A stretch of 64,000 bases of DNA, taken from NCBI RefSeq assembly GCF_006838285.1, contig NZ_CP038228.1:2480001-2544000 (forward strand), read 5' to 3'. The stretch is from Xanthomonas translucens pv. cerealis (GTDB taxonomy: Bacteria > Pseudomonadota > Gammaproteobacteria > Xanthomonadales > Xanthomonadaceae). Positions 1-64,000 of the stretch are shown piece by piece; position 1 is the first letter of the stretch; each line of letters opens with the position of its first letter. Made by a program: the position numbers and the translations under genes. The notes below the pieces were generated by a model. That model saw only the letters and a list, made by a program, of their open reading frames with translations. It did no database searches and had not been told where the DNA came from.

Positions 1-1810
1 GCACGGTCTCGGTGAATGAGTTCAACGATGCCTGGCGCGCCAGCACGTGGCGCAGTACCGCCGCCAGCAGATACGCGCCCTGCCCCTCGAATGCGGCCTC
101 CTGGCAGGTCAGGGTGATCTCCAGGCCGCGCCCATAGGCGGCCGGCCCGGGTAACGGCAGGCGCCGTACCACCGCGCGCGAGCGCACCCGGCGCAGGCCT
201 TCGACCTGGCGCGTGGCGGTCGCGTCGTGCGGATCGTGATAGAGCGTGAGCATCTCGCGCAGCGCGGTGGCGCCGTCGTCGCCATCGTCCAGCAGCGACA
301 GATAGTTCAGTTGCAGATGACTGAGCAGGCGCCAGCGCGGATCGCCGGCGGCGGCGGCGGCCTGCGGCCGGGTCGGGCCGGCGACGCAGCGCACGGACGC
401 CACCGGCCCGCCGCGGTCGAGCACGAAGTCGCTGGTGCCGATGCCCACCGGCATGTGCAGCGGCAGATCGCGGTTGCTGCACAACAGGCGCATGCCGAGC
501 TGGCGCAGGTCGTGCGCGTACGGCGCCTGCTCGCCGTCCACCAGCGACAGGAACAGTTCGCTGCCCACGTAGCTGGAGCGCGCGCCATCGCGGCGCTGGG
601 TCGAGGACAGCCGCCGCGGCTGCCGGCGCAGGGTGTAGAACGCCGCGCGCGGCGCGTGCCAAGCACGCGCCGACGCGCCGTAGAACGGCTGGAACCGCTG
701 CAATGGGTCCTGGCCATCGCCGAAGCCCTCGACCTGATCCACGCTGTGGATCTCGAAGTCCATCGGCCGGGTGCGGTCGGCGAGCAGATGGTGTTCGGAC
801 AGGCCAGGATGCAGATGGATGCGGTCGCCGCGGCGCGGGAACAGGTTGATCGCCGGGGTGCAGTGCAGGCGCAGCGTGTCGGCATCGATCGCGCCCTCCA
901 GGCGTTCGCGTGCGCGATCGAAGTGCACGAAGATCTCGAACTCCAGACACGCCGCCGTGCGCAACGCGCGTTGCAGGCCGGCGAAGGCCACGAACAGGAA
1001 GCGCTGCGGGCAGGCGAAGTATTCCTGCAGCAGACGATAGCCGCTGAACGCGCGCCGCTCCGGCGGCAGCAGCGCCTCGTCCTCGTCGAAGCCCATCTCG
1101 CGAATCTGGCTGGCGTCGTAGCGGACCTCGGTAACGCGGCCGTCGGCGCCGGTGCTGCGCACCACGAAGCCCAGCGCGTTGGCGTGCAGTTGCTCGTACA
1201 GATTGCCGGCGATGCCGTCGGCGCCGGCGATGTACAGCGGCAGCGCGTCCAGCGCCAGCATGTCCAGGCGAAGCCCGGCGCCGACCGCGAACTTCATCCG
1301 CAACGCGGCGCGAGCGCGCGGCTCGGCCGGCGCGCCGGCGGCCGCCAGCGCCGCCGGCGAGGCCAGGTAGCCGGCGTCGAGCAGCCGCAGCGGCCACAGC
1401 GTCAGCGCGTGCGCAGTGCGGTACTCGCAGGCGGTGCGGTCGCCGTGGCCGATCAGCGAGCGCAGCGCGGTGCCGCGCGCCAGCGCGTGGCCGCCCGGAC
1501 CGATGCCCTCGCCCTCCTCCGGCTGCAACTGCACCACCGCCATCGACGGCACCGGCGCCAGGAAATGCGGGTAGAGCATCTCCATCAGGTGCTGGGCGAA
1601 CACCGGCTGCTGCGCCTCCAGTTCCAGTTGCACCCGCGCCGCCATGAATGCGAAACCTTCCAGCAGGCGCTCGACATAAGGGTCGGCGCACTCGATGCCG
1701 CTCATGCCCAGGCGCCCGGCCACCTTGGGGTAGTCGCGGGCGAATTCGGCGCCCATCTCGCGCACGTGCTGCAGTTCGCGGCTGTAGTGATGGAGCAGGC
1801 GCGGGTCCAT
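1..1810 (-). CDS. tssF: Type VI secretion baseplate subunit TssF (3' end outside window)
   Basis: TssF (VCA0110/ImpG family) is a cytoplasmic wedge component of the type VI secretion baseplate, working with TssE, TssG and TssK. The start reads MDPRLLHHYSREL and is followed by a Pro-rich MLYPHFLAPVPSM motif near residue 75, both typical of the family. About 603 codons are visible without a stop, and the last ones read SLNSFTETV, the usual near-terminal signature. Only some 10-20 residues are probably missing. The ATG shares its A with the TGA of tssE (TGATG overlap), which indicates translational coupling. The expected neighbour tssG would lie just to the left of the window. Confidence 0.95.
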   Translation of the reverse strand, partial: MDPRLLHHYSRELQHVREMGAEFARDYPKVAGRLGMSGIECADPYVERLLEGFAFMAARVQLELEAQQPVFAQHLMEMLYPHFLAPVPSMAVVQLQPEEGEGIGPGGHALARGTALRSLIGHGDRTACEYRTAHALTLWPLRLLDAGYLASPAALAAAGAPAEPRARAALRMKFAVGAGLRLDMLALDALPLYIAGADGIAGNLYEQLHANALGFVVRSTGADGRVTEVRYDASQIREMGFDEDEALLPPERRAFSGYRLLQEYFACPQRFLFVAFAGLQRALRTAACLEFEIFVHFDRARERLEGAIDADTLRLHCTPAINLFPRRGDRIHLHPGLSEHHLLADRTRPMDFEIHSVDQVEGFGDGQDPLQRFQPFYGASARAWHAPRAAFYTLRRQPRRLSSTQRRDGARSSYVGSELFLSLVDGEQAPYAHDLRQLGMRLLCSNRDLPLHMPVGIGTSDFVLDRGGPVASVRCVAGPTRPQAAAAAGDPRWRLLSHLQLNYLSLLDDGDDGATALREMLTLYHDPHDATATRQVEGLRRVRSRAVVRRLPLPGPAAYGRGLEITLTCQEAAFEGQGAYLLAAVLRHVLARQASLNSFTETV

Positions 1811-2313
1811 CAGTGCACCCCGTCGTGCACGGTGAAGCGCCCGCTTTCCAGGTCGACCTCGGTGCGCAGGTACAAGGCCAGCGGCAGCGGCTGCGCCCAC
1901 ATCTGCGCCTCGATCAGGAAGGTCAGCGACAGCCGGTCCATGCGCTGTTCGTCCACCTGCGCGGTGACCTGCAGACTCGACGCCGCCAGGCGCGGCTCGA
2001 ACGCCACGATCGCCGCGCGGAGGCGGTTCTGCAGCGCGGACACGTCCAGCCCCGCCAGCAGCACCCCGGCGAGGTCGGGGATGCCGTAGTTGAGCACCGA
2101 CTCGGCGACGTAGGGATGCGCCTCGAAATCATCGGCCTGGTGGTGCCGGGTGCAGTTCAGCAGCCAGCCCAGGTCGCGCACGATGCACGCGCGCAGCCGC
2201 GCCGCGGTGATGGTCCGCGCCTCACGGCTTTCCGCCGGCTCGTGGCGGCGGTCGTCGCTGAGGCGGTCGAGCAGCGAAGGCTGCAACCGCTCCTGTTGGG
2301 TCAGTTCGGCCAT
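1810..2313 (-). CDS. tssE: Type VI secretion baseplate subunit TssE (gp25-like)
   Basis: TssE is the gp25-like sheath initiator at the base of the contractile tail. The protein is 167 residues, normal for the family. The gp25 core is visible around residues 39-58 (RLRACIVRDLGWLLN), followed by a SVLNYGIPDL stretch typical of the family and a C-terminal half rich in beta-strand patterns. The ATG at 2313 was chosen because it lies 13 bases inside the end of tagJ, and the product then matches the family length. Longer upstream open frame is only antisense or overlapping noise. Confidence 0.95.
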   Translation of the reverse strand: MAELTQQERLQPSLLDRLSDDRRHEPAESREARTITAARLRACIVRDLGWLLNCTRHHQADDFEAHPYVAESVLNYGIPDLAGVLLAGLDVSALQNRLRAAIVAFEPRLAASSLQVTAQVDEQRMDRLSLTFLIEAQMWAQPLPLALYLRTEVDLESGRFTVHDGVH

Positions 2314-3143
2314 GATGCTTGTCCTTGTGCGGAGACGTCGAACTCGATCAGGCGCACGTCCAGCAGCGCATGCTCGCCCAGGCTGCTGGCCAGCATGCGC
2401 TGCCCGACACCGCGCGCCGCCGCGCCGTCGCCCTCCCAGCGGGTCTGCCGTGCCAGGCGCAGTTCGGGTTCGTCGCAAAGTTCGATGCCCGGATAGCGGC
2501 ACGGCACCACCCCATGGACGACGCCGCCGTCGGTCCAGGTCAGTTCCACCTGCTGCCACAGCAGATCGCGCAGCGCGGACGGCGCTTCGAAGCGCAGCCG
2601 CCGCAACTGCGACAGCGCCACCCAGGCATAGCCGGCTTCCAGTACGACCTCCAGGCACGGGCCGAAACGCGGATCGGCATCGCCCAGCCAGTCGAAGCGC
2701 CGGCCGTCGATCGTGCCGGCCACCGCCTCGGCGTGGGTCAATGCCAACTGGCGCCGCTGCACCGCCTGCACGGTTTCCCCGCGCTGGTCGTGCTGCAGCG
2801 CCTGCAGCAGGTCGTGCAGCCAGCGCGGCACCTGGCCCAGCATCAGCGGCAGCATCCGCCCGGCCAGCACCTGGGCGCGCGCATGCTCGGCACTGACCAC
2901 GCGCGCATACGCCTTGGCCAGCGGCAACCACGCGGCGTCGAAGCGCCCCGCGAGCTGTAGCTGGTCGCCGGCGCGCTGCCATTGGCCGCTGGCCGCCAGC
3001 AACTGGAACAGGCCGATGCGCAGTGCGGCATCGTCCGGGCTGCCGCGCACCAGGCTGGCCGCCGACTCCAGCGCCATATTCAGATCGCCCACCCTGAGCA
3101 GGCGGGAGATCTCTTCGTGCGGCGAAGCGTCGGGAAAGGACAC
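2301..3143 (-). CDS. tagJ: Type VI secretion accessory protein TagJ (ImpE family)
   Basis: This 280-residue protein matches the ImpE/TagJ family: an alpha-helical, TPR-like N-terminal half (residues 1-110) and a C-terminal half containing the family-typical RRFDWLGDADPRFGP and VPCRYPG motifs. In other systems TagJ binds the sheath protein TssB and assists ClpV-dependent sheath recycling. It occurs only in a subset of T6SS types. The start is GTG at 3143, with an AAGGAG ribosome site seven bases upstream. It lies 37 bp after hcp and overlaps tssE by 13 bp, consistent with one operon. Confidence 0.92.
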   Translation of the reverse strand: MSFPDASPHEEISRLLRVGDLNMALESAASLVRGSPDDAALRIGLFQLLAASGQWQRAGDQLQLAGRFDAAWLPLAKAYARVVSAEHARAQVLAGRMLPLMLGQVPRWLHDLLQALQHDQRGETVQAVQRRQLALTHAEAVAGTIDGRRFDWLGDADPRFGPCLEVVLEAGYAWVALSQLRRLRFEAPSALRDLLWQQVELTWTDGGVVHGVVPCRYPGIELCDEPELRLARQTRWEGDGAAARGVGQRMLASSLGEHALLDVRLIEFDVSAQGQASWPN

Positions 3144-3180
3144 GGTGAACTCCTTGGAAAACGGCGCAAGCGCGTCTGGA

Positions 3181-3684
3181 TCAGGACTTCTTCACTTCCT
3201 GCATGTTGAATGTGAAGTCCTTGGTACCTCCCTCCTTCTTGCCCTTGTCGTCCTGCGGCTGGAACGCGTACTTGAACTTGCCGAAGTGCAGGGTGATGTT
3301 CTCGGTCAAGCGGTCTTCGCCACCGCTGCCGCCGGTGGACACCGAGGTGATCATCACCCCCTCGCTGAGCTCGATGGTCAGGAAGTCGGTCTGCTCGCCG
3401 GTGGCATTGGTCACGTACAGCGTGGCGTTCTGCACGCGCGCGCCAGTGCAACAGGCGTTGAGCAGGGCGTTGGAGCACGAGTCGATGTACTTGGTGACCG
3501 AGATATCGCGCACGTTGGCCTTGCCCCCAGCCGCATAGCCCGCTCCGGTATGCAGGTTGCCGGTGTTGCTGGCGCCCCACGACCAAGAGATGATCGGCAC
3601 CTCGTCCTTGTGCTTGCTGTGGTTGGAGGCGCCCTTGATCTCGACGTCGCCGGAACCGAACTTCAGATGCATGTCGTAAGCCAT
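3181..3684 (-). CDS. hcp: Type VI secretion tube protein Hcp
   Basis: Hcp (TssD) forms the hexameric-ring inner tube of the T6SS and can carry effectors out of the cell. The 167-residue product has the family N-terminus (YDMHLKFGSGDVEIKG) and the IISWSWGASN strand, and ends in a Lys-rich tail. Cys70, Cys78 and Cys79 lie in the IDSCSNALLNACCTG segment, where Hcp proteins of this type often have a CCTG motif. A GGGAG ribosome site precedes the ATG. It lies between tssC and tagJ, so it is probably the structural Hcp of this locus and not an orphan. Confidence 0.96.
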   Translation of the reverse strand: MAYDMHLKFGSGDVEIKGASNHSKHKDEVPIISWSWGASNTGNLHTGAGYAAGGKANVRDISVTKYIDSCSNALLNACCTGARVQNATLYVTNATGEQTDFLTIELSEGVMITSVSTGGSGGEDRLTENITLHFGKFKYAFQPQDDKGKKEGGTKDFTFNMQEVKKS

Positions 3685-3789
3685 GGTGAATCTCCCTTAG
3701 AGGGGTTGTGGATCACAGCGGTCGCGCCCTCTGCGCCTGGATGGCGGGCGTGACGGAACATCGAACGGCAGATGCGGCGTTGCCGCGGT

Positions 3790-5289
3790 TCAGGCGCCCT
3801 GCGCCGACGGCAGGCGCGACACCAGCCGCAGCGACACGGTCAAGCCTTCCAACTGGTAATGCGGGCGCAGGTAGAACGTGGAGGTGTAGTAACCGGGATT
3901 GCCCTCGACGTCCTCCACCGTCACCTCGGCCGCCGCCAGCGGCTTGCGCGCCTTGCTCGCCTCGCTGGAGTTGGCCGGATCGCCGTCGACGTAATTCATC
4001 ACCCAATCGGTCAGCCAGCCCTGCATCTGCTCGCGGGTGCTGAACGAACCGATCTTGTCGCGCACGATGCACTTGAGGTAGTGCGCGAAGCGGCAGCAGG
4101 CGAACATGTACGGCAGGCGCGCGCTGAGCGCGGCGTTGGCGGTGGCGTCCGGATCGTCGTATTCCTCCGGCCGGGCCAGCGACTGCGCGCCGATGAACGC
4201 GGCCATGTCGCTGTTCTTGCGGTGCACCACCGGCATCAGCCCCATCTTGTCCAGTTCGGCCGAACGGCGGTCGGTGATCGCGATCTCGGTCGGACACTTC
4301 ATGTCCACGCCGCCGTCGTCGGTGGGGAAGGTATGCGTCGGCAGCCCCTCCACCGCGCCGCCCGACTCCACGCCGCGGATGCGGGTGCACCAGCCGTACA
4401 GTTTGAACGAACGGTTGATGTTGACCGCCATCGCGTAGGCGGCGTTCTGCCAGGTGTAACGCGAGGAATCGGCGCCCTCGGTGTCCTCCTCGAAATCGAA
4501 TTCCTCGACCGGATCGGACTTGGCCCCGTAGGGCAGGCGCGACAGCGTGCGCGGCATGGTCAGGGCGATGTACTTGGCGTCCTCGCTGTCGCGCAGCGAG
4601 CGCCACGCGGCGTAGTCGGGCGTGGTGAAGATCTTCGCCAGGTCGCGCGGGTTGGACAGCTCGTTCCAGTTCTCCATCCCCATCAGCGCCGACCCCGCGG
4701 CGCCGATGAACGGCGCATGCGCGGCCGCGGCGATCTGGCCGATACCGCGCAGCATCTCCACGTCCTGCGGGCTGTGGTCGAAGTAGTAATCGCCGATCAG
4801 GCAGCCATACGGCTCGCCACCGAGCTGACCGTACTCCTCCTCGTAAACCTTCTTGAACACCGGGCTCTGGTCCCAGGCGGTGCCTTTGTAGCGTTTGAGG
4901 TTCTTGCCCAGCACGCTCTTGGACACGTTGAGCACGCGGATCTTCAGCAGCGGATCGGTCTCGGTATTGCTGACCAGGTAGTGCAGACCGCGCCAGGCGC
5001 CTTCCAGTGCCTGGAACGGCGGGGCGTGCAGGATCTGGTTGAGCTGCTCGCTGAGCTTGCGGTCGATCTCGGCCACATAGGCGTTGATGGTCTGGGTCAG
5101 GTCGTCGCTGACGATGTCGCTGCGGTCCAGCACCTGCTCGGCCAGGGTACGCACCGCCTCGCGCACCTCCTCGGCGGCGCGCTCGGTGCGCGGGCGGAAC
5201 TCGCGGTTCAACAATGCGGCGAAATCGCCGCCGGTCGCTTCCTGGGAGGCGGCCTCGGCGACGGCGGCCTGACTGCTCTGCTTTGCCAT
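3790..5289 (-). CDS. tssC: Type VI secretion contractile sheath large subunit TssC
   Basis: TssC (VipB/EvpB/ImpD) pairs with TssB to build the contractile sheath. The 499-residue product is the usual length. Recognisable features are FQALEGAWRGLHYLV near residue 90, the DYYFDHSPQDVEML segment in mid protein and the C-terminal FYLRPHYQLEGLTVSLRLVS strand. The ATG at 5289 (MAKQSSQAA) has a GAGGAG ribosome site overlapping the tssB stop. An upstream in-frame extension would read back into tssB and is not needed. It lies ten bases downstream of tssB. Confidence 0.97.
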   Translation of the reverse strand: MAKQSSQAAVAEAASQEATGGDFAALLNREFRPRTERAAEEVREAVRTLAEQVLDRSDIVSDDLTQTINAYVAEIDRKLSEQLNQILHAPPFQALEGAWRGLHYLVSNTETDPLLKIRVLNVSKSVLGKNLKRYKGTAWDQSPVFKKVYEEEYGQLGGEPYGCLIGDYYFDHSPQDVEMLRGIGQIAAAAHAPFIGAAGSALMGMENWNELSNPRDLAKIFTTPDYAAWRSLRDSEDAKYIALTMPRTLSRLPYGAKSDPVEEFDFEEDTEGADSSRYTWQNAAYAMAVNINRSFKLYGWCTRIRGVESGGAVEGLPTHTFPTDDGGVDMKCPTEIAITDRRSAELDKMGLMPVVHRKNSDMAAFIGAQSLARPEEYDDPDATANAALSARLPYMFACCRFAHYLKCIVRDKIGSFSTREQMQGWLTDWVMNYVDGDPANSSEASKARKPLAAAEVTVEDVEGNPGYYTSTFYLRPHYQLEGLTVSLRLVSRLPSAQGA

Positions 5290-5299
5290 GGTGGTCTCC

Positions 5300-5806
5300 T
5301 CAGTCTTCCGACGGCTTGGGTTCGGCCACCAGCGCGCGCAACAGCGCCGGGTCGCGGATGGCATCGGCGACCAGCCGCTCGGCGCCGGCCTTGCCGTCGA
5401 GATAGGTGCCCAGGTTGGCCAGTTGGATACGCGCCTCCAGAAGTTGCGCCAACGGCGCGACCTTCCTGGCCACCGCGGCCGGCGAGAAGTCCTGCAGGCT
5501 CTCGAAGGTCACGTCGACCTCGAGCCGGCCCTCGCCGGTCAGCGTGTTGGCAACCGCCATCGCCACCCGCGGCCGCATCGCGCGCAGGCGCTCGTCAAAG
5601 TTATCGACGTCGATCTCCACGGCCTTGCGCTCTTCCAGCGACGGCAAATCGTCGGCGTTGGCGCCGGACAGATCAGACAGCACGCCCATCACGAACGGAA
5701 CCTGCACCTTCTTTTGTGCGCCATAGATCTCCACGTCGTACTCGATCTGCACGCGTGGCGCGCGGTTGCGCGCGATGAACTTCTGACTGCTGCTGCGGTT
5801 GGACAT
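5300..5806 (-). CDS. tssB: Type VI secretion contractile sheath small subunit TssB
   Basis: TssB (VipA/ImpC small) is the second sheath subunit, and its helix is recognised by ClpV and TagJ. The product is 168 residues. It opens with MSNRSSSQKFIARNRAPRV and contains the family pattern of a VPFVMGVLSDLSG strand, the LEERKAVEIDVDNFD segment and FESLQDFSPAAVA. It is the first gene of the minus-strand operon tssB-tssC-hcp-tagJ-tssE-tssF, so the operon promoter should lie between 5807 and about 6180. Confidence 0.97.
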   Translation of the reverse strand: MSNRSSSQKFIARNRAPRVQIEYDVEIYGAQKKVQVPFVMGVLSDLSGANADDLPSLEERKAVEIDVDNFDERLRAMRPRVAMAVANTLTGEGRLEVDVTFESLQDFSPAAVARKVAPLAQLLEARIQLANLGTYLDGKAGAERLVADAIRDPALLRALVAEPKPSED

Positions 5807-6236
5807 GGCCGACTCCGTTGGTCTGCGGGATGCCGCAGGCGTCGGCAGACGCCCGCACTGGACGCGTCTTGGCGTATCCAGCGTGGCCATGCTCGGCATA
5901 ACGACGGCGCCGATGAAATCGAAACTCGATATAGGAGGCATCCGCGAGGCACATACCGCCACGACGAGATCCCGCCCTGGGCCGCGGCCACGGCGTGCGC
6001 TCGACCGGGCGCGGGGCGGCGCTGGGTACCGGTTCCCATGCCGCCGCGCCTCTGCGCGGCACGCAGCAAGGCTGCATCGTTCTTGGCGATCGCGCCGTGG
6101 ACGGCCGCGCGTCCAGGCCGGGGCGGAGCCTGTTGTGCCGAACCCTGGCGCCGTCCGGCACATTCCGCCGCTGGACGCAGGCAAAAAAAGGCCCGGCGAA
6201 CGCCGGGCCTGTCGTCGCTACGCGACGGTCACACGC
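5807..6236. other. Intergenic region upstream of the T6SS operon
   Basis: This 430-bp gap separates tssB from the small membrane-protein gene at 6237. Its right end holds the terminator at 6183-6210. The remainder (5807-6182) must contain the T6SS promoter, but I could not pick out a convincing -35/-10 pair or enhancer site by eye. Overlapping open frames here have no family resemblance. Confidence 0.6.
6183..6210 (-). terminator. Rho-independent terminator of the DUF4870 gene
   Basis: A perfect 10-bp stem (AGGCCCGGCG at 6189-6198 with its complement at 6201-6210, loop AA) is followed, reading the minus strand, by a T7 tract (6183-6189). It lies 27 bp after the stop of the gene at 6237-6614. 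Confidence 0.92.
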
Positions 6237-6614
6237 TTACTTGATCAGGCGCAGCGCGAACGGATAACGATAGGCCACGCCTTCGTTGGCCTTGATCCCG
6301 GCCAGGATGCAGAACACCAGGTTCACCACCCACACCACCGGCATCAGCAGCCCGCCGATCACGATGACGCTGAGCACCACGCAGATCACGTAGGCGATGG
6401 CGACGGTAATCTGGAAATTCAGCGCTTCCTTGGCCTGATCGTTGAGGAACGACTTGGCCGGGTTGTCCTTGTTGATCAGCCAGATGATCAGCGGCACGAT
6501 GAAGCCGGCGATGATGCCCGACAGATGGGTGATCAGGGCAACCGTGCGGTCTTCCTGCGGTCCGGTCGAGGCCGGCGGCGGCGGCGGAGCAGTGAGGCTG
6601 TCGAATTCGCTCAT
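6237..6614 (-). CDS. DUF4870 (Tic20-like) small membrane protein
   Basis: The product is a 125-residue inner-membrane protein. Its N-terminus is Pro-rich and cytoplasmic (APPPPPAS), followed by a LITHLSGIIAGFIVPLIIWL segment near residues 28-47. Then comes the NPAKSFLNDQAKEALNFQ motif, diagnostic of the DUF4870/Tic20-like family, and two further hydrophobic segments at about 68-105. The molecular function is unknown. It is monocistronic: T6SS genes lie downstream beyond a strong terminator and pmbA lies upstream at 6755. Confidence 0.88.
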   Translation of the reverse strand: MSEFDSLTAPPPPPASTGPQEDRTVALITHLSGIIAGFIVPLIIWLINKDNPAKSFLNDQAKEALNFQITVAIAYVICVVLSVIVIGGLLMPVVWVVNLVFCILAGIKANEGVAYRYPFALRLIK

Positions 6615-6754
6615 CGGTATTCCGTTCCTTTGGGTGAGTGGACAAGACGCTTATCCGAGGCACTGTCGGCGGCCTGGGCTGGGCTGTCAAGCGCAGCCAC
6701 CGCGGCACCGGCCGCGCCCATCGTGCCGCAATGCAACACGGCAACGGGCCGGCG

Positions 6755-8119
6755 TCAGGAGTTGCCGGCCACCGTCATCTTGCCGACCAGCACCGCGCCG
6801 ATGTGCACGTGCGAGCGCACGTCGATGTCGCGGCCGACCGCCTCGATGCGCTGGAACATCTCGCGCAGATTGCCGGCGATGGTGACCTCGTCCACTGGGT
6901 AGGCGATGGCGCCGTTCTCGATCCAGAAGCCGCCGGCGCCGCGTGAATAGTCGCCGGTGACCGGGTTGACGCCGCTGCCCATCAGTTCGGTGACCAGCAG
7001 GCCGCGCGGGATGCCGGCGGCGATCGAGGCCAGGTCGTCCGCGTTGGCCGCCACCTGCAGGTTGTGCACGCCGCCGGCGTTGGCGGTGGTCTGCAGGCCG
7101 AGCTTGCGCGCCGAATAGCTGCCCAGCACGTAGCGCTGCAGTACCCCGCCGGCAATCAGCGGCGCGGCGCGGGTGGCCACGCCCTCGCCGTCGAAGGCGG
7201 CCGAGCGCAACCCGCGGCGCAAATGCGGCAGCTCGTCGATCGCGAACCAGTCCGGGAACAGGCGGGTGCCGACGCTGTCGAGCAGGAAGCTGGCGCGGCG
7301 GTACAGCGCGCCGCCGGACACCGCGCCGAGCAGGTGTCCGACCAGCGAACGCGCCATCTCCGGCGCGAACAGCACCGGCAGTTCGCCGGTCGGCAGCGAG
7401 CGCGGCTGCAGCCGGGCCACGGTACGCTCGGCGGCGCGGCGACCGATCGCCGCCGGCGCTTCGAGATCCTCGCGCGCCAACGCACTGCTATACCAATGAT
7501 CACGTTGCATGGCGTCGCCCTGGCCGGCGATCAGCGAGCAGCCGATCGAATGGTGGGTGCTGCGCTCGCGGCCGACGAAACCGTGCGAGTTGGCGTACAC
7601 CGACAGGCTTTCGCTGCTGCCGGCCGAGGCGCCGTCGGAATTGGCCACGCGCGGATCGGCGTCGCGGCCGGCAGCCTCGCAGACCAGGGCCAGCTCGATC
7701 GCCTCCTCCGCCTCCAGCGCCCGAGGATGCCAGCGGTCCAGTTCGGGTATGTCGCGTGCCATCAGCGCGGCGTCGGCGAGTCCGGCGGCGACGTCGTCCT
7801 CGGTGTAGCGGGCGATCGCGCAGGCCTGGGCGACGGTCGCCTCGAGACTGGATTCGTGCAGGTCGGCGGTGCTGGCGCTGCCCTTGCGCTGGCCGAAGTA
7901 GACGGTGATGCCGATGCCGCGGTCGCGGGTGGCCTCGACCGTTTCCACCGCGCCCAGGCGCACGTTGACGTCCAGCCCGCGGTCTTCGCTGCAGCTGACC
8001 TCGGCCTGGCTGGCGCCGAGTTCGCGCGCCCGCGCCAGCATGCGCTGGGCGATGTCGGACAGGCGCTCCAGGCGTTCCAGGCTGTCGTCGCGGCGCAGTT
8101 CGGAAGTGATCGCGTTCAA
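6755..8119 (-). CDS. pmbA: Metalloprotease PmbA/TldE
   Basis: PmbA (TldE) forms a heterodimer with TldD that degrades unfolded or modified peptides, as in microcin B17 maturation and CcdA turnover. The 454-residue product matches family length and has the conserved C-terminal block [20 protein letters not shown] and the final [10 protein letters not shown]. The proposed start is TTG at 8119 (reading L/MNAITSEL) because homologues begin at this point and no ATG or GTG fits. An AGGATAA sequence precedes it. It is divergent from yjgA (65 bp between starts). The partner tldD is 0.8 kb away on the same strand. Confidence 0.92.
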
Positions 8120-8184
8120 TGCTTTATCCTGTAGAGGTAACGGCTCCGCGCAACGCGGAGCGGAAAATTCGAATTGGAAAGACG

Positions 8185-8787
8185 ATGCGCGGACGCGACG
8201 AAGACACCGGTGAATTCCGCGGCGACAGCCGCAGCCAGCAGCGCCGTGCGGCGCTGGACGTGCTGAGCCTGGGCGAGAAGCTGGTGGCGCTGACCCCGGC
8301 GCAGCTGGCAAAGCTGCCGGTGCCCGAGTCGCTGATCCCGCATATCGAGGAAAGCAAGCGCATCACCTCGCACATCGCGCACAAGCGGCAGCTGGCGTTC
8401 CTGGCCAAGCAGATGCGCCGCGAGGACGACGCGACCCTGGACGCGATCCGCGAGGCGATGGATGCCAACAGCGACGGCGCGCGCCGCGAAGTGGCGGCGA
8501 TCCACCGGGTCGAGGGCTGGCGCGCACGGCTGCTCGCCGACGGCGACAGCGCGCTGTCCGAGCTGCTCACCGAACACCCCGAGGCCGAGCGCCAGCGCTT
8601 GCGCCAGCTGATCCGCAACGCCAAGGAAGAGCGGCTGAAGAACAAGCCGCCGCATGCCTACCGCGAGCTGTTCCGGGAGCTGCGCGAACTGGTGCTGGGG
8701 GCGGACGCGGGACTCGGGACTCGGGACTCGGGACTCGAAGCAGCGGACCCGGACGCGATCGAAACCGATCCAGACGAACGCGACTGA
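8185..8787 (+). CDS. yjgA: Ribosome-associated protein YjgA/DarP, with repeat-derived C-terminus
   Basis: YjgA (DarP, DUF615) is a helical protein associated with late 50S ribosome assembly. The body is typical: [20 protein letters not shown] near residue 15, [20 protein letters not shown], and FRELRELV close to residue 170. The start at 8185 ([11 protein letters not shown]) is the usual one. An ATG-less upstream extension overlaps pmbA and is rejected. At the end of the family domain the frame runs through four copies of GGGACTC (8709-8736), giving the peptide GLGTRDSGL, before an acidic tail. That tail is a species-specific addition derived from the dispersed heptamer family described in the findings. 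Total length is 200 residues, against about 183 in E. coli. Confidence 0.92.
8709..8736 (+). repeat. Four tandem GGGACTC heptamers inside yjgA
   Basis: Four perfect copies of the 7-bp unit lie in frame in the 3' end of yjgA. The same unit forms the 21-copy array at 56045-56195. Confidence 0.97.
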
Positions 8788-8914
8788 GGCGCGGCGCCGG
8801 CTGCGGCAGCCGCGCGCGCCGCCGCATTCGCTGCCATCGGACACGATAGCGCCTCGGCGCCAGCTGCAGCGGCCGATCGCAGCAGCATCGCCATGGCCGC
8901 CAAGCGCGGCTCTA

Positions 8915-8945
8915 CCGATTCCCGTTTTCCGATTCCCCATTCCCG
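8915..8945. repeat. ATTCCCG-type degenerate heptamer tract beside the tldD stop
   Basis: Imperfect copies of CGATTCC/CATTCCC lie four bases outside the tldD stop, in the convergent yjgA-tldD gap. The unit resembles the GGGAATS tract next to metG (44660-44746), read in the opposite direction. Confidence 0.7.
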
Positions 8946-8949
8946 GCAC

Positions 8950-10392
8950 TCAAGCCGTCCCGCCCACGGTCAGCCCGTCGATCAGCAGCGACGGCTGGCC
9001 GACGCCGACCGGCACGCTCTGCCCGTCCTTGCCGCACACGCCCACGCCTTCGTCCAGCGCCAGGTCGTGGCCGATCATGCGCACCTTCTGCATCGTCTCC
9101 GGACCGTTGCCGATCAGGGTGGCGCCCTTCACCGGCGCGGTGACCTTGCCGTCCTCGATCAGGTAGGCCTCGGTTGCCGAGAACACGTACTTGCCGCTGG
9201 TGATGTCGACCTGGCCGCCACCGAAATTGACCGCGTACAGGCCCTTCTTCACCGAGCGGATCATCTCTTCCGGATCGTGCTGGCCGGCCAGCATGTAGGT
9301 ATTGGTCATGCGCGGCATCGGCAGGTGCGCGAACGATTCGCGGCGGCCGTTGCCGGTCGGCGCCACGCCCATCAGCCGCGCGTTCAACGAATCCTGCATG
9401 TAGCCCACCAGCACGCCGTCTTCGATCAGCGTGGTGCAATTGGTCGGCGTGCCTTCGTCGTCCACGTTCAGCGAGCCGCGGCGGCCGTCGAGGGTGCCGT
9501 CGTCGACGATGGTCACGCCCGGCGAGGCCACGCGCTGGCCGATGCGCCCGGCATAGACGCTGGTGCCCTTGCGGGCGAAGTCGCCTTCCAGGCCATGGCC
9601 GACCGCCTCGTGCAGCAGCACGCCGGGCCAGCCGGGACCCAGCACCACCGGCATCACCCCGGCCGGTGCCGCCACCGCCTCCAGGTTGACCAGCGCCTGG
9701 CGCAGCGCCTCCTTGGCGAAGGCCTCGGGGCGGCCATCGGCGAACAGCACTGCGTAGCCGTAGCGGCCGCCGCCGCCGGCATGGCCGGACTCGCGGCGCC
9801 CGTTCTGCTCGACGATCACCTGCACGTTCAGCCGCACCAGCGGGCGCACGTCGGCGGCGAGCACGCCGTCGCTGCGCGCCACCAGCACCGTGTCCACGCC
9901 GCCGGACAGGCCGACCATCACCTGCTGCACGCGCGGGTCGGCGGCGCGCAGGAACTGGTCCAGGCGCCGCAGCATCTCGACCTTGAGGTCGTTGCCCATG
10001 CCGTCCACCGGGTCCAGCGCCGGATACAGCGCGCGCCCGTTGCCGCGCAGCAGCGCTTGCGCCGGCTGCGCGCCGCCGTCGCGGGAAATGGCCCGCGCCG
10101 ACTGCGCCGCGGCCAGCAGCGCATCGCGATGGATGTCGTCGGAATAGGCGAAACCGGTCTTCTCGCCGGAAATCGCGCGTACCCCCACGCCCTGCTCGAT
10201 GGAGTGGGCGCCGTCCTTGACGATGCCGTCCTCCACGCTCCAGCTCTCGCGCCGCGAATGCTGGAAATACAGGTCGCCGAAGTCGATGCCGGGGCCGAGC
10301 AGCGTGCCGAAGGCGCGCTCCAGGCTGGTGGCATCGAGGCCGGCAGGAAGCAACAGGCGGGTTTCGGCAAGGCTGAGGGCGTTTTCGGTCAT
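8950..10392 (-). CDS. tldD: Metalloprotease TldD
   Basis: TldD is the catalytic subunit of the TldD/TldE protease. The zinc-binding motif HEAVGH is intact at residues 261-266, in the family context [16 protein letters not shown]. The 480-residue length agrees with the E. coli protein (481). The start is taken at the ATG at 10392 (MTENALSL). An in-frame ATG four codons upstream at 10404 is also possible. It follows yhdP by about 40 bp on the same strand, and yjgA converges on it. Confidence 0.96.
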
Positions 10393-10436
10393 GGGACTCA
10401 ACATGGGGGACGGGGGCGCTCAGCGCAAGCGCCGAT

Positions 10437-13400
10437 TCAGGGACTTCTGGACGCCGCAGGCGGTGCCGGCGGACGCGACGATTCGCGCTCGATCACTTCC
10501 ACCTTGGGTTCCTTCCACGGGCCAGTGACGCGGTAGGTGCGCGCGCCGATCGCGCCCAGCGGCTTGCCCAGCACCGCGTTGGCGGCGGCGCCGACCGCCG
10601 CGCCGACCGGGCCGCCGGCGACCGCGCCGACCACGGTCAACAGATTGCCGGACTTGGGATTGACGTCGATGGTCTGGTCGAACTGTTGCGCGCGCAGGTC
10701 GGCCTGCCCGCGCACCTTGATCTCCGCGGCCGGGCCATCGATCAACATCGATTGGCTGCGCGCGACGCCGTCGCCGAACTGCACCTGGCCGTCGATGCGG
10801 TTGAAGGCGAAGCCCTTGGAGAAGAAATCGCGGAAATCGAACATCAGCCGGCGCGGCAGCTGCGCCACGCTGAGCAGGCCGAGCACGCGCCCGGCACCGG
10901 GGTTCAGTTCCAGCAGCTGGCCGTTGCGCGCGGCCACGTCGAGCTGGCCCTGCAGGGTGGCCAGCTGGAACCCGGCCGGGTCGCCGGGCCAGGCGGCGCG
11001 CAGATTCAGCGTGCCTTCGCCGCCACGCAGCTGGCCGCCGAAATCCAGGTTCTGCATCAGTTCGCCCAGGTCCTGGCTGTCCACGCTGGCGCTGAGCTGG
11101 GTGCGCGCGGTGGCGCCCTTGCCGCGCCAGTCGCCGCTGATGTCGATCTTCTGCTTGTCCGAGCGCAGGTGCAGTTGGTCCACCTGCATGCCGTCGCTCA
11201 GCTTGCGGGTGCGCAGCGAGGCCGCGCCGAGGTTCATCGCGCCGAAGCGCAGGTCGTCCACGTCCAGCGCCAGCGCCGGGATCGAGGCCGGGTCGATCGC
11301 CTCGGTCAGCGGCCGCACCGCCGCGGCCGCCGCCGGGGCGGAGGCCGGCGCGGCGCGCCAGTGCACCCGCGCCAGGCGCCCGCCGAGTACCACGCCCGGC
11401 TTGCTCGGCACGCTGAGCTCGCCGGCCAGCGCCGGTCCATCCAGATGCACCGCCACCGTGTCGGCCTGCGGCTGCAAGCGCAAGCGGGTGTTGTCGAACA
11501 CGCCGCCGAGCAGCAGCAGATGGTCGGCCAGCACGTCGATCTGGCGCAGCGGCATCGGGTCTTCGGCGCCCGGCGTGGCCGATTTGTTCGGATCCGGGCC
11601 GCTGACCAGGCCGATCCAGTCGATCGCGTTCAGCGACGCGGTGCGTCCGCTCACGACCAGGCCGCTGGCGGGCGGGTCCTCGTTCACGTGATCGCTGCCC
11701 ATCACCACCTTGACCCCGGTCTGGCCGTTCCGGTTGCGCGCGACCAGCGCCATCAGCTTGCCGAAGGCCACCTCGATACGCCCGCTGCCCACCGGCAGCG
11801 GCACGTCGACCGAGGTCGCCAGCGGCGCGGCCACGCCCTTGTCCATCGGCGCCGGCAGCAGCAACTGGGTGCCGACCAGGTCCGAATGCAGTTTCAGGCG
11901 GGTCGGCGGCTGCGCGCCGCCGTCGGCGGTCTTGGGCAGGGCGACGCCAATGTTCCAGCGCGAGCGGCCCTGCACGTAGGGCTTGAGCCAGGCCATTTCC
12001 GGCACCCGGCCGAGCAGTTCGTCGGCATCGGCCGACACGCTCAGCGCGGCCTCGAACGCCTGCTGCGGATCGCTCACGCCGTCGCCGGCACGCAGCGCCA
12101 GCGTGCCGGGATGGCCCTCCTGCAGCACCGCCAGTTGCGACGCCTCGAAACCGGTGTCGCGGTAGTCGGCGCTGCCGCGTATGTCGTCGAAGGCCACGTT
12201 CCAGCGGCTGTCGGCGATACGCGCGCCGAGCAGTTCGACCTTGCCGCGCAGGTGGTGGGCGCCGACATCGGCGCGCAACGGCTGCAGCAGATCGAAGCTG
12301 ACGTCGGCCGGGCCGGAGGCGCTGAGCGCGTCCAGGGTGTCGCCATAACGCTTGCGCAGCGGGCTCTGCCGCAGCATCGCCAGCAGCGTGCCGGTCTCGG
12401 CGCGGCTGCTGGCCAGCACGCTGAGCTGGCCCTGCTTGTAGTCCGGCAAGGTCGCCGACAGCCGTTGCACCGGCACCCCGCCCATCTCGCCGCGGCCCTG
12501 GATCTGGAACCCATTGCCGACGAACACGACATCGGCGTCCACCTTTTCCACCGCCGGCCACTCGCGCTGGAAGCGGACCTTGCCATCGTCCAGGCGTGCG
12601 CTGGCCTCGAAACGGCCGTTGTGGTCGACGAACGGCCACTGGTCCAGGTCGCCGGACAGCAGCACGCGACCACCGTGCAGGCGCCCGCCCTGCAGCGCGG
12701 CATCCAGCCAGTCGGTGGCGGCCTTGCTCATCTTCGAGTGCACCCAGAATTTCTTCGCCGCCACCACCGGCGCGTCCTGCAGTTGCGCGGCCAGATCGAT
12801 CCACGGCCGCGAGCCGTCGGCCTGGAAGCGCAGCCCGCCGCGGACATCGGCGCCGTAGTCGGCGCCCTGCACGCGCAGCGCGGGCGTCGCCACGCGCAGG
12901 TCCTCGCCATCGCGGAACACCACGATGCGCCCGGCCAGTTGCACGTCGTGGGGCACGCCGAACCCGCTGGGCCAGTCGAAACGTACCGAGCTGGAAGCGT
13001 CCAGCGCCAATTCCCCCCCTGCGCGTCGCCATCGAAACGACCGCGCAGGCCGCTCACCCCGGGCGACTGCCCGACCGGCGCGAACGCCAGCTCGCTCAGG
13101 CGGCCCTGGCCGTACAGCGGCCCGCCGGCGCGGCCGGTCAGTGCCACCTGGGTCAGTTGCAGCCGCGGCCGGGCCGCGTGCAGCCAGGCGCGCAGGGACG
13201 GCGACAGGCTATCGCTGAGCGCGGCCACCGCCAGCAGCGGCGCTGCGTCCAGGTGCGCGCCGAGCAGCGCGAAGCGGCGCCCGCCGGCCACGGTCAGCCC
13301 GTCCAGGCGCTGCGTCGGCTTGCCAGCCTGGCCGATCTGCAACTGCGGCGCATCCAGCCGCCAGCCGCCGTCGATCTGCCGCCAGCGCGCGGTGGCACGC

Positions 13401-14275
13401 AGCGTGGTGAATGCGGTGTGCGGCCGCGCGGCGCCGGCCGCCAGCGGCGCCCCGCTCAGGCGCAGGTCGCGCAACATGGCCTCGACGCTGACCCCGACGA
13501 TCCGGTGCTGCTGCAATTGCGCCCAGCCCTGCAGCTGGCCGGTACCGCCATCGATCCGGATCCCGCGGGCTTGCAGCAGCCCCGACCAGCCGGCCAACTC
13601 GGCCGGGCGCGCGGCCACATAGGCCTGGCCGTTGCCACGCCGGCGGTCCATGTCCAGCACCGCGGTCAGCGGCGCCTGTTGCGGATCGATCCAGCCCTGC
13701 GCACCGACCCGAAGGCGGTCACCGTCCACGCGCAGGCGCAGATCGATCTTCGGCAAGCGCGCATCCACGCCCAGCTCCGGCGCATGCACCACAAGCCGGC
13801 CGTCGATGACCTGCAGCTCGCCCAGGCCCTGCAACGCGTCCAGCGGATCGCCGCCCTGCCCGGTGCTCGGCAGGCCCTGCACCGACCAGCTGCCGTCGGC
13901 GCCGCGCAGCAGGGTCAGCGCAAGCCCGCGCAGGCGCAATTCGGTGAACGAGCGGCCCGGCAACAGGCCGGCGTACATCGACACCAGTACCTCGGCCTGG
14001 CCGATGCTAACGCCGTCGCCGGCGCCCACGCGCAGCCCGTCCAGGCGCAGCAGCGGACCGCGCCGGGTCCAGGCGGTCTCGACCCGATCGAACTGGATCG
14101 GGCGCCCGGCGCGCTCGCTGAGCCAATCCTGGATCCGCTGCGGATGCCGCTCCACGAACGGCAGCGCCTGGCTCAGCGCCCCCACCACCAGCGCCACGCA
14201 CACCACCGCGATCGCCACCGCGTAGAACGCGAAACGGCGGGCCAGGCGCAGGCGGCGGCGCAGGGGCGGGGGCAT
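10437..14275 (-). pseudogene. yhdP: YhdP (AsmA-like) envelope protein, interrupted by one-base frameshift
   Basis: YhdP is a very long AsmA-superfamily bridge protein implicated in phospholipid transport to the outer membrane. The N-terminal part begins at 14275 (MPPPLRRRLRLARR) with one membrane helix at about residues 13-35, then a DUF3971 region. It runs in one frame to the C7 run on the plus strand at 13013-13019 (G7 on the coding strand). The remaining 857 codons (LALDASSSVRFDW to the end at 10437) are one frame away. A single extra G would join them as DAQGG-ELALDASS, giving about 1,278 residues, close to E. coli YhdP (1,266). No other defect is visible, so this may be a sequencing error or a reversible slip and not decay. 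Confidence 0.88.
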
Positions 14276-14284
14276 TCTTCAGAT

Positions 14285-14422
14285 GGGACCGGAGACCGGG
14301 GACCGGGGACCGGGGGAAAACAGCAGCCGTTCTGGTCCCGCAAACCAAGAGCGCACGACGCTCAGGAAACTTGGAGCAGCAGTTGCGCCGCCCGGGACCC
14401 GGTCCCCGGTCCCCAGTCCCGG
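14285..14422. repeat. Composite heptamer element between yhdP and rng
   Basis: The left arm (14285-14316) is a run of GGGACCG-type units. The right arm (14391-14422) holds the reverse complement units (CGGTCCC). The roughly 75-bp core contains a small hairpin, GAGCG/CGCTC. The right arm ends two bases outside the rng stop codon. Confidence 0.85.
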
Positions 14423-14424
14423 CC

Positions 14425-15915
14425 TCACAACAACACCACGTCGAACTGCTCCTGCAGGTATTGCTCGTCGGCCTGGAAGCGGATGCTCTTGCCGAGGAAT
14501 TCCTCCAGTTCGGCCACCGCCGAGGATTCCTCGTCGGTGATCCGCGCCACCACCTTGCTCGAGGCGATCACCAGCAGCCGCGCCGCGTCGAACTGGCGCA
14601 CCGCGCGGGTGATCTCGCGGAAGATCTCGTAGGTCACGGTTTCGGCGGTCTTGATCGAGCCGCGCCCGCTGCATTCCGGGCACGGCTCGGACAGCTGCCG
14701 CTCCAGGCTCTCGACGGTGCGCTTGCGGGTCATCTCGACCAGGCCCAGCGGCGAGAACTCGTACACCGTGGTCTTGGCGTGGTCGCGCGACAAGGCCTTT
14801 TCCAGCGTGCGCAGCACCTGGCGGCGATGCTCGGCATCGTCCATGTCGATGAAGTCGATGATGATGATGCCGCCCAGGTTGCGCAGCCGCAGTTGCCGCG
14901 CCACCGCCTGCGCCGCCTCCAGGTTGGTGCGGAACACCGTTTCCTCGAGGTTGCGCTGGCCAAGGAACGAGCCGGTGTTGACATCGATGGTGGTCATCGC
15001 CTCGGTCTGGTCGATGACCAGGTAGCCGCCGGACTTCAGCGGCACCTGCTTGTCCAGCGCGCGCGCGATCTCGTCCTCCACGCCGTACAGATCGAAGACC
15101 GGGCGGTCGCCGGTGTACAGCTCCAGGCGCTCGGCCAGGATCGGCATGTACTTGGCGACGAACGCCTGCAGCCGTTCGAAGGTTTCGTGCGAATCGACCT
15201 TGACCTTCTCCACATCCTTGCGGATCAGGTCGCGCACCGCGCGCAGCGGCAGGCTCAAGTCTTCGTAGATGATGCTGGCCGGGGCGCCGTCACGGCCGCG
15301 CCGCTCGACCACGTTCCAGATCCGCGACAGATAGGCGATGTCCTCGGCCAGCGCCTCGGCCGGCTGGCCCTCGGCATTGGTGCGGATGATGTAGCCGAAG
15401 CCGCCGTGGCTGGCGGCCAGGTCGGCGACCAGGGTCTTCAGGCGTAGCCGCTCGGCCTCGTCCTCGATCCGCGCCGACACCCCGATCACCCGCGACTGCG
15501 GCAGCAGCACCAGATAGCGCGAGGGAATGCTGATCTGCGTGGTCAGCCGCGCACCCTTGCTGCCGATCGGATCCTTGACCACCTGCACCACGATGTCCTG
15601 GCCGTCGCGCAGCAGCTCCACGATCGGCACCCCCGACGCCACCGGCAGCGGCGGCGCCTCGTCGGTGTCGCCGTTGGCCACCGGCGCCGGCCGCACCACA
15701 TCGTTGGCGTGCAGGAACGCCGCGCGCTCCAGCCCGACCTCGACGAACGCCGCCTGCATGCCCGGCATGACCCGCTGCACCCGGCCCTTGTAGATGTTGC
15801 CCACCACCCCGCGGCGCCACCCGCGCTCGATGTGCAGTTCCTGCAGCATGCCGTTCTCGATGACGGCCACCCGGGTCTCGCGCGGCGTGACGTTGACCAG
15901 GATCTCTTGCGACAT
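14425..15915 (-). CDS. rng: Ribonuclease G
   Basis: RNase G is a 5'-end-sensing endoribonuclease (16S rRNA 5' maturation and mRNA decay). The 496-residue product contains the S1 domain (GVVGNIYKGRVQRVMPGMQAA, about residues 37-60), the catalytic DNase-I-like region with TTIDVNTGSF and the metal-binding IIIIDFIDMDD, and the CPECSGRG zinc-link motif near residue 405. The ATG at 15915 overlaps the maf stop (TGATG), so maf and rng are translationally coupled. yhdP follows after the heptamer element. Confidence 0.97.
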   Translation of the reverse strand: MSQEILVNVTPRETRVAVIENGMLQELHIERGWRRGVVGNIYKGRVQRVMPGMQAAFVEVGLERAAFLHANDVVRPAPVANGDTDEAPPLPVASGVPIVELLRDGQDIVVQVVKDPIGSKGARLTTQISIPSRYLVLLPQSRVIGVSARIEDEAERLRLKTLVADLAASHGGFGYIIRTNAEGQPAEALAEDIAYLSRIWNVVERRGRDGAPASIIYEDLSLPLRAVRDLIRKDVEKVKVDSHETFERLQAFVAKYMPILAERLELYTGDRPVFDLYGVEDEIARALDKQVPLKSGGYLVIDQTEAMTTIDVNTGSFLGQRNLEETVFRTNLEAAQAVARQLRLRNLGGIIIIDFIDMDDAEHRRQVLRTLEKALSRDHAKTTVYEFSPLGLVEMTRKRTVESLERQLSEPCPECSGRGSIKTAETVTYEIFREITRAVRQFDAARLLVIASSKVVARITDEESSAVAELEEFLGKSIRFQADEQYLQEQFDVVLL

Positions 15916-16481
15916 CAAAGCACTCCGAAGGCGCGCAGCAGTTGGGAAGTCTGGTGCAGGGGCAAGCCCATCACCCCGGAATAACTGCCGTCCAGGCGGC
16001 TGACGAAGCGCTCGGCGCCGCCCTGGATCGCATAGGCGCCGGCGCGCCCCATCGGCTCGCCGCTGGCCACGTAGTCGGCGATGTCCTGCGCCGACAGCGC
16101 AGCGAAGCTGACCTGGGTCGGCACCAGCAGCACCTCTTCGCGCGCCGCGGCGACCAGCGCCACCGCGGTGATCGCCTGGTGCGTGCGTGCCGACAGCGCC
16201 GCCAGCATCGCCGCCGCGTCGGCGGCATCGGCCGGCTTGCCGAACACGCGATCGCCCAGCACCACTTCGGTGTCGGCGCCGAGCACCACCGCATCGGCGC
16301 TGGCGGCCAACTGCGCCATGCCGGCACGGGCCTTGTCCAACGCCACCCGGCGCACATAGGCATGCGCCGATTCGTCGGCCGCGCGCGCTTCCGGCACCTC
16401 CAGATCGAGGATCCGGAACGGTACGCCCAGGCGCGTCAGCAGTTCGTTTCTGCGGGGAGAACGGGAAGCCAGATACAGCAT
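15915..16481 (-). CDS. maf: Maf-family nucleotide pyrophosphatase (septum formation inhibitor family)
   Basis: Maf proteins hydrolyse non-canonical or canonical NTPs (dTTP/UTP class for YhdE-type members). The start [15 protein letters not shown] carries the signature ASx[22 protein letters not shown] holds the catalytic Asp and Lys region. [14 protein letters not shown] is the conserved C-terminal motif. The length of 188 residues is normal. The chosen ATG is the first that gives the family N-terminus; a longer upstream frame has no support. It is first in the maf-rng-(yhdP)-tldD block on the minus strand. Confidence 0.95.
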
Positions 16482-16614
16482 GGCGGAAGGATAACCCGGC
16501 GGGCCTGACTGAACGATCGCTAATTCCGCAGGCGCAGTCTCGACCCCGGCCCGTATCACGACGCGTTCATCGTCGCGGCAACACCCTCGCCCCATCCTTC
16601 AAGGAAAACATCCG

Positions 16615-17355
16615 ATGCGCCCACTCTCCGTCCGTCCGCTGCTGCTGGCCCTGACCCTCGCCCTAGGAGGCACGATGACCGCCCATGCCCAATCCGCCAC
16701 GCCGGCCTACGCCGTGCCGGCCGACGGCACCTTGCTCAACATCGCCGCCCAGGCCGAGGCCAAGCATGCCCCGGACGTGGCCACGCTGTCGGCCGGCGTG
16801 GTCACACAGGCCAGCGACAGCGCCGTGGCGATGCGCCAGAACGCCGAGCAGATGACCAAGGTCCTGGCCGCGGTACGCGCCGCCGGCATCGCCGACAAGG
16901 ACGTGCAGACCAGCGGCATCAATCTCAGCCCGCAGTACAAGTACGTCGACAACCAGGCGCCGCGGGTCATCGGCTACCAGGCCAGCAACTCGGTCAACCT
17001 GAAAGTGCGCGACATCGCCAAGCTCGGCAAGGTGCTGGACGCGCTGGCGGCCCAGGGCGCCAACCAGATCAACGGCCCCAGCTTCGAGATCGACAATCCG
17101 GAACCGCTGTACGACCAGGCCCGGGTCGATGCGCTGAAGAAGGCGCAGTCCCGCGCACAGACCTACGCCAAGTCGCTGGGCCTGCGCGTGCGCCGCATCG
17201 TCAGCATCTCCGAAGGCAGCAGCGGCGGCGTAGCACGCCCGATGCCGATGATGCGCGCGATGGCGATGAAGGCGGAGATGGACAGCACCCCGGTGGCGAC
17301 CGGCGAGAGCAGCGTGTCGGTCAATCTGGACGTGGTGTTCGAACTGGGCAAGTAA
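16615..17355 (+). CDS. Periplasmic SIMPL-domain (DUF541) protein
   Basis: This 246-residue secreted protein has a signal peptide ending near AHA-QS (residues 24-26), then a SIMPL/DUF541 domain. Family motifs visible are the GTLLNIAAQAEA strand, the TSGINLSPQYKY segment and the GYQASNSVNLKVRD strand. Members such as E. coli YggE are oligomeric envelope proteins linked loosely to oxidative stress; the exact role is unknown. The Met-rich stretch near residues 208-222 is unusual and could bind metal. It is followed by a hairpin terminator at 17379-17406. Confidence 0.9.
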   Translation: MRPLSVRPLLLALTLALGGTMTAHAQSATPAYAVPADGTLLNIAAQAEAKHAPDVATLSAGVVTQASDSAVAMRQNAEQMTKVLAAVRAAGIADKDVQTSGINLSPQYKYVDNQAPRVIGYQASNSVNLKVRDIAKLGKVLDALAAQGANQINGPSFEIDNPEPLYDQARVDALKKAQSRAQTYAKSLGLRVRRIVSISEGSSGGVARPMPMMRAMAMKAEMDSTPVATGESSVSVNLDVVFELGK

Positions 17356-17378
17356 CACCCCGCCCTTGCACCGATTCC

Positions 17379-17406
17379 GACGACGGCGCCTGCGGGCGCC
17401 GTCGTC
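17379..17406 (+). terminator. Probable terminator after the SIMPL gene
   Basis: A 12-bp perfect stem (GACGACGGCGCC at 17379-17390, complement at 17395-17406, loop TGCG) lies 24 bp after the stop. The following T content is poor (GTTCCTG), so termination may be incomplete or Rho-assisted. Confidence 0.55.
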
Positions 17407-17596
17407 GTTCCTGCGCCGCACAATCTCCGCGCGCGAACCAGTGGCAGCGTGCGTCCTGTGCCCCGACCTGCCATGGCCAGGGCAACCGGTGCAATGTCGG
17501 ACGCGCGGGCGGGTGCCGCATCGCCCCCGTCCGCCGCGCTGGCGCATTTGGTCGTACCGCAAGTGCACAAGACGCTCTTCATCATGGAGGTGGATC

Positions 17597-18238
17597 ATGG
17601 TTCGCACGCGACTCCCCGCGTCCTCGTTCGGTATCGACCTGCCGAGGATCCTGGCGCTCAGCGCCGCGAACGGCCTGCACCTGTTGGCCATGCTGCTGTT
17701 GCTGATCCCGCTCTCGCACGTGGCGCCGCCGCAGGCGCCGGCCAAGGCGCAACCCGTCTGGCAGCAACCGATCGTGGTCCCGATCACGCCACCGCCGCCG
17801 CAAGCCACGGTGCAGCCGAAAAAGCGGACCATGACCCAACCGCGGGTGCCGACCGCCGCGCCGGTGCCGATCCCGGTGCAGGCAACGTTGGCCGACGCCA
17901 ATCCGGCTGCGGTTGCCGCCGGGCCGAGCGTGCCGCCCACTCCGGTCAGCGCGCCGGTCGCCGGCATGCAGTTGCAGTATCTGCGTGCGCCAGCCCCGCC
18001 CTACCCGCGCGATGCGCTGCGCGACGGCCTGCAGGGCAGCGTGTTGCTGCGCGCGCTGGTCGGCGTCGACGGACAGCCGCTGGAGGTCAGTATCGCCAGG
18101 AGCAGCGGCCACCGGATCCTCGATCAGGCCGCGCGCGAGCAGGTACTGAAGCGCTGGAAGTTCCATGCTGCATTGCGGCAAGGGATGCCGGTTCAGGCGT
18201 ATGGGCTGGTACCGGTGGACTTTTCGCTAGGCCGTTGA
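17597..18238 (+). CDS. TonB-like energy-transducing protein
   Basis: The 213-residue product has one hydrophobic anchor (about residues 20-40), a Pro-rich spacer (VVPITPPPPQATVQPKK onward) and a C-terminal TonB domain (about 130-213). That domain includes PYPRDALRDGLQGSVLLRALV, the usual YPxxAxxxxxxGxV motif, and the terminal LKRWKFHAALRQG. It probably links the proton-motive force via ExbB/ExbD to outer-membrane receptors. No exbBD is in the window. The ATG at 17597 has a GGAGGTGGATC ribosome site. It sits directly before the TonB-dependent receptor, which may be its client. Confidence 0.9.
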   Translation: MVRTRLPASSFGIDLPRILALSAANGLHLLAMLLLLIPLSHVAPPQAPAKAQPVWQQPIVVPITPPPPQATVQPKKRTMTQPRVPTAAPVPIPVQATLADANPAAVAAGPSVPPTPVSAPVAGMQLQYLRAPAPPYPRDALRDGLQGSVLLRALVGVDGQPLEVSIARSSGHRILDQAAREQVLKRWKFHAALRQGMPVQAYGLVPVDFSLGR

Positions 18239-18280
18239 ATGCGGGTGCGGCCCCGGTGCAGGAGCGCGCACCGGGGCCAC

Positions 18281-18403
18281 TTTAATCAAAAATTCACAAT
18301 TCATTCACGTTAAATACACCTAGATAGCATCAGCCGACCATTTGTGTCGGCACTTGGCAAAAATTAGACATCAAAACTTGCGCTTCCAGTTAGGAGAGAG
18401 ACT
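18281..18403 (+). promoter_or_regulatory. AT-rich leader and likely promoter of the TonB-dependent receptor
   Basis: This is among the most AT-rich stretches in the window (TTTAATCAAAAATTCAC, then GTTAAATACACCTAGATAG). It carries a small hairpin (GCCGAC at 18333-18338 with GTCGGC at 18346-18351) and an AGGAGAGA ribosome site before the GTG start. The composition suggests promoter and operator sequence. No specific regulator site (for example a Fur box) could be confirmed by eye. Confidence 0.55.
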
Positions 18404-21175
18404 GTGAACAACCCGAATCAACGGCGTGCAACCCGCCGCCATATCCTTTGCGCGTCGGTCGTTGCCGTCCTCGCCACGAGTGCCGCCGTCCCCGCCGCGT
18501 TCGCGCAGGAGGCGGCGACCACCCTCGACCGCATCACCGTCACCGGTTCCAACATCCCCCGCACCAACACCGAGACCCCGTCCCCGGTCCAGGTGGTCAC
18601 CCGCCAGGAAATCGACCGTACCGGCAAGAGCACGGTGGCCGAATACCTGCAGACCCTGACCTCCGACGGCGCCGGCTCGATTCCCAAGAGCTTCGGCAAC
18701 GGCTTCGCCGGCGGCGGCGCGGGCATCTCGCTGCGCGGCCTGGGCGCCGGCTCCACCCTGGTGCTGTTGAACGGCCGGCGCATGGCCACCTATGGCCTGG
18801 CCGACGACGGCCAGAAGGTGTTCACCGACCTGAGCACCATCCCGCTGGACGCGGTCGAGCGGATCGACATCCTGAAGGACGGCGCCTCGGCGATCTACGG
18901 CTCCGACGCCATCGCCGGCGTAGTCAACATCATCCTGCGCAACGACTTCGAAGGCGCGATCCTGCGCGGCTCCTACGGCATGTCCGGCGACAGCGACGGC
19001 GACGCACGCAAGGCGACCCTGACCGCCGGCACCGGCAACCTCGCCAACGACGGCTGGAACGCATTCTTCAGCCTGGACGTGGGCAAGTCCGACGCGATCA
19101 AGATCAGCGACCGCAAGGACCGCAAGTGGATCGGCACCGGCGACATCCGCCGCTACGGCTACGACGCCACCGACGCGCAGTTCCTCGGTGGCGCCTACCT
19201 CAGCGGCGGCACCACCGGCGGCGTCGGCCCGAACGGCTCGGTGTTCAACAACGCCGCCACGCCGCAGCTGGTCGCCCTGCCCGGTTGCGCCGGCCTGACC
19301 ACCATCCCCGGCCAGACGGATGCCACCGCGCAGGCCCAGGGTTGCCTGTGGGATCCGGCGCAGCAGTACCGCGACCTGAGCCCGGAAGAGAAGTACGTCA
19401 ACGTGTTCGGCCGTGCCAGCTTCGCCTTCGGCGAGGGCGGCGAGATCTACACCGAGATCGGCTACTCGAAGAAGGAAACCGTGTTCTCCAACACCCCGTC
19501 TGGCGTGTCCGGCGGCTGGGGCTATCCCGGCGGCCCGGTCAACGCCAGCAGCGGCGCCGGCGCCACCACGCTCTATGCCGGCCATCCCGACAATCCACTG
19601 CCCTACGCCGCGCGCGTGCGCTACAGCGCCTGGGACGTGGGCCCGCGCGTGACCGACACCACCAACGCGTTCAACCGCTTCCTGGTCGGGGTCAAAGGCA
19701 ACTGGGGCGAGTGGAGCTACGACACCGCTTACCTGCATTCGGGTACCGACCTGGTCAACAAGCGCACCGGCTTCCTGCGCAACAGCGCGGTGCAGTGCGT
19801 ACTCGGCAACCCGGCCTGCGCGGCCGGCACCTGGCGCATCGGCGACAACGCCGGGCTGAACTCGCAGGCGTTGTACGACTACATCTCGCCGGCCATCAGC
19901 GCGACCGCCAAGTCCAGCCTGGACATGTTCGACTTCAAGGTCTCGCGCAGCCTGGCCGACCTGCAGGGCGGCCCGCTGGGCCTGGCGCTGGGTACCGAAT
20001 GGCGCAAGACCAGCAACAGCCTGACCCCGCAGACCTTCACCGACATCGGCGACATCATCGGCCTGGGCTACTCGGCCTACGACGGCACCCAGAACGTCTA
20101 TGCCGCCTACGCCGAGCTGTCGGCGCCGGTGCTGGAGCAGCTGGAACTGTCGGCGGCAGTGCGTTACGACAAGTACGAGAGCGGCGACGGCAAGGCCACG
20201 CCGAAGCTCGGCGTGAAGTGGACCCCGGCCGACTGGATCGCCCTGCGCGCCACCTACGCCGAAGGCTTCCGCGCGCCGAACCCGGCCGAGAACGGCGACG
20301 GCGGCCTGGCCGCATTCTCCAACGCATCCGATCCGGTGCGCTGCGCGATCGACCAGGCCAACGAATGCACCGCGCGCTCGGTGGCGCTCATCACCCGTCC
20401 GAATCCGGCGCTGAAGCCGGAAGAGTCAAAGAGCTATTCATTGGGCTTCGTGCTGCAGCCAACCGCCAGCACTTCGCTGACCGTGGACGCATGGGAAATC
20501 AAGCGGACCAACGAGATCGCCCAAAGCGACACCAGAGACGCGATCCTTGCCGGCAATGTCCTGCGCGACAGCAACGACATCGGCGGCGTGGCCAACAGCG
20601 GCAGCATCCTGGCGGTCAACACCGACTACGTGAACGCCAACTCCTCGCGCGTGCGCGGCATCGATACCGACATCCGCCAGACCTTCGCCATCGGTCCGGG
20701 CCAGCTGGAGCTGGATGCGCAGTGGAGCCACTTGCTCAAGTTCGAGCGCACTGGAGCTAGCGGCACGGTCGATTACCTCGGCACCCACGGCAACTGCGAT
20801 GTGACCAACTGCATCGGCACCCCGCAGGACCGCATCAACGTCGGCACCACCTGGAAGCAGGGCAACTGGAGCGTCAGCGGCGTGGTCAACTACATCGACA
20901 GCATCGAGAACAAGGACAGCCGCGGCGGCAGCTACCTGGCGTTCTACGAGGACGGCAGCCCGGTCGAGAAGATCGCCTCGTTCACCACCTTCGACCTGTC
21001 CGGCCGCTGGAACGTCACCGAGGCGTTCGAACTCAACGCCTCGGTGCAGAACGTGTTCGACAGGATCGCGCCGCTCGATCCGTCCACCTATGGCGGCATC
21101 AACTACAACCCGCTGCACTTCAGCGGCGCGGTCGGCCGCTACTTCACGGTGGGCGCAAAGTACACGTTCAACTGA
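18404..21175 (+). CDS. TonB-dependent outer-membrane receptor
   Basis: This 923-residue outer-membrane beta-barrel transporter starts at GTG (AGGAGAGA upstream). It has a long signal peptide (residues 1 to about 36, ending AFA-QE) and a TonB-box-like LDRITVTGSN. The plug domain follows (PSPVQVVTRQEIDRTGKSTV, GISLRGLGAGSTLVLLNGRR, AIYGSDAIAGVVNIILR), then a barrel ending in an aromatic terminus (VGAKYTFN). It belongs to the large xanthomonad receptor class with an ITVTGSNIPR start, usually connected to uptake of plant-derived or peptide substrates. The substrate cannot be told from sequence. It ends at a strong terminator and appears monocistronic. Confidence 0.95.
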   Translation: MNNPNQRRATRRHILCASVVAVLATSAAVPAAFAQEAATTLDRITVTGSNIPRTNTETPSPVQVVTRQEIDRTGKSTVAEYLQTLTSDGAGSIPKSFGNGFAGGGAGISLRGLGAGSTLVLLNGRRMATYGLADDGQKVFTDLSTIPLDAVERIDILKDGASAIYGSDAIAGVVNIILRNDFEGAILRGSYGMSGDSDGDARKATLTAGTGNLANDGWNAFFSLDVGKSDAIKISDRKDRKWIGTGDIRRYGYDATDAQFLGGAYLSGGTTGGVGPNGSVFNNAATPQLVALPGCAGLTTIPGQTDATAQAQGCLWDPAQQYRDLSPEEKYVNVFGRASFAFGEGGEIYTEIGYSKKETVFSNTPSGVSGGWGYPGGPVNASSGAGATTLYAGHPDNPLPYAARVRYSAWDVGPRVTDTTNAFNRFLVGVKGNWGEWSYDTAYLHSGTDLVNKRTGFLRNSAVQCVLGNPACAAGTWRIGDNAGLNSQALYDYISPAISATAKSSLDMFDFKVSRSLADLQGGPLGLALGTEWRKTSNSLTPQTFTDIGDIIGLGYSAYDGTQNVYAAYAELSAPVLEQLELSAAVRYDKYESGDGKATPKLGVKWTPADWIALRATYAEGFRAPNPAENGDGGLAAFSNASDPVRCAIDQANECTARSVALITRPNPALKPEESKSYSLGFVLQPTASTSLTVDAWEIKRTNEIAQSDTRDAILAGNVLRDSNDIGGVANSGSILAVNTDYVNANSSRVRGIDTDIRQTFAIGPGQLELDAQWSHLLKFERTGASGTVDYLGTHGNCDVTNCIGTPQDRINVGTTWKQGNWSVSGVVNYIDSIENKDSRGGSYLAFYEDGSPVEKIASFTTFDLSGRWNVTEAFELNASVQNVFDRIAPLDPSTYGGINYNPLHFSGAVGRYFTVGAKYTFN

Positions 21176-21195
21176 TCGAACGCGTTGCGATACAC

Positions 21196-21229
21196 AAAAA
21201 AAGCCCGGGCCTGAGCCCGGGCTTTTTTT
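21196..21229. terminator. Strong bidirectional terminator
   Basis: A 15-bp perfect stem combines an A7 run, AGCCCGGGC-type arms and a T7 run (21196-21210 with 21215-21229, loop CTGA). It can end transcription from the receptor gene (+) and from the rlmH operon (-), whose last stop is at 21348. Confidence 0.95.
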
Positions 21230-21347
21230 GTGCGCCGATGCTGCCGAAGCCGCGTTGCGATTTTACTGGCGGCATCGCACCGGCGATGCGGACGACGCAC
21301 GGCTGGCGGGGCGTGCACGCGCCGGGCGGATCAGGCGAACCTGACGA

Positions 21348-21818
21348 TCACGCGCGATGGTAGGGATGGTTAGCCAGCATCGCCGCGGCGCGGTACAGCT
21401 GTTCGGCCACCACCAGCCGCACCAGCATGTGCGGCAGGGTCAGCGGCCCCAGCGACCAGGATTCGCTGGCCACCGCCAGCACCTCCGGAGAATGGCCTTC
21501 GGGGCCGCCGATCAGCAGCGCCAGATCGCGGCCCTGCCCGCGCCAGTGTTCCATGCGCTGCGCCAGCTGTTCGGAACTGTACGGCTTGCCGGGCACGTCC
21601 AGCGCCACCACCAATGCATTCTTCGGCAGCGCCGCGAGCACGCGGCGGCCTTCGTCCTCGATCGCGCGCTGCGCATCGCGGCCCTTGCCGCGCAAGCCGG
21701 GTTCGATCTCGACCAGTTCCAGCGGCAGCCAGTGCGACAGGCGCTTGCGGTATTCGGCGAAGCCCTGCGCGACCCAGGCCGGGGCGCGTTCGCCGGTGGC
21801 GATCAGGCGTGCCTTCAT
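21348..21818 (-). CDS. rlmH: 23S rRNA (pseudouridine1915-N3)-methyltransferase RlmH
   Basis: RlmH is a SPOUT methyltransferase that modifies pseudouridine 1915 in helix 69 of 23S rRNA. The 156-residue product is the standard length (155 in E. coli). It has the SAM-binding knot motif LLIGGPEGHS near residue 104 and the C-terminal HMLVRLVVAEQLYRA...HPYHR. The ATG at 21818 (MKARLIATG) was chosen on family length. It is the last gene of the minus-strand leuS-to-rlmH run. Confidence 0.97.
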   Translation of the reverse strand: MKARLIATGERAPAWVAQGFAEYRKRLSHWLPLELVEIEPGLRGKGRDAQRAIEDEGRRVLAALPKNALVVALDVPGKPYSSEQLAQRMEHWRGQGRDLALLIGGPEGHSPEVLAVASESWSLGPLTLPHMLVRLVVAEQLYRAAAMLANHPYHRA

Positions 21819-21840
21819 CGTTGCGACCGCAGCGCGCGTC

Positions 21841-23004
21841 TCACCAGCGCTCCGGCACGAACACCATGTCGAACATCCCATCGTCGATCTGCTGTTCGAT
21901 CAGGCGCGCGCGTTCCAGCTTGATCCATTGCTTGAGCGTTTCCGGCCGACTTGCCGCAGCGCGGTCTTCGGCGCATTGCTGGATCTCGTCCTGCAGCTGG
22001 CGCTTGAACTGCGCCAGCAACGCGTCCAGGCGCTGCGGCTGCGGACGACGCTCTTCGTACAGGCCATAACGCCCCATGAAGTCATCGACCACCTGCGCCA
22101 GTTCCAGCTCGACCTGCTTCAGTTGCGTGGCGAACAGGCTGTTGTAATCGCGAATCCGTTCCTCGGCCATCGCCGCGATTGCGGCCTGATCCAGTTGGCC
22201 GATCTCCAGTTGCAATTCCAGCAGGGTCAGCAGGTCGTCGTCGCGATAGGCCTGATTGAGCCGCTGCATCAACGCGGTCTTGCGTTCGCGCTGCTGCGGA
22301 TCGGGCTCGCGGTCCGGATGCAGGGCCGCGACCAGGGTGCGGTACAGCGCGCGGCGGGCCTGTTGCGGATCGGCGACGCGCTCGGCTGTCTTACCGGCAC
22401 CTGCGCGGCGCCGCTTCGCGCGCTGCTGCGCGCGCCCGGCCGCGTGCGCGTGCTGCGCCTGCAGGCGCTCGTGCACCTGCGCATACAGCGCCTCGGGCGA
22501 CTGGACATGGCGCAACTCCTCCTCGGTCAGGCCGAACTCCTCGCCGATCACCGACTTCAGCAGCGCCTCGGACTCGGCCAGTCCCTGGTCGAAACCGACC
22601 GGGCTGTGGCGGTCGTAGATGCGCTTCAGCTCGCCGCCGCCGCCGTCCCGGAGCAGCAGCGCGGCCAGTTCGCAAATCGCCCCGGACAGATCGGCGCGAT
22701 CGCGCTTACTCAGCTTGTAGGCGGCATGCGCCGCATCCAGTTCCAGCAGCAGTTGCGCCTGCGCCGCATCGCGCGACTGCAGCAACGGCTCGACCTGTTC
22801 GTGGAAACGCTGTTCCCAGCGCGGCAACGCCTCGTACCAGGCGCGCAATTGCATGCGTGTACGCTCGAGGCGTTCGATCAGCGCGCCGAAGCGCTTGCGC
22901 GCGGGGGTGGCGCGCGACTGCGCGACCTCGCCGACAGCGACGCGCGTGCGTACCGGCGGCGCGTCGCCGCCGGCGCCGTGCGCGTCGTCGCGCCGCTTAG
23001 GCAT
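21841..23004 (-). CDS. J-domain-containing protein
   Basis: The product is 387 residues, mostly charged helices with coiled-coil-like character (about residues 35-110 and 290-380). One J-like segment around residues 212-265 contains an intact HPD tripeptide (229-231) in [17 protein letters not shown]. The family is annotated as DnaJ-like in xanthomonads, and its partner Hsp70 and clients are unknown. The ATG overlaps the end of rsfS by eight bases and the stop lies 22 bp before rlmH, so it is embedded in a ribosome-biogenesis operon. That may hint at a role linked to translation. Confidence 0.85.
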
Positions 23005-23416
23005 CGCGTGCCGGTTCGTCGCCGTCGTCGTCGCTCGGCGGCTGGTCGCCGACTGTCCACAAGCGCTCCAACGCATAGAACTCGCGCACCCGCGGCAGCA
23101 TCACGTGCACCACCACGTCGCCGAGATCAACCAGCACCCACTCGGCCTCGCGCTCGCCTTCCACGCCCAGCGGCATCACGTCCAGCTTCTTGGCGTGCTT
23201 GATCACTTCGTCGGCGATCGACTTGACGTGGCGGGTGGAGGTGCCGGAGACGACGATCATGTAATCGGTGACGCTGGACTTGCCGCGCACGTCGATTTCC
23301 ACCGCGTCCTTGGCCTTGAGCTCGTCGAGCGCGTTGCGGACGTGGGCGAGCAGGACCGGCAACGACGGCGGCGGGCTGGGCAGTTGGGTCTTGATGACGT
23401 GGGCTTGAGTGGACAA
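22997..23416 (-). CDS. rsfS: Ribosome silencing factor RsfS
   Basis: RsfS (YbeB, Iojap family) binds ribosomal protein L14 on the 50S subunit and blocks subunit joining during starvation. The 139-residue product has the family core: [40 protein letters not shown] and the [14 protein letters not shown] strand (residues 87-101). The start appears to be TTG at 23416 (MSTQAHVIK); no ATG or GTG fits. The C-terminus is acidic. It lies between nadD and the J-domain gene and is conserved next to rlmH in many proteobacteria. Confidence 0.94.
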
Positions 23417-23471
23417 AGGTGCGAACTCGATGGAATGGGCGAATTATAGGGAACTACGCGAAGACACGTAT

Positions 23472-24272
23472 TCAGCTAGCCGGCGCGGAGGCCGCAGGGG
23501 CCGCCGCATACAGTCCGGCGGCACGGATGTAGTCCGCGACCGCGGCCGGCACCAGCCCGGCCCAGTCGCCGCCGGCGGCGATGCGCGCGCGCACCTGGCT
23601 GGCCGATTCGCTGCGCAACGGTTGCCGCAGGCACCACAACAGGCCGCCCGGCGCGCCCGCCAGCGCCTGCGGCGAGGCGGCCCAGCGCCCGGCCAGCGCC
23701 TGCGCCAACTCGGCCGGCAAGGCGCGCTCCCAGCCGCTGTCGGCACGGTCGGCGACGACCAGATGCACCGCGTCGAGCAGGCCGCGCCAGTCGCGCCAGG
23801 TGTTGAAGCCGACCAAGCTGTCGGCGCCGATCAGCAGCGCCAACGATGTGGCGGGGCCGAGCTCGGCGCGCAGTTCGCGCACCGTATCGATGCTGTACGA
23901 GGCCACGCCCGGCTGCGCCAGCGCGCGCTGCAACTCGTGCCGGTCCAGCAGCAACCCGGCCTCGCCGGCGATCGCCAGCGCCAGCATCTCGCAGCGCTGC
24001 CGCGCATCGGCCCCGGGCGCCTGGCGATGCGGCGGATCGGCCGCCGGCATCAGCCGCACCGGCACCGCGAACGCATCGCGCGCGGCCCGCGCGATCGCCA
24101 GATGGCCGTTGTGGATGGGGTCGAAGGTGCCGCCGTAGATCAAGTGGAGCGTTCGGGACCGGGGACCGGGGACCGGGGACCCGGAAAAGCGGAAATCCAG
24201 CGAGGGCACGCGCTCTGGATTTTGCTGTTCCCGGGTCCCTGGTCCCCGGCCCCCGGTCCCGCCCCTGCTCAT
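23472..24272 (-). CDS. nadD: Nicotinate-nucleotide adenylyltransferase, 5' end carrying a repeat element
   Basis: NadD converts nicotinate mononucleotide to deamido-NAD in NAD synthesis. The enzyme core begins at IYGGTFDPIHNGHLAIA (nucleotide-binding loop with HxGH) and ends with SESASQVRARI. A core start at TTG 24143 would give 223 residues, a normal length. However, the only good start codon, ATG 24272 (MSRGG), overlaps the holA stop as ATGA. The frame stays open from there through the composite heptamer element at 24154-24260, adding about 43 low-complexity residues. The simplest reading is that the element was inserted into the 5' end of nadD after codon 2 or so. Which start is used is unresolved. 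Confidence 0.88.
   Translation of the reverse strand: MSRGGTGGRGPGTREQQNPERVPSLDFRFSGSPVPGPRSRTLHLIYGGTFDPIHNGHLAIARAARDAFAVPVRLMPAADPPHRQAPGADARQRCEMLALAIAGEAGLLLDRHELQRALAQPGVASYSIDTVRELRAELGPATSLALLIGADSLVGFNTWRDWRGLLDAVHLVVADRADSGWERALPAELAQALAGRWAASPQALAGAPGGLLWCLRQPLRSESASQVRARIAAGGDWAGLVPAAVADYIRAAGLYAAAPAASAPAS
24154..24260. repeat. Composite heptamer element within the 5' end of nadD
   Basis: The left arm (24154-24184) is GGGACCG repeated about four times. The core has a hairpin with arms AAATCCAG (24193-24200) and CTGGATTT (24215-24222). The right arm (24231-24260) has reversed units, ending eight bases outside the holA stop. Arms and core together can fold as one long stem. Confidence 0.88.
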
Positions 24273-25303
24273 ACCACCAACAACCGTACCGCCCGCGCCT
24301 CGGCGATGGACAGCAGCAGGCGCTCCAGCGCGATCCAGGCGTCGCCGTCGGCGCGGCCCTTGGCGATGCGGTCGATGCGTCCGGCTTCGGCGGCGAAGCG
24401 CTCCCAGCGGCGCGGTTCGGCATGCCGCTGCAGCGCACGCTTGAACGGCGCCTGGCGCGATTCCCAGATGCCCTGCCCCTTCATCTCCGCGGCCAGGTTG
24501 CCGCCGGCCGCCTGCACCTTGGCCAACGCCGCGGTACGCAACAGTTCCTTGATCAGAATCGGCAGCAAGCCTGCCACCGCTTCGCCCTCGGCGCGCAGCC
24601 CGGCGAGCATGCGCCCGACTGCCGACGCCTGCCCGGCCAGGGTGGCTTCGGCCAGGCGGAACACGTCGTAGCGCGCGGCGTCGGCGACCAGCGACTCCAT
24701 CGCCGCCACGTCCAGGCTGTTGCCATCGGCCAGCAGCGCCAGCTTGTCGATCTCCTGCGCGGCGGCCAGCAGATTGCCTTCGACCCGCTCGGCCAGGCGC
24801 TGCACCGCGCCGGCATCGGCACGCAGGCCCTTGCTGCGCAGGCGGCGCTCGATCCAGTCGCCCAGTTCGTGCGGCTTGATCGCCCAGGCCACCGCGATCA
24901 CCCCGAGCCGGCCGACCGCGTCGGCCCACTTGCCCTGGTGCGCCTTGCTCCATTCGTTGCAGGTGATCAGCAGCACCACGTCCGGCGGCGGATCGGCGCA
25001 GAACGCGCTGATGACCTCGGCGCCTTCCTTGCCGGGCTTGCCGCTGGGCAGGCGCAGTTCGATCAACCGGCGCGGGCTGAACAGGCTCGGCGCGTTGAAG
25101 CTGGAATACAGCTGGCTCCAGTCGAACTCGCGGCCGTCGGCGTCGAACACCTCGCGCTCGCCGATGCCTTCGGCGCGCGCACGCGCGCGCACCGCGTCGG
25201 CGGCCTCGAGCACGCGCAGGGTTTCCGGGCCGGCGATCAGATAGACCGGATGCAGCGGCTGCGCGGCCGGCTGGGTGACGAGCTGTTCGGGACGCAATTC
25301 CAT
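24269..25303 (-). CDS. holA: DNA polymerase III subunit delta
   Basis: HolA is the delta subunit of the clamp loader, which opens the beta clamp. The 344-residue product has the N-terminal PVYLIAGPETLRVLEAADAVR (around residue 19), FSPRRLIELRLPSGKPGKEG, and the helical collar region containing RLAERVEGNLLAAAQEIDKLALL. The length matches E. coli (343). It lies downstream of lptE (92-bp gap) in the conserved leuS-lptE-holA-nadD order. Confidence 0.96.
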   Translation of the reverse strand: MELRPEQLVTQPAAQPLHPVYLIAGPETLRVLEAADAVRARARAEGIGEREVFDADGREFDWSQLYSSFNAPSLFSPRRLIELRLPSGKPGKEGAEVISAFCADPPPDVVLLITCNEWSKAHQGKWADAVGRLGVIAVAWAIKPHELGDWIERRLRSKGLRADAGAVQRLAERVEGNLLAAAQEIDKLALLADGNSLDVAAMESLVADAARYDVFRLAEATLAGQASAVGRMLAGLRAEGEAVAGLLPILIKELLRTAALAKVQAAGGNLAAEMKGQGIWESRQAPFKRALQRHAEPRRWERFAAEAGRIDRIAKGRADGDAWIALERLLLSIAEARAVRLLVV

Positions 25304-25395
25304 GGCGGCAACCTAGGGCCTGTCGCTGTGCGCCGCCAGCGGATCGCCCACTACGGGCGAGCGGTGGGCGGCGGGCGGTGGCCAGCGGATCAAGG

Positions 25396-25992
25396 CTACG
25401 GCGTGGTCGCCGGCGGCGTGCCGGGGTCCGGCGTGCCTTCGACCGGCGTGCCGGTGGCGGCGGGCGGCGCCTGGTTGACGTTCTTGCCGTCGCGCACTTC
25501 GGCGCGCACCACGCTGTCGATCCGGCGCAGCATCGAGGCCGACATCTCGCGGCGCAGCTCGTCGGCGAGGATCTCGCGCTCGGTGGTGGTACCGGTGGCG
25601 TCGGTCGGCGGCGACACGTAGTCGCGCGACAGCTCGATCACCTGCTGCGGCACCAGCACGCTGCCGTCGGCGCGGCGGAACACGAAGATCGCCGCGTAGC
25701 GCAGGCTGTATTCCTGAGCGCGGCCCTCGGCGTCGAGCGCGATCGGCAGGTCGCCCCAGCGCTCGGACAGCACTTCCAGACGCGCCACGCCGGTGTTGAC
25801 GTCCTTCGGCGCGATCTCCGCGCCGGCGGCGCGCAGGCCGCGCTCGAGCAGCTTCACCAGCTCGCTGTACGGCGCCGAGGAGACCACCTTCACCGAGGGC
25901 GTGCCGGCCGGCAAGGTCAACTTGTCGCGCAGGTGGAAGCCGCAGGCGGTCAGGGACGTCGCGAGGACGAGGGCGAGCAGGAGTCGGGTCAT
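25396..25992 (-). CDS. lptE: LPS-assembly lipoprotein LptE
   Basis: LptE (RlpB) plugs the LptD barrel and helps insert LPS in the outer membrane. The 198-residue product has a lipoprotein signal with lipobox SLTAC, lipid-modified Cys17, followed by GFHLRDKLTLP, the family hallmark. The C-terminal tail (about residues 175-198) is Pro/Thr-rich and longer than in E. coli. The ATG at 25992 is preferred; an in-frame GTG two codons upstream is possible. Confidence 0.94.
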   Translation of the reverse strand: MTRLLLALVLATSLTACGFHLRDKLTLPAGTPSVKVVSSAPYSELVKLLERGLRAAGAEIAPKDVNTGVARLEVLSERWGDLPIALDAEGRAQEYSLRYAAIFVFRRADGSVLVPQQVIELSRDYVSPPTDATGTTTEREILADELRREMSASMLRRIDSVVRAEVRDGKNVNQAPPAATGTPVEGTPDPGTPPATTP

Positions 25993-26134
25993 GGACACAG
26001 TCTGGGGGAGCCGGCTGGGCGCGGCAACAGGCGGCTAGCCTGCCCGATGCCGCGTGAACGAGGGTTGAGACATACCGAAGCGCGCGCCGCCGGCGATCGC
26101 GGCGGCGTGTGGCATGCGCCTGCGGCGGCGCGGT

Positions 26135-28912
<2,778 letters not shown>

Positions 28913-29041
28913 TCAGTGCGGCGAATACCGGAAAAACAGTGCTCGCCGCGTTGCAAGGCGCGGCGGACGGGCCGCGCACCGGCCGCGCGCCAGGCCGGTT
29001 CGATGCGCTCCGGGGCCGGCGCCGATTGCGCGGCGGCCGTC

Positions 29042-29665
29042 TCAGCCGCGCCGCGGCAGCGCCTGCGGCCCGGGCCAACAGGCCAGCAGCGCCAGCCAGG
29101 CCCACCACAGCGCGAACACCAGCCGCTGCGCCACCGCCGCCGACAGCAGCGCGTCAAGCGCGAACGCGCCGAGCGCGGCCAATAGCGCCAGCGCCAGCGC
29201 GGCTCGCGCCCAGCCGCGCGCGCCGGGCTGGCGCCAGGCGCCGACGCCCAGCAGGCTTGCCGCCGCTACCAGCGCCACCACCCACAGCAGCCAGGCGCTG
29301 GCGTGCAACTGGGTGGCGCGCGATTCCAGGTCGCCCGGGTCCAGCGGCAGCAGGCCCATGCCGGCGAAGGCCAGCCCGGCCAGCAACAGCAACTGGCCGC
29401 CGACGCGCAGCGACCAGGGCGCAGTACGGCCGCTGCGCTGCAACAGGCGCAGCGCCAGCGCCACTGCCAGCGCCCCGGGCAGCACGAAGGCCAGCAGGTC
29501 GAACGCCCAAGCGTAAGGGATGCCGCTGGCACCGAGCAGCGCCACCGGATGCGACCACGGCAGATAGCCCGGCAGGGCCAGTCCGAAACCCACCACCGCG
29601 GCCACCGCAGCCAGCGCCAGCAGCGGCCCCGCATAGCGCAGCGCCTGATCGTATCGGTTCGCCAT
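29042..29665 (-). CDS. DUF998-like integral membrane protein
   Basis: This 207-residue, very hydrophobic protein has about six predicted membrane helices (the first is GPLLALAAVAAVVGFGLALPGYL near residues 11-33). GMGLLPLDPGD and the general layout fit the DUF998 family. Function is unknown. The ATG at 29665 has a GGGAGAGA ribosome site. It is divergent from cnoX across a 200-bp gap and has no operon partner. Confidence 0.8.
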   Translation of the reverse strand: MANRYDQALRYAGPLLALAAVAAVVGFGLALPGYLPWSHPVALLGASGIPYAWAFDLLAFVLPGALAVALALRLLQRSGRTAPWSLRVGGQLLLLAGLAFAGMGLLPLDPGDLESRATQLHASAWLLWVVALVAAASLLGVGAWRQPGARGWARAALALALLAALGAFALDALLSAAVAQRLVFALWWAWLALLACWPGPQALPRRG

Positions 29666-29865
29666 CGTCTCTCCCGGCCCCTGTATCGCCACGCCACCGC
29701 GGCGCACCAAACGTCCATTGTCGCCGTTGCCGCCGCGGCTGGCACGCTCCGCACCCGGCACGCCGCGGAGGCCACGCGGCGCCGGCGTCGGCCTGTGCAC
29801 CCTTGCGTCGCTGCCGGTCTGCCACCATAGAACTGACTCTTCTTCGCCAGCCACGATGCCCCCCC

Positions 29866-30729
29866 ATGTCCGACATGCCCCACGTTTTCGACGCCAAGAC
29901 CGAGACCTTCGAAGCCGAGGTACTGCAGAAATCGTTGCAGACCCCCGTGCTGGTGGACTTCTGGGCGCCCTGGTGCGGCCCGTGCAAGACCCTGAGCCCG
30001 ATCCTGGAGAAGCTGGCCGCCGAATACCACGGCGCGTTCGAACTGGCCAAGGTCGATGTGGACCAGGAGCAGCAGATCGCCGCCGCGTTCCAGATCCGCT
30101 CGGTGCCGACCGTGTTCCTGGTCAAGGACGGGCAACTGGTGGACGGCTTCCCCGGCGCCATGCCCGAAGGCCAGCTGCGCGAATTCCTGACCCAGCACGG
30201 CATCGCGCCGCTGCCGGCGCCGGCCGAGGTGCAGGAGGACGCGCCCGCCGCGCCGCGGGATCCGCACGCCGAGGTGCTGCACCTGCGCGAGGCGGTGGCC
30301 GCCGAGCCGGACAAGGACGAACTGAAGCTGGACCTGGCGCTGGCGCTGGTGAAGACCGGCGCCGCCGCCGAGGCGGAGACGCTGATCGACGCGCTGCCGG
30401 CCAACCTGGCCACCGACGAGCGCGCGGTGCGCGCGCGGGCGCGGCTGGGCTTCGTCGGCGCGCTGCAGTCGGCGCCGCCGCTGGAGACGCTGCAGGCCAC
30501 GCTCGCGCAGGACCCGGCCGACCTCAAGGCGCGCTACCTGCTGGGCGTGCGCCAGCTGATCGCCGGCGACGACGAGGCGGCGCTGGAGCAGTTCCTGGAG
30601 ATGCTGCGCCAGGACCGCAGCTTCGAGGATGGCCTGCCCAGGAAGTCGCTGATCGACGCGTTCCGGGTGATCGAGGACGAGGATCTGGTCGGCCGCTACC
30701 GGCGCAAGATGTCGGCGCTGTTGTTCTGA
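29866..30729 (+). CDS. cnoX: Thioredoxin-fold co-chaperone CnoX/YbbN
   Basis: The product is 287 residues: a thioredoxin domain (1-110) with the active site WCGPC (Cys37, Cys40), followed by a TPR-like helical tail (about 130-287, including LKARYLLGVRQLIAGDDEAALEQFLEML). This matches YbbN/CnoX, a redox-regulated holdase working with GroEL. E. coli CnoX lacks the first active-site Cys. This protein keeps both, so it may be a true oxidoreductase. The start MSDMPHVFDAKTE was chosen by homology; a C7 run and an out-of-frame ATG (29856) lie immediately upstream. Confidence 0.93.
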   Translation: MSDMPHVFDAKTETFEAEVLQKSLQTPVLVDFWAPWCGPCKTLSPILEKLAAEYHGAFELAKVDVDQEQQIAAAFQIRSVPTVFLVKDGQLVDGFPGAMPEGQLREFLTQHGIAPLPAPAEVQEDAPAAPRDPHAEVLHLREAVAAEPDKDELKLDLALALVKTGAAAEAETLIDALPANLATDERAVRARARLGFVGALQSAPPLETLQATLAQDPADLKARYLLGVRQLIAGDDEAALEQFLEMLRQDRSFEDGLPRKSLIDAFRVIEDEDLVGRYRRKMSALLF

Positions 30730-30874
30730 GGCGCGCGCGGAAGGCGCCGGCCGTGCCTGCGCCAGGGCGGGCGGCCGCTGCTGGCGTTGCAGGCAGCGCA
30801 ACGCAGCGCCCGGCACTCTCCATACCAATGCGAATGGTAAGCTCACCCTCCCCTGGCGCTGCTCACCATCCGCA

Positions 30875-31324
30875 ATGAAAGCCTCCCTGTTCCGTCTGGG
30901 CCTGAACCTGTGGCCGCCGTTCCTGTTCGCCGGCATCCATTTGGTGGAGCTGAGCCCGGACTACCGCTACGCGCGGGTCGAACTGCGCATGCGGCCGTGG
31001 AACCGCAACTACGTCGGCACCCATTTCGGCGGCAGCCTGTTCGCGATGACCGATCCGTTCTGGATGCTGCTGGCGATGCAGAACCTGGGCCGCGGCTACT
31101 ACGTCTGGGACAAGGCCGGCAGCATCGAGTTCGTGCGCCCCGGGCGCGGCACCGTGAGCGCGCAGTTCCGTCTCGACGATGCGCTGCTGGACGAAATGCG
31201 CGCCGCCACCGCCGGCGGCGACAAATACCTGCGCTGGTTCGACAACGAGATCCTCGACGCGCAGGGTGAGGTGGTGGCGCGCACGCGCAAGCAGCTGTAC
31301 GTCAGGCGCAAGCCGGCGCGGTAA
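30875..31324 (+). CDS. DUF4442 hotdog-fold thioesterase-like protein
   Basis: The 149-residue product fits the DUF4442/YiiD C-terminal-like hotdog family, with motifs RPWNRNYVGTHFGGSLFAMTDPF (the helix carrying the presumed active site) and a terminal strand of ARTRKQLYVRRK. The likely substrate is an acyl-CoA or similar thioester, but no specific assignment is possible. It is on the plus strand after cnoX (145-bp gap) with its own upstream sequence. Confidence 0.85.
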   Translation: MKASLFRLGLNLWPPFLFAGIHLVELSPDYRYARVELRMRPWNRNYVGTHFGGSLFAMTDPFWMLLAMQNLGRGYYVWDKAGSIEFVRPGRGTVSAQFRLDDALLDEMRAATAGGDKYLRWFDNEILDAQGEVVARTRKQLYVRRKPAR

Positions 31325-31493
31325 TGCTGGCGAAATCGATCGCTGCGGCGCCCGCGACACGACGCCTGGCGCGCTCGAGGCCCGGCCATTTGCCGCTCCT
31401 TGCCACACCGCTTGCCCCATCGCATCTGCACGAAGTGCACATTCTTGGCGATCGACCGCAGCGCCAGGCGCAGCGCGCCGCTACACTAGGCGG

Positions 31494-32171
31494 ATGTCGC
31501 CAGATACCCCCGCTCCGCACCCCCGCCCGTCCCTGCAACGGCTGTTCTTCACCGGCCTGCTGACCGTGCTGCCGATCTGGTTGACCTGGGTCGTGGTCAA
31601 GTTCGTGTTCGTGCTGCTGTCGGGCATCAGCAGCCCGTGGGTGGTGCCGCTGTCGGCGCGCATCGCCGCCTCGTTCCCGCACGAGATGTGGTGGGTCACT
31701 GCGCTGTGGGTGCAGAACACCATCGCCCTGGCCGCCACCCTGGGGGTGATCCTGCTGGTCGGCATCCTCAGCCGGCGCGTGATCGGGCAGCGCCTGCTGC
31801 GCTGGTTCGAGGCGGTCATGCGCCGCATCCCGCTGGCCAGCGTGGTCTACGACAGCGCGCGCAAGCTGCTGGACATGCTGCAGACCGAGCCCGGCAGCAC
31901 CCAGCGCGTGGTGCTGATCGACTTCCCGCACCGCGACATGAAGTCGGTGGGCCTGGTCACCCGGGTGATCAAGGAACAGGGCACCGGCCGCGAGCTGGCC
32001 GCGGTGTACGTGCCAACCACGCCGAATCCGACCTCCGGCTACCTGGAGATCGTGCCGGTGGAGCTGCTGACCCCCACCGACTGGAGCGTGGACCAGGCGA
32101 TGAGCTTCATCATCTCCGGCGGCGCGGTGGCGCCGGACAGCGTGCCGTTCACCCGCACCGCGGATCGCTGA
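31494..32171 (+). CDS. DUF502 membrane protein
   Basis: The product is 225 residues, with two strong membrane segments (LFFTGLLTVLPIWLTWVVVKFVFVL from about residue 18, and IALAATLGVILLVGIL near 79). A soluble domain follows, containing FEAVMRRIPLASVVYDSARKLLD and the YVPTTPNPTSGYLEIVP motif, which is diagnostic of DUF502. Plant relatives (COV-like proteins) suggest a trafficking or membrane role, but the bacterial function is unknown. yhhQ begins five bases after its stop, so the two are probably cotranscribed. Confidence 0.9.
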   Translation: MSPDTPAPHPRPSLQRLFFTGLLTVLPIWLTWVVVKFVFVLLSGISSPWVVPLSARIAASFPHEMWWVTALWVQNTIALAATLGVILLVGILSRRVIGQRLLRWFEAVMRRIPLASVVYDSARKLLDMLQTEPGSTQRVVLIDFPHRDMKSVGLVTRVIKEQGTGRELAAVYVPTTPNPTSGYLEIVPVELLTPTDWSVDQAMSFIISGGAVAPDSVPFTRTADR

Positions 32172-32176
32172 CGCGC

Positions 32177-32950
32177 ATGCGCAACGGCACGCTCGACGAT
32201 CGCGCGGTTCGCCTGTTCATCGGCCTGGCGGCGTTTTTCTGCGTCAATGCCGCGCTGGCCGAATTCATCGGGGTCAAGATCTTCGCCCTGGAAGACACCC
32301 TCGGCATCGCGCCGCTGAACTGGAACCTGTTCGGCCAGACCGGCTCGATGAACTTCACCGCCGGCACTTTGCTGTGGCCGCTGGTGTTCATCCTCACCGA
32401 CACCATCAACGAGTTCTTCGGCCGCCGCGGGGTGCGCTTCATCTCCTGGCTGGCGGTAGCGCTGATCGGCTACGGCTTCCTGTTCGCGTTCGCCGCGATC
32501 GCGCTGTCGCCGGCCGCGTTCTGGGTCGGCGCGGCGCAAAACCAGGGCGTGCCGGACTACCAGGCCGCGTTCGCGGCGGTGTTCGGCCAGGGCCTGTGGA
32601 CCATCGCCGGCTCGCTGGTCGCGTTCCTGGCCGGGCAGCTGATCGACGTGGCGGTGTTCCACCGCATCCGCAACGTCACCGGCGAAAAGCACGTCTGGCT
32701 GCGCGCCACCGGCTCCACCGCGGTGTCGCAGCTGATCGACAGCTTCGTGGTGATCTACATCGCTTTCGTGCTCGGCCCGCAACACTGGTCGATCCCGCTG
32801 TTCCTGGCGGTGAGCACGCTCAACTACATCTGCAAGATGCTGCTGGCGGTGTTGCTGATCCCTCTGCTGTACCTGATGCGGCGGCTGATCACCGACTACC
32901 TGAGTCCCGAACGCGCCGAGCAGCTGCGCGAGGAAGCCGCGGCCGACTGA
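32177..32950 (+). CDS. yhhQ: Queuosine precursor transporter YhhQ family (DUF165)
   Basis: The product is 257 residues with six hydrophobic segments and the VUT/DUF165 signatures: ALAEFIGVKIF near residue 26, LVFILTDTINEFFGRRGVRF, and GSTAVSQLIDSFVVIYIAF near residue 180. E. coli YhhQ imports preQ0/preQ1 for the tRNA modification queuosine. The substrate here is inferred from family. It is five bases downstream of the DUF502 gene. Confidence 0.93.
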   Translation: MRNGTLDDRAVRLFIGLAAFFCVNAALAEFIGVKIFALEDTLGIAPLNWNLFGQTGSMNFTAGTLLWPLVFILTDTINEFFGRRGVRFISWLAVALIGYGFLFAFAAIALSPAAFWVGAAQNQGVPDYQAAFAAVFGQGLWTIAGSLVAFLAGQLIDVAVFHRIRNVTGEKHVWLRATGSTAVSQLIDSFVVIYIAFVLGPQHWSIPLFLAVSTLNYICKMLLAVLLIPLLYLMRRLITDYLSPERAEQLREEAAAD

Positions 32951-33241
32951 GTGCGCGCCGCTGCCGCGCCGGCGCAGCAGCGGCTGGATCTGCGCATGTC
33001 GGCGCGTCCGCTGTCCGCGCCAGCGACATCGCTGCGGCGGCGGTGCGGCCGCCGAGGCAGCGCCCGCGCAGTTGCCGCAGAGCACCACCCAGCCTGGCCC
33101 GCGCCCTGCCGCACGCTTGCCGCAGCGGCGGCGGCCGCCATCGGCCGCACCGTCTTTTGGCTGACCGCCGGTGCGACGGTGGGTGGCCTCCACGATGCGG
33201 ATCGGGCAAGCTCGCGTGCTTGCTTGTCGTTGGAGCCCGTA

Positions 33242-35119
33242 ATGCCGCCCAGCTTTCCCCGCCTGTTGTCGCTCGCCATCGCCGCCGTGCTGAGCCTGTC
33301 GCTGGCCGCACCGGCGGATGCGGCCAAGAAGAAGACCGCCAGGCAGCAGACCGCGCAGACCCGCGCCAAGGCCAGCAAGGCCAGGCAGGCACGGGAGGCG
33401 CCGGCGCCGGTGGTGCTGAGCAAGGCGCAGCAACTCAACCGCCTGTACGACGACTACTGGGAAGCGTCGCTGAAGCTCAATCCGCTGCAGGCCACGTTCC
33501 AGGGCGACAGCCGCTACAACGACCAGTTGCCGAACTTCCTGTCGGCCGCGTTCCGCCAGCAGTCGCACGATTTCACCGTGCTGTGGCTGGGCAAGGCCGA
33601 GGCGATCGGCAAGGACGGGCTGAGCGGGCAGGACCTGCTCAGCTACGAGATCTTCGTCAGCGATGCGCGCACTGCGCTGGAAGCAGAGAAATACCCGAGC
33701 TGGATGCAGCCGGTGAACCAGTTCTACAACATCGGCAGCATCATGGTGATGCTCGGTTCGGGTACTGGCGCGCAGCCGTTCCACACCGCCAAGGACTACG
33801 ACAACTGGTCGCGGCGCGCGTCGGGCATCCCCGCCCTGTTCGACCAGGCCATCGCCAACATGCGCGAAGGCATGAAGGCCGGCGTGGTGCAGCCGCGCGC
33901 GCTGATGGAAAAGGTGCTGCCGCAGCTGGACGCGATCATCAAGCCCACCGCCGAGGAAAGCCTGTTCTGGGGGCCGGTGCGCAACCTGCCAGCGGACATG
34001 CCGGCGGCCGACAAACAGCGCATCAGCGCCGACTACAAGCGCCTGATCGAATACCGGATCATGCCGGCCTACCGCGCGCTGCGCGGTTTCATCGCCTCCG
34101 AATACCTGCCGGCCACGCGCAGCACCGCCGGCGTCGGCGCGCTGCCCGGCGGCGCGGACTGGTACGCGTACAACGTGCGCCAGAGCACCACCACCGACCT
34201 GAGCCCGGCGCAGATCCACCAGATCGGCCTGGACGAGGTCGCGCGCATTCAGGCGCAGATTCAGGTGGTGATGAAGCAGGTGAAGTTCCGCGGCTCGATG
34301 CCGAAGTTCTTCAAGTTCATGCAGACCGACAAGCGCTTCAATTTCAAGAGCGAAGACGAGCTGCTGAGCTATTACCGCGGCCTGGAGTCGCGGGTAGATG
34401 CGGCGGTGCCGCGCCTGTTCGCGCTGAAGCCGAAGGCCGCGTTCGAGATCCGTCCGGTGGAGCCGTACCGCGCGCAAACGGCGGCCGGCGGCTCGTACAT
34501 GCGGCCCAGCGAGGACGGCGCGCGCCCGGGCATCTTCTACGTCAACACCTACGACCTGCCCAGCCGCAAGACCTGGGATGCGGAAGACCTGTATCTGCAC
34601 GAGGCCATCCCCGGCCATCACTTCCAGCTCGGCCTGCAGCAGGAACTGAGCAACCTGCCCAAGTTCCGCCGCTTCGGCGGCGAGACCGCCTACATCGAAG
34701 GCTGGGGCCTGTACACCGAGTCGCTGGGCAAGGAACTGGGCCTGTACCAGGATCCCTACAACTACTTCGGCTACCTGCAGAACGAGTTGTGGCGCGCGAT
34801 CCGCCTGGTGGTGGACACCGGCCTGCACAGCAAGGGCTGGAGCCGCGAGCAGGCGATCGACTACATGCTCGAGAACTCGGCCACCAGCCGCACCGACGCC
34901 GAAGCGGAAACCGAGCGCTACATGGCCATCCCCGGCCAGGCGCTGTCCTACAAGATCGGCGAGATGAAGATCCTGCAGCTGCGCGACTACGCACGCACCC
35001 AGCTCGGCGCCAAGTTCGACATCCGCCAATTCCACGCCGAGATCCTGAAGGACGGCTCGGTGCCGCTGGACGTGCTGCAGGAGAAGATCGAACGCTGGGT
35101 GGCGAGCAAGAAGGGCTGA
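33242..35119 (+). CDS. Secreted DUF885 metallopeptidase-like protein
   Basis: The product is 625 residues. A signal peptide (1 to about 28, ADA-AKKK) is followed by a Lys/Arg/Ala-rich stretch and a DUF885 catalytic domain. The zinc-site motif HEAIPGHH occupies residues 453-460, and GETAYIEGWGLYTESLGKELG, with the third-ligand Glu, follows about 30 residues later. DUF885 proteins are gluzincin-like peptidases, periplasmic or extracytoplasmic here, with unknown natural substrates. The ATG at 33242 gives the signal peptide; the 291 bp upstream hold no gene. Confidence 0.92.
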   Translation: MPPSFPRLLSLAIAAVLSLSLAAPADAAKKKTARQQTAQTRAKASKARQAREAPAPVVLSKAQQLNRLYDDYWEASLKLNPLQATFQGDSRYNDQLPNFLSAAFRQQSHDFTVLWLGKAEAIGKDGLSGQDLLSYEIFVSDARTALEAEKYPSWMQPVNQFYNIGSIMVMLGSGTGAQPFHTAKDYDNWSRRASGIPALFDQAIANMREGMKAGVVQPRALMEKVLPQLDAIIKPTAEESLFWGPVRNLPADMPAADKQRISADYKRLIEYRIMPAYRALRGFIASEYLPATRSTAGVGALPGGADWYAYNVRQSTTTDLSPAQIHQIGLDEVARIQAQIQVVMKQVKFRGSMPKFFKFMQTDKRFNFKSEDELLSYYRGLESRVDAAVPRLFALKPKAAFEIRPVEPYRAQTAAGGSYMRPSEDGARPGIFYVNTYDLPSRKTWDAEDLYLHEAIPGHHFQLGLQQELSNLPKFRRFGGETAYIEGWGLYTESLGKELGLYQDPYNYFGYLQNELWRAIRLVVDTGLHSKGWSREQAIDYMLENSATSRTDAEAETERYMAIPGQALSYKIGEMKILQLRDYARTQLGAKFDIRQFHAEILKDGSVPLDVLQEKIERWVASKKG

Positions 35120-35223
35120 GCGGGGCGGCGCAGCAGCTGCAGGAGGGGCTTCACGGCGCGGCGGGACAGCCTGCATTGCCCCTGCAGAGCCGACGTCGGC
35201 ACAGCGACGACGCACTCGCCGGA

Positions 35224-36177
35224 TCAAGCATCCTGCAACGCATTCGCGCGCAACCGCTGCGCCAGCTGCGCGATATCGCGCGGTGTAGTGCGGCAGCAGC
35301 CGCCGATCAGGCGGGCGCCGGCAGCGCGCCAGGCATCGACACGACCGGCCAAGCCGCAGGCATCGGCGCCGGCGCCATCCCAGTGCTTGCCAGCGGCGTC
35401 GTAACGCTCGCCGGAGTTCGGATACACCACCAGCGGCAACCGGGTCAGCGTCGCCAGATGCTGCAACGCTGCGCTGCCCAGTTCCGGCGCGATGCAGTTG
35501 ACGCCGAGCGCGACAACCTGAGGATGGCCGTCGAGCAGCGCCACCACCTCGCGCAATGGCGTGCCGTCGCTGAGGTGCATGGCATCGCGCAGGGTGAACG
35601 AAAACCATGCCGTGCTCTGCGGAAATTCCTGCAGCAACGCCAGCAGCGCGACGATCTCCGCCGCCGACGGCAGCGTCTCGCAGGCAAGCAGGTCCACGCC
35701 CGCTTCGACCAGCGCAGCGATGCGCGGACGGTGGAAATCCAGCATCGCCGCCTGCGGCAGCGCGTAGTCGCCGCGGTATTCCGAGCCGTCGGACAGATAG
35801 GCGCCATAAGGCCCCACCGAGCCGGCGACCAGCAACGCGCCGGCATCCGCATGCGCGGCCCGATAGGCATCGCGCGCCTGCAGCGCGAGTTGCGCGCTGC
35901 GTGCGATCAGTTGCCGCGACTGCGCCAGATCGATGCCGCGCGCAGCGAACCCCTGCGGCGTAGCCTGATAGCTGGCAGTGATCGCGCATTGCGCGCCGGC
36001 CTCGAAATAGTCCAGGTGCACCTGGCGGATCAGCTGCGGCTGCTCGATCAGCACCTTGGCCGACCACAGCGCATCGCCGAGGTCGCAGCCATGCGCTTCA
36101 AGCTCGGTGGCCATCGCACCGTCGAGGACGATGCAGCGGCCGTCGGCCAACAACGCGGTCAAGGGATTATGCGGCAT
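35224..36177 (-). CDS. mmuM: Homocysteine S-methyltransferase
   Basis: MmuM transfers a methyl group from S-methylmethionine (or SAM) to homocysteine, making methionine. The 317-residue product has VLDGAMATELEAHGCDLGD near residue 15 and the zinc ligands: Cys in GVNCIAPELG, and Cys294/Cys295 in LIGGCCRTTP. Length and motifs match E. coli MmuM (310). The ATG at 36177 (MPHNPLTALL) is chosen; an in-frame upstream ATG adds 12 residues. No mmuP permease is adjacent. Confidence 0.94.
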   Translation of the reverse strand: MPHNPLTALLADGRCIVLDGAMATELEAHGCDLGDALWSAKVLIEQPQLIRQVHLDYFEAGAQCAITASYQATPQGFAARGIDLAQSRQLIARSAQLALQARDAYRAAHADAGALLVAGSVGPYGAYLSDGSEYRGDYALPQAAMLDFHRPRIAALVEAGVDLLACETLPSAAEIVALLALLQEFPQSTAWFSFTLRDAMHLSDGTPLREVVALLDGHPQVVALGVNCIAPELGSAALQHLATLTRLPLVVYPNSGERYDAAGKHWDGAGADACGLAGRVDAWRAAGARLIGGCCRTTPRDIAQLAQRLRANALQDA

Positions 36178-36246
36178 GGTCGCGGCCTCGGAGGCGAAAC
36201 GGGATGCCGCCATTGTGTCAGCATCAACCACAGCAAGCGACAACGC

Positions 36247-36277
36247 AGACACACGGACACACGGACACACGGACAGC
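36247..36277. repeat. Short tandem repeat, ACACACGG about 3.5 copies
   Basis: An 8-bp unit is repeated in the 211-bp divergent gap between mmuM and the first VOC gene. It may vary in copy number between strains. No other structure is seen in the gap. Confidence 0.85.
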
Positions 36278-36388
36278 GTGCGGCCTCGCAGCCATACCGA
36301 CAGCCGCCATGCCGGGCGCAACGTGGCCGGAAGCCGTACGCTATGCTCCGCGCATGGCTCGCCCCTTTCTTCAGCTCCGGAGCAGCGC

Positions 36389-36754
36389 ATGACCTTCACC
36401 GCGTTGACGCCGATGCTGCGCAGCACCGATCTTGCAGCGGCGCTGGCGTTCTACACAGACACGCTGGATTTCCGCATCGAGGGCGGCGGCGTGGACGCCG
36501 GCTGGGCATCGCTGCGGCACGGCCCGCTGGCGCTGATGCTGGCCGCGCAGCAAGCGCCTGCCAGTGCCGCGGTTTCCGGCTTTTCCGGCTCGCTGTACTT
36601 CCGCACCGACGCGGTGGACGCCTGGTGGCAGCGGCTGCAGCCACACGCGCGCATCGTCTATCCGCTCGAGGACTTCGCCTACGGCATGCGCGAATTCGCG
36701 ATCCACGATCCGGACCGCCACTTGCTGCAGTTCGGCCAGGCGCTGTGCCGATGA
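36389..36754 (+). CDS. VOC/glyoxalase-bleomycin resistance superfamily protein
   Basis: This 121-residue VOC-fold protein shows the two beta-alpha-beta-beta-beta modules: LTPMLRSTDLAAALAFYTDTLDF at the start and FAIHDPDRHLLQFGQAL at the end. The first strand lacks the usual metal-binding His/Gln (it reads LTPML), so it may be a binding protein and not a metalloenzyme. Its stop overlaps the next VOC start by ATGA, so the two small genes form an operon. Confidence 0.88.
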   Translation: MTFTALTPMLRSTDLAAALAFYTDTLDFRIEGGGVDAGWASLRHGPLALMLAAQQAPASAAVSGFSGSLYFRTDAVDAWWQRLQPHARIVYPLEDFAYGMREFAIHDPDRHLLQFGQALCR

Positions 36755-37146
36755 GTCTGACCCTGCGCGGCGTGCACCACGTGGCGATCATCGCCTCCGA
36801 CTATGCACGCTCGAAGCAGTTCTACTGCCGCATCCTCGGCCTGCCCGCGATCGCCGAGGTCTACCGCGACACGCGCGACTCCTGGAAGCTGGATCTGGCC
36901 CTGCCCGACGGCACCCAGATCGAACTGTTCTCCTTCCCCGCGCCGCCGCCGCGGCCCAGCCGCCCGGAAGCCTGCGGCCTGCGCCATCTGGCGTTGCGCG
37001 TGGACGACCTGGACACCGCCGTCGCCCACCTGCAGGCGCACGGCGTGGTCACCGAACCGATCCGCATCGACGAATACACCGGGCGCCGCTTCACTTTCTT
37101 CGCCGACCCGGACGCGCTGCCGCTGGAACTGTACGAAACCGGCTGA
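36751..37146 (+). CDS. yaeR: YaeR-like VOC family protein
   Basis: The 131-residue product closely follows E. coli YaeR: VHHVAIIASDYARSKQFYCRILG, VYRDTRDSWKLDLAL, then PRPSRPEACGLRHLALRVDD, and RFTFFADPDALPLELYE at the end. Conserved His and Glu metal ligands (HH at 8-9, H near 78, E near 127) are present, suggesting a metal-dependent lyase or isomerase related to glyoxalase I. The physiological substrate is unknown. It is translationally coupled to the preceding VOC gene. Confidence 0.92.
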   Translation: MSLTLRGVHHVAIIASDYARSKQFYCRILGLPAIAEVYRDTRDSWKLDLALPDGTQIELFSFPAPPPRPSRPEACGLRHLALRVDDLDTAVAHLQAHGVVTEPIRIDEYTGRRFTFFADPDALPLELYETG

Positions 37147-37289
37147 GCGGCGCCCTGCCTGGGCCGTCCGGTGCCGTTGCACATCCGCACTCAACTGCAC
37201 ACAGCTTCGCCGATGGCAATGACTTCCGGCGCATGCGGCAATGCACGATCGCCGCAACAATCGGATATCGACCAGGGGAAAGGTACGCC

Positions 37290-38183
37290 ATGCTGCAGAT
37301 CCGCGAGCTGTCCAAGACCTACGCCAACGGCGTCCATGCGCTCAAGGGCGTCACCCTGGATATCCCGCGCGGCATGTTCGGCCTGCTCGGCCCCAACGGC
37401 GCCGGCAAGTCCTCGTTGATGCGCACCCTGGCCACGCTGCAGGAAGCCGATTCCGGCAGTGCCACGCTCACCGCCGCCGACGGCCAGACGATCGATGTGC
37501 TGCGCGACAAGGACGCGCTGCGGCGCAAACTCGGCTACCTGCCGCAGGATTTCGGGGTCTACCCGAAGGTCAGCGCGCTGGACCTGCTCGACCATTTCGC
37601 GGTGCTGAAAGGGCTCACCGAGCGCCGCCAGCGCAAGCAGCTGGTCGAGAGCCTGCTGCAGCAGGTCAACCTGTGGGACGCGCGCAAGCGCAAGCTGGGC
37701 ACTTATTCCGGCGGCATGCGCCAGCGCTTCGGCATCGCCCAGGCGCTGCTCGGCAATCCGCAGCTGGTCATCGTCGACGAACCCACCGCCGGCCTGGATC
37801 CGGAGGAACGCAACCGCTTCCTCAACCTGCTGGCCGAGATCGGCGAGAACGTGGTGGTGATCCTGTCCACCCACATCGTCGAGGACGTCACCGACCTGTG
37901 CCCGGCGATGGCGATCATGAACAAGGGCCAGGTCCTGCTGACCGGCCGCCCCGCCGACGCGATCGCCACGCTGAGCCAGCAGGTCTGGCGCAAGCAGGTA
38001 GCCAAGAGCGCGTTGGCGGAATACGAAGCGCGCTTCACCGTGCTGTCCACCCGGCTGGTAGCCGGTAGCCCGGTGATCCATGTGTTCAGCGCCGAGTGCC
38101 CGGAAGCCGGCTTCGAAGCGGTCTCGCCCGACCTCGAGGACGTATATTTCCAACGCTTGCGCCAGCAGGCGCGGGCCGCCTGA
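37290..38183 (+). CDS. ABC transporter ATP-binding protein
   Basis: The 297-residue ABC ATPase has Walker A GPNGAGKS at residues 34-41, the signature YSGGMRQR, Walker B LVIVDEPTAGLDPEE and H-loop STHIVEDV. The C-terminal 80 residues (after TGRPADAIATL) form a family-specific tail ending LEDVYFQRL. The partner permease starts 13 bp downstream. The pair resembles ABC-2 systems whose permease carries an M1 peptidase domain. An AGGGGAAAGG ribosome site precedes the ATG. Confidence 0.95.
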   Translation: MLQIRELSKTYANGVHALKGVTLDIPRGMFGLLGPNGAGKSSLMRTLATLQEADSGSATLTAADGQTIDVLRDKDALRRKLGYLPQDFGVYPKVSALDLLDHFAVLKGLTERRQRKQLVESLLQQVNLWDARKRKLGTYSGGMRQRFGIAQALLGNPQLVIVDEPTAGLDPEERNRFLNLLAEIGENVVVILSTHIVEDVTDLCPAMAIMNKGQVLLTGRPADAIATLSQQVWRKQVAKSALAEYEARFTVLSTRLVAGSPVIHVFSAECPEAGFEAVSPDLEDVYFQRLRQQARAA

Positions 38184-38196
38184 CGGAGCGCCGAGT

Positions 38197-41100
38197 ATGA
38201 TCCTGGCTTTCCTGCGCTTCGAGCTGCGCGAACAGCTGCGTTCGCCGCTGTTGTGGCTGTTGGCCGCGCTGCTCGCCCTGCTCGCCTTCGGCGCCAGTTC
38301 CAGCGACGCGGTGCAGATCGGCGGCGGCATCGGCAACGTCCACCGCAACGCGCCCTCGGTCGTCGCCACACTGATGACCGCCTTCACCCTGGTCGGTTTG
38401 CTGGTGGCCACGCTGTTCGTCAGCAATGCGCTGCTGCGCGACTTCGAGCTGGGCACCGCCGAACTGGTGTTCTCCAGCCCGGTACGGCGCCGCGACTATC
38501 TGCTCGGACGCATCGGCGCGGCCTTGCTGGCCTGCATGGTGATGTACCTGATCGTCGCGTTCGGCATCTTCATCGCCCAGTTCATGCCATGGATCGACCC
38601 GGTCCGGCTGGGGCCGGTGGCCGTCTCGTCCTACCTGTGGACGCTGGCGGTGATGGTGCTGCCGAACGTGCTGTTCGCCACCGCGCTGCTGTCGCTGCTG
38701 GCGGTGACCGCGCGCAACATCCTGTGGGTGTATGTCGGCGTCATCGTGTTCCTGGTGCTGTACGGGGTCAGCCGCGCGGTGCTGGCTGACCTGGACGACG
38801 TCTGGGCCGCCACCCTGTCCGACCCGCTCGGCATCCGCGCGCTGGCGCAGACGCTGCGGTACTGGTCGGCGGAAGAACGCAACCACAACCTGCCCGAACT
38901 CGGCGGCTACCTGCTGGCCAACCGTGCGCTGTGGCTGGGCGTGTCGGTGCTGCTGTTCGCGGCGACCTTCGCCCTGTTCCGCACCGAACGCAGCGGCACC
39001 CGCCGCCGTTTCGGCCGCAAGCCACCGACGCCGACCATCGCAGTACCCGTGGCCGCAGCCGCGATCGCTGCGCGCGCCGTACGACTGCCGGCAGTCGTCC
39101 CGTTCGCGCAGCACGGCGCCGGCTGGCGGCAACTGCTGCGGCAGGTGCGCTTCGACAGCCTGGGCGTGTTCCGCAGCGCGCCGTTCGTGGTCGTACTGCT
39201 GCTCGGCATCGCCAACTTCGTGCCGCAGGCCTTGTTCGGCGACACCTACTACGGCACCGACATCTGGCCGGTGACCTCGGTGATGCTGCAGGGGCTGCAG
39301 AACAGCTACAGCTTCCTGCTTGTGATCATCGTGCTGTTCTATGCCGGCGAGCTGGTGTGGAAGGAACGCGGCGTGCGCATCGACGGCATCACCGATGCGA
39401 TGCCGGTGCCGAACTGGGTGCCGCTGCTGGGCAAGCTGTTGACGTTGATCGCCGTGATCGCCGCGTTCCAGGCGGCCGGCGCGCTGGCCTCGGTCGCGGT
39501 GCAGCTGGGCAAGGGGTATACCCAGCTCGAACCGCTGCTGTACGTGAAGACGCTGGCGCTGGGTTCGGTGTTCTATGTGCTGATGGGCGGCATGGCGCTG
39601 GTGCTGCAGGTGCTGAGCAACAACAAGTTCTTCGGCTATGCGCTGCTGATCCTGCTGCTGATCGGGCAGGTGGCGCTGTCGATGCTCGACTACACGCAGA
39701 GCCTGTACAACTTCGGCAGTTGGCCGAATGCGCCGTATTCGGACATGAACGGCTTCGGCCACTTCCTGCCGGGGCAGCTGTGGCTGCAGGGCTACTGGGG
39801 CCTGTTCCTGCTGACCCTGCTGTTGCTGGCGGCGGCGTTCTGGCCGCGCGGCGTCGGCAGCGGACCGCGCCAGCGGCTGCGGCTGGCGCGGCAGCGCCTG
39901 CGCGGCAGTGCAGGGGTAGCGACCGTGCTGTCGCTGCTGGCGTTCGCCGCGGTCGGCGGCTGGATCTATTGGAACAGCAATATCTACAACACGTTCCGCT
40001 CGCCCGACCAGGAGCTGGACCTGCAGGCCCGCTACGAGCGCGACTACCGCAAGTACAAGGACCTGCCGCAACCGCGCATCGTCGCCGTGTCCAACCAGGT
40101 GGATCTGCACCCGGAAACCCAGTCGGTCGTGGTGGATGCCACATGGACCGTGCGCAATACCTACGCCACGCCGATCGGCGAGGTGCACCTGGGCATGAAC
40201 GGCGAGGACGGCGACAACACCCTGGTCGCGGTGGACCTGGGCGGGCAGACCCTGGTCAAGCACGACAAGGCGCTGGGCTACCGTATCTACCGGCTGACCA
40301 CGCCGCTGCAGCCCGGCGCGCAACGCACGTTCCGCTTCCGTGTCGATCGCCATCCGCACGGTCTCACCGTGGGCCAGGCGCAGAGCGAGATCGTCGGCAA
40401 CGGCAGCTTCTTCAACAGCGGCATGCTGCCCTGGTTCGGCTACAACGCGCAGCAGCAGATCGAGGACCGTAACGAGCGCCGCAAGCGCGGACTCGGCGAA
40501 CCCACGCGCATGCCCAAGCTGGAAGACCAAGCCGCGCGAGCCAACACCTATATCAGCGACGATGCCGACTGGATCGATTTCGCCACCACCATCTGCACCG
40601 CACCGGACCAGATCGCGCTGGCGCCTGGCTATCTGCAGAAAGAATTCAGCCGCCAGGGCCGGCGCTGCTTCAGTTACGCGATGGACCGGCCGATGCTGAA
40701 TTTCTACGCCTATCTGTCGGCGCGCTGGCAGGTGAAGAAGGCGCGCTACAAGGACATCCCGATCCAGGTCTACCACGACGCCAAGCATCCGTACAACGTG
40801 CAGCGGATGATCGAGAGCGTGCAGAAGTCGCTGGCCTACTACGAGCAGCACTTCTCCCCGTACCAGCATCACCAGGTGCGCATCATCGAGTTCCCCGGCT
40901 ACCAGAGCTTCGCCCAGTCCTTCGCCAACACCATCCCGTACTCGGAGTCGATCGGCTTCATCGCCGACCTGCGCGACCCGGACGATATCGACTACGTGTT
41001 CTACGTCACCGCGCACGAAGTGGCGCATCAGTGGTGGGCGCACCAGGTGATCGGCGCCAACGTGCAGGGCGCCACGATGCTGTCCGAATCGCTGGCGCAG

Positions 41101-41802
41101 TACTCGGCGCTGATGGTGATGGAGCAGGAGTACGGCCGCGCGCGCATGCGTCGCTTCCTGAAGTACGAACTGGACCGCTACCTGAGCGGGCGCGGCGGCG
41201 AAAGCCTCGAGGAGCTGCCGCTGTACCGCGTGGAGAACCAGCAGTACATCCACTACCGCAAGGGCTCGCTGGTGTTCTACCGGCTGCGCGAGGAGATCGG
41301 CGAGCAGGCGCTGAACCGCGCGCTGCACACGTTCCTGCTGGCCAAGGCCTTCCAGCAGCCGCCCTACACCACCTCGGCCGAGCTGCTGCAGTTCATCCGT
41401 GCCGAGGCACGCCCCGAGCAGCAAGCGCTGATCACCGACCTGTTCGAGAAGATCACCTTCTACGACAACCGGGTGCAAGCGGCGAGCGCGCGCAAGCGTG
41501 CCGATGGCCGCTACGACGTGACCCTGCAGTTGCACGCGGCCAAGCACTATGTGGACGGCAAGGGCAAGGAGCGCGACGGCGCGCTGGACGACTGGATCGA
41601 GGTCGGCGTGTTCGCCAAGGGAGCGTCGGGCAAGGAACGCGACGAGAAGGTGCTGTATCTGCAGCGCCTGCACGTGACCACCGCCGCGCCGACCATCACC
41701 GTGACCGTGGAGCGCTTGCCCAGCGAAGCCGGCTTCGATCCATACAACAAGCTGATCGACCGGGTCTCGGACGACAACCGCAAGCAGGTGACGTTGCAGT
41801 GA
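38197..41802 (+). CDS. ABC-2 permease fused to an M1-type metallopeptidase domain
   Basis: The product is 1,201 residues. The N-terminal half (about 1-620) carries some twelve hydrophobic segments in two ABC-2-like blocks. A linker follows, then a periplasmic region related to M1 aminopeptidases: a beta-sandwich from about 660, a catalytic motif HEVAHQWW at 940-947, and a following Glu in TMLSESLAQYSALMV. The spacing from the second His to that Glu is 19 residues, one more than the usual 18 in M1 enzymes, though the motif is characteristic of this fused family. This suggests export coupled to peptide cleavage at the membrane; substrate unknown. It is cotranscribed with the ATPase. Confidence 0.93.
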   Translation: MILAFLRFELREQLRSPLLWLLAALLALLAFGASSSDAVQIGGGIGNVHRNAPSVVATLMTAFTLVGLLVATLFVSNALLRDFELGTAELVFSSPVRRRDYLLGRIGAALLACMVMYLIVAFGIFIAQFMPWIDPVRLGPVAVSSYLWTLAVMVLPNVLFATALLSLLAVTARNILWVYVGVIVFLVLYGVSRAVLADLDDVWAATLSDPLGIRALAQTLRYWSAEERNHNLPELGGYLLANRALWLGVSVLLFAATFALFRTERSGTRRRFGRKPPTPTIAVPVAAAAIAARAVRLPAVVPFAQHGAGWRQLLRQVRFDSLGVFRSAPFVVVLLLGIANFVPQALFGDTYYGTDIWPVTSVMLQGLQNSYSFLLVIIVLFYAGELVWKERGVRIDGITDAMPVPNWVPLLGKLLTLIAVIAAFQAAGALASVAVQLGKGYTQLEPLLYVKTLALGSVFYVLMGGMALVLQVLSNNKFFGYALLILLLIGQVALSMLDYTQSLYNFGSWPNAPYSDMNGFGHFLPGQLWLQGYWGLFLLTLLLLAAAFWPRGVGSGPRQRLRLARQRLRGSAGVATVLSLLAFAAVGGWIYWNSNIYNTFRSPDQELDLQARYERDYRKYKDLPQPRIVAVSNQVDLHPETQSVVVDATWTVRNTYATPIGEVHLGMNGEDGDNTLVAVDLGGQTLVKHDKALGYRIYRLTTPLQPGAQRTFRFRVDRHPHGLTVGQAQSEIVGNGSFFNSGMLPWFGYNAQQQIEDRNERRKRGLGEPTRMPKLEDQAARANTYISDDADWIDFATTICTAPDQIALAPGYLQKEFSRQGRRCFSYAMDRPMLNFYAYLSARWQVKKARYKDIPIQVYHDAKHPYNVQRMIESVQKSLAYYEQHFSPYQHHQVRIIEFPGYQSFAQSFANTIPYSESIGFIADLRDPDDIDYVFYVTAHEVAHQWWAHQVIGANVQGATMLSESLAQYSALMVMEQEYGRARMRRFLKYELDRYLSGRGGESLEELPLYRVENQQYIHYRKGSLVFYRLREEIGEQALNRALHTFLLAKAFQQPPYTTSAELLQFIRAEARPEQQALITDLFEKITFYDNRVQAASARKRADGRYDVTLQLHAAKHYVDGKGKERDGALDDWIEVGVFAKGASGKERDEKVLYLQRLHVTTAAPTITVTVERLPSEAGFDPYNKLIDRVSDDNRKQVTLQ

Positions 41803-41947
41803 CGGGTGCCGCCGCTTCGGCGGCGACGGGTGCGCCGCGCTGAACCGCCTGCGGCCGGCGATTCCCAGCACCATACGCCTAGGTATACAGTCGGTCCCAG
41901 GCCGGCATCGCGCCGACCGCTTCGCACACACCCTGGGAGGGGACACC

Positions 41948-42400
41948 ATGCGCACCATCTTCAAGACCCTGATGCTGGCCCTGCCGCTGAGCCTGGCCGC
42001 ATTCGTCGCACAGGCCGCCGACACCTCGCCGGTCGGCCGCTGGCAGACCATCGACGACGAGACCGGCAAGCCCAAGTCGATCGTGCAGATCGAGCAGGCT
42101 GGCAACGGCACGCTGAGCGGCAAGGTCGTCGAGATATTGCAGTCCAACCATGGCCCGAACCCGCTGTGCGACAAGTGCGACGGCGCGCAGAAGGGCAAGC
42201 CGATCAAAGGCATGACCATCCTATGGGGGCTGAGGCCGGACGGCACCGCGGTGTGGAGCGGCGGTTCGGTGCTGGATCCGGCCAAGGGCAAGACCTACAA
42301 GGCCAAGATCACCCTCAGCGACGGCGGCAAGAAACTGCAGATGCGCGGCTACATCGGCATCGAGGCGCTGGGGCGGACGCAGATCTGGATCAGGGAATAA
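41948..42400 (+). CDS. Periplasmic DUF2147 protein
   Basis: The 150-residue secreted protein has a signal peptide ending AQA-AD (residue 23). It contains the DUF2147 motifs PVGRWQTIDDETGKPKSIVQI, the Cys pair CDKCDG near residue 75, GMTILWGLRPDG and the C-terminal IGIEALGRTQIWIR. The fold resembles lipocalin-like beta-barrels, and function is unknown. A hairpin terminator follows at 42429-42464. Confidence 0.92.
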   Translation: MRTIFKTLMLALPLSLAAFVAQAADTSPVGRWQTIDDETGKPKSIVQIEQAGNGTLSGKVVEILQSNHGPNPLCDKCDGAQKGKPIKGMTILWGLRPDGTAVWSGGSVLDPAKGKTYKAKITLSDGGKKLQMRGYIGIEALGRTQIWIRE

Positions 42401-42403
42401 GAG

Positions 42404-42534
42404 CCGGGACCAGGGACCAGGGACCCGTAAAAAAGCAGGGCGCTTGAGGCGTCCTGGTTTTTTTGCGCTTCGCAACAACATCACAGCCCTGCACCGAATT
42501 CCCCTGGCCCCTGGTCCCTGGTCCCCGGTCCCCG
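42404..42534. repeat. Composite heptamer element between the DUF2147 gene and metG
   Basis: The left arm (42404-42427) consists of GGGACCA/GGGACCC units and starts three bases after the DUF2147 stop. The core includes the terminator hairpin. The right arm (42501-42534) holds CTGGTCC/CGGTCCC units. It abuts the metG leader. Confidence 0.87.
42429..42464 (+). terminator. Rho-independent terminator of the DUF2147 gene
   Basis: An A-rich left flank, an imperfect GC stem (GCAGGGCGC with GGCGTCCTGG, loop TTGA) and a T7 run at 42458-42464. It lies in the core of the heptamer element. Confidence 0.75.
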
Positions 42535-42583
42535 CTCCACGACTAATGCGATAATCGCGATCCCCCACGGATCGCCGTTCGCC

Positions 42584-44656
42584 ATGACCCGCACCGCTCT
42601 CGTCACCACCGCCCTGCCTTATGCCAACGGCCCGCTGCACCTGGGCCATCTGGTCGGCTATATCCAGGCCGATATCTGGGTGCGCGCGCGGCGGCTGCGC
42701 GGCGACCGCACCTGGTTCGTCTGCGCCGACGACACCCACGGCACGCCGATCATGCTCGCCGCGGAGAAGGCAGGGGTCACCCCGGAGAACTTCATCGCCA
42801 ACATCCAGGCCAGCCACGAGCGCGATTTCGCCGCGTTCGGCGTGGCCTTCGACCATTACGACTCGACCAACTCCGCCGCCAACCGCGCGCTGACCGAGGC
42901 GTTCTACGCCAGGCTCGAGGCCGGTGGGCACATCGCGCGGCGCTCGGTGGCGCAGTTCTACGATCCGGCCAAGGGCATGTTCCTGCCCGATCGCTACATC
43001 AAGGGTATCTGCCCGAACTGCGGCAGCGCCGACCAGTACGGCGACAACTGCGAGGTCTGCGGCGCCACCTACGCGCCGACCGAGCTGAAGGAGCCGAAAT
43101 CGGTGATCTCCGGCACCACTCCGGAACTGCGCGACTCGGAACACTTCTTCTTCGAGGTCGGCCGCTTCGACGGCTTCCTGCGGCAGTGGCTGGCCGGCGA
43201 TGTGGCCCTGCCCGGGGTCAAGGCCAAGCTGATGGAGTGGCTGGACAGCGAGGGCGGGCTGCGCGCCTGGGACATCTCGCGCGACGCGCCGTACTTCGGC
43301 TTCGAGATTCCCGGCCAGCCGGGCAAGTATTTCTACGTGTGGCTGGACGCGCCGATCGGCTACCTGAGCAGTTTCCAGAACCTGTGCGCGCGCCAGGGCG
43401 AAGCGTTCGAACCACACCTGGCGGCCGGCACCGCCACCGAACTGCACCATTTCATCGGCAAGGACATCGTCAACTTCCACGGCCTGTTCTGGCCGGCGGT
43501 GCTGCACGGCACCGGTCACCGCGCGCCGACCCGGCTGCACGTCAACGGCTACCTGATGGTGGACGGCGCCAAGATGTCCAAGTCGCGCGGCACCTTCGTG
43601 ATGGCGCGCACCTACCTGGACGTGGGCCTGGAGCCGGAAGCGCTGCGCTACTACTTCGCCGCCAAGTCGTCCGGCGGGGTCGACGATCTCGATCTGAACC
43701 TCGGCGACTTCGTGGCGCGGGTCAACGCCGACCTGGTCGGCAAGTTCGTCAACCTGGCCAGCCGCTGCGCCGGCTTCATCGACAAGCGCTTCGGCGGCAA
43801 GCTGGCCGACGCGCTGCCGGACCCGGCGCAGTACGCGCGCTTCGTCGCCGCGCTGGCGCAGATCCGCGACGCCTACGAGCGCAACGACGCGGCCAGCGCG
43901 ATCCGCCAGACCATGGCCCTGGCCGACGAGGCCAACAAGTACATCGACGCGCACAAACCGTGGGTGATCGCCAAGCAGGACGGCGCCGACGTGCAGCTGC
44001 AGGCGGTCTGCACGCAGGGCCTGAACCTGTTCCGGGTGCTGGCCGGCGCGCTGAAGCCGGTGCTGCCGCGCACCAGCGCCGAGGCCGAAGCCTTCCTGTC
44101 CGCGCCGCTCGCCGCCTGGGACGAGCTCGACGCGCCGCTGCTGGCGCACGTCATCCAGCCCTACGCCCCGCTGTTCACCCGAATCGACCCCAAACTGATC
44201 GACGCCATGACCGACGCCTCCAAGGACACCCTCGCCCCCGCCCCGACCGCGCCGATGCCTACAGCGAAACCCGCGCCCTCCGCTCCTGCTTCTGCCGGTC
44301 CCGGTTCCCCGGCCCCCGGTCCCGCCACCATCGGCATCGACGATTTCGCCAGGCTCGACCTGCGCATCGGCAAGGTGCTGGTGTGCGAATGCGTCGAGGG
44401 TTCGGACAAGCTGCTGCGCTTCGAACTGGACGCCGGCGCACTGGGCAAGCGGCAGATCTTCTCCGGCATCCGCGGCAGCTACGCCGAGCCGGAAACACTG
44501 GTCGGCCGCAGCGTGGTATTCATCGCCAACCTGGCCCCGCGCAAGATGCGCTTCGGCCTCAGCGAAGGCATGATCCTGTCGGCCGGCTTCGACGGCGGCG
44601 CGCTGGCGCTGCTCGACGCCGACAGCGGCGCGCAGCCAGGCATGCCGGTGCGTTGA
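42584..44656 (+). CDS. metG: Methionyl-tRNA synthetase
   Basis: The 690-residue class Ia synthetase has HLGH at residues 19-22, a zinc knuckle in CPNCGSADQYGDNCEVCG (about 145-163) and KMSKS at 330-334. A C-terminal tRNA-binding OB-fold domain (about 585-690, FARLDLRIGKVLVCECVEG) is present. The linker before it (about 550-583) is Ala/Pro-rich, and its last part (AGPGSPAPGPA) is encoded by heptamer-like GGTCCCG sequence (44298-44325). This suggests the repeat family has entered the coding region. The HAD gene follows after another short element. Confidence 0.98.
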   Translation: MTRTALVTTALPYANGPLHLGHLVGYIQADIWVRARRLRGDRTWFVCADDTHGTPIMLAAEKAGVTPENFIANIQASHERDFAAFGVAFDHYDSTNSAANRALTEAFYARLEAGGHIARRSVAQFYDPAKGMFLPDRYIKGICPNCGSADQYGDNCEVCGATYAPTELKEPKSVISGTTPELRDSEHFFFEVGRFDGFLRQWLAGDVALPGVKAKLMEWLDSEGGLRAWDISRDAPYFGFEIPGQPGKYFYVWLDAPIGYLSSFQNLCARQGEAFEPHLAAGTATELHHFIGKDIVNFHGLFWPAVLHGTGHRAPTRLHVNGYLMVDGAKMSKSRGTFVMARTYLDVGLEPEALRYYFAAKSSGGVDDLDLNLGDFVARVNADLVGKFVNLASRCAGFIDKRFGGKLADALPDPAQYARFVAALAQIRDAYERNDAASAIRQTMALADEANKYIDAHKPWVIAKQDGADVQLQAVCTQGLNLFRVLAGALKPVLPRTSAEAEAFLSAPLAAWDELDAPLLAHVIQPYAPLFTRIDPKLIDAMTDASKDTLAPAPTAPMPTAKPAPSAPASAGPGSPAPGPATIGIDDFARLDLRIGKVLVCECVEGSDKLLRFELDAGALGKRQIFSGIRGSYAEPETLVGRSVVFIANLAPRKMRFGLSEGMILSAGFDGGALALLDADSGAQPGMPVR

Positions 44657-44659
44657 GGG

Positions 44660-44746
44660 CTGGGAATGGAGATTCGGGAATCGCAGAGCGCCTGCAACTG
44701 CGATGAACCCGCTTTGCCCATTCCCGTTTCTCCATTCCACATTCCC
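44660..44746. repeat. GGGAATS-type inverted tract between metG and the HAD gene
   Basis: The left part (44660-44686) has GGGAATGG/GGGAATCG units and the right part (44718-44745) has reversed CATTCCC/TTTCTCC-type units. The core holds an inverted CTGCAACTGCGAT-like segment. It begins within four bases of the metG stop and ends at the HAD start codon. It is structurally the same as the GGGACYS elements but with a different unit. Confidence 0.72.
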
Positions 44747-45337
44747 ATGCATCTGGCCCTGTTCGACTTCGACCACACCATCACCACTACCGATACCTAT
44801 GCGCGGTTCCTGCGCCGCGTCGCCACGCCGCAGCAGCTGGCAAGGGCGAAATGGTCGGTCGGGCCGTGGTTGGCCGGCTACCGGCTGGGCCTGGTGTCGG
44901 CGCAGGCGATCCGCAGACGGGCCACGCGGATGGTGTTCGCCGGCCGGGACGCAGGAGAGATCGCCGCGCACGCTCAGACTTATTCGCATGAGGCCCTTCC
45001 GTCGCTGCTGCGCGCGGAGATGATGCAGCGCATCGCCTGGCATCAGGCGCAGGGCGACCGCGTGGTGCTGGTGTCCGGATCGCTGGACCTGTACCTGCAA
45101 CCATGGTGCGAACAGCATGGCCTGGCGCTGATCTGCAACCGCCTGGAAGCGCGCGACGGCGGGCTGACCGGCCGCTATGCCGATGGCGATTGCGGGCCGC
45201 ACAAAGCGCGCCTGATCCGCGCGCGCTACGATGTGGCCGCCTATGGGCGCGTCTACGCCTACGGCGACAGCCGCGAAGACCGGCCGATGCTGGCGCTGGC
45301 CCACGAGCGCTGGTACGGCGGCCGCCGCGTCACATGA
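44747..45337 (+). CDS. HAD-IB family phosphatase
   Basis: The 196-residue HAD phosphatase has motif [12 protein letters not shown] (residues 7-17), motif [13 protein letters not shown], a conserved CGPHKARLI Lys motif and motif [16 protein letters not shown]. It resembles SerB/PGP-type HAD-IB enzymes acting on small phosphomonoesters. The substrate is not deducible; phosphatidylglycerophosphate and phosphoserine relatives both exist. The ATG at 44747 was chosen because upstream in-frame sequence is repeat-derived. It is 43 bp before rnfB. Confidence 0.9.
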
Positions 45338-45380
45338 TCCTGGTATTGCCGCGCGCCGCACCCGGCGCGCCGAATCGGCC

Positions 45381-45797
45381 ATGAAGCCCACCCACGACAA
45401 CCTGCTCGAACGCCTCGACCGCCTGCTGCCGCAGACCCAATGCGGCCAGTGCGGCTTCGACGGCTGCCGCCCGTACGCCGAAGCGATGGCGCGCGGCACG
45501 GCACAGGTGGACCGCTGTCCGCCCGGAGGCGACGCAGGCGCGCGCGCACTGGCGCACGTGCTCGGCACGCGGCCGCTGCCCTACGACCGCAGCCGCGGCA
45601 CGCACGCGCCGGCGCGGGTGGCGTTTGTGATCGAGGCCGACTGCATCGGCTGCACCAAGTGCATCCAGGCCTGCCCGGTCGATGCCATCGTCGGCGGCGC
45701 CAAGTACATGCACACGGTGCTGGCGCCGCTGTGCACCGGCTGCGAGCTGTGCGTGCCGGCCTGCCCGGTGGATTGCATCGAGCTGCGTCCGGTCTAG
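45381..45797 (+). CDS. rnfB: Orphan soluble RnfB-like ferredoxin
   Basis: The 138-residue iron-sulfur protein starts directly at the RnfB [4Fe-4S] domain ([18 protein letters not shown], then RCPPGG). Two bacterial-type ferredoxin motifs follow: [16 protein letters not shown], then [18 protein letters not shown]. The N-terminal membrane helix of classic RnfB (192 residues in E. coli) is absent, and no other rnf/rsx subunit lies within 19 kb either side. It is therefore probably a soluble electron carrier and not part of an ion-pumping Rnf complex. The ATG at 45381 is preferred. Confidence 0.92.
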
Positions 45798-45897
45798 GGC
45801 GTGATGGCAGGCCCCAGGCCGGGCGCGGCGGCAGGCGCATCCGAATCGGCGCCCGCCGCGTATCGCTAGCTGTCAACGTCCTGCGGAAACGCTGCGC

Positions 45898-46686
45898 ATG
45901 CCCACGCCGATCGCCCCTGCCCCGCTCGCCCGCGCGCGCCTGCCGCTGGCTGCCACCCTATGCATCGCCGTGCTCGGCGCGGCCGCCCCGGCGCAGGCCA
46001 TGCTGCACTACGACGGCCTGGCCTATGCGCCGGATGGCCAGCAACTGCTGTACCGCGAGAGCCACTGGCTGCGCAACGACGGCGCGCGGCTGGTGCTGTA
46101 CCGCTGCGCCGACGGCACGCCGTTCGCGCGCAAGCGCATCGCCGACGGCAGTATCGCCCCGGATTTCGAACTGGTCGATGCGCGCAGCGGCTACCGCGAA
46201 GGCGTGCGCCATGCCGGCAAAGGCCGGGTCATGTTCAGCCAGCGCGACAGCCAGCCGGAACGCAGCGCGCCGTTGCCGGCGACGGCGGCGCCGCAGGTGA
46301 TCGATGCCGGGTTCGACGCCTATCTGCGCCTGCACTGGGACGCGTTGGGCCAGGGCACGCCGCAGCGCGTGGCGTTCGTGCTGCCCAGTGCGTTGCGCAC
46401 GCTGGATTTCCAGATCAAGCCCGCGGCGGCGGACGCCGGCGTCCAGCGCTACACGCTGTCGGTGGACGCCTGGTACGGCGGCGTGCTGCCGAACATCGCC
46501 GTGGCCTATACGCGCAGCGATCGTCGCCTGCTCGAATTCCGCGGCATCGGCAATGTCCGCGACGCGCGCGGCCGCTATGCGCAGGTGCGCATCGAATTCC
46601 CCGAGCGCCTGCGTGGCCAGGCCGACGACGACGCCTGGAACCAGGCGTTGCAGCAACCGCTGGTCGCGCAATGCGCCGCGCGCTGA
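45898..46686 (+). CDS. Conserved periplasmic protein of unknown function
   Basis: The 262-residue product has a signal peptide (residues 1 to about 34, AQA-ML). The mature part is beta-rich: LHYDGLAYAPDGQQLLYRESHW, FDAYLRLHWDAL, LDFQIKPAAAD and VAYTRSDRRLLEF. I recognise no enzymatic motif. The pattern of alternating short strands suggests a beta-sandwich or barrel-like fold. It is flanked by rnfB upstream (100 bp) and a small membrane protein downstream. Confidence 0.75.
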   Translation: MPTPIAPAPLARARLPLAATLCIAVLGAAAPAQAMLHYDGLAYAPDGQQLLYRESHWLRNDGARLVLYRCADGTPFARKRIADGSIAPDFELVDARSGYREGVRHAGKGRVMFSQRDSQPERSAPLPATAAPQVIDAGFDAYLRLHWDALGQGTPQRVAFVLPSALRTLDFQIKPAAADAGVQRYTLSVDAWYGGVLPNIAVAYTRSDRRLLEFRGIGNVRDARGRYAQVRIEFPERLRGQADDDAWNQALQQPLVAQCAAR

Positions 46687-46774
46687 CCCGCGCCGAGCGC
46701 GCGTTCACGCCGGCCTCCGGTACTGACGCTACAAGCATGCAACGGCATCGCCCCTCCCACGACAAGGAACATCC

Positions 46775-47146
46775 ATGGCCAAGGCCTACCTGTGGTTCAA
46801 CGCCGCGCTGTACGCGGTCCTGGCGATCTGGTGCACGCTGCTGCCGGCGCCGACCGCCGCTGCAGTCGGCTACATCGGCCTGGACCGCTCCGGCCAGTCC
46901 GAGTACCTGGTCATCTATGGCGGCCTGCAACTGGGGATGGCATTCCTGTTCGGTTATTTCGCGCGTAGCGGGCAGATCCGCACCGGACTGCTGCTGGCGC
47001 TGGCCTTCTACGTGCCGATCGTGCTCTACCGCAGCGCCAGCCTGCTGCGGCTGTGGCCGGTCGGGCCGACCACTACCGGCCTGGCCGGCTTCGAAATCCT
47101 GCTGCTGCTCGCCGCGCTCGCACTGTGGCGCGGCCAGCGCCGTTGA
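46775..47146 (+). CDS. Small four-helix membrane protein
   Basis: The 123-residue product has four hydrophobic segments (about residues 7-27, 43-63, 70-88 and 100-118) and short polar loops, resembling DUF4345-type proteins. No function is known. A CAAGGAAC ribosome site precedes MAKAYLWFNA. It lies 58 bp before the ECF sigma gene and may share its transcript. Confidence 0.78.
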   Translation: MAKAYLWFNAALYAVLAIWCTLLPAPTAAAVGYIGLDRSGQSEYLVIYGGLQLGMAFLFGYFARSGQIRTGLLLALAFYVPIVLYRSASLLRLWPVGPTTTGLAGFEILLLLAALALWRGQRR

Positions 47147-47204
47147 GCGACGCGCGCGGCGAAAGCCTGTAGCATCGCCGCGACCTTCGCCACCGTTGCC
47201 CGGC

Positions 47205-47762
47205 ATGACCGAGACGCCCGATCACGACGAAGCAGGACACTTGCTGGTCGCCACTGCGGCCGGCGACAGCGCCGCATTCGAACGCCTGTACCGCAGCACC
47301 GCGCCGCGACTGTTCGGCGTGTGTCTGCGCATCGTGCCGCAGCGCGGCGAAGCCGAGGACGTGCTGCAGGAGGTATTCACCTCCGTCTGGCGCAAGGCCG
47401 CGCAGTTCGATCCGCAGCGCGCGCGCGGCCTGACCTGGCTGACCATGATCGCCCGCAACAAGGCCATCGATCATCTGCGCGCGCGTGCATCGGCGCGGCA
47501 ATCGGTGGCGCTGGACGACGCCGGCGAACTGCACGAAGAGGGCCGCGATCCGATGGCCGAGACCGAATGGCGCCTCGCCGGGCGGCGCCTGGACGTGTGC
47601 ATGGGCGAGCTGGAGCCGCCGCGCGGCGAGCTGATCCGCACCGCGTTCTTCGAAGGCATCACCTACGAGGAACTGGCCCACCGCAGCGGAACGCCGCTGG
47701 GCACGGTCAAGAGCTGGATCCGCCGCGGCCTGGCCAAGCTGAAGGCGTGCCTGGAACGATGA
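47205..47762 (+). CDS. ECF RNA polymerase sigma factor (SigK-like, RskA-paired)
   Basis: The 185-residue ECF sigma factor has region 2 (AFERLYRSTAPRLFGVCLRIV through RGLTWLTMIARNKAIDHLR) and region 4 (LIRTAFFEGITYEELAHRSGTPLGTVKSWIRRGLAKLK). It overlaps its neighbour by ATGA, so sigma and anti-sigma are translationally coupled. Sigma factors paired with RskA-like anti-sigmas commonly control their own operon and envelope or redox-stress genes. The adjacent lipid-modification operon is the obvious candidate target. Confidence 0.95.
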   Translation: MTETPDHDEAGHLLVATAAGDSAAFERLYRSTAPRLFGVCLRIVPQRGEAEDVLQEVFTSVWRKAAQFDPQRARGLTWLTMIARNKAIDHLRARASARQSVALDDAGELHEEGRDPMAETEWRLAGRRLDVCMGELEPPRGELIRTAFFEGITYEELAHRSGTPLGTVKSWIRRGLAKLKACLER

Positions 47763-48541
47763 ACGCATCCGTGCCCGATCTGCAGGAAACCCCGCCGCCG
47801 CGCGACGTGCTGGCAGGCGAATACGTGCTTGGCGTGCTCGATGCAAGCGAACGCCGCGCCGCCGAACAGCGCATCGACGCCGACGCCGAGTTCGCCGCAG
47901 CGGTGACGCAATGGCAGCAGCACCTGATGCCGTTGGCCGACGAGATCGCGCCGGTCGCGGTGCCGGAACGTGTGTGGGTGCGTATCCGCGCATCGCTCGG
48001 TCTGGATGCGCCGGCGCCGCGTGCGCCGACGGCCTCGCCTGGCTTCTGGGAAAGCGTGCGTACCTGGCGCTGGCTGAGCGCCGGCGGCTTCGCCACCGCG
48101 GCGGCCTGCATGCTCACGCTGATGGTCGCGCGTCAGCCGCTACCGCCGCAAACGCCCACGCCGCCAGTTCCGACAGCGCCAGCCGACAGCGGCATCGCGA
48201 TGACCTCGACGCTGATGCAGGATGACGGCAAGCCCGGCTACGTGGTGCTGATGGACGCCGACAAGCAGCGCATCACCCTGACCCCGCTGGCCGGCAGCCG
48301 CGACGCCGCGCGCGTGCCGGAGCTGTGGCTGATCCCGGCCGACGGCAAGGCGCGCTCGATGGGCGTGTTCGACGACGCGAAGGCGCGCGCGGCGCGCATT
48401 CCCGACGCGCTGATGCCGTTGCTCAGCGACGGCGCCTTGCTGGCGGTGACGATGGAACCGCCCGGCGGCGCGCCCGGCGGCGTCGCCACCGGCCCGATCG
48501 TGGCCAAGGGCGGCATCAGCACGCTGCGCCTGGCGCCGTAG
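47759..48541 (+). CDS. Anti-sigma factor, RskA family
   Basis: The 260-residue membrane protein has an N-terminal cytoplasmic sigma-binding segment with LAGEYVLGVLDASERRAAEQR (about residues 18-38). One membrane helix spans about residues 104-124. A periplasmic RskA domain includes VLMDADKQRITLTPLAGSRDA, PELWLIPADGKARSMGVFD and the terminal KGGISTLRL. No zinc-binding HxxxCxxC anti-sigma motif is present, so control is more likely by proteolysis or periplasmic sensing than by direct thiol redox. It is coupled to the sigma gene by ATGA. Confidence 0.93.
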   Translation: MNASVPDLQETPPPRDVLAGEYVLGVLDASERRAAEQRIDADAEFAAAVTQWQQHLMPLADEIAPVAVPERVWVRIRASLGLDAPAPRAPTASPGFWESVRTWRWLSAGGFATAAACMLTLMVARQPLPPQTPTPPVPTAPADSGIAMTSTLMQDDGKPGYVVLMDADKQRITLTPLAGSRDAARVPELWLIPADGKARSMGVFDDAKARAARIPDALMPLLSDGALLAVTMEPPGGAPGGVATGPIVAKGGISTLRLAP

Positions 48542-48568
48542 GCAACATCCCACAACGCGCACTGCATG

Positions 48569-48700
48569 CCTTCTCCCTCCGGGGAAGGTGCCCCGCAGGG
48601 GCGGATGACGGTACGAGCGAAGCCTCGTAAATTCCGGTACGCCAAGCTTGCCGTGCCGACGTACCCTTACCCCACCCCCTCTCCCGGTGGGAGCGGGGCT
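48569..48700. repeat. Direct intergenic repeat, copy 1
   Basis: It begins CCTTCTCCCTCCGGGGAAGG, then AGGTGCCCCGCAGGGGCGGATGA, a GGTACG..CGAAGC segment, GGTACGCCAAGCTTG, and ends TACCCTTACCCCACCCCCTC. By eye it is roughly three-quarters identical to copy 2. Internal inverted pieces (CCCCGCAGGGG) suggest a small MITE-like or REP-like unit. Confidence 0.85.
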
Positions 48701-48761
48701 ATTGCGACCTCGGCACTTTCAGCACGATGTTGTAGACAATGCACCGCAGCCCAGACTGCAC

Positions 48762-48890
48762 CTCCCTTCTCCCACCGGAAGAAGGTGCCCCGCAGGGGCG
48801 GATGAGGGTACGGACGAAGCTTCGCAAATCCAGGTACGCCAAGCTGACCGCACCGACGCACCCTTACCCCAACCCCTCTCTCCCACAGGG
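48762..48890. repeat. Direct intergenic repeat, copy 2
   Basis: The second copy begins CCCTTCTCCCACCGGAAGAAGG and follows copy 1 block by block, ending CACCCTTACCCCAACCCCTC. A following GGGAGAGGG (48910-48918) pairs with CCTCTCTCCC, forming a possible terminal stem. Confidence 0.85.
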
Positions 48891-49205
48891 ACTTCCTTCG
48901 GTCGTAGATGGGAGAGGGACTCATGGTGACGCCAAACTTCTCGTGCTGTGCGTGGCAACCAACAACAACGCGGCCCCACACATTCACCCGGCCACCACTC
49001 GCGCGCAGGCAGCATCGCCGCAGCCGTCGCACATGCGCCGGGTAGCCGATCCTCCGACGCTTCCGACCTGCGTGGACGCTGCCTCCAGCGGCGACCGCGA
49101 TGCGCTCCACGGCGCTACATGCCGTGCCAGCGACGCCGCGGCGCGAGTGCATCCGTCTTCCGGCTTTGTCCGTATCGGTATCCGAATCCCCTACGAGATG
49201 CGCTT

Positions 49206-50189
49206 GTGCCGAGCCCCGTTCCGGACCATCCCCGCGCCCCTGCCGCAGCACCCGCACCGCAGCGCGGCCGCGTGGCGCGCACGCTGCGGCGCTGGTTCGA
49301 CACAGGTGCGGAAATCGAACTGGACGGCGCCCGCGCCGACCGCATCGACTGGCTGCGCGCTGCGCCCTATTTCGGCCTGCACCTGGCCTGTCTGGGCGTG
49401 TTCTGGGTCGGCGCATCGTGGTTCGCGGTGGGCATGGCGGTGGCGATGTATGCGGTGCGCATGTTCGCCCTCACCGGTTTCTACCATCGCTACTTTGCCC
49501 ACCGCGCGTTCAAAACCTCGCGCGTGGTGCAGTTCCTGTTCGCCGCGCTCGGCGCCACCAGCGTACAGCGCGGCCCACTGTGGTGGGCCGCACACCATCG
49601 CAATCACCATCGTCACACCGATACCCCGGCCGATCCGCATTCGCCGCGCCAGCATGGTTTCTGGTGGAGCCATAGCGGCTGGTTCCTGACCCCGCGCGGC
49701 TTCCGCACCGACTGGGAAGCGATCCCGGATCTGCGCCGCTTCCCGGAACTGCGCTTCCTCGACCGCTTCGATCTGCTGCTGCCGGTGCTGCTGGCGGTAG
49801 CGTTGTTCCTGCTCGGCGGCTGGCTGCAACGCCAGCATCCGCAGTTCGGCACCGACGGGCCGCAATTGTTGGTGTGGGGCTTCTTCGTCTCCACCGTGGC
49901 GCTGTTCCATGCCACCTTCACCATCAATTCGCTGGCGCACCGTTTCGGCAGCCGCCGTTTCGACACCCGCGACGACAGCCGCAACAACCCCTGGCTGGCG
50001 CTGCTGACCTTCGGCGAGGGCTGGCACAACAACCACCACTTCTTCCCGGGTGCGGCGCGCCAAGGCTTCCGCTGGTGGGAAATCGACCTGACCTGGTATG
50101 GCCTGAAGGCGCTGTCGTGGACCGGCCTGATCCGCCAACTGCGGCCGCTGCCGGCGGAGCTGGTGCGGGCGCAGGCGCGCGCACGATGA
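49206..50189 (+). CDS. Acyl-CoA/fatty acid desaturase (delta-9 type)
   Basis: The product is a 327-residue membrane di-iron desaturase. The three histidine boxes are present: HRYFAHRAF (about residue 96), HHRNHHRHTD (about 136) and EGWHNNHHFFP (about 276), with four hydrophobic segments between. The start is taken at GTG 49206 (MPSPVPDHPRAP), where family similarity begins. No ATG fits; an in-frame TTG or a longer start is possible. It probably introduces the double bond used by the downstream Cfa-like enzymes. It overlaps the next gene by ATGA. Confidence 0.93.
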   Translation: MPSPVPDHPRAPAAAPAPQRGRVARTLRRWFDTGAEIELDGARADRIDWLRAAPYFGLHLACLGVFWVGASWFAVGMAVAMYAVRMFALTGFYHRYFAHRAFKTSRVVQFLFAALGATSVQRGPLWWAAHHRNHHRHTDTPADPHSPRQHGFWWSHSGWFLTPRGFRTDWEAIPDLRRFPELRFLDRFDLLLPVLLAVALFLLGGWLQRQHPQFGTDGPQLLVWGFFVSTVALFHATFTINSLAHRFGSRRFDTRDDSRNNPWLALLTFGEGWHNNHHFFPGAARQGFRWWEIDLTWYGLKALSWTGLIRQLRPLPAELVRAQARAR

Positions 50190-51436
50190 GCCGCATTGCG
50201 GTAGTGGGCTCGGGCATCGCCGGGCTGGGGTCGGCATGGCTGCTGTCGCAACAGCATGAGGTCACCCTGTACGAGGCCGCCAATTATCTAGGCGGACACA
50301 CCCATACCCATGCGATCGAACTGGACGGCGCGCAGTACGCGGTGGACAGCGGCTTCATTGTGTTCAACCCGCAACACTACCCGCTGCTGAGCAAACTGTT
50401 CGCGCAACTCGGCGTGGCCGCGCAGCCGACCACGATGAGTTTTTCGGTGCACGAGGCGCGCAGCGGGCTGGAATACAACGCCGGCAGCCTCGGCGGGCTG
50501 TTCTGCCAGCCCGGCAATCTGGCCAGCCCGCGCTTCTGGCGCATGCTGTGCGATCTGCGCCGCTTCTACCGGCAGGCGCCGCAGGTGCTGGCCGATGAGG
50601 CGCAGGCGCAACTGACGCTGGGCGAATTCCTGCAGCGGCACCGCTATTCGCAGGTATTCCGCGACGCCCATATGGTGCCGATGGCGTCGGCGCTGTGGTC
50701 CTCGCCGTCGCAGCAGATCATGCAATTTCCGATGCGCCAGCTGATCGGCTTCATGGCCAATCACCACATGCTGCAGGTCAGCGGTCGGCCGCAGTGGCAG
50801 GTGGTCGCGGGCGGCTCCAACCGCTATGTGCACGCGCTGCGCAACCGCTGGCAAGTACACGAGCGCATCGGCACGCCAGTACGTTCGGTGCAGCGGCTGT
50901 CGCAGGGCGTATCGCTGCTGACCGATGCCGACGCCCAGCACTACGACCAGGTGGTGCTGGCGTGCCACGCCGACGACGCCTTGCGCCTGCTCAACGACGC
51001 CAGCCCCGCCGAGCGCGAGATCCTCGGCGCGATCGCCTACCAGGACAACGACACCGTACTGCACACCGATGCGCGCGTGCTGCCGCGCAATCGCCGCGCC
51101 TGGGCCGCCTGGAACGCGCACGTGCCGGCCGATCCGGATGCGCCGTGCACGGTCAGCTACTGGATGAACGCGCTGCAATCGATCGCCTCGCCGAAGCCGT
51201 TCATCGTCAGCCTCAACCGCGGCGACGCCATCGATCCGGCCAAGGTGCTGCGGCGCATGCGCTACCGGCATCCGCTGCAGACCCATGCCTCGCTGGCGGC
51301 GCAGGCGCGCAAGGGCGAGATCCAGGGCCAGCGCGGCACCTGGTTCGCCGGCGCCGGCTGGGGCTTCGGCTTCCACGAAGACGGCCTGCGCAGCGCGGTC
51401 GACGTCGCCGCCGGGCTCGGGGTACCCTGGCCATGA
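50186..51436 (+). CDS. FAD-dependent amine-oxidase-like oxidoreductase
   Basis: The 416-residue flavoprotein has the dinucleotide-binding motif VVGSGIAGLGSAW (GxGxxG at residues 8-13), the YEAANYLGGHTHT segment and the terminal GTWFAGAGWGFGFHEDGLRSA FAD motif. This subfamily is consistently found beside DUF1365 and Cfa-like genes. In Rhodobacter a related flavoprotein acts in modified (furan) fatty acid synthesis, which I recall as family-level knowledge. The substrate here is inferred to be a membrane lipid acyl chain. Both ends overlap neighbours by ATGA. Confidence 0.92.
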   Translation: MSRIAVVGSGIAGLGSAWLLSQQHEVTLYEAANYLGGHTHTHAIELDGAQYAVDSGFIVFNPQHYPLLSKLFAQLGVAAQPTTMSFSVHEARSGLEYNAGSLGGLFCQPGNLASPRFWRMLCDLRRFYRQAPQVLADEAQAQLTLGEFLQRHRYSQVFRDAHMVPMASALWSSPSQQIMQFPMRQLIGFMANHHMLQVSGRPQWQVVAGGSNRYVHALRNRWQVHERIGTPVRSVQRLSQGVSLLTDADAQHYDQVVLACHADDALRLLNDASPAEREILGAIAYQDNDTVLHTDARVLPRNRRAWAAWNAHVPADPDAPCTVSYWMNALQSIASPKPFIVSLNRGDAIDPAKVLRRMRYRHPLQTHASLAAQARKGEIQGQRGTWFAGAGWGFGFHEDGLRSAVDVAAGLGVPWP

Positions 51437-52296
51437 ATCTGCTGCGCAACGCTACCGTGTCCGCCCCGCCGGCTGGCGCCGTCTCGACAACGCCGGCGGC
51501 GGCGGGCACGACCACGCCGGGACTGCACAGCGCGCTGTACAGCGGCTGGATCCGGCACCGCCGCTACGCGCCCAAGGCGCTGGCGTTCCGCTATCCGATC
51601 TTCCTGATGTACCTGGATCTGGCCGAACTCGAGCAGGTGTTCGCGCGGCGCTGGTGGTGGTCGGTCGGCCGCCGCAACCTGGCCGAATTCCGCCGCAGCG
51701 ACTACCTGGGCGATCCGGCACAAGCGCTGGATGAAGCGGTGCGCGACCGCGTGCAGCAGCACTGCGGCGAACGCCCGCTCGGCGCGGTGCGCATGCTGAC
51801 CCACCTGCGCTACTTCGGACATTGCTTCAATCCGGTCACCTTCTACTATTGCCACGATGCGCAGCAGCGCCTGCACAGCATCGTCGCCGAGATCACCAAT
51901 ACGCCATGGCGGCAACGCCACGCCTACGTGCTGCCGGTGGCCGCCGCGCGCAGCCACGGCAGCGTGCACGCCTGGCGCTTCGACAAGCGCTTTCACGTCT
52001 CCCCGTTCATGGCGATGGCGCACGAATACGCATGGCGCTGCAGCGAACCGGGCACGCAGCTGCGCGTGCACATGGACGTGCTCGACCTGCAACCGGCGGC
52101 CAGGCGCTTCGACGCCACCCTGGTGCTGCAGCGGTGCGAGATCTGCGGCGCCAGCCTGGCGCGCGCGCTGCTGCGCTATCCAGCGATGACCCTGCAGGTC
52201 GTGGCCAAGATCCACTGGCAGGCGCTGCGCCTGTGGCTGCGCGGCAATCCGGTACACGACCACCCCGATCACTCCCTTCCGCGAGAACGCCGATGA
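51433..52296 (+). CDS. DUF1365 family protein
   Basis: The 287-residue product has the DUF1365 motifs LYSGWIRHRRYAPKALAFRYP (near residue 36), LTHLRYFGHCFNPVTFYYCHD (near 122) and EITNTPWRQRHAY, plus HVSPFMAMAHEYAW. DUF1365 is almost always encoded between the FAD oxidoreductase and a Cfa-like methyltransferase. Its biochemical role is not established; plausibly it binds the acyl intermediate. It overlaps the preceding gene (ATGA) and the following one (52293-52296). Confidence 0.93.
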   Translation: MNLLRNATVSAPPAGAVSTTPAAAGTTTPGLHSALYSGWIRHRRYAPKALAFRYPIFLMYLDLAELEQVFARRWWWSVGRRNLAEFRRSDYLGDPAQALDEAVRDRVQQHCGERPLGAVRMLTHLRYFGHCFNPVTFYYCHDAQQRLHSIVAEITNTPWRQRHAYVLPVAAARSHGSVHAWRFDKRFHVSPFMAMAHEYAWRCSEPGTQLRVHMDVLDLQPAARRFDATLVLQRCEICGASLARALLRYPAMTLQVVAKIHWQALRLWLRGNPVHDHPDHSLPRERR

Positions 52297-53618
52297 ACGC
52301 TCCGCACGCGCCCTCCTCCGCTTCCGTCGCGCTGGCCCCGGCCGCGCCGCCGCTGCGCGGCGTCGACCGCCTGCTGCGGCGGCGCCTGTTCGCCACGCTC
52401 GACGGCTTGCGCGACGGCCAGTTGCGCATCGAGGAAGCCGGCGCGATCACCACCCTGGGCAGCCCAAGCAATGCCACCCAGGCGGACAGCGCACTGCACG
52501 CGCACCTGCGCATCCACGATCCGCGCTTCTATCGCCAGGCCGCGTTGAACGGCAGCGTCGGTGTCGGCGAGGCTTACATGGACGGCCTGTGGGAATGCGA
52601 CGACCTGGTCGCACTGGTGCGCCTGCTGGTGCGCAACCGCGAGCGCCTGGACGCGATGGAGACCGGCCTGGCCCGCCTCGGCGGCATGGCGATGCGCGGC
52701 CTGCACGCGCTGGCGCGCAACACCCGCGCCGGCAGCCGCCGCAACATCGCCGCGCACTACGACCTGGGCAATCCGCTGTTCGAGCTGTTCCTGGACCGCA
52801 ACCTGATGTATTCCTCGGCGATCTTCCGCGACGAAGACGCCGCGCTCGGCGAGGCCGCGCTGGAACGCGCCGCCGAGCGCAAGCTGCAGCGCATCTGCGC
52901 CAAGCTCGACCTGCAGCCGCAGCACCATGTGGTCGAGATCGGCAGCGGCTGGGGCGGTTTCGCGCTGCATGCGGCCAAGCATCATGGTTGCCGCATCACC
53001 ACCGTGACCATCTCGCGCGAGCAATACGACCTGGCGCGCCAGCGCGTGGATGCGGCCGGCCTGTCCGAGCGCGTCGAGGTGCTGTTGCGCGACTACCGCG
53101 ACCTCGACGGCCGCTACGATCGGCTGGTCTCGATCGAGATGATCGAAGCGATCGGCCACCAATACCTGGACACTTATTTCGGCAAGATCGGCAGCTTGCT
53201 CAAGGACGACGGCCAGGCCCTGATCCAGGCCATCACCATCGAGGACCACCGCTACGCGCAGGCGCTGACATCGGTGGACTTCATCAAGCGCCACATCTTC
53301 CCCGGCAGCTTCATTCCCTCGGTCGCGGCGATGACCGGCGCGATCGCGCGCGCCAGCGATCTGCGCCTGTTCAACCTGGAAGACATCGGTCCCAGCTACG
53401 CGCTGACCCTGCGCGCCTGGCGCCAGCGCTTCATGGCCAAATTGCCGCAGGTGCGCGCGCTTGGCTACGACGAGCGCTTCATCCGCATGTGGGAGTTCTA
53501 CCTGGCCTATTGCGAGGGCGGCTTCCTGGAGCGCTCGATCGGCGACGTGCACCTGTGGCTGAGCAAGCCGGGCGCGCGCCCGGCGCAGTTCGCGCCGGCG
53601 CTGGCGGGCGACGCATGA
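52293..53618 (+). CDS. cfa: Cyclopropane-fatty-acid synthase family methyltransferase (first copy)
   Basis: The 441-residue SAM-dependent methyltransferase of the CFAS family has an N-terminal region with VGEAYMDGLWECDDLVALVRLL (about 90-110), NIAAHYDLGNPLFELFLD, SAM motif I VVEIGSGWGGFALHAA (about 212-227) and VSIEMIEAIGHQYLDTYF. The motif that in E. coli Cfa contains the active-site Cys (YSC) reads NLMYSSAIF here, so the Cys is replaced by Ser. The enzyme methylates membrane unsaturated acyl chains. Whether it makes a cyclopropane ring or a branched methyl group is uncertain. It overlaps both neighbours. Confidence 0.93.
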   Translation: MNAPHAPSSASVALAPAAPPLRGVDRLLRRRLFATLDGLRDGQLRIEEAGAITTLGSPSNATQADSALHAHLRIHDPRFYRQAALNGSVGVGEAYMDGLWECDDLVALVRLLVRNRERLDAMETGLARLGGMAMRGLHALARNTRAGSRRNIAAHYDLGNPLFELFLDRNLMYSSAIFRDEDAALGEAALERAAERKLQRICAKLDLQPQHHVVEIGSGWGGFALHAAKHHGCRITTVTISREQYDLARQRVDAAGLSERVEVLLRDYRDLDGRYDRLVSIEMIEAIGHQYLDTYFGKIGSLLKDDGQALIQAITIEDHRYAQALTSVDFIKRHIFPGSFIPSVAAMTGAIARASDLRLFNLEDIGPSYALTLRAWRQRFMAKLPQVRALGYDERFIRMWEFYLAYCEGGFLERSIGDVHLWLSKPGARPAQFAPALAGDA

Positions 53619-54166
53619 GCAACCTGGCCAACTACGTCGCGTTGCAGCTGCTGTGGCTGGCGGCAGTGATGGGCGCCGGGCATGGGCTGGCCTGGGCCGG
53701 CCCGGCGGCGCTGGCGCTGTTCGCGCTGTACCAATTGCAGCCGCGCCGCCGCGCGCGCGGCGATGCGGTGCTGATGGCGCTGGCGCTGCTGCTCGGTGCC
53801 GGCGTCGATACCGCGCTGGCCGCCGGCGGCTGGGTACGCTACGCCGCAGCGCTGCCGCCCGCGCCGTGGGCGCCGCTGTGGATCCTGGCGCTGTGGGCCG
53901 GCTTCGCGCTGACCTTCAACCATTCGCTGGCCTGGGTCATGCAACACCCGTGGCGCGCGGCGCTGTTCGGCGCGGTGTTCGGCCCGCTCGGCTATGTGCT
54001 GGCCGCGCGTGGTTGGCAGGCAGTGGCGCTGAGCGCGCCGCTGCTGCACGCGGTGCTCGCGCTGACGCTGGCCTGGGCCGCGGCGCTGGCCGTGCTGAGC
54101 CTGGCGACGCGGCGCCTGGCCGCGACGGTGCAGCCCACGCCACGCATCGGCGGCGTCGCGCCATGA
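53615..54166 (+). CDS. DUF2878 membrane protein
   Basis: The 183-residue, strongly hydrophobic product has about six membrane segments. It fits DUF2878 in length and in the FNHSLAWVMQHPWRAALFGAVFGPLGY motif (about residues 101-128). Function is unknown. It regularly accompanies Cfa-like and DUF1295 genes and may help position or transport the lipid intermediate. It overlaps the cfa and DUF1295 genes by ATGA. Confidence 0.87.
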   Translation: MSNLANYVALQLLWLAAVMGAGHGLAWAGPAALALFALYQLQPRRRARGDAVLMALALLLGAGVDTALAAGGWVRYAAALPPAPWAPLWILALWAGFALTFNHSLAWVMQHPWRAALFGAVFGPLGYVLAARGWQAVALSAPLLHAVLALTLAWAAALAVLSLATRRLAATVQPTPRIGGVAP

Positions 54167-54945
54167 ACGCCTGGCCGCTGCTGCACGTGGGTGCGTTCAC
54201 CGCGCTGGTCATGCTCGCCGGCTGGGCCTGGCAGCGGCGCAGCCGCAACGCCGGCGTGGTCGATGTGCTGTGGGCGGCGTGCATGGCGCTGGCCGCGCTG
54301 TACTGCGCCTGGCGCGCCGACGGCGCCGCGCTGCCGCGCGTGCTGACCGCGGCGATGGGCGGGCTGTGGGGCGCGCGCCTGGCCTGGCACCTGGGCGTGC
54401 GCGTGTTCGGCGATGCGCATGAGGACGGCCGCTACCGCGCGCTGCGCGAACACTGGCACGGCGACCAGCGCCGCTTCCTGCTGTTCTTCCTCGGCCAGGC
54501 GCTGGTGGTGGTGCTGTTCGCGCTGCCGCTGTCGATGGCCGCGCACAATCCGCTGCCGCAGTGGAGCATGTGGACCACGCTGGCGCTGGTGACCTGGCTG
54601 CTGGCGGTGGGCGGGGAAAGCCTGGCCGATCGCCAGTTGGCCGCGTTTCGTGCCGCCCCAGGCAACAAGGGCAAGACCTGCCGCCGCGGCCTGTGGCGCT
54701 ACTCGCGGCATCCGAACTATTTCTTCGAATTCGTGCATTGGTTCGCCTACGTGTTCCTCGCCGTGGGCAGCGGCGCGCTCTGGGTCGGCATCGCCGCGCT
54801 GGGGCCGCTGCTGATGTTCGCGTTCCTGTACCGCGTCACCGGCATTCCCTACACCGAACAACAGGCGCTGCGCTCGCGCGGCCAGGACTACGCCGACTAC
54901 CAGCGCAGCACCAGCGCCTTCTTTCCGTTGCCGCCGCGGCAATGA
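54163..54945 (+). CDS. DUF1295 steroid-reductase/ICMT-like membrane protein
   Basis: The 260-residue membrane protein has helices through residues 1-140 and the C-terminal catalytic-type block GLWRYSRHPNYFFEFVHWF. It continues FLYRVTGIPYTEQQALRSRGQDYADYQRSTSAFFP. This is characteristic of the DUF1295/isoprenylcysteine methyltransferase and 5-alpha-reductase group, which binds SAM or NADPH. It is a likely reductase or methyltransferase step on membrane lipids. It ends 23 bp before the start of the second Cfa-like gene. Confidence 0.92.
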   Translation: MNAWPLLHVGAFTALVMLAGWAWQRRSRNAGVVDVLWAACMALAALYCAWRADGAALPRVLTAAMGGLWGARLAWHLGVRVFGDAHEDGRYRALREHWHGDQRRFLLFFLGQALVVVLFALPLSMAAHNPLPQWSMWTTLALVTWLLAVGGESLADRQLAAFRAAPGNKGKTCRRGLWRYSRHPNYFFEFVHWFAYVFLAVGSGALWVGIAALGPLLMFAFLYRVTGIPYTEQQALRSRGQDYADYQRSTSAFFPLPPRQ

Positions 54946-54968
54946 CCCCGCTTCCAGGAGATCCGCCG

Positions 54969-56044
54969 ATGTCAAGCGCCCTCGCCACTTCGCCCCCCCC
55001 GTGCTGCCGGCCGAACCGTTGGCCACCCGCGTGGCCGAATCCGGACTGCTGCCCGACGCGTTGCTGCGCGCGGCGATGCGCAAGCTGTGCACGCAGCGCC
55101 TGCGCGAGGAGCGCAGCGGCGGTGCCGACGCCGCCTGGGAACGCCAGCGCGTGTTCGTCGAGGCCTTGCGCGGCAGCGCCATCGCGATCGAGACCGAGGC
55201 CGCCAACCGCCAGCACTACGAACTGCCACCGCGCTTCTTCGAGCTGTGCCTGGGCAAGCGTCTGAAGTACAGCAGCTGCTACTGGGACGCCGGCACCGCC
55301 GACCTGGACGCGGCCGAGGAACGCATGCTGCACCTGTACGCCGAACGCGCGCAGCTGCGCGACCGCCAGCGCATCCTGGAACTGGGCTGCGGCTGGGGGT
55401 CGCTGACGCTGTGGATGGCCGAGCACTACCCCGGCGCGCGCATCACCGCGGTGTCCAACTCGCGGCCGCAGCGCGAGCACATCGAGGCACAGTGCCGCGC
55501 GCGCGGGCTGCGCAACGTGGAGGTCATCACCCACGACGCCAACACCCTGAGCCTGCCGCATGCGAGCTTCGACCGCGTGGTGTCGATCGAGATGTTCGAG
55601 CACATGCGCAACTACCGCGAACTGCTGGCGCGGATCGGCCAATGGCTGGTGCCGGGCGGGCGGATGTTCGTGCACATCTTCTGCCACCGCGACCTGGCCT
55701 ACCCGTTCGAGGTGCAGGGCGAAGACAACTGGATGGGCCGGCACTTCTTCACCGGCGGACTGATGCCGGCCGCCGACACCTTGCTGCAGTTCCAGGACGA
55801 CTTGGCGCTGGAACGGCGCTGGCTGCTGTCCGGCGAACACTACGAGAAAACCGCCAACGCCTGGCTACGCAACCAGGACCGGCATCGCACCGAACTGATG
55901 CAGGTGCTGCAGGGAACCTACGGCCGCGATGCGAAGATCTGGTGGCAGCGCTGGCGCATGTTCTGGATGGCCTGCGCCGAGCTGTTCGGCTACGAGCAGG
56001 GCCAGCAGTGGGGCGTGGCGCATTACCGGTTCGTCAGGCGCTGA
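54969..56044 (+). CDS. Second Cfa-like methyltransferase, start separated from body by a C8 frameshift
   Basis: The body (55001-56044, about 347 codons) is a CFAS-family methyltransferase. It reads NRQHYELPPRFFELCLGKRLKYSSCYW, then the SAM motif ILELGCGWGSLTLWMAEHYP, VSIEMFEHMRNYRELLARI, and a terminus of WGVAHYRFVRR. It lacks the N-terminal region of classic Cfa. The only start with a ribosome site (AGGAG at 54955-54959) is ATG 54969 (MSSALATSP). That frame is one base off the body because of the C8 run at 54993-55000; nine C would join them. The alternative GTG at 55001 has only poly-C upstream. See the findings for phase variation versus sequencing error. Confidence 0.85.
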
Positions 56045-56195
56045 GGACTCGGGACTCGGGACTCGGGACTCGGGACTCGGGACTCGGGACTCGGGACTCG
56101 GGACTCGGGACTCGGGACTCGGGACTCGGGACTCGGGACTCGGGACTCGGGACTCGGGACTCGGGACTCGGGACTCGGGACTCGGGACTCGGGAC
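56045..56195 (+). repeat. Heptamer array, about 21 copies of GGGACTC
   Basis: A near-perfect tandem array starts directly after the TGA of the second Cfa-like gene and ends in GGGACGCTGTCCC. It is the longest array of this unit in the window and the left arm of a composite element. There are no spacers between units, so it is not a CRISPR. Confidence 0.98.
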
Positions 56196-56425
56196 GCTGT
56201 CCCGGAATAAATCGATGTCAAGCGATTTGATGGAAAAAATGCGATTTTTTTAAAGAAAAAACGGCTTTTTTTGTGACTGCGGCGCAGCCGCTTTTCTGTG
56301 GGAGGGGCTTCAGCCCCGACGCCTTACCGGTAACGCGTCGGGGCTGAAGCCCCTCCCACAGAAAAGCGCAGAAGCTGCGAACTTGCGAAAATCCCGAGTC
56401 CCGAGTCCCGAGTCCCGGCCCCACC
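56196..56425. other. Core and right arm of the large composite element
   Basis: This contains an AT-rich piece (56207-56276) with T7/A6 runs, then the perfect inverted repeat at 56290-56367, then reversed heptamers GAGTCCC at 56392-56418, ending seven bases outside the ridA stop. No gene is present. Confidence 0.85.
56290..56367. repeat. Perfect 33-bp inverted repeat (REP-like palindrome)
   Basis: Arms 56290-56322 and 56335-56367 are exact reverse complements. The left arm reads GCTTTTCTGTGGGAGGGGCT, continuing TCAGCCCCGACGC. The 12-nt loop contains the palindrome TTACCGGTAA. The GTGGGAG..CTTCAGCC arm resembles the common intergenic palindromes of xanthomonads and stenotrophomonads. As RNA it would form a very stable hairpin between the two convergent genes. 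Confidence 0.96.
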
Positions 56426-56770
56426 TCACACCGCAGCCGTGATCACGATCTCGATCTTCCACTCCGGGTTGGCCAGCTTGGCCTGCACGGTGGCACGCGC
56501 CGGGGTGCTGCCCGGGCAGACCCAGGTTTCCCAGACCTTGTTCATTTCGGCGAATTCGGCCAGGTCGGTCATGTAGATCTCCGCGCGCAGCACCTTGCTC
56601 TTGTCGGTGGCGGCGCGCGCCAGCAGTTCGTCGATCGCCGCCAGCACCTGGCGGGTCTGGCCGGCGATGTCGGCGCTGGTGTCGTCGGCGATCTGCCCGG
56701 CCAGGTAGGCCACGCCGTTGTGCACGGTCATTTCCGACATGCGCGGGCCGGTATCGAATCGCTGAATCAT
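56426..56770 (-). CDS. ridA: RidA family protein
   Basis: The 114-residue protein of the RidA/YjgF superfamily has VAYLAGQIADDTSADIAGQTRQVL (about 24-47), and the C-terminal PARATVQAKLANPEWKIEIVI includes the Arg that binds the substrate carboxylate in active members (R93-like position). Canonical RidA hydrolyses reactive enamine/imine intermediates. This shorter form could be a Rid2-7-type relative with unclear substrate. Its ATG overlaps the stop of the DUF998 gene upstream (ATGA). Confidence 0.92.
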   Translation of the reverse strand: MIQRFDTGPRMSEMTVHNGVAYLAGQIADDTSADIAGQTRQVLAAIDELLARAATDKSKVLRAEIYMTDLAEFAEMNKVWETWVCPGSTPARATVQAKLANPEWKIEIVITAAV

Positions 56771-57453
56771 GAGGCGTTGTCCTGAAGAGGGGAAACCTGG
56801 GCATTGTCGCGCGATTGCGTCAAGCCTGCAGGCCGCCACAGCCGATAGGCGACCGGCAGCAGCCAGGCCAGGATCAGCACGATCGCCAGCTTCTGGGTCA
56901 GCCCGCGCGGCGGCGCGCGCCACAGCACGTGCACCCACAGCGCCACGAACGCCGCCACCGCCAGGGCCGACACCGTGCCGGCATGGCCCTGCCACGGCGC
57001 TTGCCGGCGCAGCCAGGCACTCTGCAGCAGCATCGCGCTGGTCGCGCACAGGAACGCGGTCTGCGCGAACAGCCCGTGCAACAGAGGCGCCAGCAAAGGT
57101 GCGCGCTGCGGCAGGTAGCTGTCGCCGATCGCCACCCCGCACAGGCCCAGCGCGGCGACCGCAAACAGCAGCAGCGGCGCGGCGCTGCGTGCAGGCGGCG
57201 GCGCCTGCGCATACAGGCCGGCGGCCAGCGCGACGATGGCGACCGCCAGCAGCATGTAGACAATCCGCAGCAGCAGCCCGCCGCGGCCGTGCAGGTACAG
57301 GCTCAGCGTCGCCTGCTGCCAGTGCAGGTCGGCGCGCAGCAGGTGCAGCGCCAGCGCCACGCCGAGGAACAGCAGGCACAGGGCCGTGGCAAGGGCGCCG
57401 GCGGCGCGCGGCCAACGCGGCGCTGCGCAGGCGGGGGCCAGGGGCGACGGCAT
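56767..57453 (-). CDS. DUF998-family membrane protein
   Basis: The 228-residue integral membrane protein has about six hydrophobic segments (for example ALATALCLLFLGVALALHLL near residue 19, and LLRIVYMLLAVAIVALAAGL near 52) and a GVAIGDSYLPQRAPLLAPLLHGLF motif, consistent with DUF998. It is translationally coupled to ridA. Function is unknown. It is divergent from mprF across 280 bp that hold both promoters. Confidence 0.82.
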   Translation of the reverse strand: MPSPLAPACAAPRWPRAAGALATALCLLFLGVALALHLLRADLHWQQATLSLYLHGRGGLLLRIVYMLLAVAIVALAAGLYAQAPPPARSAAPLLLFAVAALGLCGVAIGDSYLPQRAPLLAPLLHGLFAQTAFLCATSAMLLQSAWLRRQAPWQGHAGTVSALAVAAFVALWVHVLWRAPPRGLTQKLAIVLILAWLLPVAYRLWRPAGLTQSRDNAQVSPLQDNAS

Positions 57454-57733
57454 GGATCGGCTCCGGGTCGTAGCGGGGAACACGATGCGCAGCGCGTATC
57501 GACGCCGGCACCCTCGGCGCACGCCGACACGGTACAGACGTGCGATTCCACTATGATGCGCGTCGCCGGTACCGCCGGTACAGCCCCAGGCCAGCCGATA
57601 TCGCGATGCACCAGCCCCTTTGCGCCTGCCGGCGCGCCAACGCGATGACCCGCGCCGCCAACGCCGCATGCCTGCGCGATGCCGCCGGCGTCTGCGCACA
57701 GTTCCCTCTCTTCTTCGCTTACGCTGCCTTGCA

Positions 57734-60298
57734 ATGACCGACACCGCATCTCCCGCTTCCCCCTCCCCTGCCGGCTGGCGCCGCGCGCTGCCGGTGCTGT
57801 TCAGCCTGGTGATCCTGGCGCTGGCGCTGCACGCGCTAGCCACCGAGTTCAGTACCCACGGCTATGCCGCGATCCGCCATGCCTTCAACCAGCTCGGTGT
57901 CGGCCAGATCGCGCTGACCCTGGTGCTGGGGCTGAGCAGCTATGCCTGCCTGATCGGCTTCGATGCGGTCGGCCTGCACCGCAGCGGGCGCAAGCTGCAT
58001 CCGATGCGGATCGGCGTCACCGCGTTCCTGGCGCATGCGGTCGGGCAGACCCTGGGCTTCGCCGCGCTCACCGGCGGCGCGGTGCGCCTGCGCGGCTATG
58101 GCCGGGCAGGGCTGAGCCTGGCCGAGATCGGCCAGGTGGTGCTGATGAGCACGCTCGGCTTCGTGTTCGGCGCCTGGCTGCTGCTGGCATTGGCGCTGAT
58201 CCTGGAACCGACGTCGGCGGCGCTGGCGCTGCCGCTCGGCGGGCAGGCGGTGCGCGCGTTCGGCATCGCGCTGCTGGCCGGCTTCGGCCTGATGCTGCTG
58301 CTGGCCGGGCGCGAAGGCCGCACGTTGCGCTGGCGCAGCCACGAACTGTGGCTGCCGGACCGGCGCACCGCGCTCGGCGTGACCGCGCTGAGCGTGGTCG
58401 AACTGGGCCTGGCCAGCGCCGCGTTCTACGTGCTGCTGCCGGACGAATCGGGGATCGAGTTCGTCGGCTTCGTCGGCCTGTACCTGGTCGCGGTGGTGGC
58501 CGGGTTGATGTCCACCGTGCCGGCCGGACTGGGCGTGTTCGAGTGGAGCCTGCTCAAGCTGCTGCCCGGCGTGGCCCCGGCCGCGGTGCTGGCAGCGGCG
58601 CTGATCTACCGCATCACCTACTACGTGGTGCCGCTGCTGCTGTCGGTGCTGATGGCCGCGGCCTCGGGCCTGCGCCGGCCGCTGGCGGCCAGCGCCGGCG
58701 GCGTGCGCGTGGCGTGGGGCACGCTGCGCCCGTGGCTGCCGCAGATCATCGCCATGGCGGTGTTCGCGGTCGGCGCGGCGCTGGTCATCGACGGCACCCT
58801 GCCAACGCCGAAACGGCGCCTGGGCATGGCGCCGCTGTCGATCGTGGAGACCTCGCACCTGCTGTCCAGCCTCGGCGGCGTGGTGCTGCTGCTGATCGGC
58901 CAGGGCCTGCAGCGGCGCAGCCATGCGGCGTGGGTGCTGGCGATCGGCATCTGCGTGCTGCTGCCGCTGCCGGCCTGGCTGCGCGGCGGCCATGCCTCGG
59001 TGGCGCTGTCCTCGCTGGTGGTGGCGGCCGGGCTGTGGGGCGCGCGCCGCGAGTTCTACCGGCAGGGCTCGCTGCTCGACGAGGCCTGGTCGTGGCCATG
59101 GATCCGCAACCTGGGCCTGGTGCTGATCGCGACCATATGGCTGCTGTTCTTCGTCTACAGCCACGTCGAATACCAGAACGAGCTGTGGTGGCAGTTCGCC
59201 ACCTCGGCCAATGCTCCGCGCGCGCTGCGCGCGGTGCTGCTGGTCAGCGTGGCGGTGGTGGTGTTCGGGCTGGCGCGCTTGCTGCACAGCACGCGCTCGC
59301 CGCTGCCGGCGGCCGATACGGCGCAGCTGGACGCGCTGGCGCCGGTGCTGGCCGTGGCCACCGACACCCAGGCCTGCCTGGTGCTGACCGGCGACAAGGC
59401 GCTGCTGACAGACGAGGGCGGCCAGGGCTTCGTGATGATGCAGCGCTATGGCGGCTCGCTGGTGGCGATGGGCGATCCGGTGGGGCCGCCGGAGGTCGCG
59501 CGGGCGCTGATCTGGCGTTTCCGCGAGGAAGCCGACCGCCTGGGCCTGCGCCCGGTGTTCTATCAGGTCGGCGAGCAGCACTGGCAGACCTACCTCGACC
59601 TGGGCCTGACCCTGGTCAAGCTGGGCGAGGAAGCGATGGTGTCGCTGCAAGACTTCCACCTGGAAGGCCGCGAGCGCGCCGACCTGCGCCAGGCCTGGAA
59701 CCGCGGCAAGCGCAGCGGGCTGAGCTTCCGCATCTTGCCGCTGGAGGAGATCGACACGCTGATGCCGGTGCTGGCCGACGTCTCGCAGCAATGGCTGGAG
59801 GAAAAGGCCGGCGAAGAGAAAGGCTTCTCGCTGGGCAGCTTCAACCCGGCCTATCTGCGCCGCTTCCCGATCGCGGTGGTCGAGGCCGAGGGCAAGGTCG
59901 TGGCCTTCGCCAACCTGTGGCAGGCGCCGGCCGGACACGAGCTGTCGGTGGACCTGATGCGGTATATCGCCGACGCGCCGAAGGGCACCATGGATTTCCT
60001 GTTCATCGAGCTGTTCCTGTGGAGCCGCGAACAGGGCTACAAGCGCTTCTCGCTGGGCATGGCGCCGCTATCGGGCCTGGCCCAGCATCGTCTGGCCGGG
60101 CGCTGGAACCGTTTCGGCAACCTGATCGTGCGCCACGGCGAGCGTTTCTACGGCTTCACCGGCCTGCGCCGCTTCAAGTCCAAGTTCGCCCCGGCCTGGC
60201 GCACCCGCTACCTGGCCGCCCCCGGCGGCATGCACCTGCCGGCGGCGCTACTGGACGTGACGCGGCTGATTTCGCTGGATCCGAGGAAGCCTGAGTAG
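57734..60298 (+). CDS. mprF: Bifunctional lysyl-phosphatidylglycerol synthetase/flippase MprF
   Basis: The product is 854 residues. The N-terminal part (about 1-530) has some 14 membrane segments including the flippase domain (LYLVAVVAGLMSTVPAGLGVFEW). The C-terminal DUF2156 aminoacyl-transfer domain starts near residue 550 (ACLVLTGDKALLTDEGGQGF, GSLVAMGDPVGPP, and TMDFLFIELFLWSREQGYKRFSLGMAPLSG). MprF attaches Lys or Ala from aminoacyl-tRNA to phosphatidylglycerol and flips it outward, giving resistance to cationic peptides. It converges on the AcvB/VirJ-type gene, whose relatives degrade aminoacylated PG. Confidence 0.95.
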   Translation: MTDTASPASPSPAGWRRALPVLFSLVILALALHALATEFSTHGYAAIRHAFNQLGVGQIALTLVLGLSSYACLIGFDAVGLHRSGRKLHPMRIGVTAFLAHAVGQTLGFAALTGGAVRLRGYGRAGLSLAEIGQVVLMSTLGFVFGAWLLLALALILEPTSAALALPLGGQAVRAFGIALLAGFGLMLLLAGREGRTLRWRSHELWLPDRRTALGVTALSVVELGLASAAFYVLLPDESGIEFVGFVGLYLVAVVAGLMSTVPAGLGVFEWSLLKLLPGVAPAAVLAAALIYRITYYVVPLLLSVLMAAASGLRRPLAASAGGVRVAWGTLRPWLPQIIAMAVFAVGAALVIDGTLPTPKRRLGMAPLSIVETSHLLSSLGGVVLLLIGQGLQRRSHAAWVLAIGICVLLPLPAWLRGGHASVALSSLVVAAGLWGARREFYRQGSLLDEAWSWPWIRNLGLVLIATIWLLFFVYSHVEYQNELWWQFATSANAPRALRAVLLVSVAVVVFGLARLLHSTRSPLPAADTAQLDALAPVLAVATDTQACLVLTGDKALLTDEGGQGFVMMQRYGGSLVAMGDPVGPPEVARALIWRFREEADRLGLRPVFYQVGEQHWQTYLDLGLTLVKLGEEAMVSLQDFHLEGRERADLRQAWNRGKRSGLSFRILPLEEIDTLMPVLADVSQQWLEEKAGEEKGFSLGSFNPAYLRRFPIAVVEAEGKVVAFANLWQAPAGHELSVDLMRYIADAPKGTMDFLFIELFLWSREQGYKRFSLGMAPLSGLAQHRLAGRWNRFGNLIVRHGERFYGFTGLRRFKSKFAPAWRTRYLAAPGGMHLPAALLDVTRLISLDPRKPE

Positions 60299-60299
60299 C

Positions 60300-60391
60300 C
60301 GGGACTCGGGACTCGGGACCGGGGACCCGAAGAACGTTTCTCGGTAAGGCCCCACAGCTTTTGCTGTTGCTTTTCCGGGTCCCCGGTCCCG
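60300..60391. repeat. Composite heptamer element between mprF and virJ stops
   Basis: The left arm (60300-60329) has GGGACTC twice, then GGGACCG and GGGACCC. The core (60330-60374) includes CAGCTTTTGCTG. The right arm (60375-60391) has CGGGTCC/CCGGTCC. It fills the whole convergent gap: one base from the mprF stop and one base from the virJ stop. Confidence 0.9.
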
Positions 60392-60392
60392 A

Positions 60393-61790
60393 CTATTTCG
60401 CCCCGATCCGCTGCAATATCTGCCTGGCCAGTTCCGCGTAGTCGCCCTTGAAGTGGTGGTCGCCGGGCAGCTTCACCAGCTGCGCGCCGCCGTGCGGCAG
60501 ATCCGGGCAGACGCTGTCGTCGTCGTCCTCGCCGTAGATGCACAGGGTCCGCGCGGCCGGCATCTTCGCCACGTCCGGGGCGATCGGCAGGCCGTCGTCG
60601 ACGGAACTGATCCAGTTGGAGACATGGAATTCGTAGTCGGCGGTCTTGCCCAGCGACAGCAGCGCGGTGGTCTGCACTTGCGCGCGCATCGTCGGCGGCA
60701 ACTGGTTGTAGGCGGCCGGCAAGACGTCGGCGCCCTGCGAGAAACCGACCAGCACCACCCGCCCGCGTTGCCACAGGTGGCTGTAGTGGCGGTAGATGCG
60801 GTCCAGGTCGGTGGCGAAGCCCTGCGGGGTGCGCTCGCTCCAGAAGTAACGCAGCGAATCCACACCGACCACCGGGATGCCGGCCTGGGCCAGCGCGCCG
60901 GCGACCTGCTGGTCGAGTCCGGCCCAGCCGCCGTCGCCGGAGACGAAGATCGCGAACACCTGGTCGTGGTCGTGGTCGTGGTCGGCGGCCGCGGCGGCAG
61001 GCACTTCGACCACCGGCAGCCCGGCCAGGTCGACCGGCGTCGGCGGCAGGCTGACCCCGCGCTGCGCGCCGAGCGAGCGCACGGCCGCACGCAGCCCTGG
61101 CAAGGCATCGCCGCTGGCGCTGCGGCGGAACTGCTGCGCCTGCGGCACCTGCTGCACGAACGCATCGCTCTGCTTGGTGCAGCGGCCCTTGCCCGGCACA
61201 TCGATCGCGCTCAGCCACGGCAGCGGCAGCGCCGCCGGCTGCAGCGCACGCGCCGGCGCGGTGATGCCGGCGCCGCAGATCTGGTCGTCGAGCACCTGCA
61301 CCGGACAGAAATCCTCAGTGACCAGGCCGGCCAGCAGGTGCTTGGGCGCCTGCGCCGCGACCGCATAGGCCAGCGCGGCGCCGTCGCCATCGCCGACCAA
61401 CAGCGGCAGGCGGTAGGTCGGCACGTGGTAATAGGCCTGCACGTAGCGCGAGAAGTTCTCGACGTCGCCAGCGGAAAAACCGCAGGTGCCGGGGATCTTG
61501 GCCAGCACCGCCTGCAGGTGCGCGCCGTCGATCACCACCACCATCGCACCGTCGTCGCGCAACGCCTCGATCTGGCGCATGCGCGCGGCCGCGCCGTGTT
61601 TGCCGCCGGCGAACCACAGCACCACGCGCTGCGCTTCGCCCTGCGGCAGCAGCACCGGGACCTGTTCGAAGCGACCGTGGCTGAGTTTTTCCGGGACCGC
61701 GGCCGGTGTCGCCGTCGTCGCGGCAGCCGCCGTGGCGGTCAGCCCGACCAGCGCACATCCCCACATCCATCCGCCACGCATTCGCATCAT
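60393..61790 (-). CDS. AcvB/VirJ family periplasmic hydrolase (putative aminoacyl-PG hydrolase)
   Basis: The 465-residue secreted protein has a signal peptide (residues 1-25) and two alpha/beta-hydrolase-like halves. The first ends near PGKGRCTKQSD. The second (about 230-465) begins VFAIFVSGDGGWAGLDQQVAGAL and carries the nucleophile motif GFSQGADVLPAAYNQLP and a terminal LPGDHHFKGDY His. A DHDHDHD stretch joins the halves. Related AcvB/AtvA proteins, encoded with mprF/lpiA, hydrolyse lysyl-phosphatidylglycerol. The start at 61790 has an AGGATT ribosome site; an in-frame ATG seven codons upstream is less likely. Confidence 0.9.
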   Translation of the reverse strand: MMRMRGGWMWGCALVGLTATAAAATTATPAAVPEKLSHGRFEQVPVLLPQGEAQRVVLWFAGGKHGAAARMRQIEALRDDGAMVVVIDGAHLQAVLAKIPGTCGFSAGDVENFSRYVQAYYHVPTYRLPLLVGDGDGAALAYAVAAQAPKHLLAGLVTEDFCPVQVLDDQICGAGITAPARALQPAALPLPWLSAIDVPGKGRCTKQSDAFVQQVPQAQQFRRSASGDALPGLRAAVRSLGAQRGVSLPPTPVDLAGLPVVEVPAAAAADHDHDHDQVFAIFVSGDGGWAGLDQQVAGALAQAGIPVVGVDSLRYFWSERTPQGFATDLDRIYRHYSHLWQRGRVVLVGFSQGADVLPAAYNQLPPTMRAQVQTTALLSLGKTADYEFHVSNWISSVDDGLPIAPDVAKMPAARTLCIYGEDDDDSVCPDLPHGGAQLVKLPGDHHFKGDYAELARQILQRIGAK

Positions 61791-61969
61791 CTGGCAATCC
61801 TGAAAAGGCATGCCAAAGATAATCCCGAACGGCCGCGGCGCGAAGCACGGCGCGGACGCCGGTTCATGCGGGGTACGCCGGAAGCTTGCCTGCAGGCCGC
61901 CGCGGCAGCGAGCAGGCGGCCGCGCCGGCGCGGGCTGCGGCGACGCGCGGCGAGCGCTCACGCGCCCGG

Positions 61970-62146
61970 CTAAGGCGCGGGATGGCGCAGTCGCCATGCC
62001 GCCAGCGCCTGCCGATAGCGCGCCACTTCTTCGTTGTACAGGTCGTGGACGCACAGCGGACAACCGCTGTTGCAGCAATCGCTGGGCAGCGGCGGCTGCG
62101 GCGGTTGCGGGCACGGATCGGTAGTGGCGAAATCGGAATCGGACAT
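61970..62146 (-). CDS. Small Cys-rich oxidoreductase-like protein
   Basis: The 58-residue protein has a Pro/Cys-rich N-terminus (TDPCPQPPQPPLP) and the motif CCNSGCPLCVHDLYNEEVARYR (residues 24-45), which matches the short oxidoreductase-like domain (PF09791-type, CCxxGCxxCVxDxY). It may bind metal or an Fe-S cluster; function is unknown. It lies between the AcvB/VirJ-type gene (180 bp away) and the HD-domain gene, on the same strand, after 70 bp. Confidence 0.85.
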   Translation of the reverse strand: MSDSDFATTDPCPQPPQPPLPSDCCNSGCPLCVHDLYNEEVARYRQALAAWRLRHPAP

Positions 62147-62216
62147 CACGGTGCGCGGCGGATGGCACGCCAGCGGCGTGAACAAGCGCGCATTGTAGAA
62201 CGCCGGCGCGGCCAGC

Positions 62217-62822
62217 TCAGCCGATCGCCTGGCGCAGGTTGGCGCGCGCCGCCGCGTCGTAGCGCGCATGGAACCAGCCGCTGAGGAAGATGCGCGGCTG
62301 CGCCAGCACTGTCTGCAGGAACGCACGGCGCTTGCGCCGGTATAGCCAGGCCGGCACCACGCCGCGGTACTCCTCGGCGATGGCGCGATCGTAGGCGGCA
62401 AAGACGGTCGGATCGGCGCCGAGGATGGCCATGTCGCAGTCCAGGAACAGCGCCGCTTCGGCATCCACCGCCGCGGCGGACAGTCGCCCGTGACGCGCGG
62501 TCAGTTCAATCAGCGCGGCAACGCGTGCCGCATCCAGTCCCGCCTCGGGCAGCCACTGCGCGATCGCCGCCTGCGCCAGGCGCGCCGACTGCGCCTCGTT
62601 GTCGCTGCGGCCGGCGTGGTACACCGCGTCGTGGTACAGCACCGCCAGATACACCTCGCGCGGCTGCCGCCAGCCGACCGCCGCGGCGACCTCGGCGTCG
62701 TGGCCGAGCACCGCCTGCACGTGGCCGAAATGGTGATAGGCGCGCGGCGGCGCGGCATAGACCGCCTGCAACTGCGCCCATTGCGCGTCGGGCAGGGTCA
62801 GCGGCGGCGCCGGTTCGCTCAT
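62217..62822 (-). CDS. HD-domain protein (predicted metal-dependent phosphohydrolase)
   Basis: The 201-residue HD-superfamily protein has the metal ligands in YHHFGHVQAVL (about residues 29-39) and LAVLYHDAVYHAG (about 60-72). RSDNEAQSARLAQAA and a distal DCDMAILGADP Asp follow. This matches the family of predicted HD phosphohydrolases with the N-terminal YHxxxH and HDxVY pattern. The substrate is unknown. The ATG overlaps the thpR stop (ATGA), so the two are coupled. Confidence 0.9.
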   Translation of the reverse strand: MSEPAPPLTLPDAQWAQLQAVYAAPPRAYHHFGHVQAVLGHDAEVAAAVGWRQPREVYLAVLYHDAVYHAGRSDNEAQSARLAQAAIAQWLPEAGLDAARVAALIELTARHGRLSAAAVDAEAALFLDCDMAILGADPTVFAAYDRAIAEEYRGVVPAWLYRRKRRAFLQTVLAQPRIFLSGWFHARYDAAARANLRQAIG

Positions 62823-63460
62823 CCGCTTGCCGCGGCGCCGGCGTGCGCAGCGTCGGCCGCCACCGCGGATAGCGGCCAGGTCGCTTCGTGCAGATAGCGG
62901 CCCTGCCCTTGCACGCTGCGGATCAGGCTCACCGCGGCCACCGTCCAGCGCACCTGCGGCACCGCCTGCAGCGGCACGGCCAGAGCGTCGTAGGCCAGGG
63001 TGATGTGCGGGACATAGGCCGCCTCGGCGCGCGTGGCCACGCCCTGGCGCACCAGCCGCTGCTGCAGCGCGTCGCGCAACCCGCGCAGCGCCGGCGGCTC
63101 GCCGTCGCCGTGCAGCACCAGCGGCCGCGCGCGGCCACGCCCGCCGAAGCTGAGCACCCGATCGAAGCACAGTTCGAACGGCGCCGCCGCCAGCGCCTGT
63201 CCGGCGGCATGCGCCTGCTGCAGCAGGCGCGGCGGCATGCCGGCGTACGCGCCGAGGTACTGCAGGGTCAGATGCAGGCGCTCGACCGGCAACGCAGGCC
63301 CGCGCAGGCCATGCGCGGCGCGCAGGCGTTCGCCCAGCGCGAACATGCGCTGCGCGGTGGCCGCATCCGGCAACACGGCGAAGAACAGGCTTTCGCGCGC
63401 GGCCGGCGCGGCGAAACCGAGCGAGAACTGCGCGTCTGTGGAAGAAGCGTCGTGGACCAT
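62819..63460 (-). CDS. thpR: RNA 2',3'-cyclic phosphodiesterase (2'-5' RNA ligase family)
   Basis: The 213-residue 2H phosphoesterase has the two HxTx motifs intact: HLTL at residues 63-66 and HITL at 152-155. It opens RESLFFAVLPDAATAQRMF near residue 22. ThpR hydrolyses 2',3'-cyclic phosphates and can ligate tRNA halves in vitro. The ATG at 63460 (MVHDASSTDA) is chosen; longer in-frame starts have no family support. It is coupled to the HD gene downstream. Confidence 0.93.
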   Translation of the reverse strand: MVHDASSTDAQFSLGFAAPAARESLFFAVLPDAATAQRMFALGERLRAAHGLRGPALPVERLHLTLQYLGAYAGMPPRLLQQAHAAGQALAAAPFELCFDRVLSFGGRGRARPLVLHGDGEPPALRGLRDALQQRLVRQGVATRAEAAYVPHITLAYDALAVPLQAVPQVRWTVAAVSLIRSVQGQGRYLHEATWPLSAVAADAAHAGAAASG

Positions 63461-63562
63461 CGGCAGGCTGCGGCGGAAACCGCGGGCGACTCGGCAACGG
63501 GTGGGCGGCCATGGTAGCAAGCGCCTCGCCGTCGCCGCGCCTTGCCTGCGGCTGCACAACGC

Positions 63563-63594
63563 AAAAGGCCGACCGGATTGCATCCGGTCGGCCT
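63563..63594 (-). terminator. Rho-independent terminator of the PA2169-family gene
   Basis: A 13-bp perfect stem (63566-63578 with 63582-63594, loop TGC) is followed on the minus strand by a T4 run. It lies 93 bp after the stop of the gene at 63687. Confidence 0.82.
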
Positions 63595-63686
63595 CTGCGC
63601 TCGTGCGGCAACGGCATGCTGGCGTGCGCGAGCAGCACAGCGTGCCGCGTACTCGCTGCCGGCCGGATCCAGGTCCGGCCTGCGGC

Positions 63687-64000
63687 TTAGGCCGCGTTCT
63701 TCATCGCCAGCTTGCGGGTGCGCATCACGTCGTGGCAGGCGCGCACTTCCGGCAGCAACTTGGTCGCCGCATCGCGCGCGGCGACCGGGGTGTCGCTGTC
63801 GGCGATGGTGTCGTTGAATGCCTTCAGCAGGCGATCCTCGGACTCTTCCAGTTCGGCCACATAGCCGTACTTGGTGTCGCCCAGCGCGGCACGCACCTTG
63901 GCGTACATCTGCTGCATGCTGCCGACCATGGTGCCGTGCGCGTCGGGCTTGCCGCCGACCGCCTGCACCACTGCGCTGAGGCCGCTGACGATGTCCGCCT
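63687..64000 (-). CDS. PA2169/DUF2383 family four-helix-bundle protein (5' end outside window)
   Basis: The C-terminal 104 or so codons are visible, with no start inside the window. The pattern DAHGTMVGSMQQMYAKVRAALG, then EESEDRLLKAFNDTIAD, VAARDAATKLLPEVRACHDVMRTRK matches the DUF2383/PA2169 family, ferritin-like helical proteins with an E..ED acidic motif, often induced in stress or stationary phase. The frame is open to the window edge, and full proteins are about 150 residues, so some 45 residues are missing. Confidence 0.88.
   Translation of the reverse strand, partial: ADIVSGLSAVVQAVGGKPDAHGTMVGSMQQMYAKVRAALGDTKYGYVAELEESEDRLLKAFNDTIADSDTPVAARDAATKLLPEVRACHDVMRTRKLAMKNAA

Follow-up and report, generated by a model that had tools for sequence, protein, structure and literature searches.

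Heptameric G-quadruplex repeats of the types GGGNATC and GGGANTN have been described in Xanthomonas and Nostoc (Rehm et al., 2015; PMC4692102). The repeats are intergenic, favor four units and are situated for the most part on the coding strand, no more than 50 bp from a stop codon; convergent pairs numbered 70 in Xcc and 75 in Xac, and repeat locations are largely conserved between two species (Rehm et al., 2015). The elements analyzed here resemble these repeats in being heptamer arrays with a four-unit preference that are intergenic, situated near stop codons and arranged in convergent pairs. The earlier search required GGGAATC, whereas the units in the present genome are mostly GGGACYS and the unit types interchange at one locus. 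GGGANTN units with at least one GGGAATC are not characteristic of the elements overall, but the element at 44662 does carry GGGAATC. As the same loci harbor GGGAATS arrays in relatives, the two sets are the same elements by position. The original prediction regarded paired, stop-adjacent arms as undescribed, which was wrong: both the pairing and the placement were already known because both were reported by Rehm et al. (2015). What appears to be new is that the two arms switch unit type together and that the core between them can flip, for which no description was found for these repeats in the accessible text of open-licence PMC papers, including that of Rehm et al. (2015).

Two further systems are relevant. 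Like the heptamer elements, REP/BIME sequences with their RAYT are abundant extragenic stem-loops beside genes (PMC2817692, presumably Nunvar et al., 2010), but the REPs described are GT(A/G)G-headed palindromes flanking the rayt gene, whereas the heptamer arms are tandem arrays that do not flank the RAYT-like gene of the present genome. Polymerase template switching between short inverted repeats is reported to homogenize the arms and to invert the spacers or loops (Abraham and Hazkani-Covo, 2021, PMC8604942; Monttinen and Loytynoja, 2022, PMC8794818). Arm homogenization and spacer inversion are shared by the heptamer elements. However, the published cases, from yeast genes or RNA genes, involve inverted spacers or loops of a few bases (at most about eight), whereas the heptamer elements possess cores of ~40–80 nt and multi-unit arms and constitute an abundant genomic repeat family.

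Heptamer Elements in the Window

The window is the whole 64-kb stretch that was analyzed (G000:C1:2480001-2544000), where G000 is the 4.62-Mb genome under study (NZ_CP038228.1). Gene prediction by a simple caller, for which the same genome served as training set, yielded 55 genes for the window; the names rng, yhdP, holA, nadD, metG, cfa2, ridA, mprF, virJ and tldD are those that we presume from the protein sequences. Convergent heptamer arrays flank a core at each of the six sites that had been proposed (Table 1), and the distances from arm to stop codon were within a few bases of the values given originally. A strict array search recovered all of these elements except 44662-44746 in which the GGGAATS units are degenerate. 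A weaker seventh site at 8709-8945 did not hold up as one element, because the left array sits in a predicted gene (8185-8787) and the position-5 unit types of left and right arrays match in five of 12 genomes and differ in seven; the right arm is beside the tldD stop codon. The expectation that the arms fold into a stem was borne out, as stems in the window had z scores of -4.7 to -15 against shuffled sequences. No Rfam family matched the 64-kb window above its gathering score. The yhdP-like gene (10437-14275, minus strand) comprises two overlapping frames (10437-13010 and 12728-14275) and looks frameshifted, either in the genome or in the assembly.

Table 1. Arms and cores of the six heptamer elements of the window, with the extent of each element in parentheses.
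Feature	Position	Strand	Description
rng-yhdP (14285-14420) left arm	14285-14312	+	4 units GGGACCG-type, one degenerate; just upstream of yhdP-like start
rng-yhdP core	14313-14399	.	C-core; among 20 genus genomes common to G017 only
rng-yhdP right arm	14400-14420	-	3 units; 4 nt from rng stop (14425)
holA-nadD (24155-24260) left arm	24155-24182	+	4 units
holA-nadD core	24183-24232	.	inverted in G017
holA-nadD right arm	24233-24260	-	4 units, one degenerate; 8 nt from holA stop (24269)
DUF2147-metG (42406-42532) left arm	42406-42426	+	3 units GGGACCA/C; 5 nt past DUF2147 stop (42400)
DUF2147-metG core	42427-42504	.	terminator-like hairpin with A and T runs
DUF2147-metG right arm	42505-42532	-	4 units, one degenerate
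metG-downstream (44662-44746) left arm	44662-44682	+	GGGAATG GAGATTC GGGAATC; 5 nt past metG stop (44656)
metG-downstream core	44683-44718	.	core of element after metG
metG-downstream right arm	44719-44746	-	4 units, two degenerate; ends at next start codon
cfa2-ridA (56051-56416) left arm	56051-56195	+	20 perfect GGGACTC units and one partial; just past cfa2 stop (56044)
cfa2-ridA core	56196-56395	.	contains long REP-type palindrome
cfa2-ridA right arm	56396-56416	-	3 GGGACTC units; 9 nt from ridA stop
mprF-virJ (60301-60390) left arm	60301-60328	+	4 units; 2 nt past mprF stop (60298)
mprF-virJ core	60329-60376	.	inverted in G017 and G019
mprF-virJ right arm	60377-60390	-	2 units; 2 nt from virJ stop (60393)

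Pairing, Orientation and Stop Codon Placement in the Genome

The sequence GGGAMYSGGGAMYS has 313 + 309 copies genome-wide compared to 5 + 3 for the reversed control. The sample comprised 1.6 of the 4.62 Mb, in four blocks of 400 kb, and contained 98 arrays. Neighboring arrays separated by 400 bp or less were convergent (+,-) in 31 cases and pointed in the same direction (-,-) in four; none was divergent (-,+). Among the 36 leftover arrays, a degenerate partner was situated inward in 22 and outward in two. Pairing of arms thus dominates, which the original prediction had named as one test of the family. Four units was the commonest arm size and core lengths in the 31 elements ranged from 29 to 201 nt with a median of 80. 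The units in the sample were principally GGGACCG (119), GGGACTC (65) and GGGACCA (28); GGGAATC was counted eight times. The motifs AAAAGC and GCTTTT occurred in 13 and 14 of the 31 cores, respectively, an 11- to 14-fold excess over the intergenic background.

The second test named was enrichment near stop codons, and this also was found. A stop codon was located within 10 nt of 17 of the 31 elements, at both ends in three, against a mean of 0.28 for random genome positions. Random placement of each element within its own intergenic gap gave a mean of 9.4 elements within this distance and a maximum of 14 in 300 rounds, and the paired inverted arms are a genuine family that is stop-adjacent beyond random placement. 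The excess within 5 nt was slight (nine elements versus 6.6 by same-gap placement, maximum 14). Of the 98 arrays, 35 had the outer edge and one the inner edge no more than 15 nt from a stop codon.

Distribution of the Elements in Relatives

Regions of 72 kb around metG were compared between the present genome and 15 relatives from the genus; G001, G002, G013 and G015 were left out of the 19 relatives available. Gene order was mostly collinear: between 26 and 50 called genes per genome matched the 55 genes of the window with median identities of 87–95%. For each of six loci, a paired element was detected at the corresponding gene junction in 10 to 14 of the 16 genomes. The original prediction had stated that ancestral elements collinear in all relatives would count against it, and this is largely the pattern seen. 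One relative, G010, has three heptamer elements in tandem between DUF2147 and metG (C1:3605.2-3605.8 kb) where relatives have one. In a scan of 198 genomes of the family with spacing restricted to about 30–60 nt, convergent placements numbered 1879, in 87 genomes, and divergent ones 16, in eight; the placements overlap by register. The presence of heptamers in the family sample was patchy, even inside genera: in genera g13, g16 and g28 some species carry the repeats in abundance and congeners have almost none or none at all, which suggests gain or loss. When the mprF loci of named records were inspected (41 of 80), the 420 nt read contained a paired element in three and a left array alone in one more. 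The mprF encoded in a record titled Bacillus subtilis (L182) is 76% identical to that of the window; the record probably is mislabeled or contaminated.

The Arms of an Element Switch Unit Type Together

Both arms of an element change unit type jointly between species. Three unit dialects, GGGAATS, GGGATTS and GGGACYS, differ between species at a single gene junction among the 16 genomes. At rng-yhdP, GGGACCG is used in G000 and G017, GGGATTS in G003, G008, G014, G016 and G018, and GGGAATS in G004–G007 and G009–G011; no paired element was found at this junction in G012 and G019. Within these differences the two arms of an element are matched. At unit position 5 the arms agreed in 79 of 88 pairs from seven junctions in up to 16 genomes, compared to a mean of 38.2 and a maximum of 52 in 5000 shuffles of right arms within a locus, and at position 6 in 82 of 88 (shuffles 71.2, maximum 80). 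The rows are orthologs in related genomes and so are non-independent; the within-locus shuffles ignore this kinship and the tree count below allows for part of it. In contrast, majority agreement between arms at position 7, which is C or G, was 46 of 88 against 45.8 in shuffles, and in four-unit arms 103 of 200 same-index units were alike compared to 278 of 600 off-index units. The 88 pairs include 12 from 8709-8945; the analyses of unit similarity, cores, parsimony and duplexes were performed with the remaining 76. The tripled DUF2147-metG element of G010 was entered once in parsimony and three times in the other statistics.

On a midpoint-rooted tree of the 16 genomes built from the same region, with two nodes supported below 0.7, parsimony required 27 changes for left arms, 27 for right arms and 28 for both jointly at six loci. 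Unit similarity at position 5 was as high between opposite arms (0.764) as within a single arm (0.748), with lower values for units from a different element in that genome (0.614) and from the same locus in another genome (0.324). Native four-unit arms had a mean duplex energy of -45.7 kcal/mol (n = 55) compared to -38.8 kcal/mol with a right arm from the same locus in another genome and -41.5 kcal/mol with one from another element of the same genome. Agreement between arms inside the present genome was within chance (13 of 31; shuffled 10.0, maximum 17) because GGGACCG dominates there. GGGAGTS units appear to persist while adjacent units switch from A to T at position 5.

The fresh locus guaB-guaA showed the same behavior. 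Position-5 agreement was 14 of 16 (shuffles mean 5.5, maximum 11), and the arms agreed at position 7 in 12 of 16, a count that has no shuffle baseline; no pair was found in four of 20 genomes. In one of the two misses, that of G004, G and A units were tied in number opposite an A arm. The other, in G005, combines a T-type right arm with a left arm in which two C-type units occur among T and G units, and it resembles a switch in progress.

Cores Are Conserved, Replaced or Inverted

Cores were compared by local alignment scores in forward and reverse directions, for which the 99.9% level of shuffled sequences was 24; plain core identity was dropped as gap-rich alignments inflated the values. Certain cores are retained across dialects. 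All 13 genomes with the DUF2147-metG element fall into one connected core cluster with arms of A, T or C type. At rng-yhdP, T-type arms in G008 surround the 89-nt core of six A-type relatives (scores 54–82; 29 with G004), and G008 is placed among A-type relatives on the tree. Elsewhere the core differs with the arms: the C-, T- and A-type alleles of rng-yhdP have three unrelated core families and the C-type cores of holA-nadD are unrelated to those of A and T types. Judged by the core sequences, some dialect differences are whole-element replacements.

Clean inversions of the core were evident at two of seven loci. The holA-nadD cores of G000 and G017 scored 11 in forward and 66 in reverse alignment. 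For mprF-virJ the forward and reverse scores were 12 and 65 (G000/G019), 12 and 61 (G000/G017) and 13 and 52 (G004/G016). The orientation of the flanking genes is unchanged at both of these loci. No clean inversion was seen at guaB-guaA. Among 450 same-locus comparisons, 17 had a reverse score that was above threshold and exceeded the forward score, eight of them with the latter at or under threshold. Four of these eight, all at DUF2147-metG, were excluded as flips because the scores were marginal (reverse 25–39, forward 19–23) and the core, which includes a palindromic terminator, is partly palindromic. Flips are a minority, since forward matches were obtained for 113 of 184 same-dialect and 38 of 266 different-dialect pairs of cores.

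The view that the cores of different elements differ stood in so far as the two cores that were searched over 20 genomes matched only the orthologous place, once per genome, by which dispersed copies of one core were rejected; it failed for orthologous cores, many of which are homologous.

Origin of the Joint Changes

Template switching was chosen as the explanation because arm homogenization with spacer inversion is its published signature. A replicating DNA polymerase would jump from one arm to the opposite arm as template; the jump would homogenize the arms such that both change unit type, and would invert the core between them with the flanks untouched. We infer that this process causes both the joint switches and the flips. 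Likeness of arms was seen at unit positions 5 and 6, but not at position 7, and inversion of the spacer between unflipped flanks at two of seven loci. Template switching accounts for co-switching, for switches on conserved cores and for flips; it leaves unaccounted for position 7 and the persistence of GGGAGTS units. The disagreement at position 7 counts against it because copying of a whole arm should carry this position along. We lean, if only slightly, toward the overall reading of intergenic stem-loops whose arms change jointly and whose cores occasionally flip by polymerase template switching, with the stem acting at mRNA 3′ ends.

Under selection for RNA pairing, the stem would function at the mRNA level, with changes to either arm offset by compensating ones in the other; such selection would be in keeping with the stronger duplexes of native compared to swapped arms. 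The G5 variant, which gives G-U in sense RNA, also was commoner in upstream (16 of 91) than in downstream (six of 92) arms of A-dialect elements between co-directional genes (Fisher p = 0.024, with about three loci from related genomes contributing most of the signal). However, position 7 is random with respect to pairing (68 Watson-Crick, 71 mismatched and five wobble cells on the sense strand) and flipped cores are unexplained. Compensation should be register-specific, and the near-equal position-5 agreement of facing (0.72) and non-facing (0.70) units in four-unit arms therefore speaks against it; register-specific compensation was rejected on this basis, and selection for pairing is considered unlikely as the source of the joint changes. 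A comparably low probability is assigned to allele replacement, whereby whole elements would be swapped between species by short-tract homologous recombination with both arms arriving together. Core families at rng-yhdP and holA-nadD track dialect more than species, grouping G000 with G017 and not with its sister G014, and the last 300 nt of rng are 0.977 identical between G000 and G017 compared to 0.98 between G000 and G014 despite the larger tree distance of the former pair. At holA-nadD, dialect and core both differ between G005 and G006, which are 0.015 apart on the tree and have flank identities of 0.96 and 1.00. Yet replacement leaves unexplained the switches on a conserved core, as in G008 at rng-yhdP and in the single cluster of 13 genomes at DUF2147-metG, as well as core flips and the original likeness of the arms, and flank identity at four loci showed little effect of dialect beyond tree distance (residual differences of 0.014 or less). 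Whole-element replacement at some loci also fits interspecies recombination, and such recombination explains some alleles, but not the rest.

A dedicated family of intrinsic, bidirectional terminators is appreciably less probable still. The DUF2147-metG core has a hairpin with a T-run in all three dialects, AAAAGC and GCTTTT are enriched 11- to 14-fold in cores, and a strict hairpin with T-run was detected in two of 31 cores compared to 0.1 (maximum 1) in shuffled cores. Nevertheless, the count of two does not exceed that in matched gaps devoid of arrays (mean 0.9, maximum 3) and G012 has the DUF2147-metG terminator without arms. A general role as intrinsic terminators was rejected, as a GC-rich hairpin followed by a U-tract was confined to two of 31 cores. 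The spread of the elements as REP-type mobile sequences by a RAYT (Y1 tyrosine) transposase is very improbable. PF01797 was matched in 18 of 20 genomes of the genus and is absent from G001 and G012, the two with few heptamers; in the 198 family genomes it was matched in 50 of 61 heptamer-rich genomes (40 or more matches) compared to 84 of 137 others (p = 0.005, uncorrected for kinship). However, 11 of the 61 rich genomes have no PF01797 match and 84 positive genomes are not rich, the two cores tested occur once per genome, and the RAYT-like gene of the present genome (L066:12880-13640, the better-scoring of its two PF01797 matches) is flanked by GTGGGAG...CTTCAG palindromes and not by heptamers. 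No palindrome with a GT(A/G)G head was found in the outer-boundary profile of the 98 arrays. RAYT mobilization as sole driver was rejected: it is neither necessary nor sufficient in the family, the association is weak and the RAYT-like gene lacks heptamers. Separately, G019 contains about twenty near-identical copies of an IS200-like Y1 transposase, each with one in-frame TAG. Quite improbable, too, is a dedicated writer that would set position 5 across both arms at once while sparing position 7 and GGGAGTS units; hundreds of gene ends would then bear rewritable, self-flipping stems and the dialect would be a heritable state of each locus.

Function and Implications

REP/BIME stems are held to shield the 3′ ends of mRNAs. 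A stop-adjacent stem without a general U-tract (two of 31 cores) resembles these stems, and by this analogy the heptamer stems may shield or mark the 3′ ends of the neighboring mRNAs. For the repeats studied previously, Rehm et al. (2015; PMC4692102) reported a higher frequency of transcript starts or stops at those capable of forming G4.

The absent arm agreement at position 7 is a clear puzzle for any mechanism. If template switching is the correct explanation, the process would explain how long stems persist while their sequence turns over, and an abundant repeat family would record arm homogenization and spacer inversion at many places per genome. A mutational process that usually is caught as single events would thereby become measurable in natural populations, and heptamer loci used for strain typing may change in more than the number of units.
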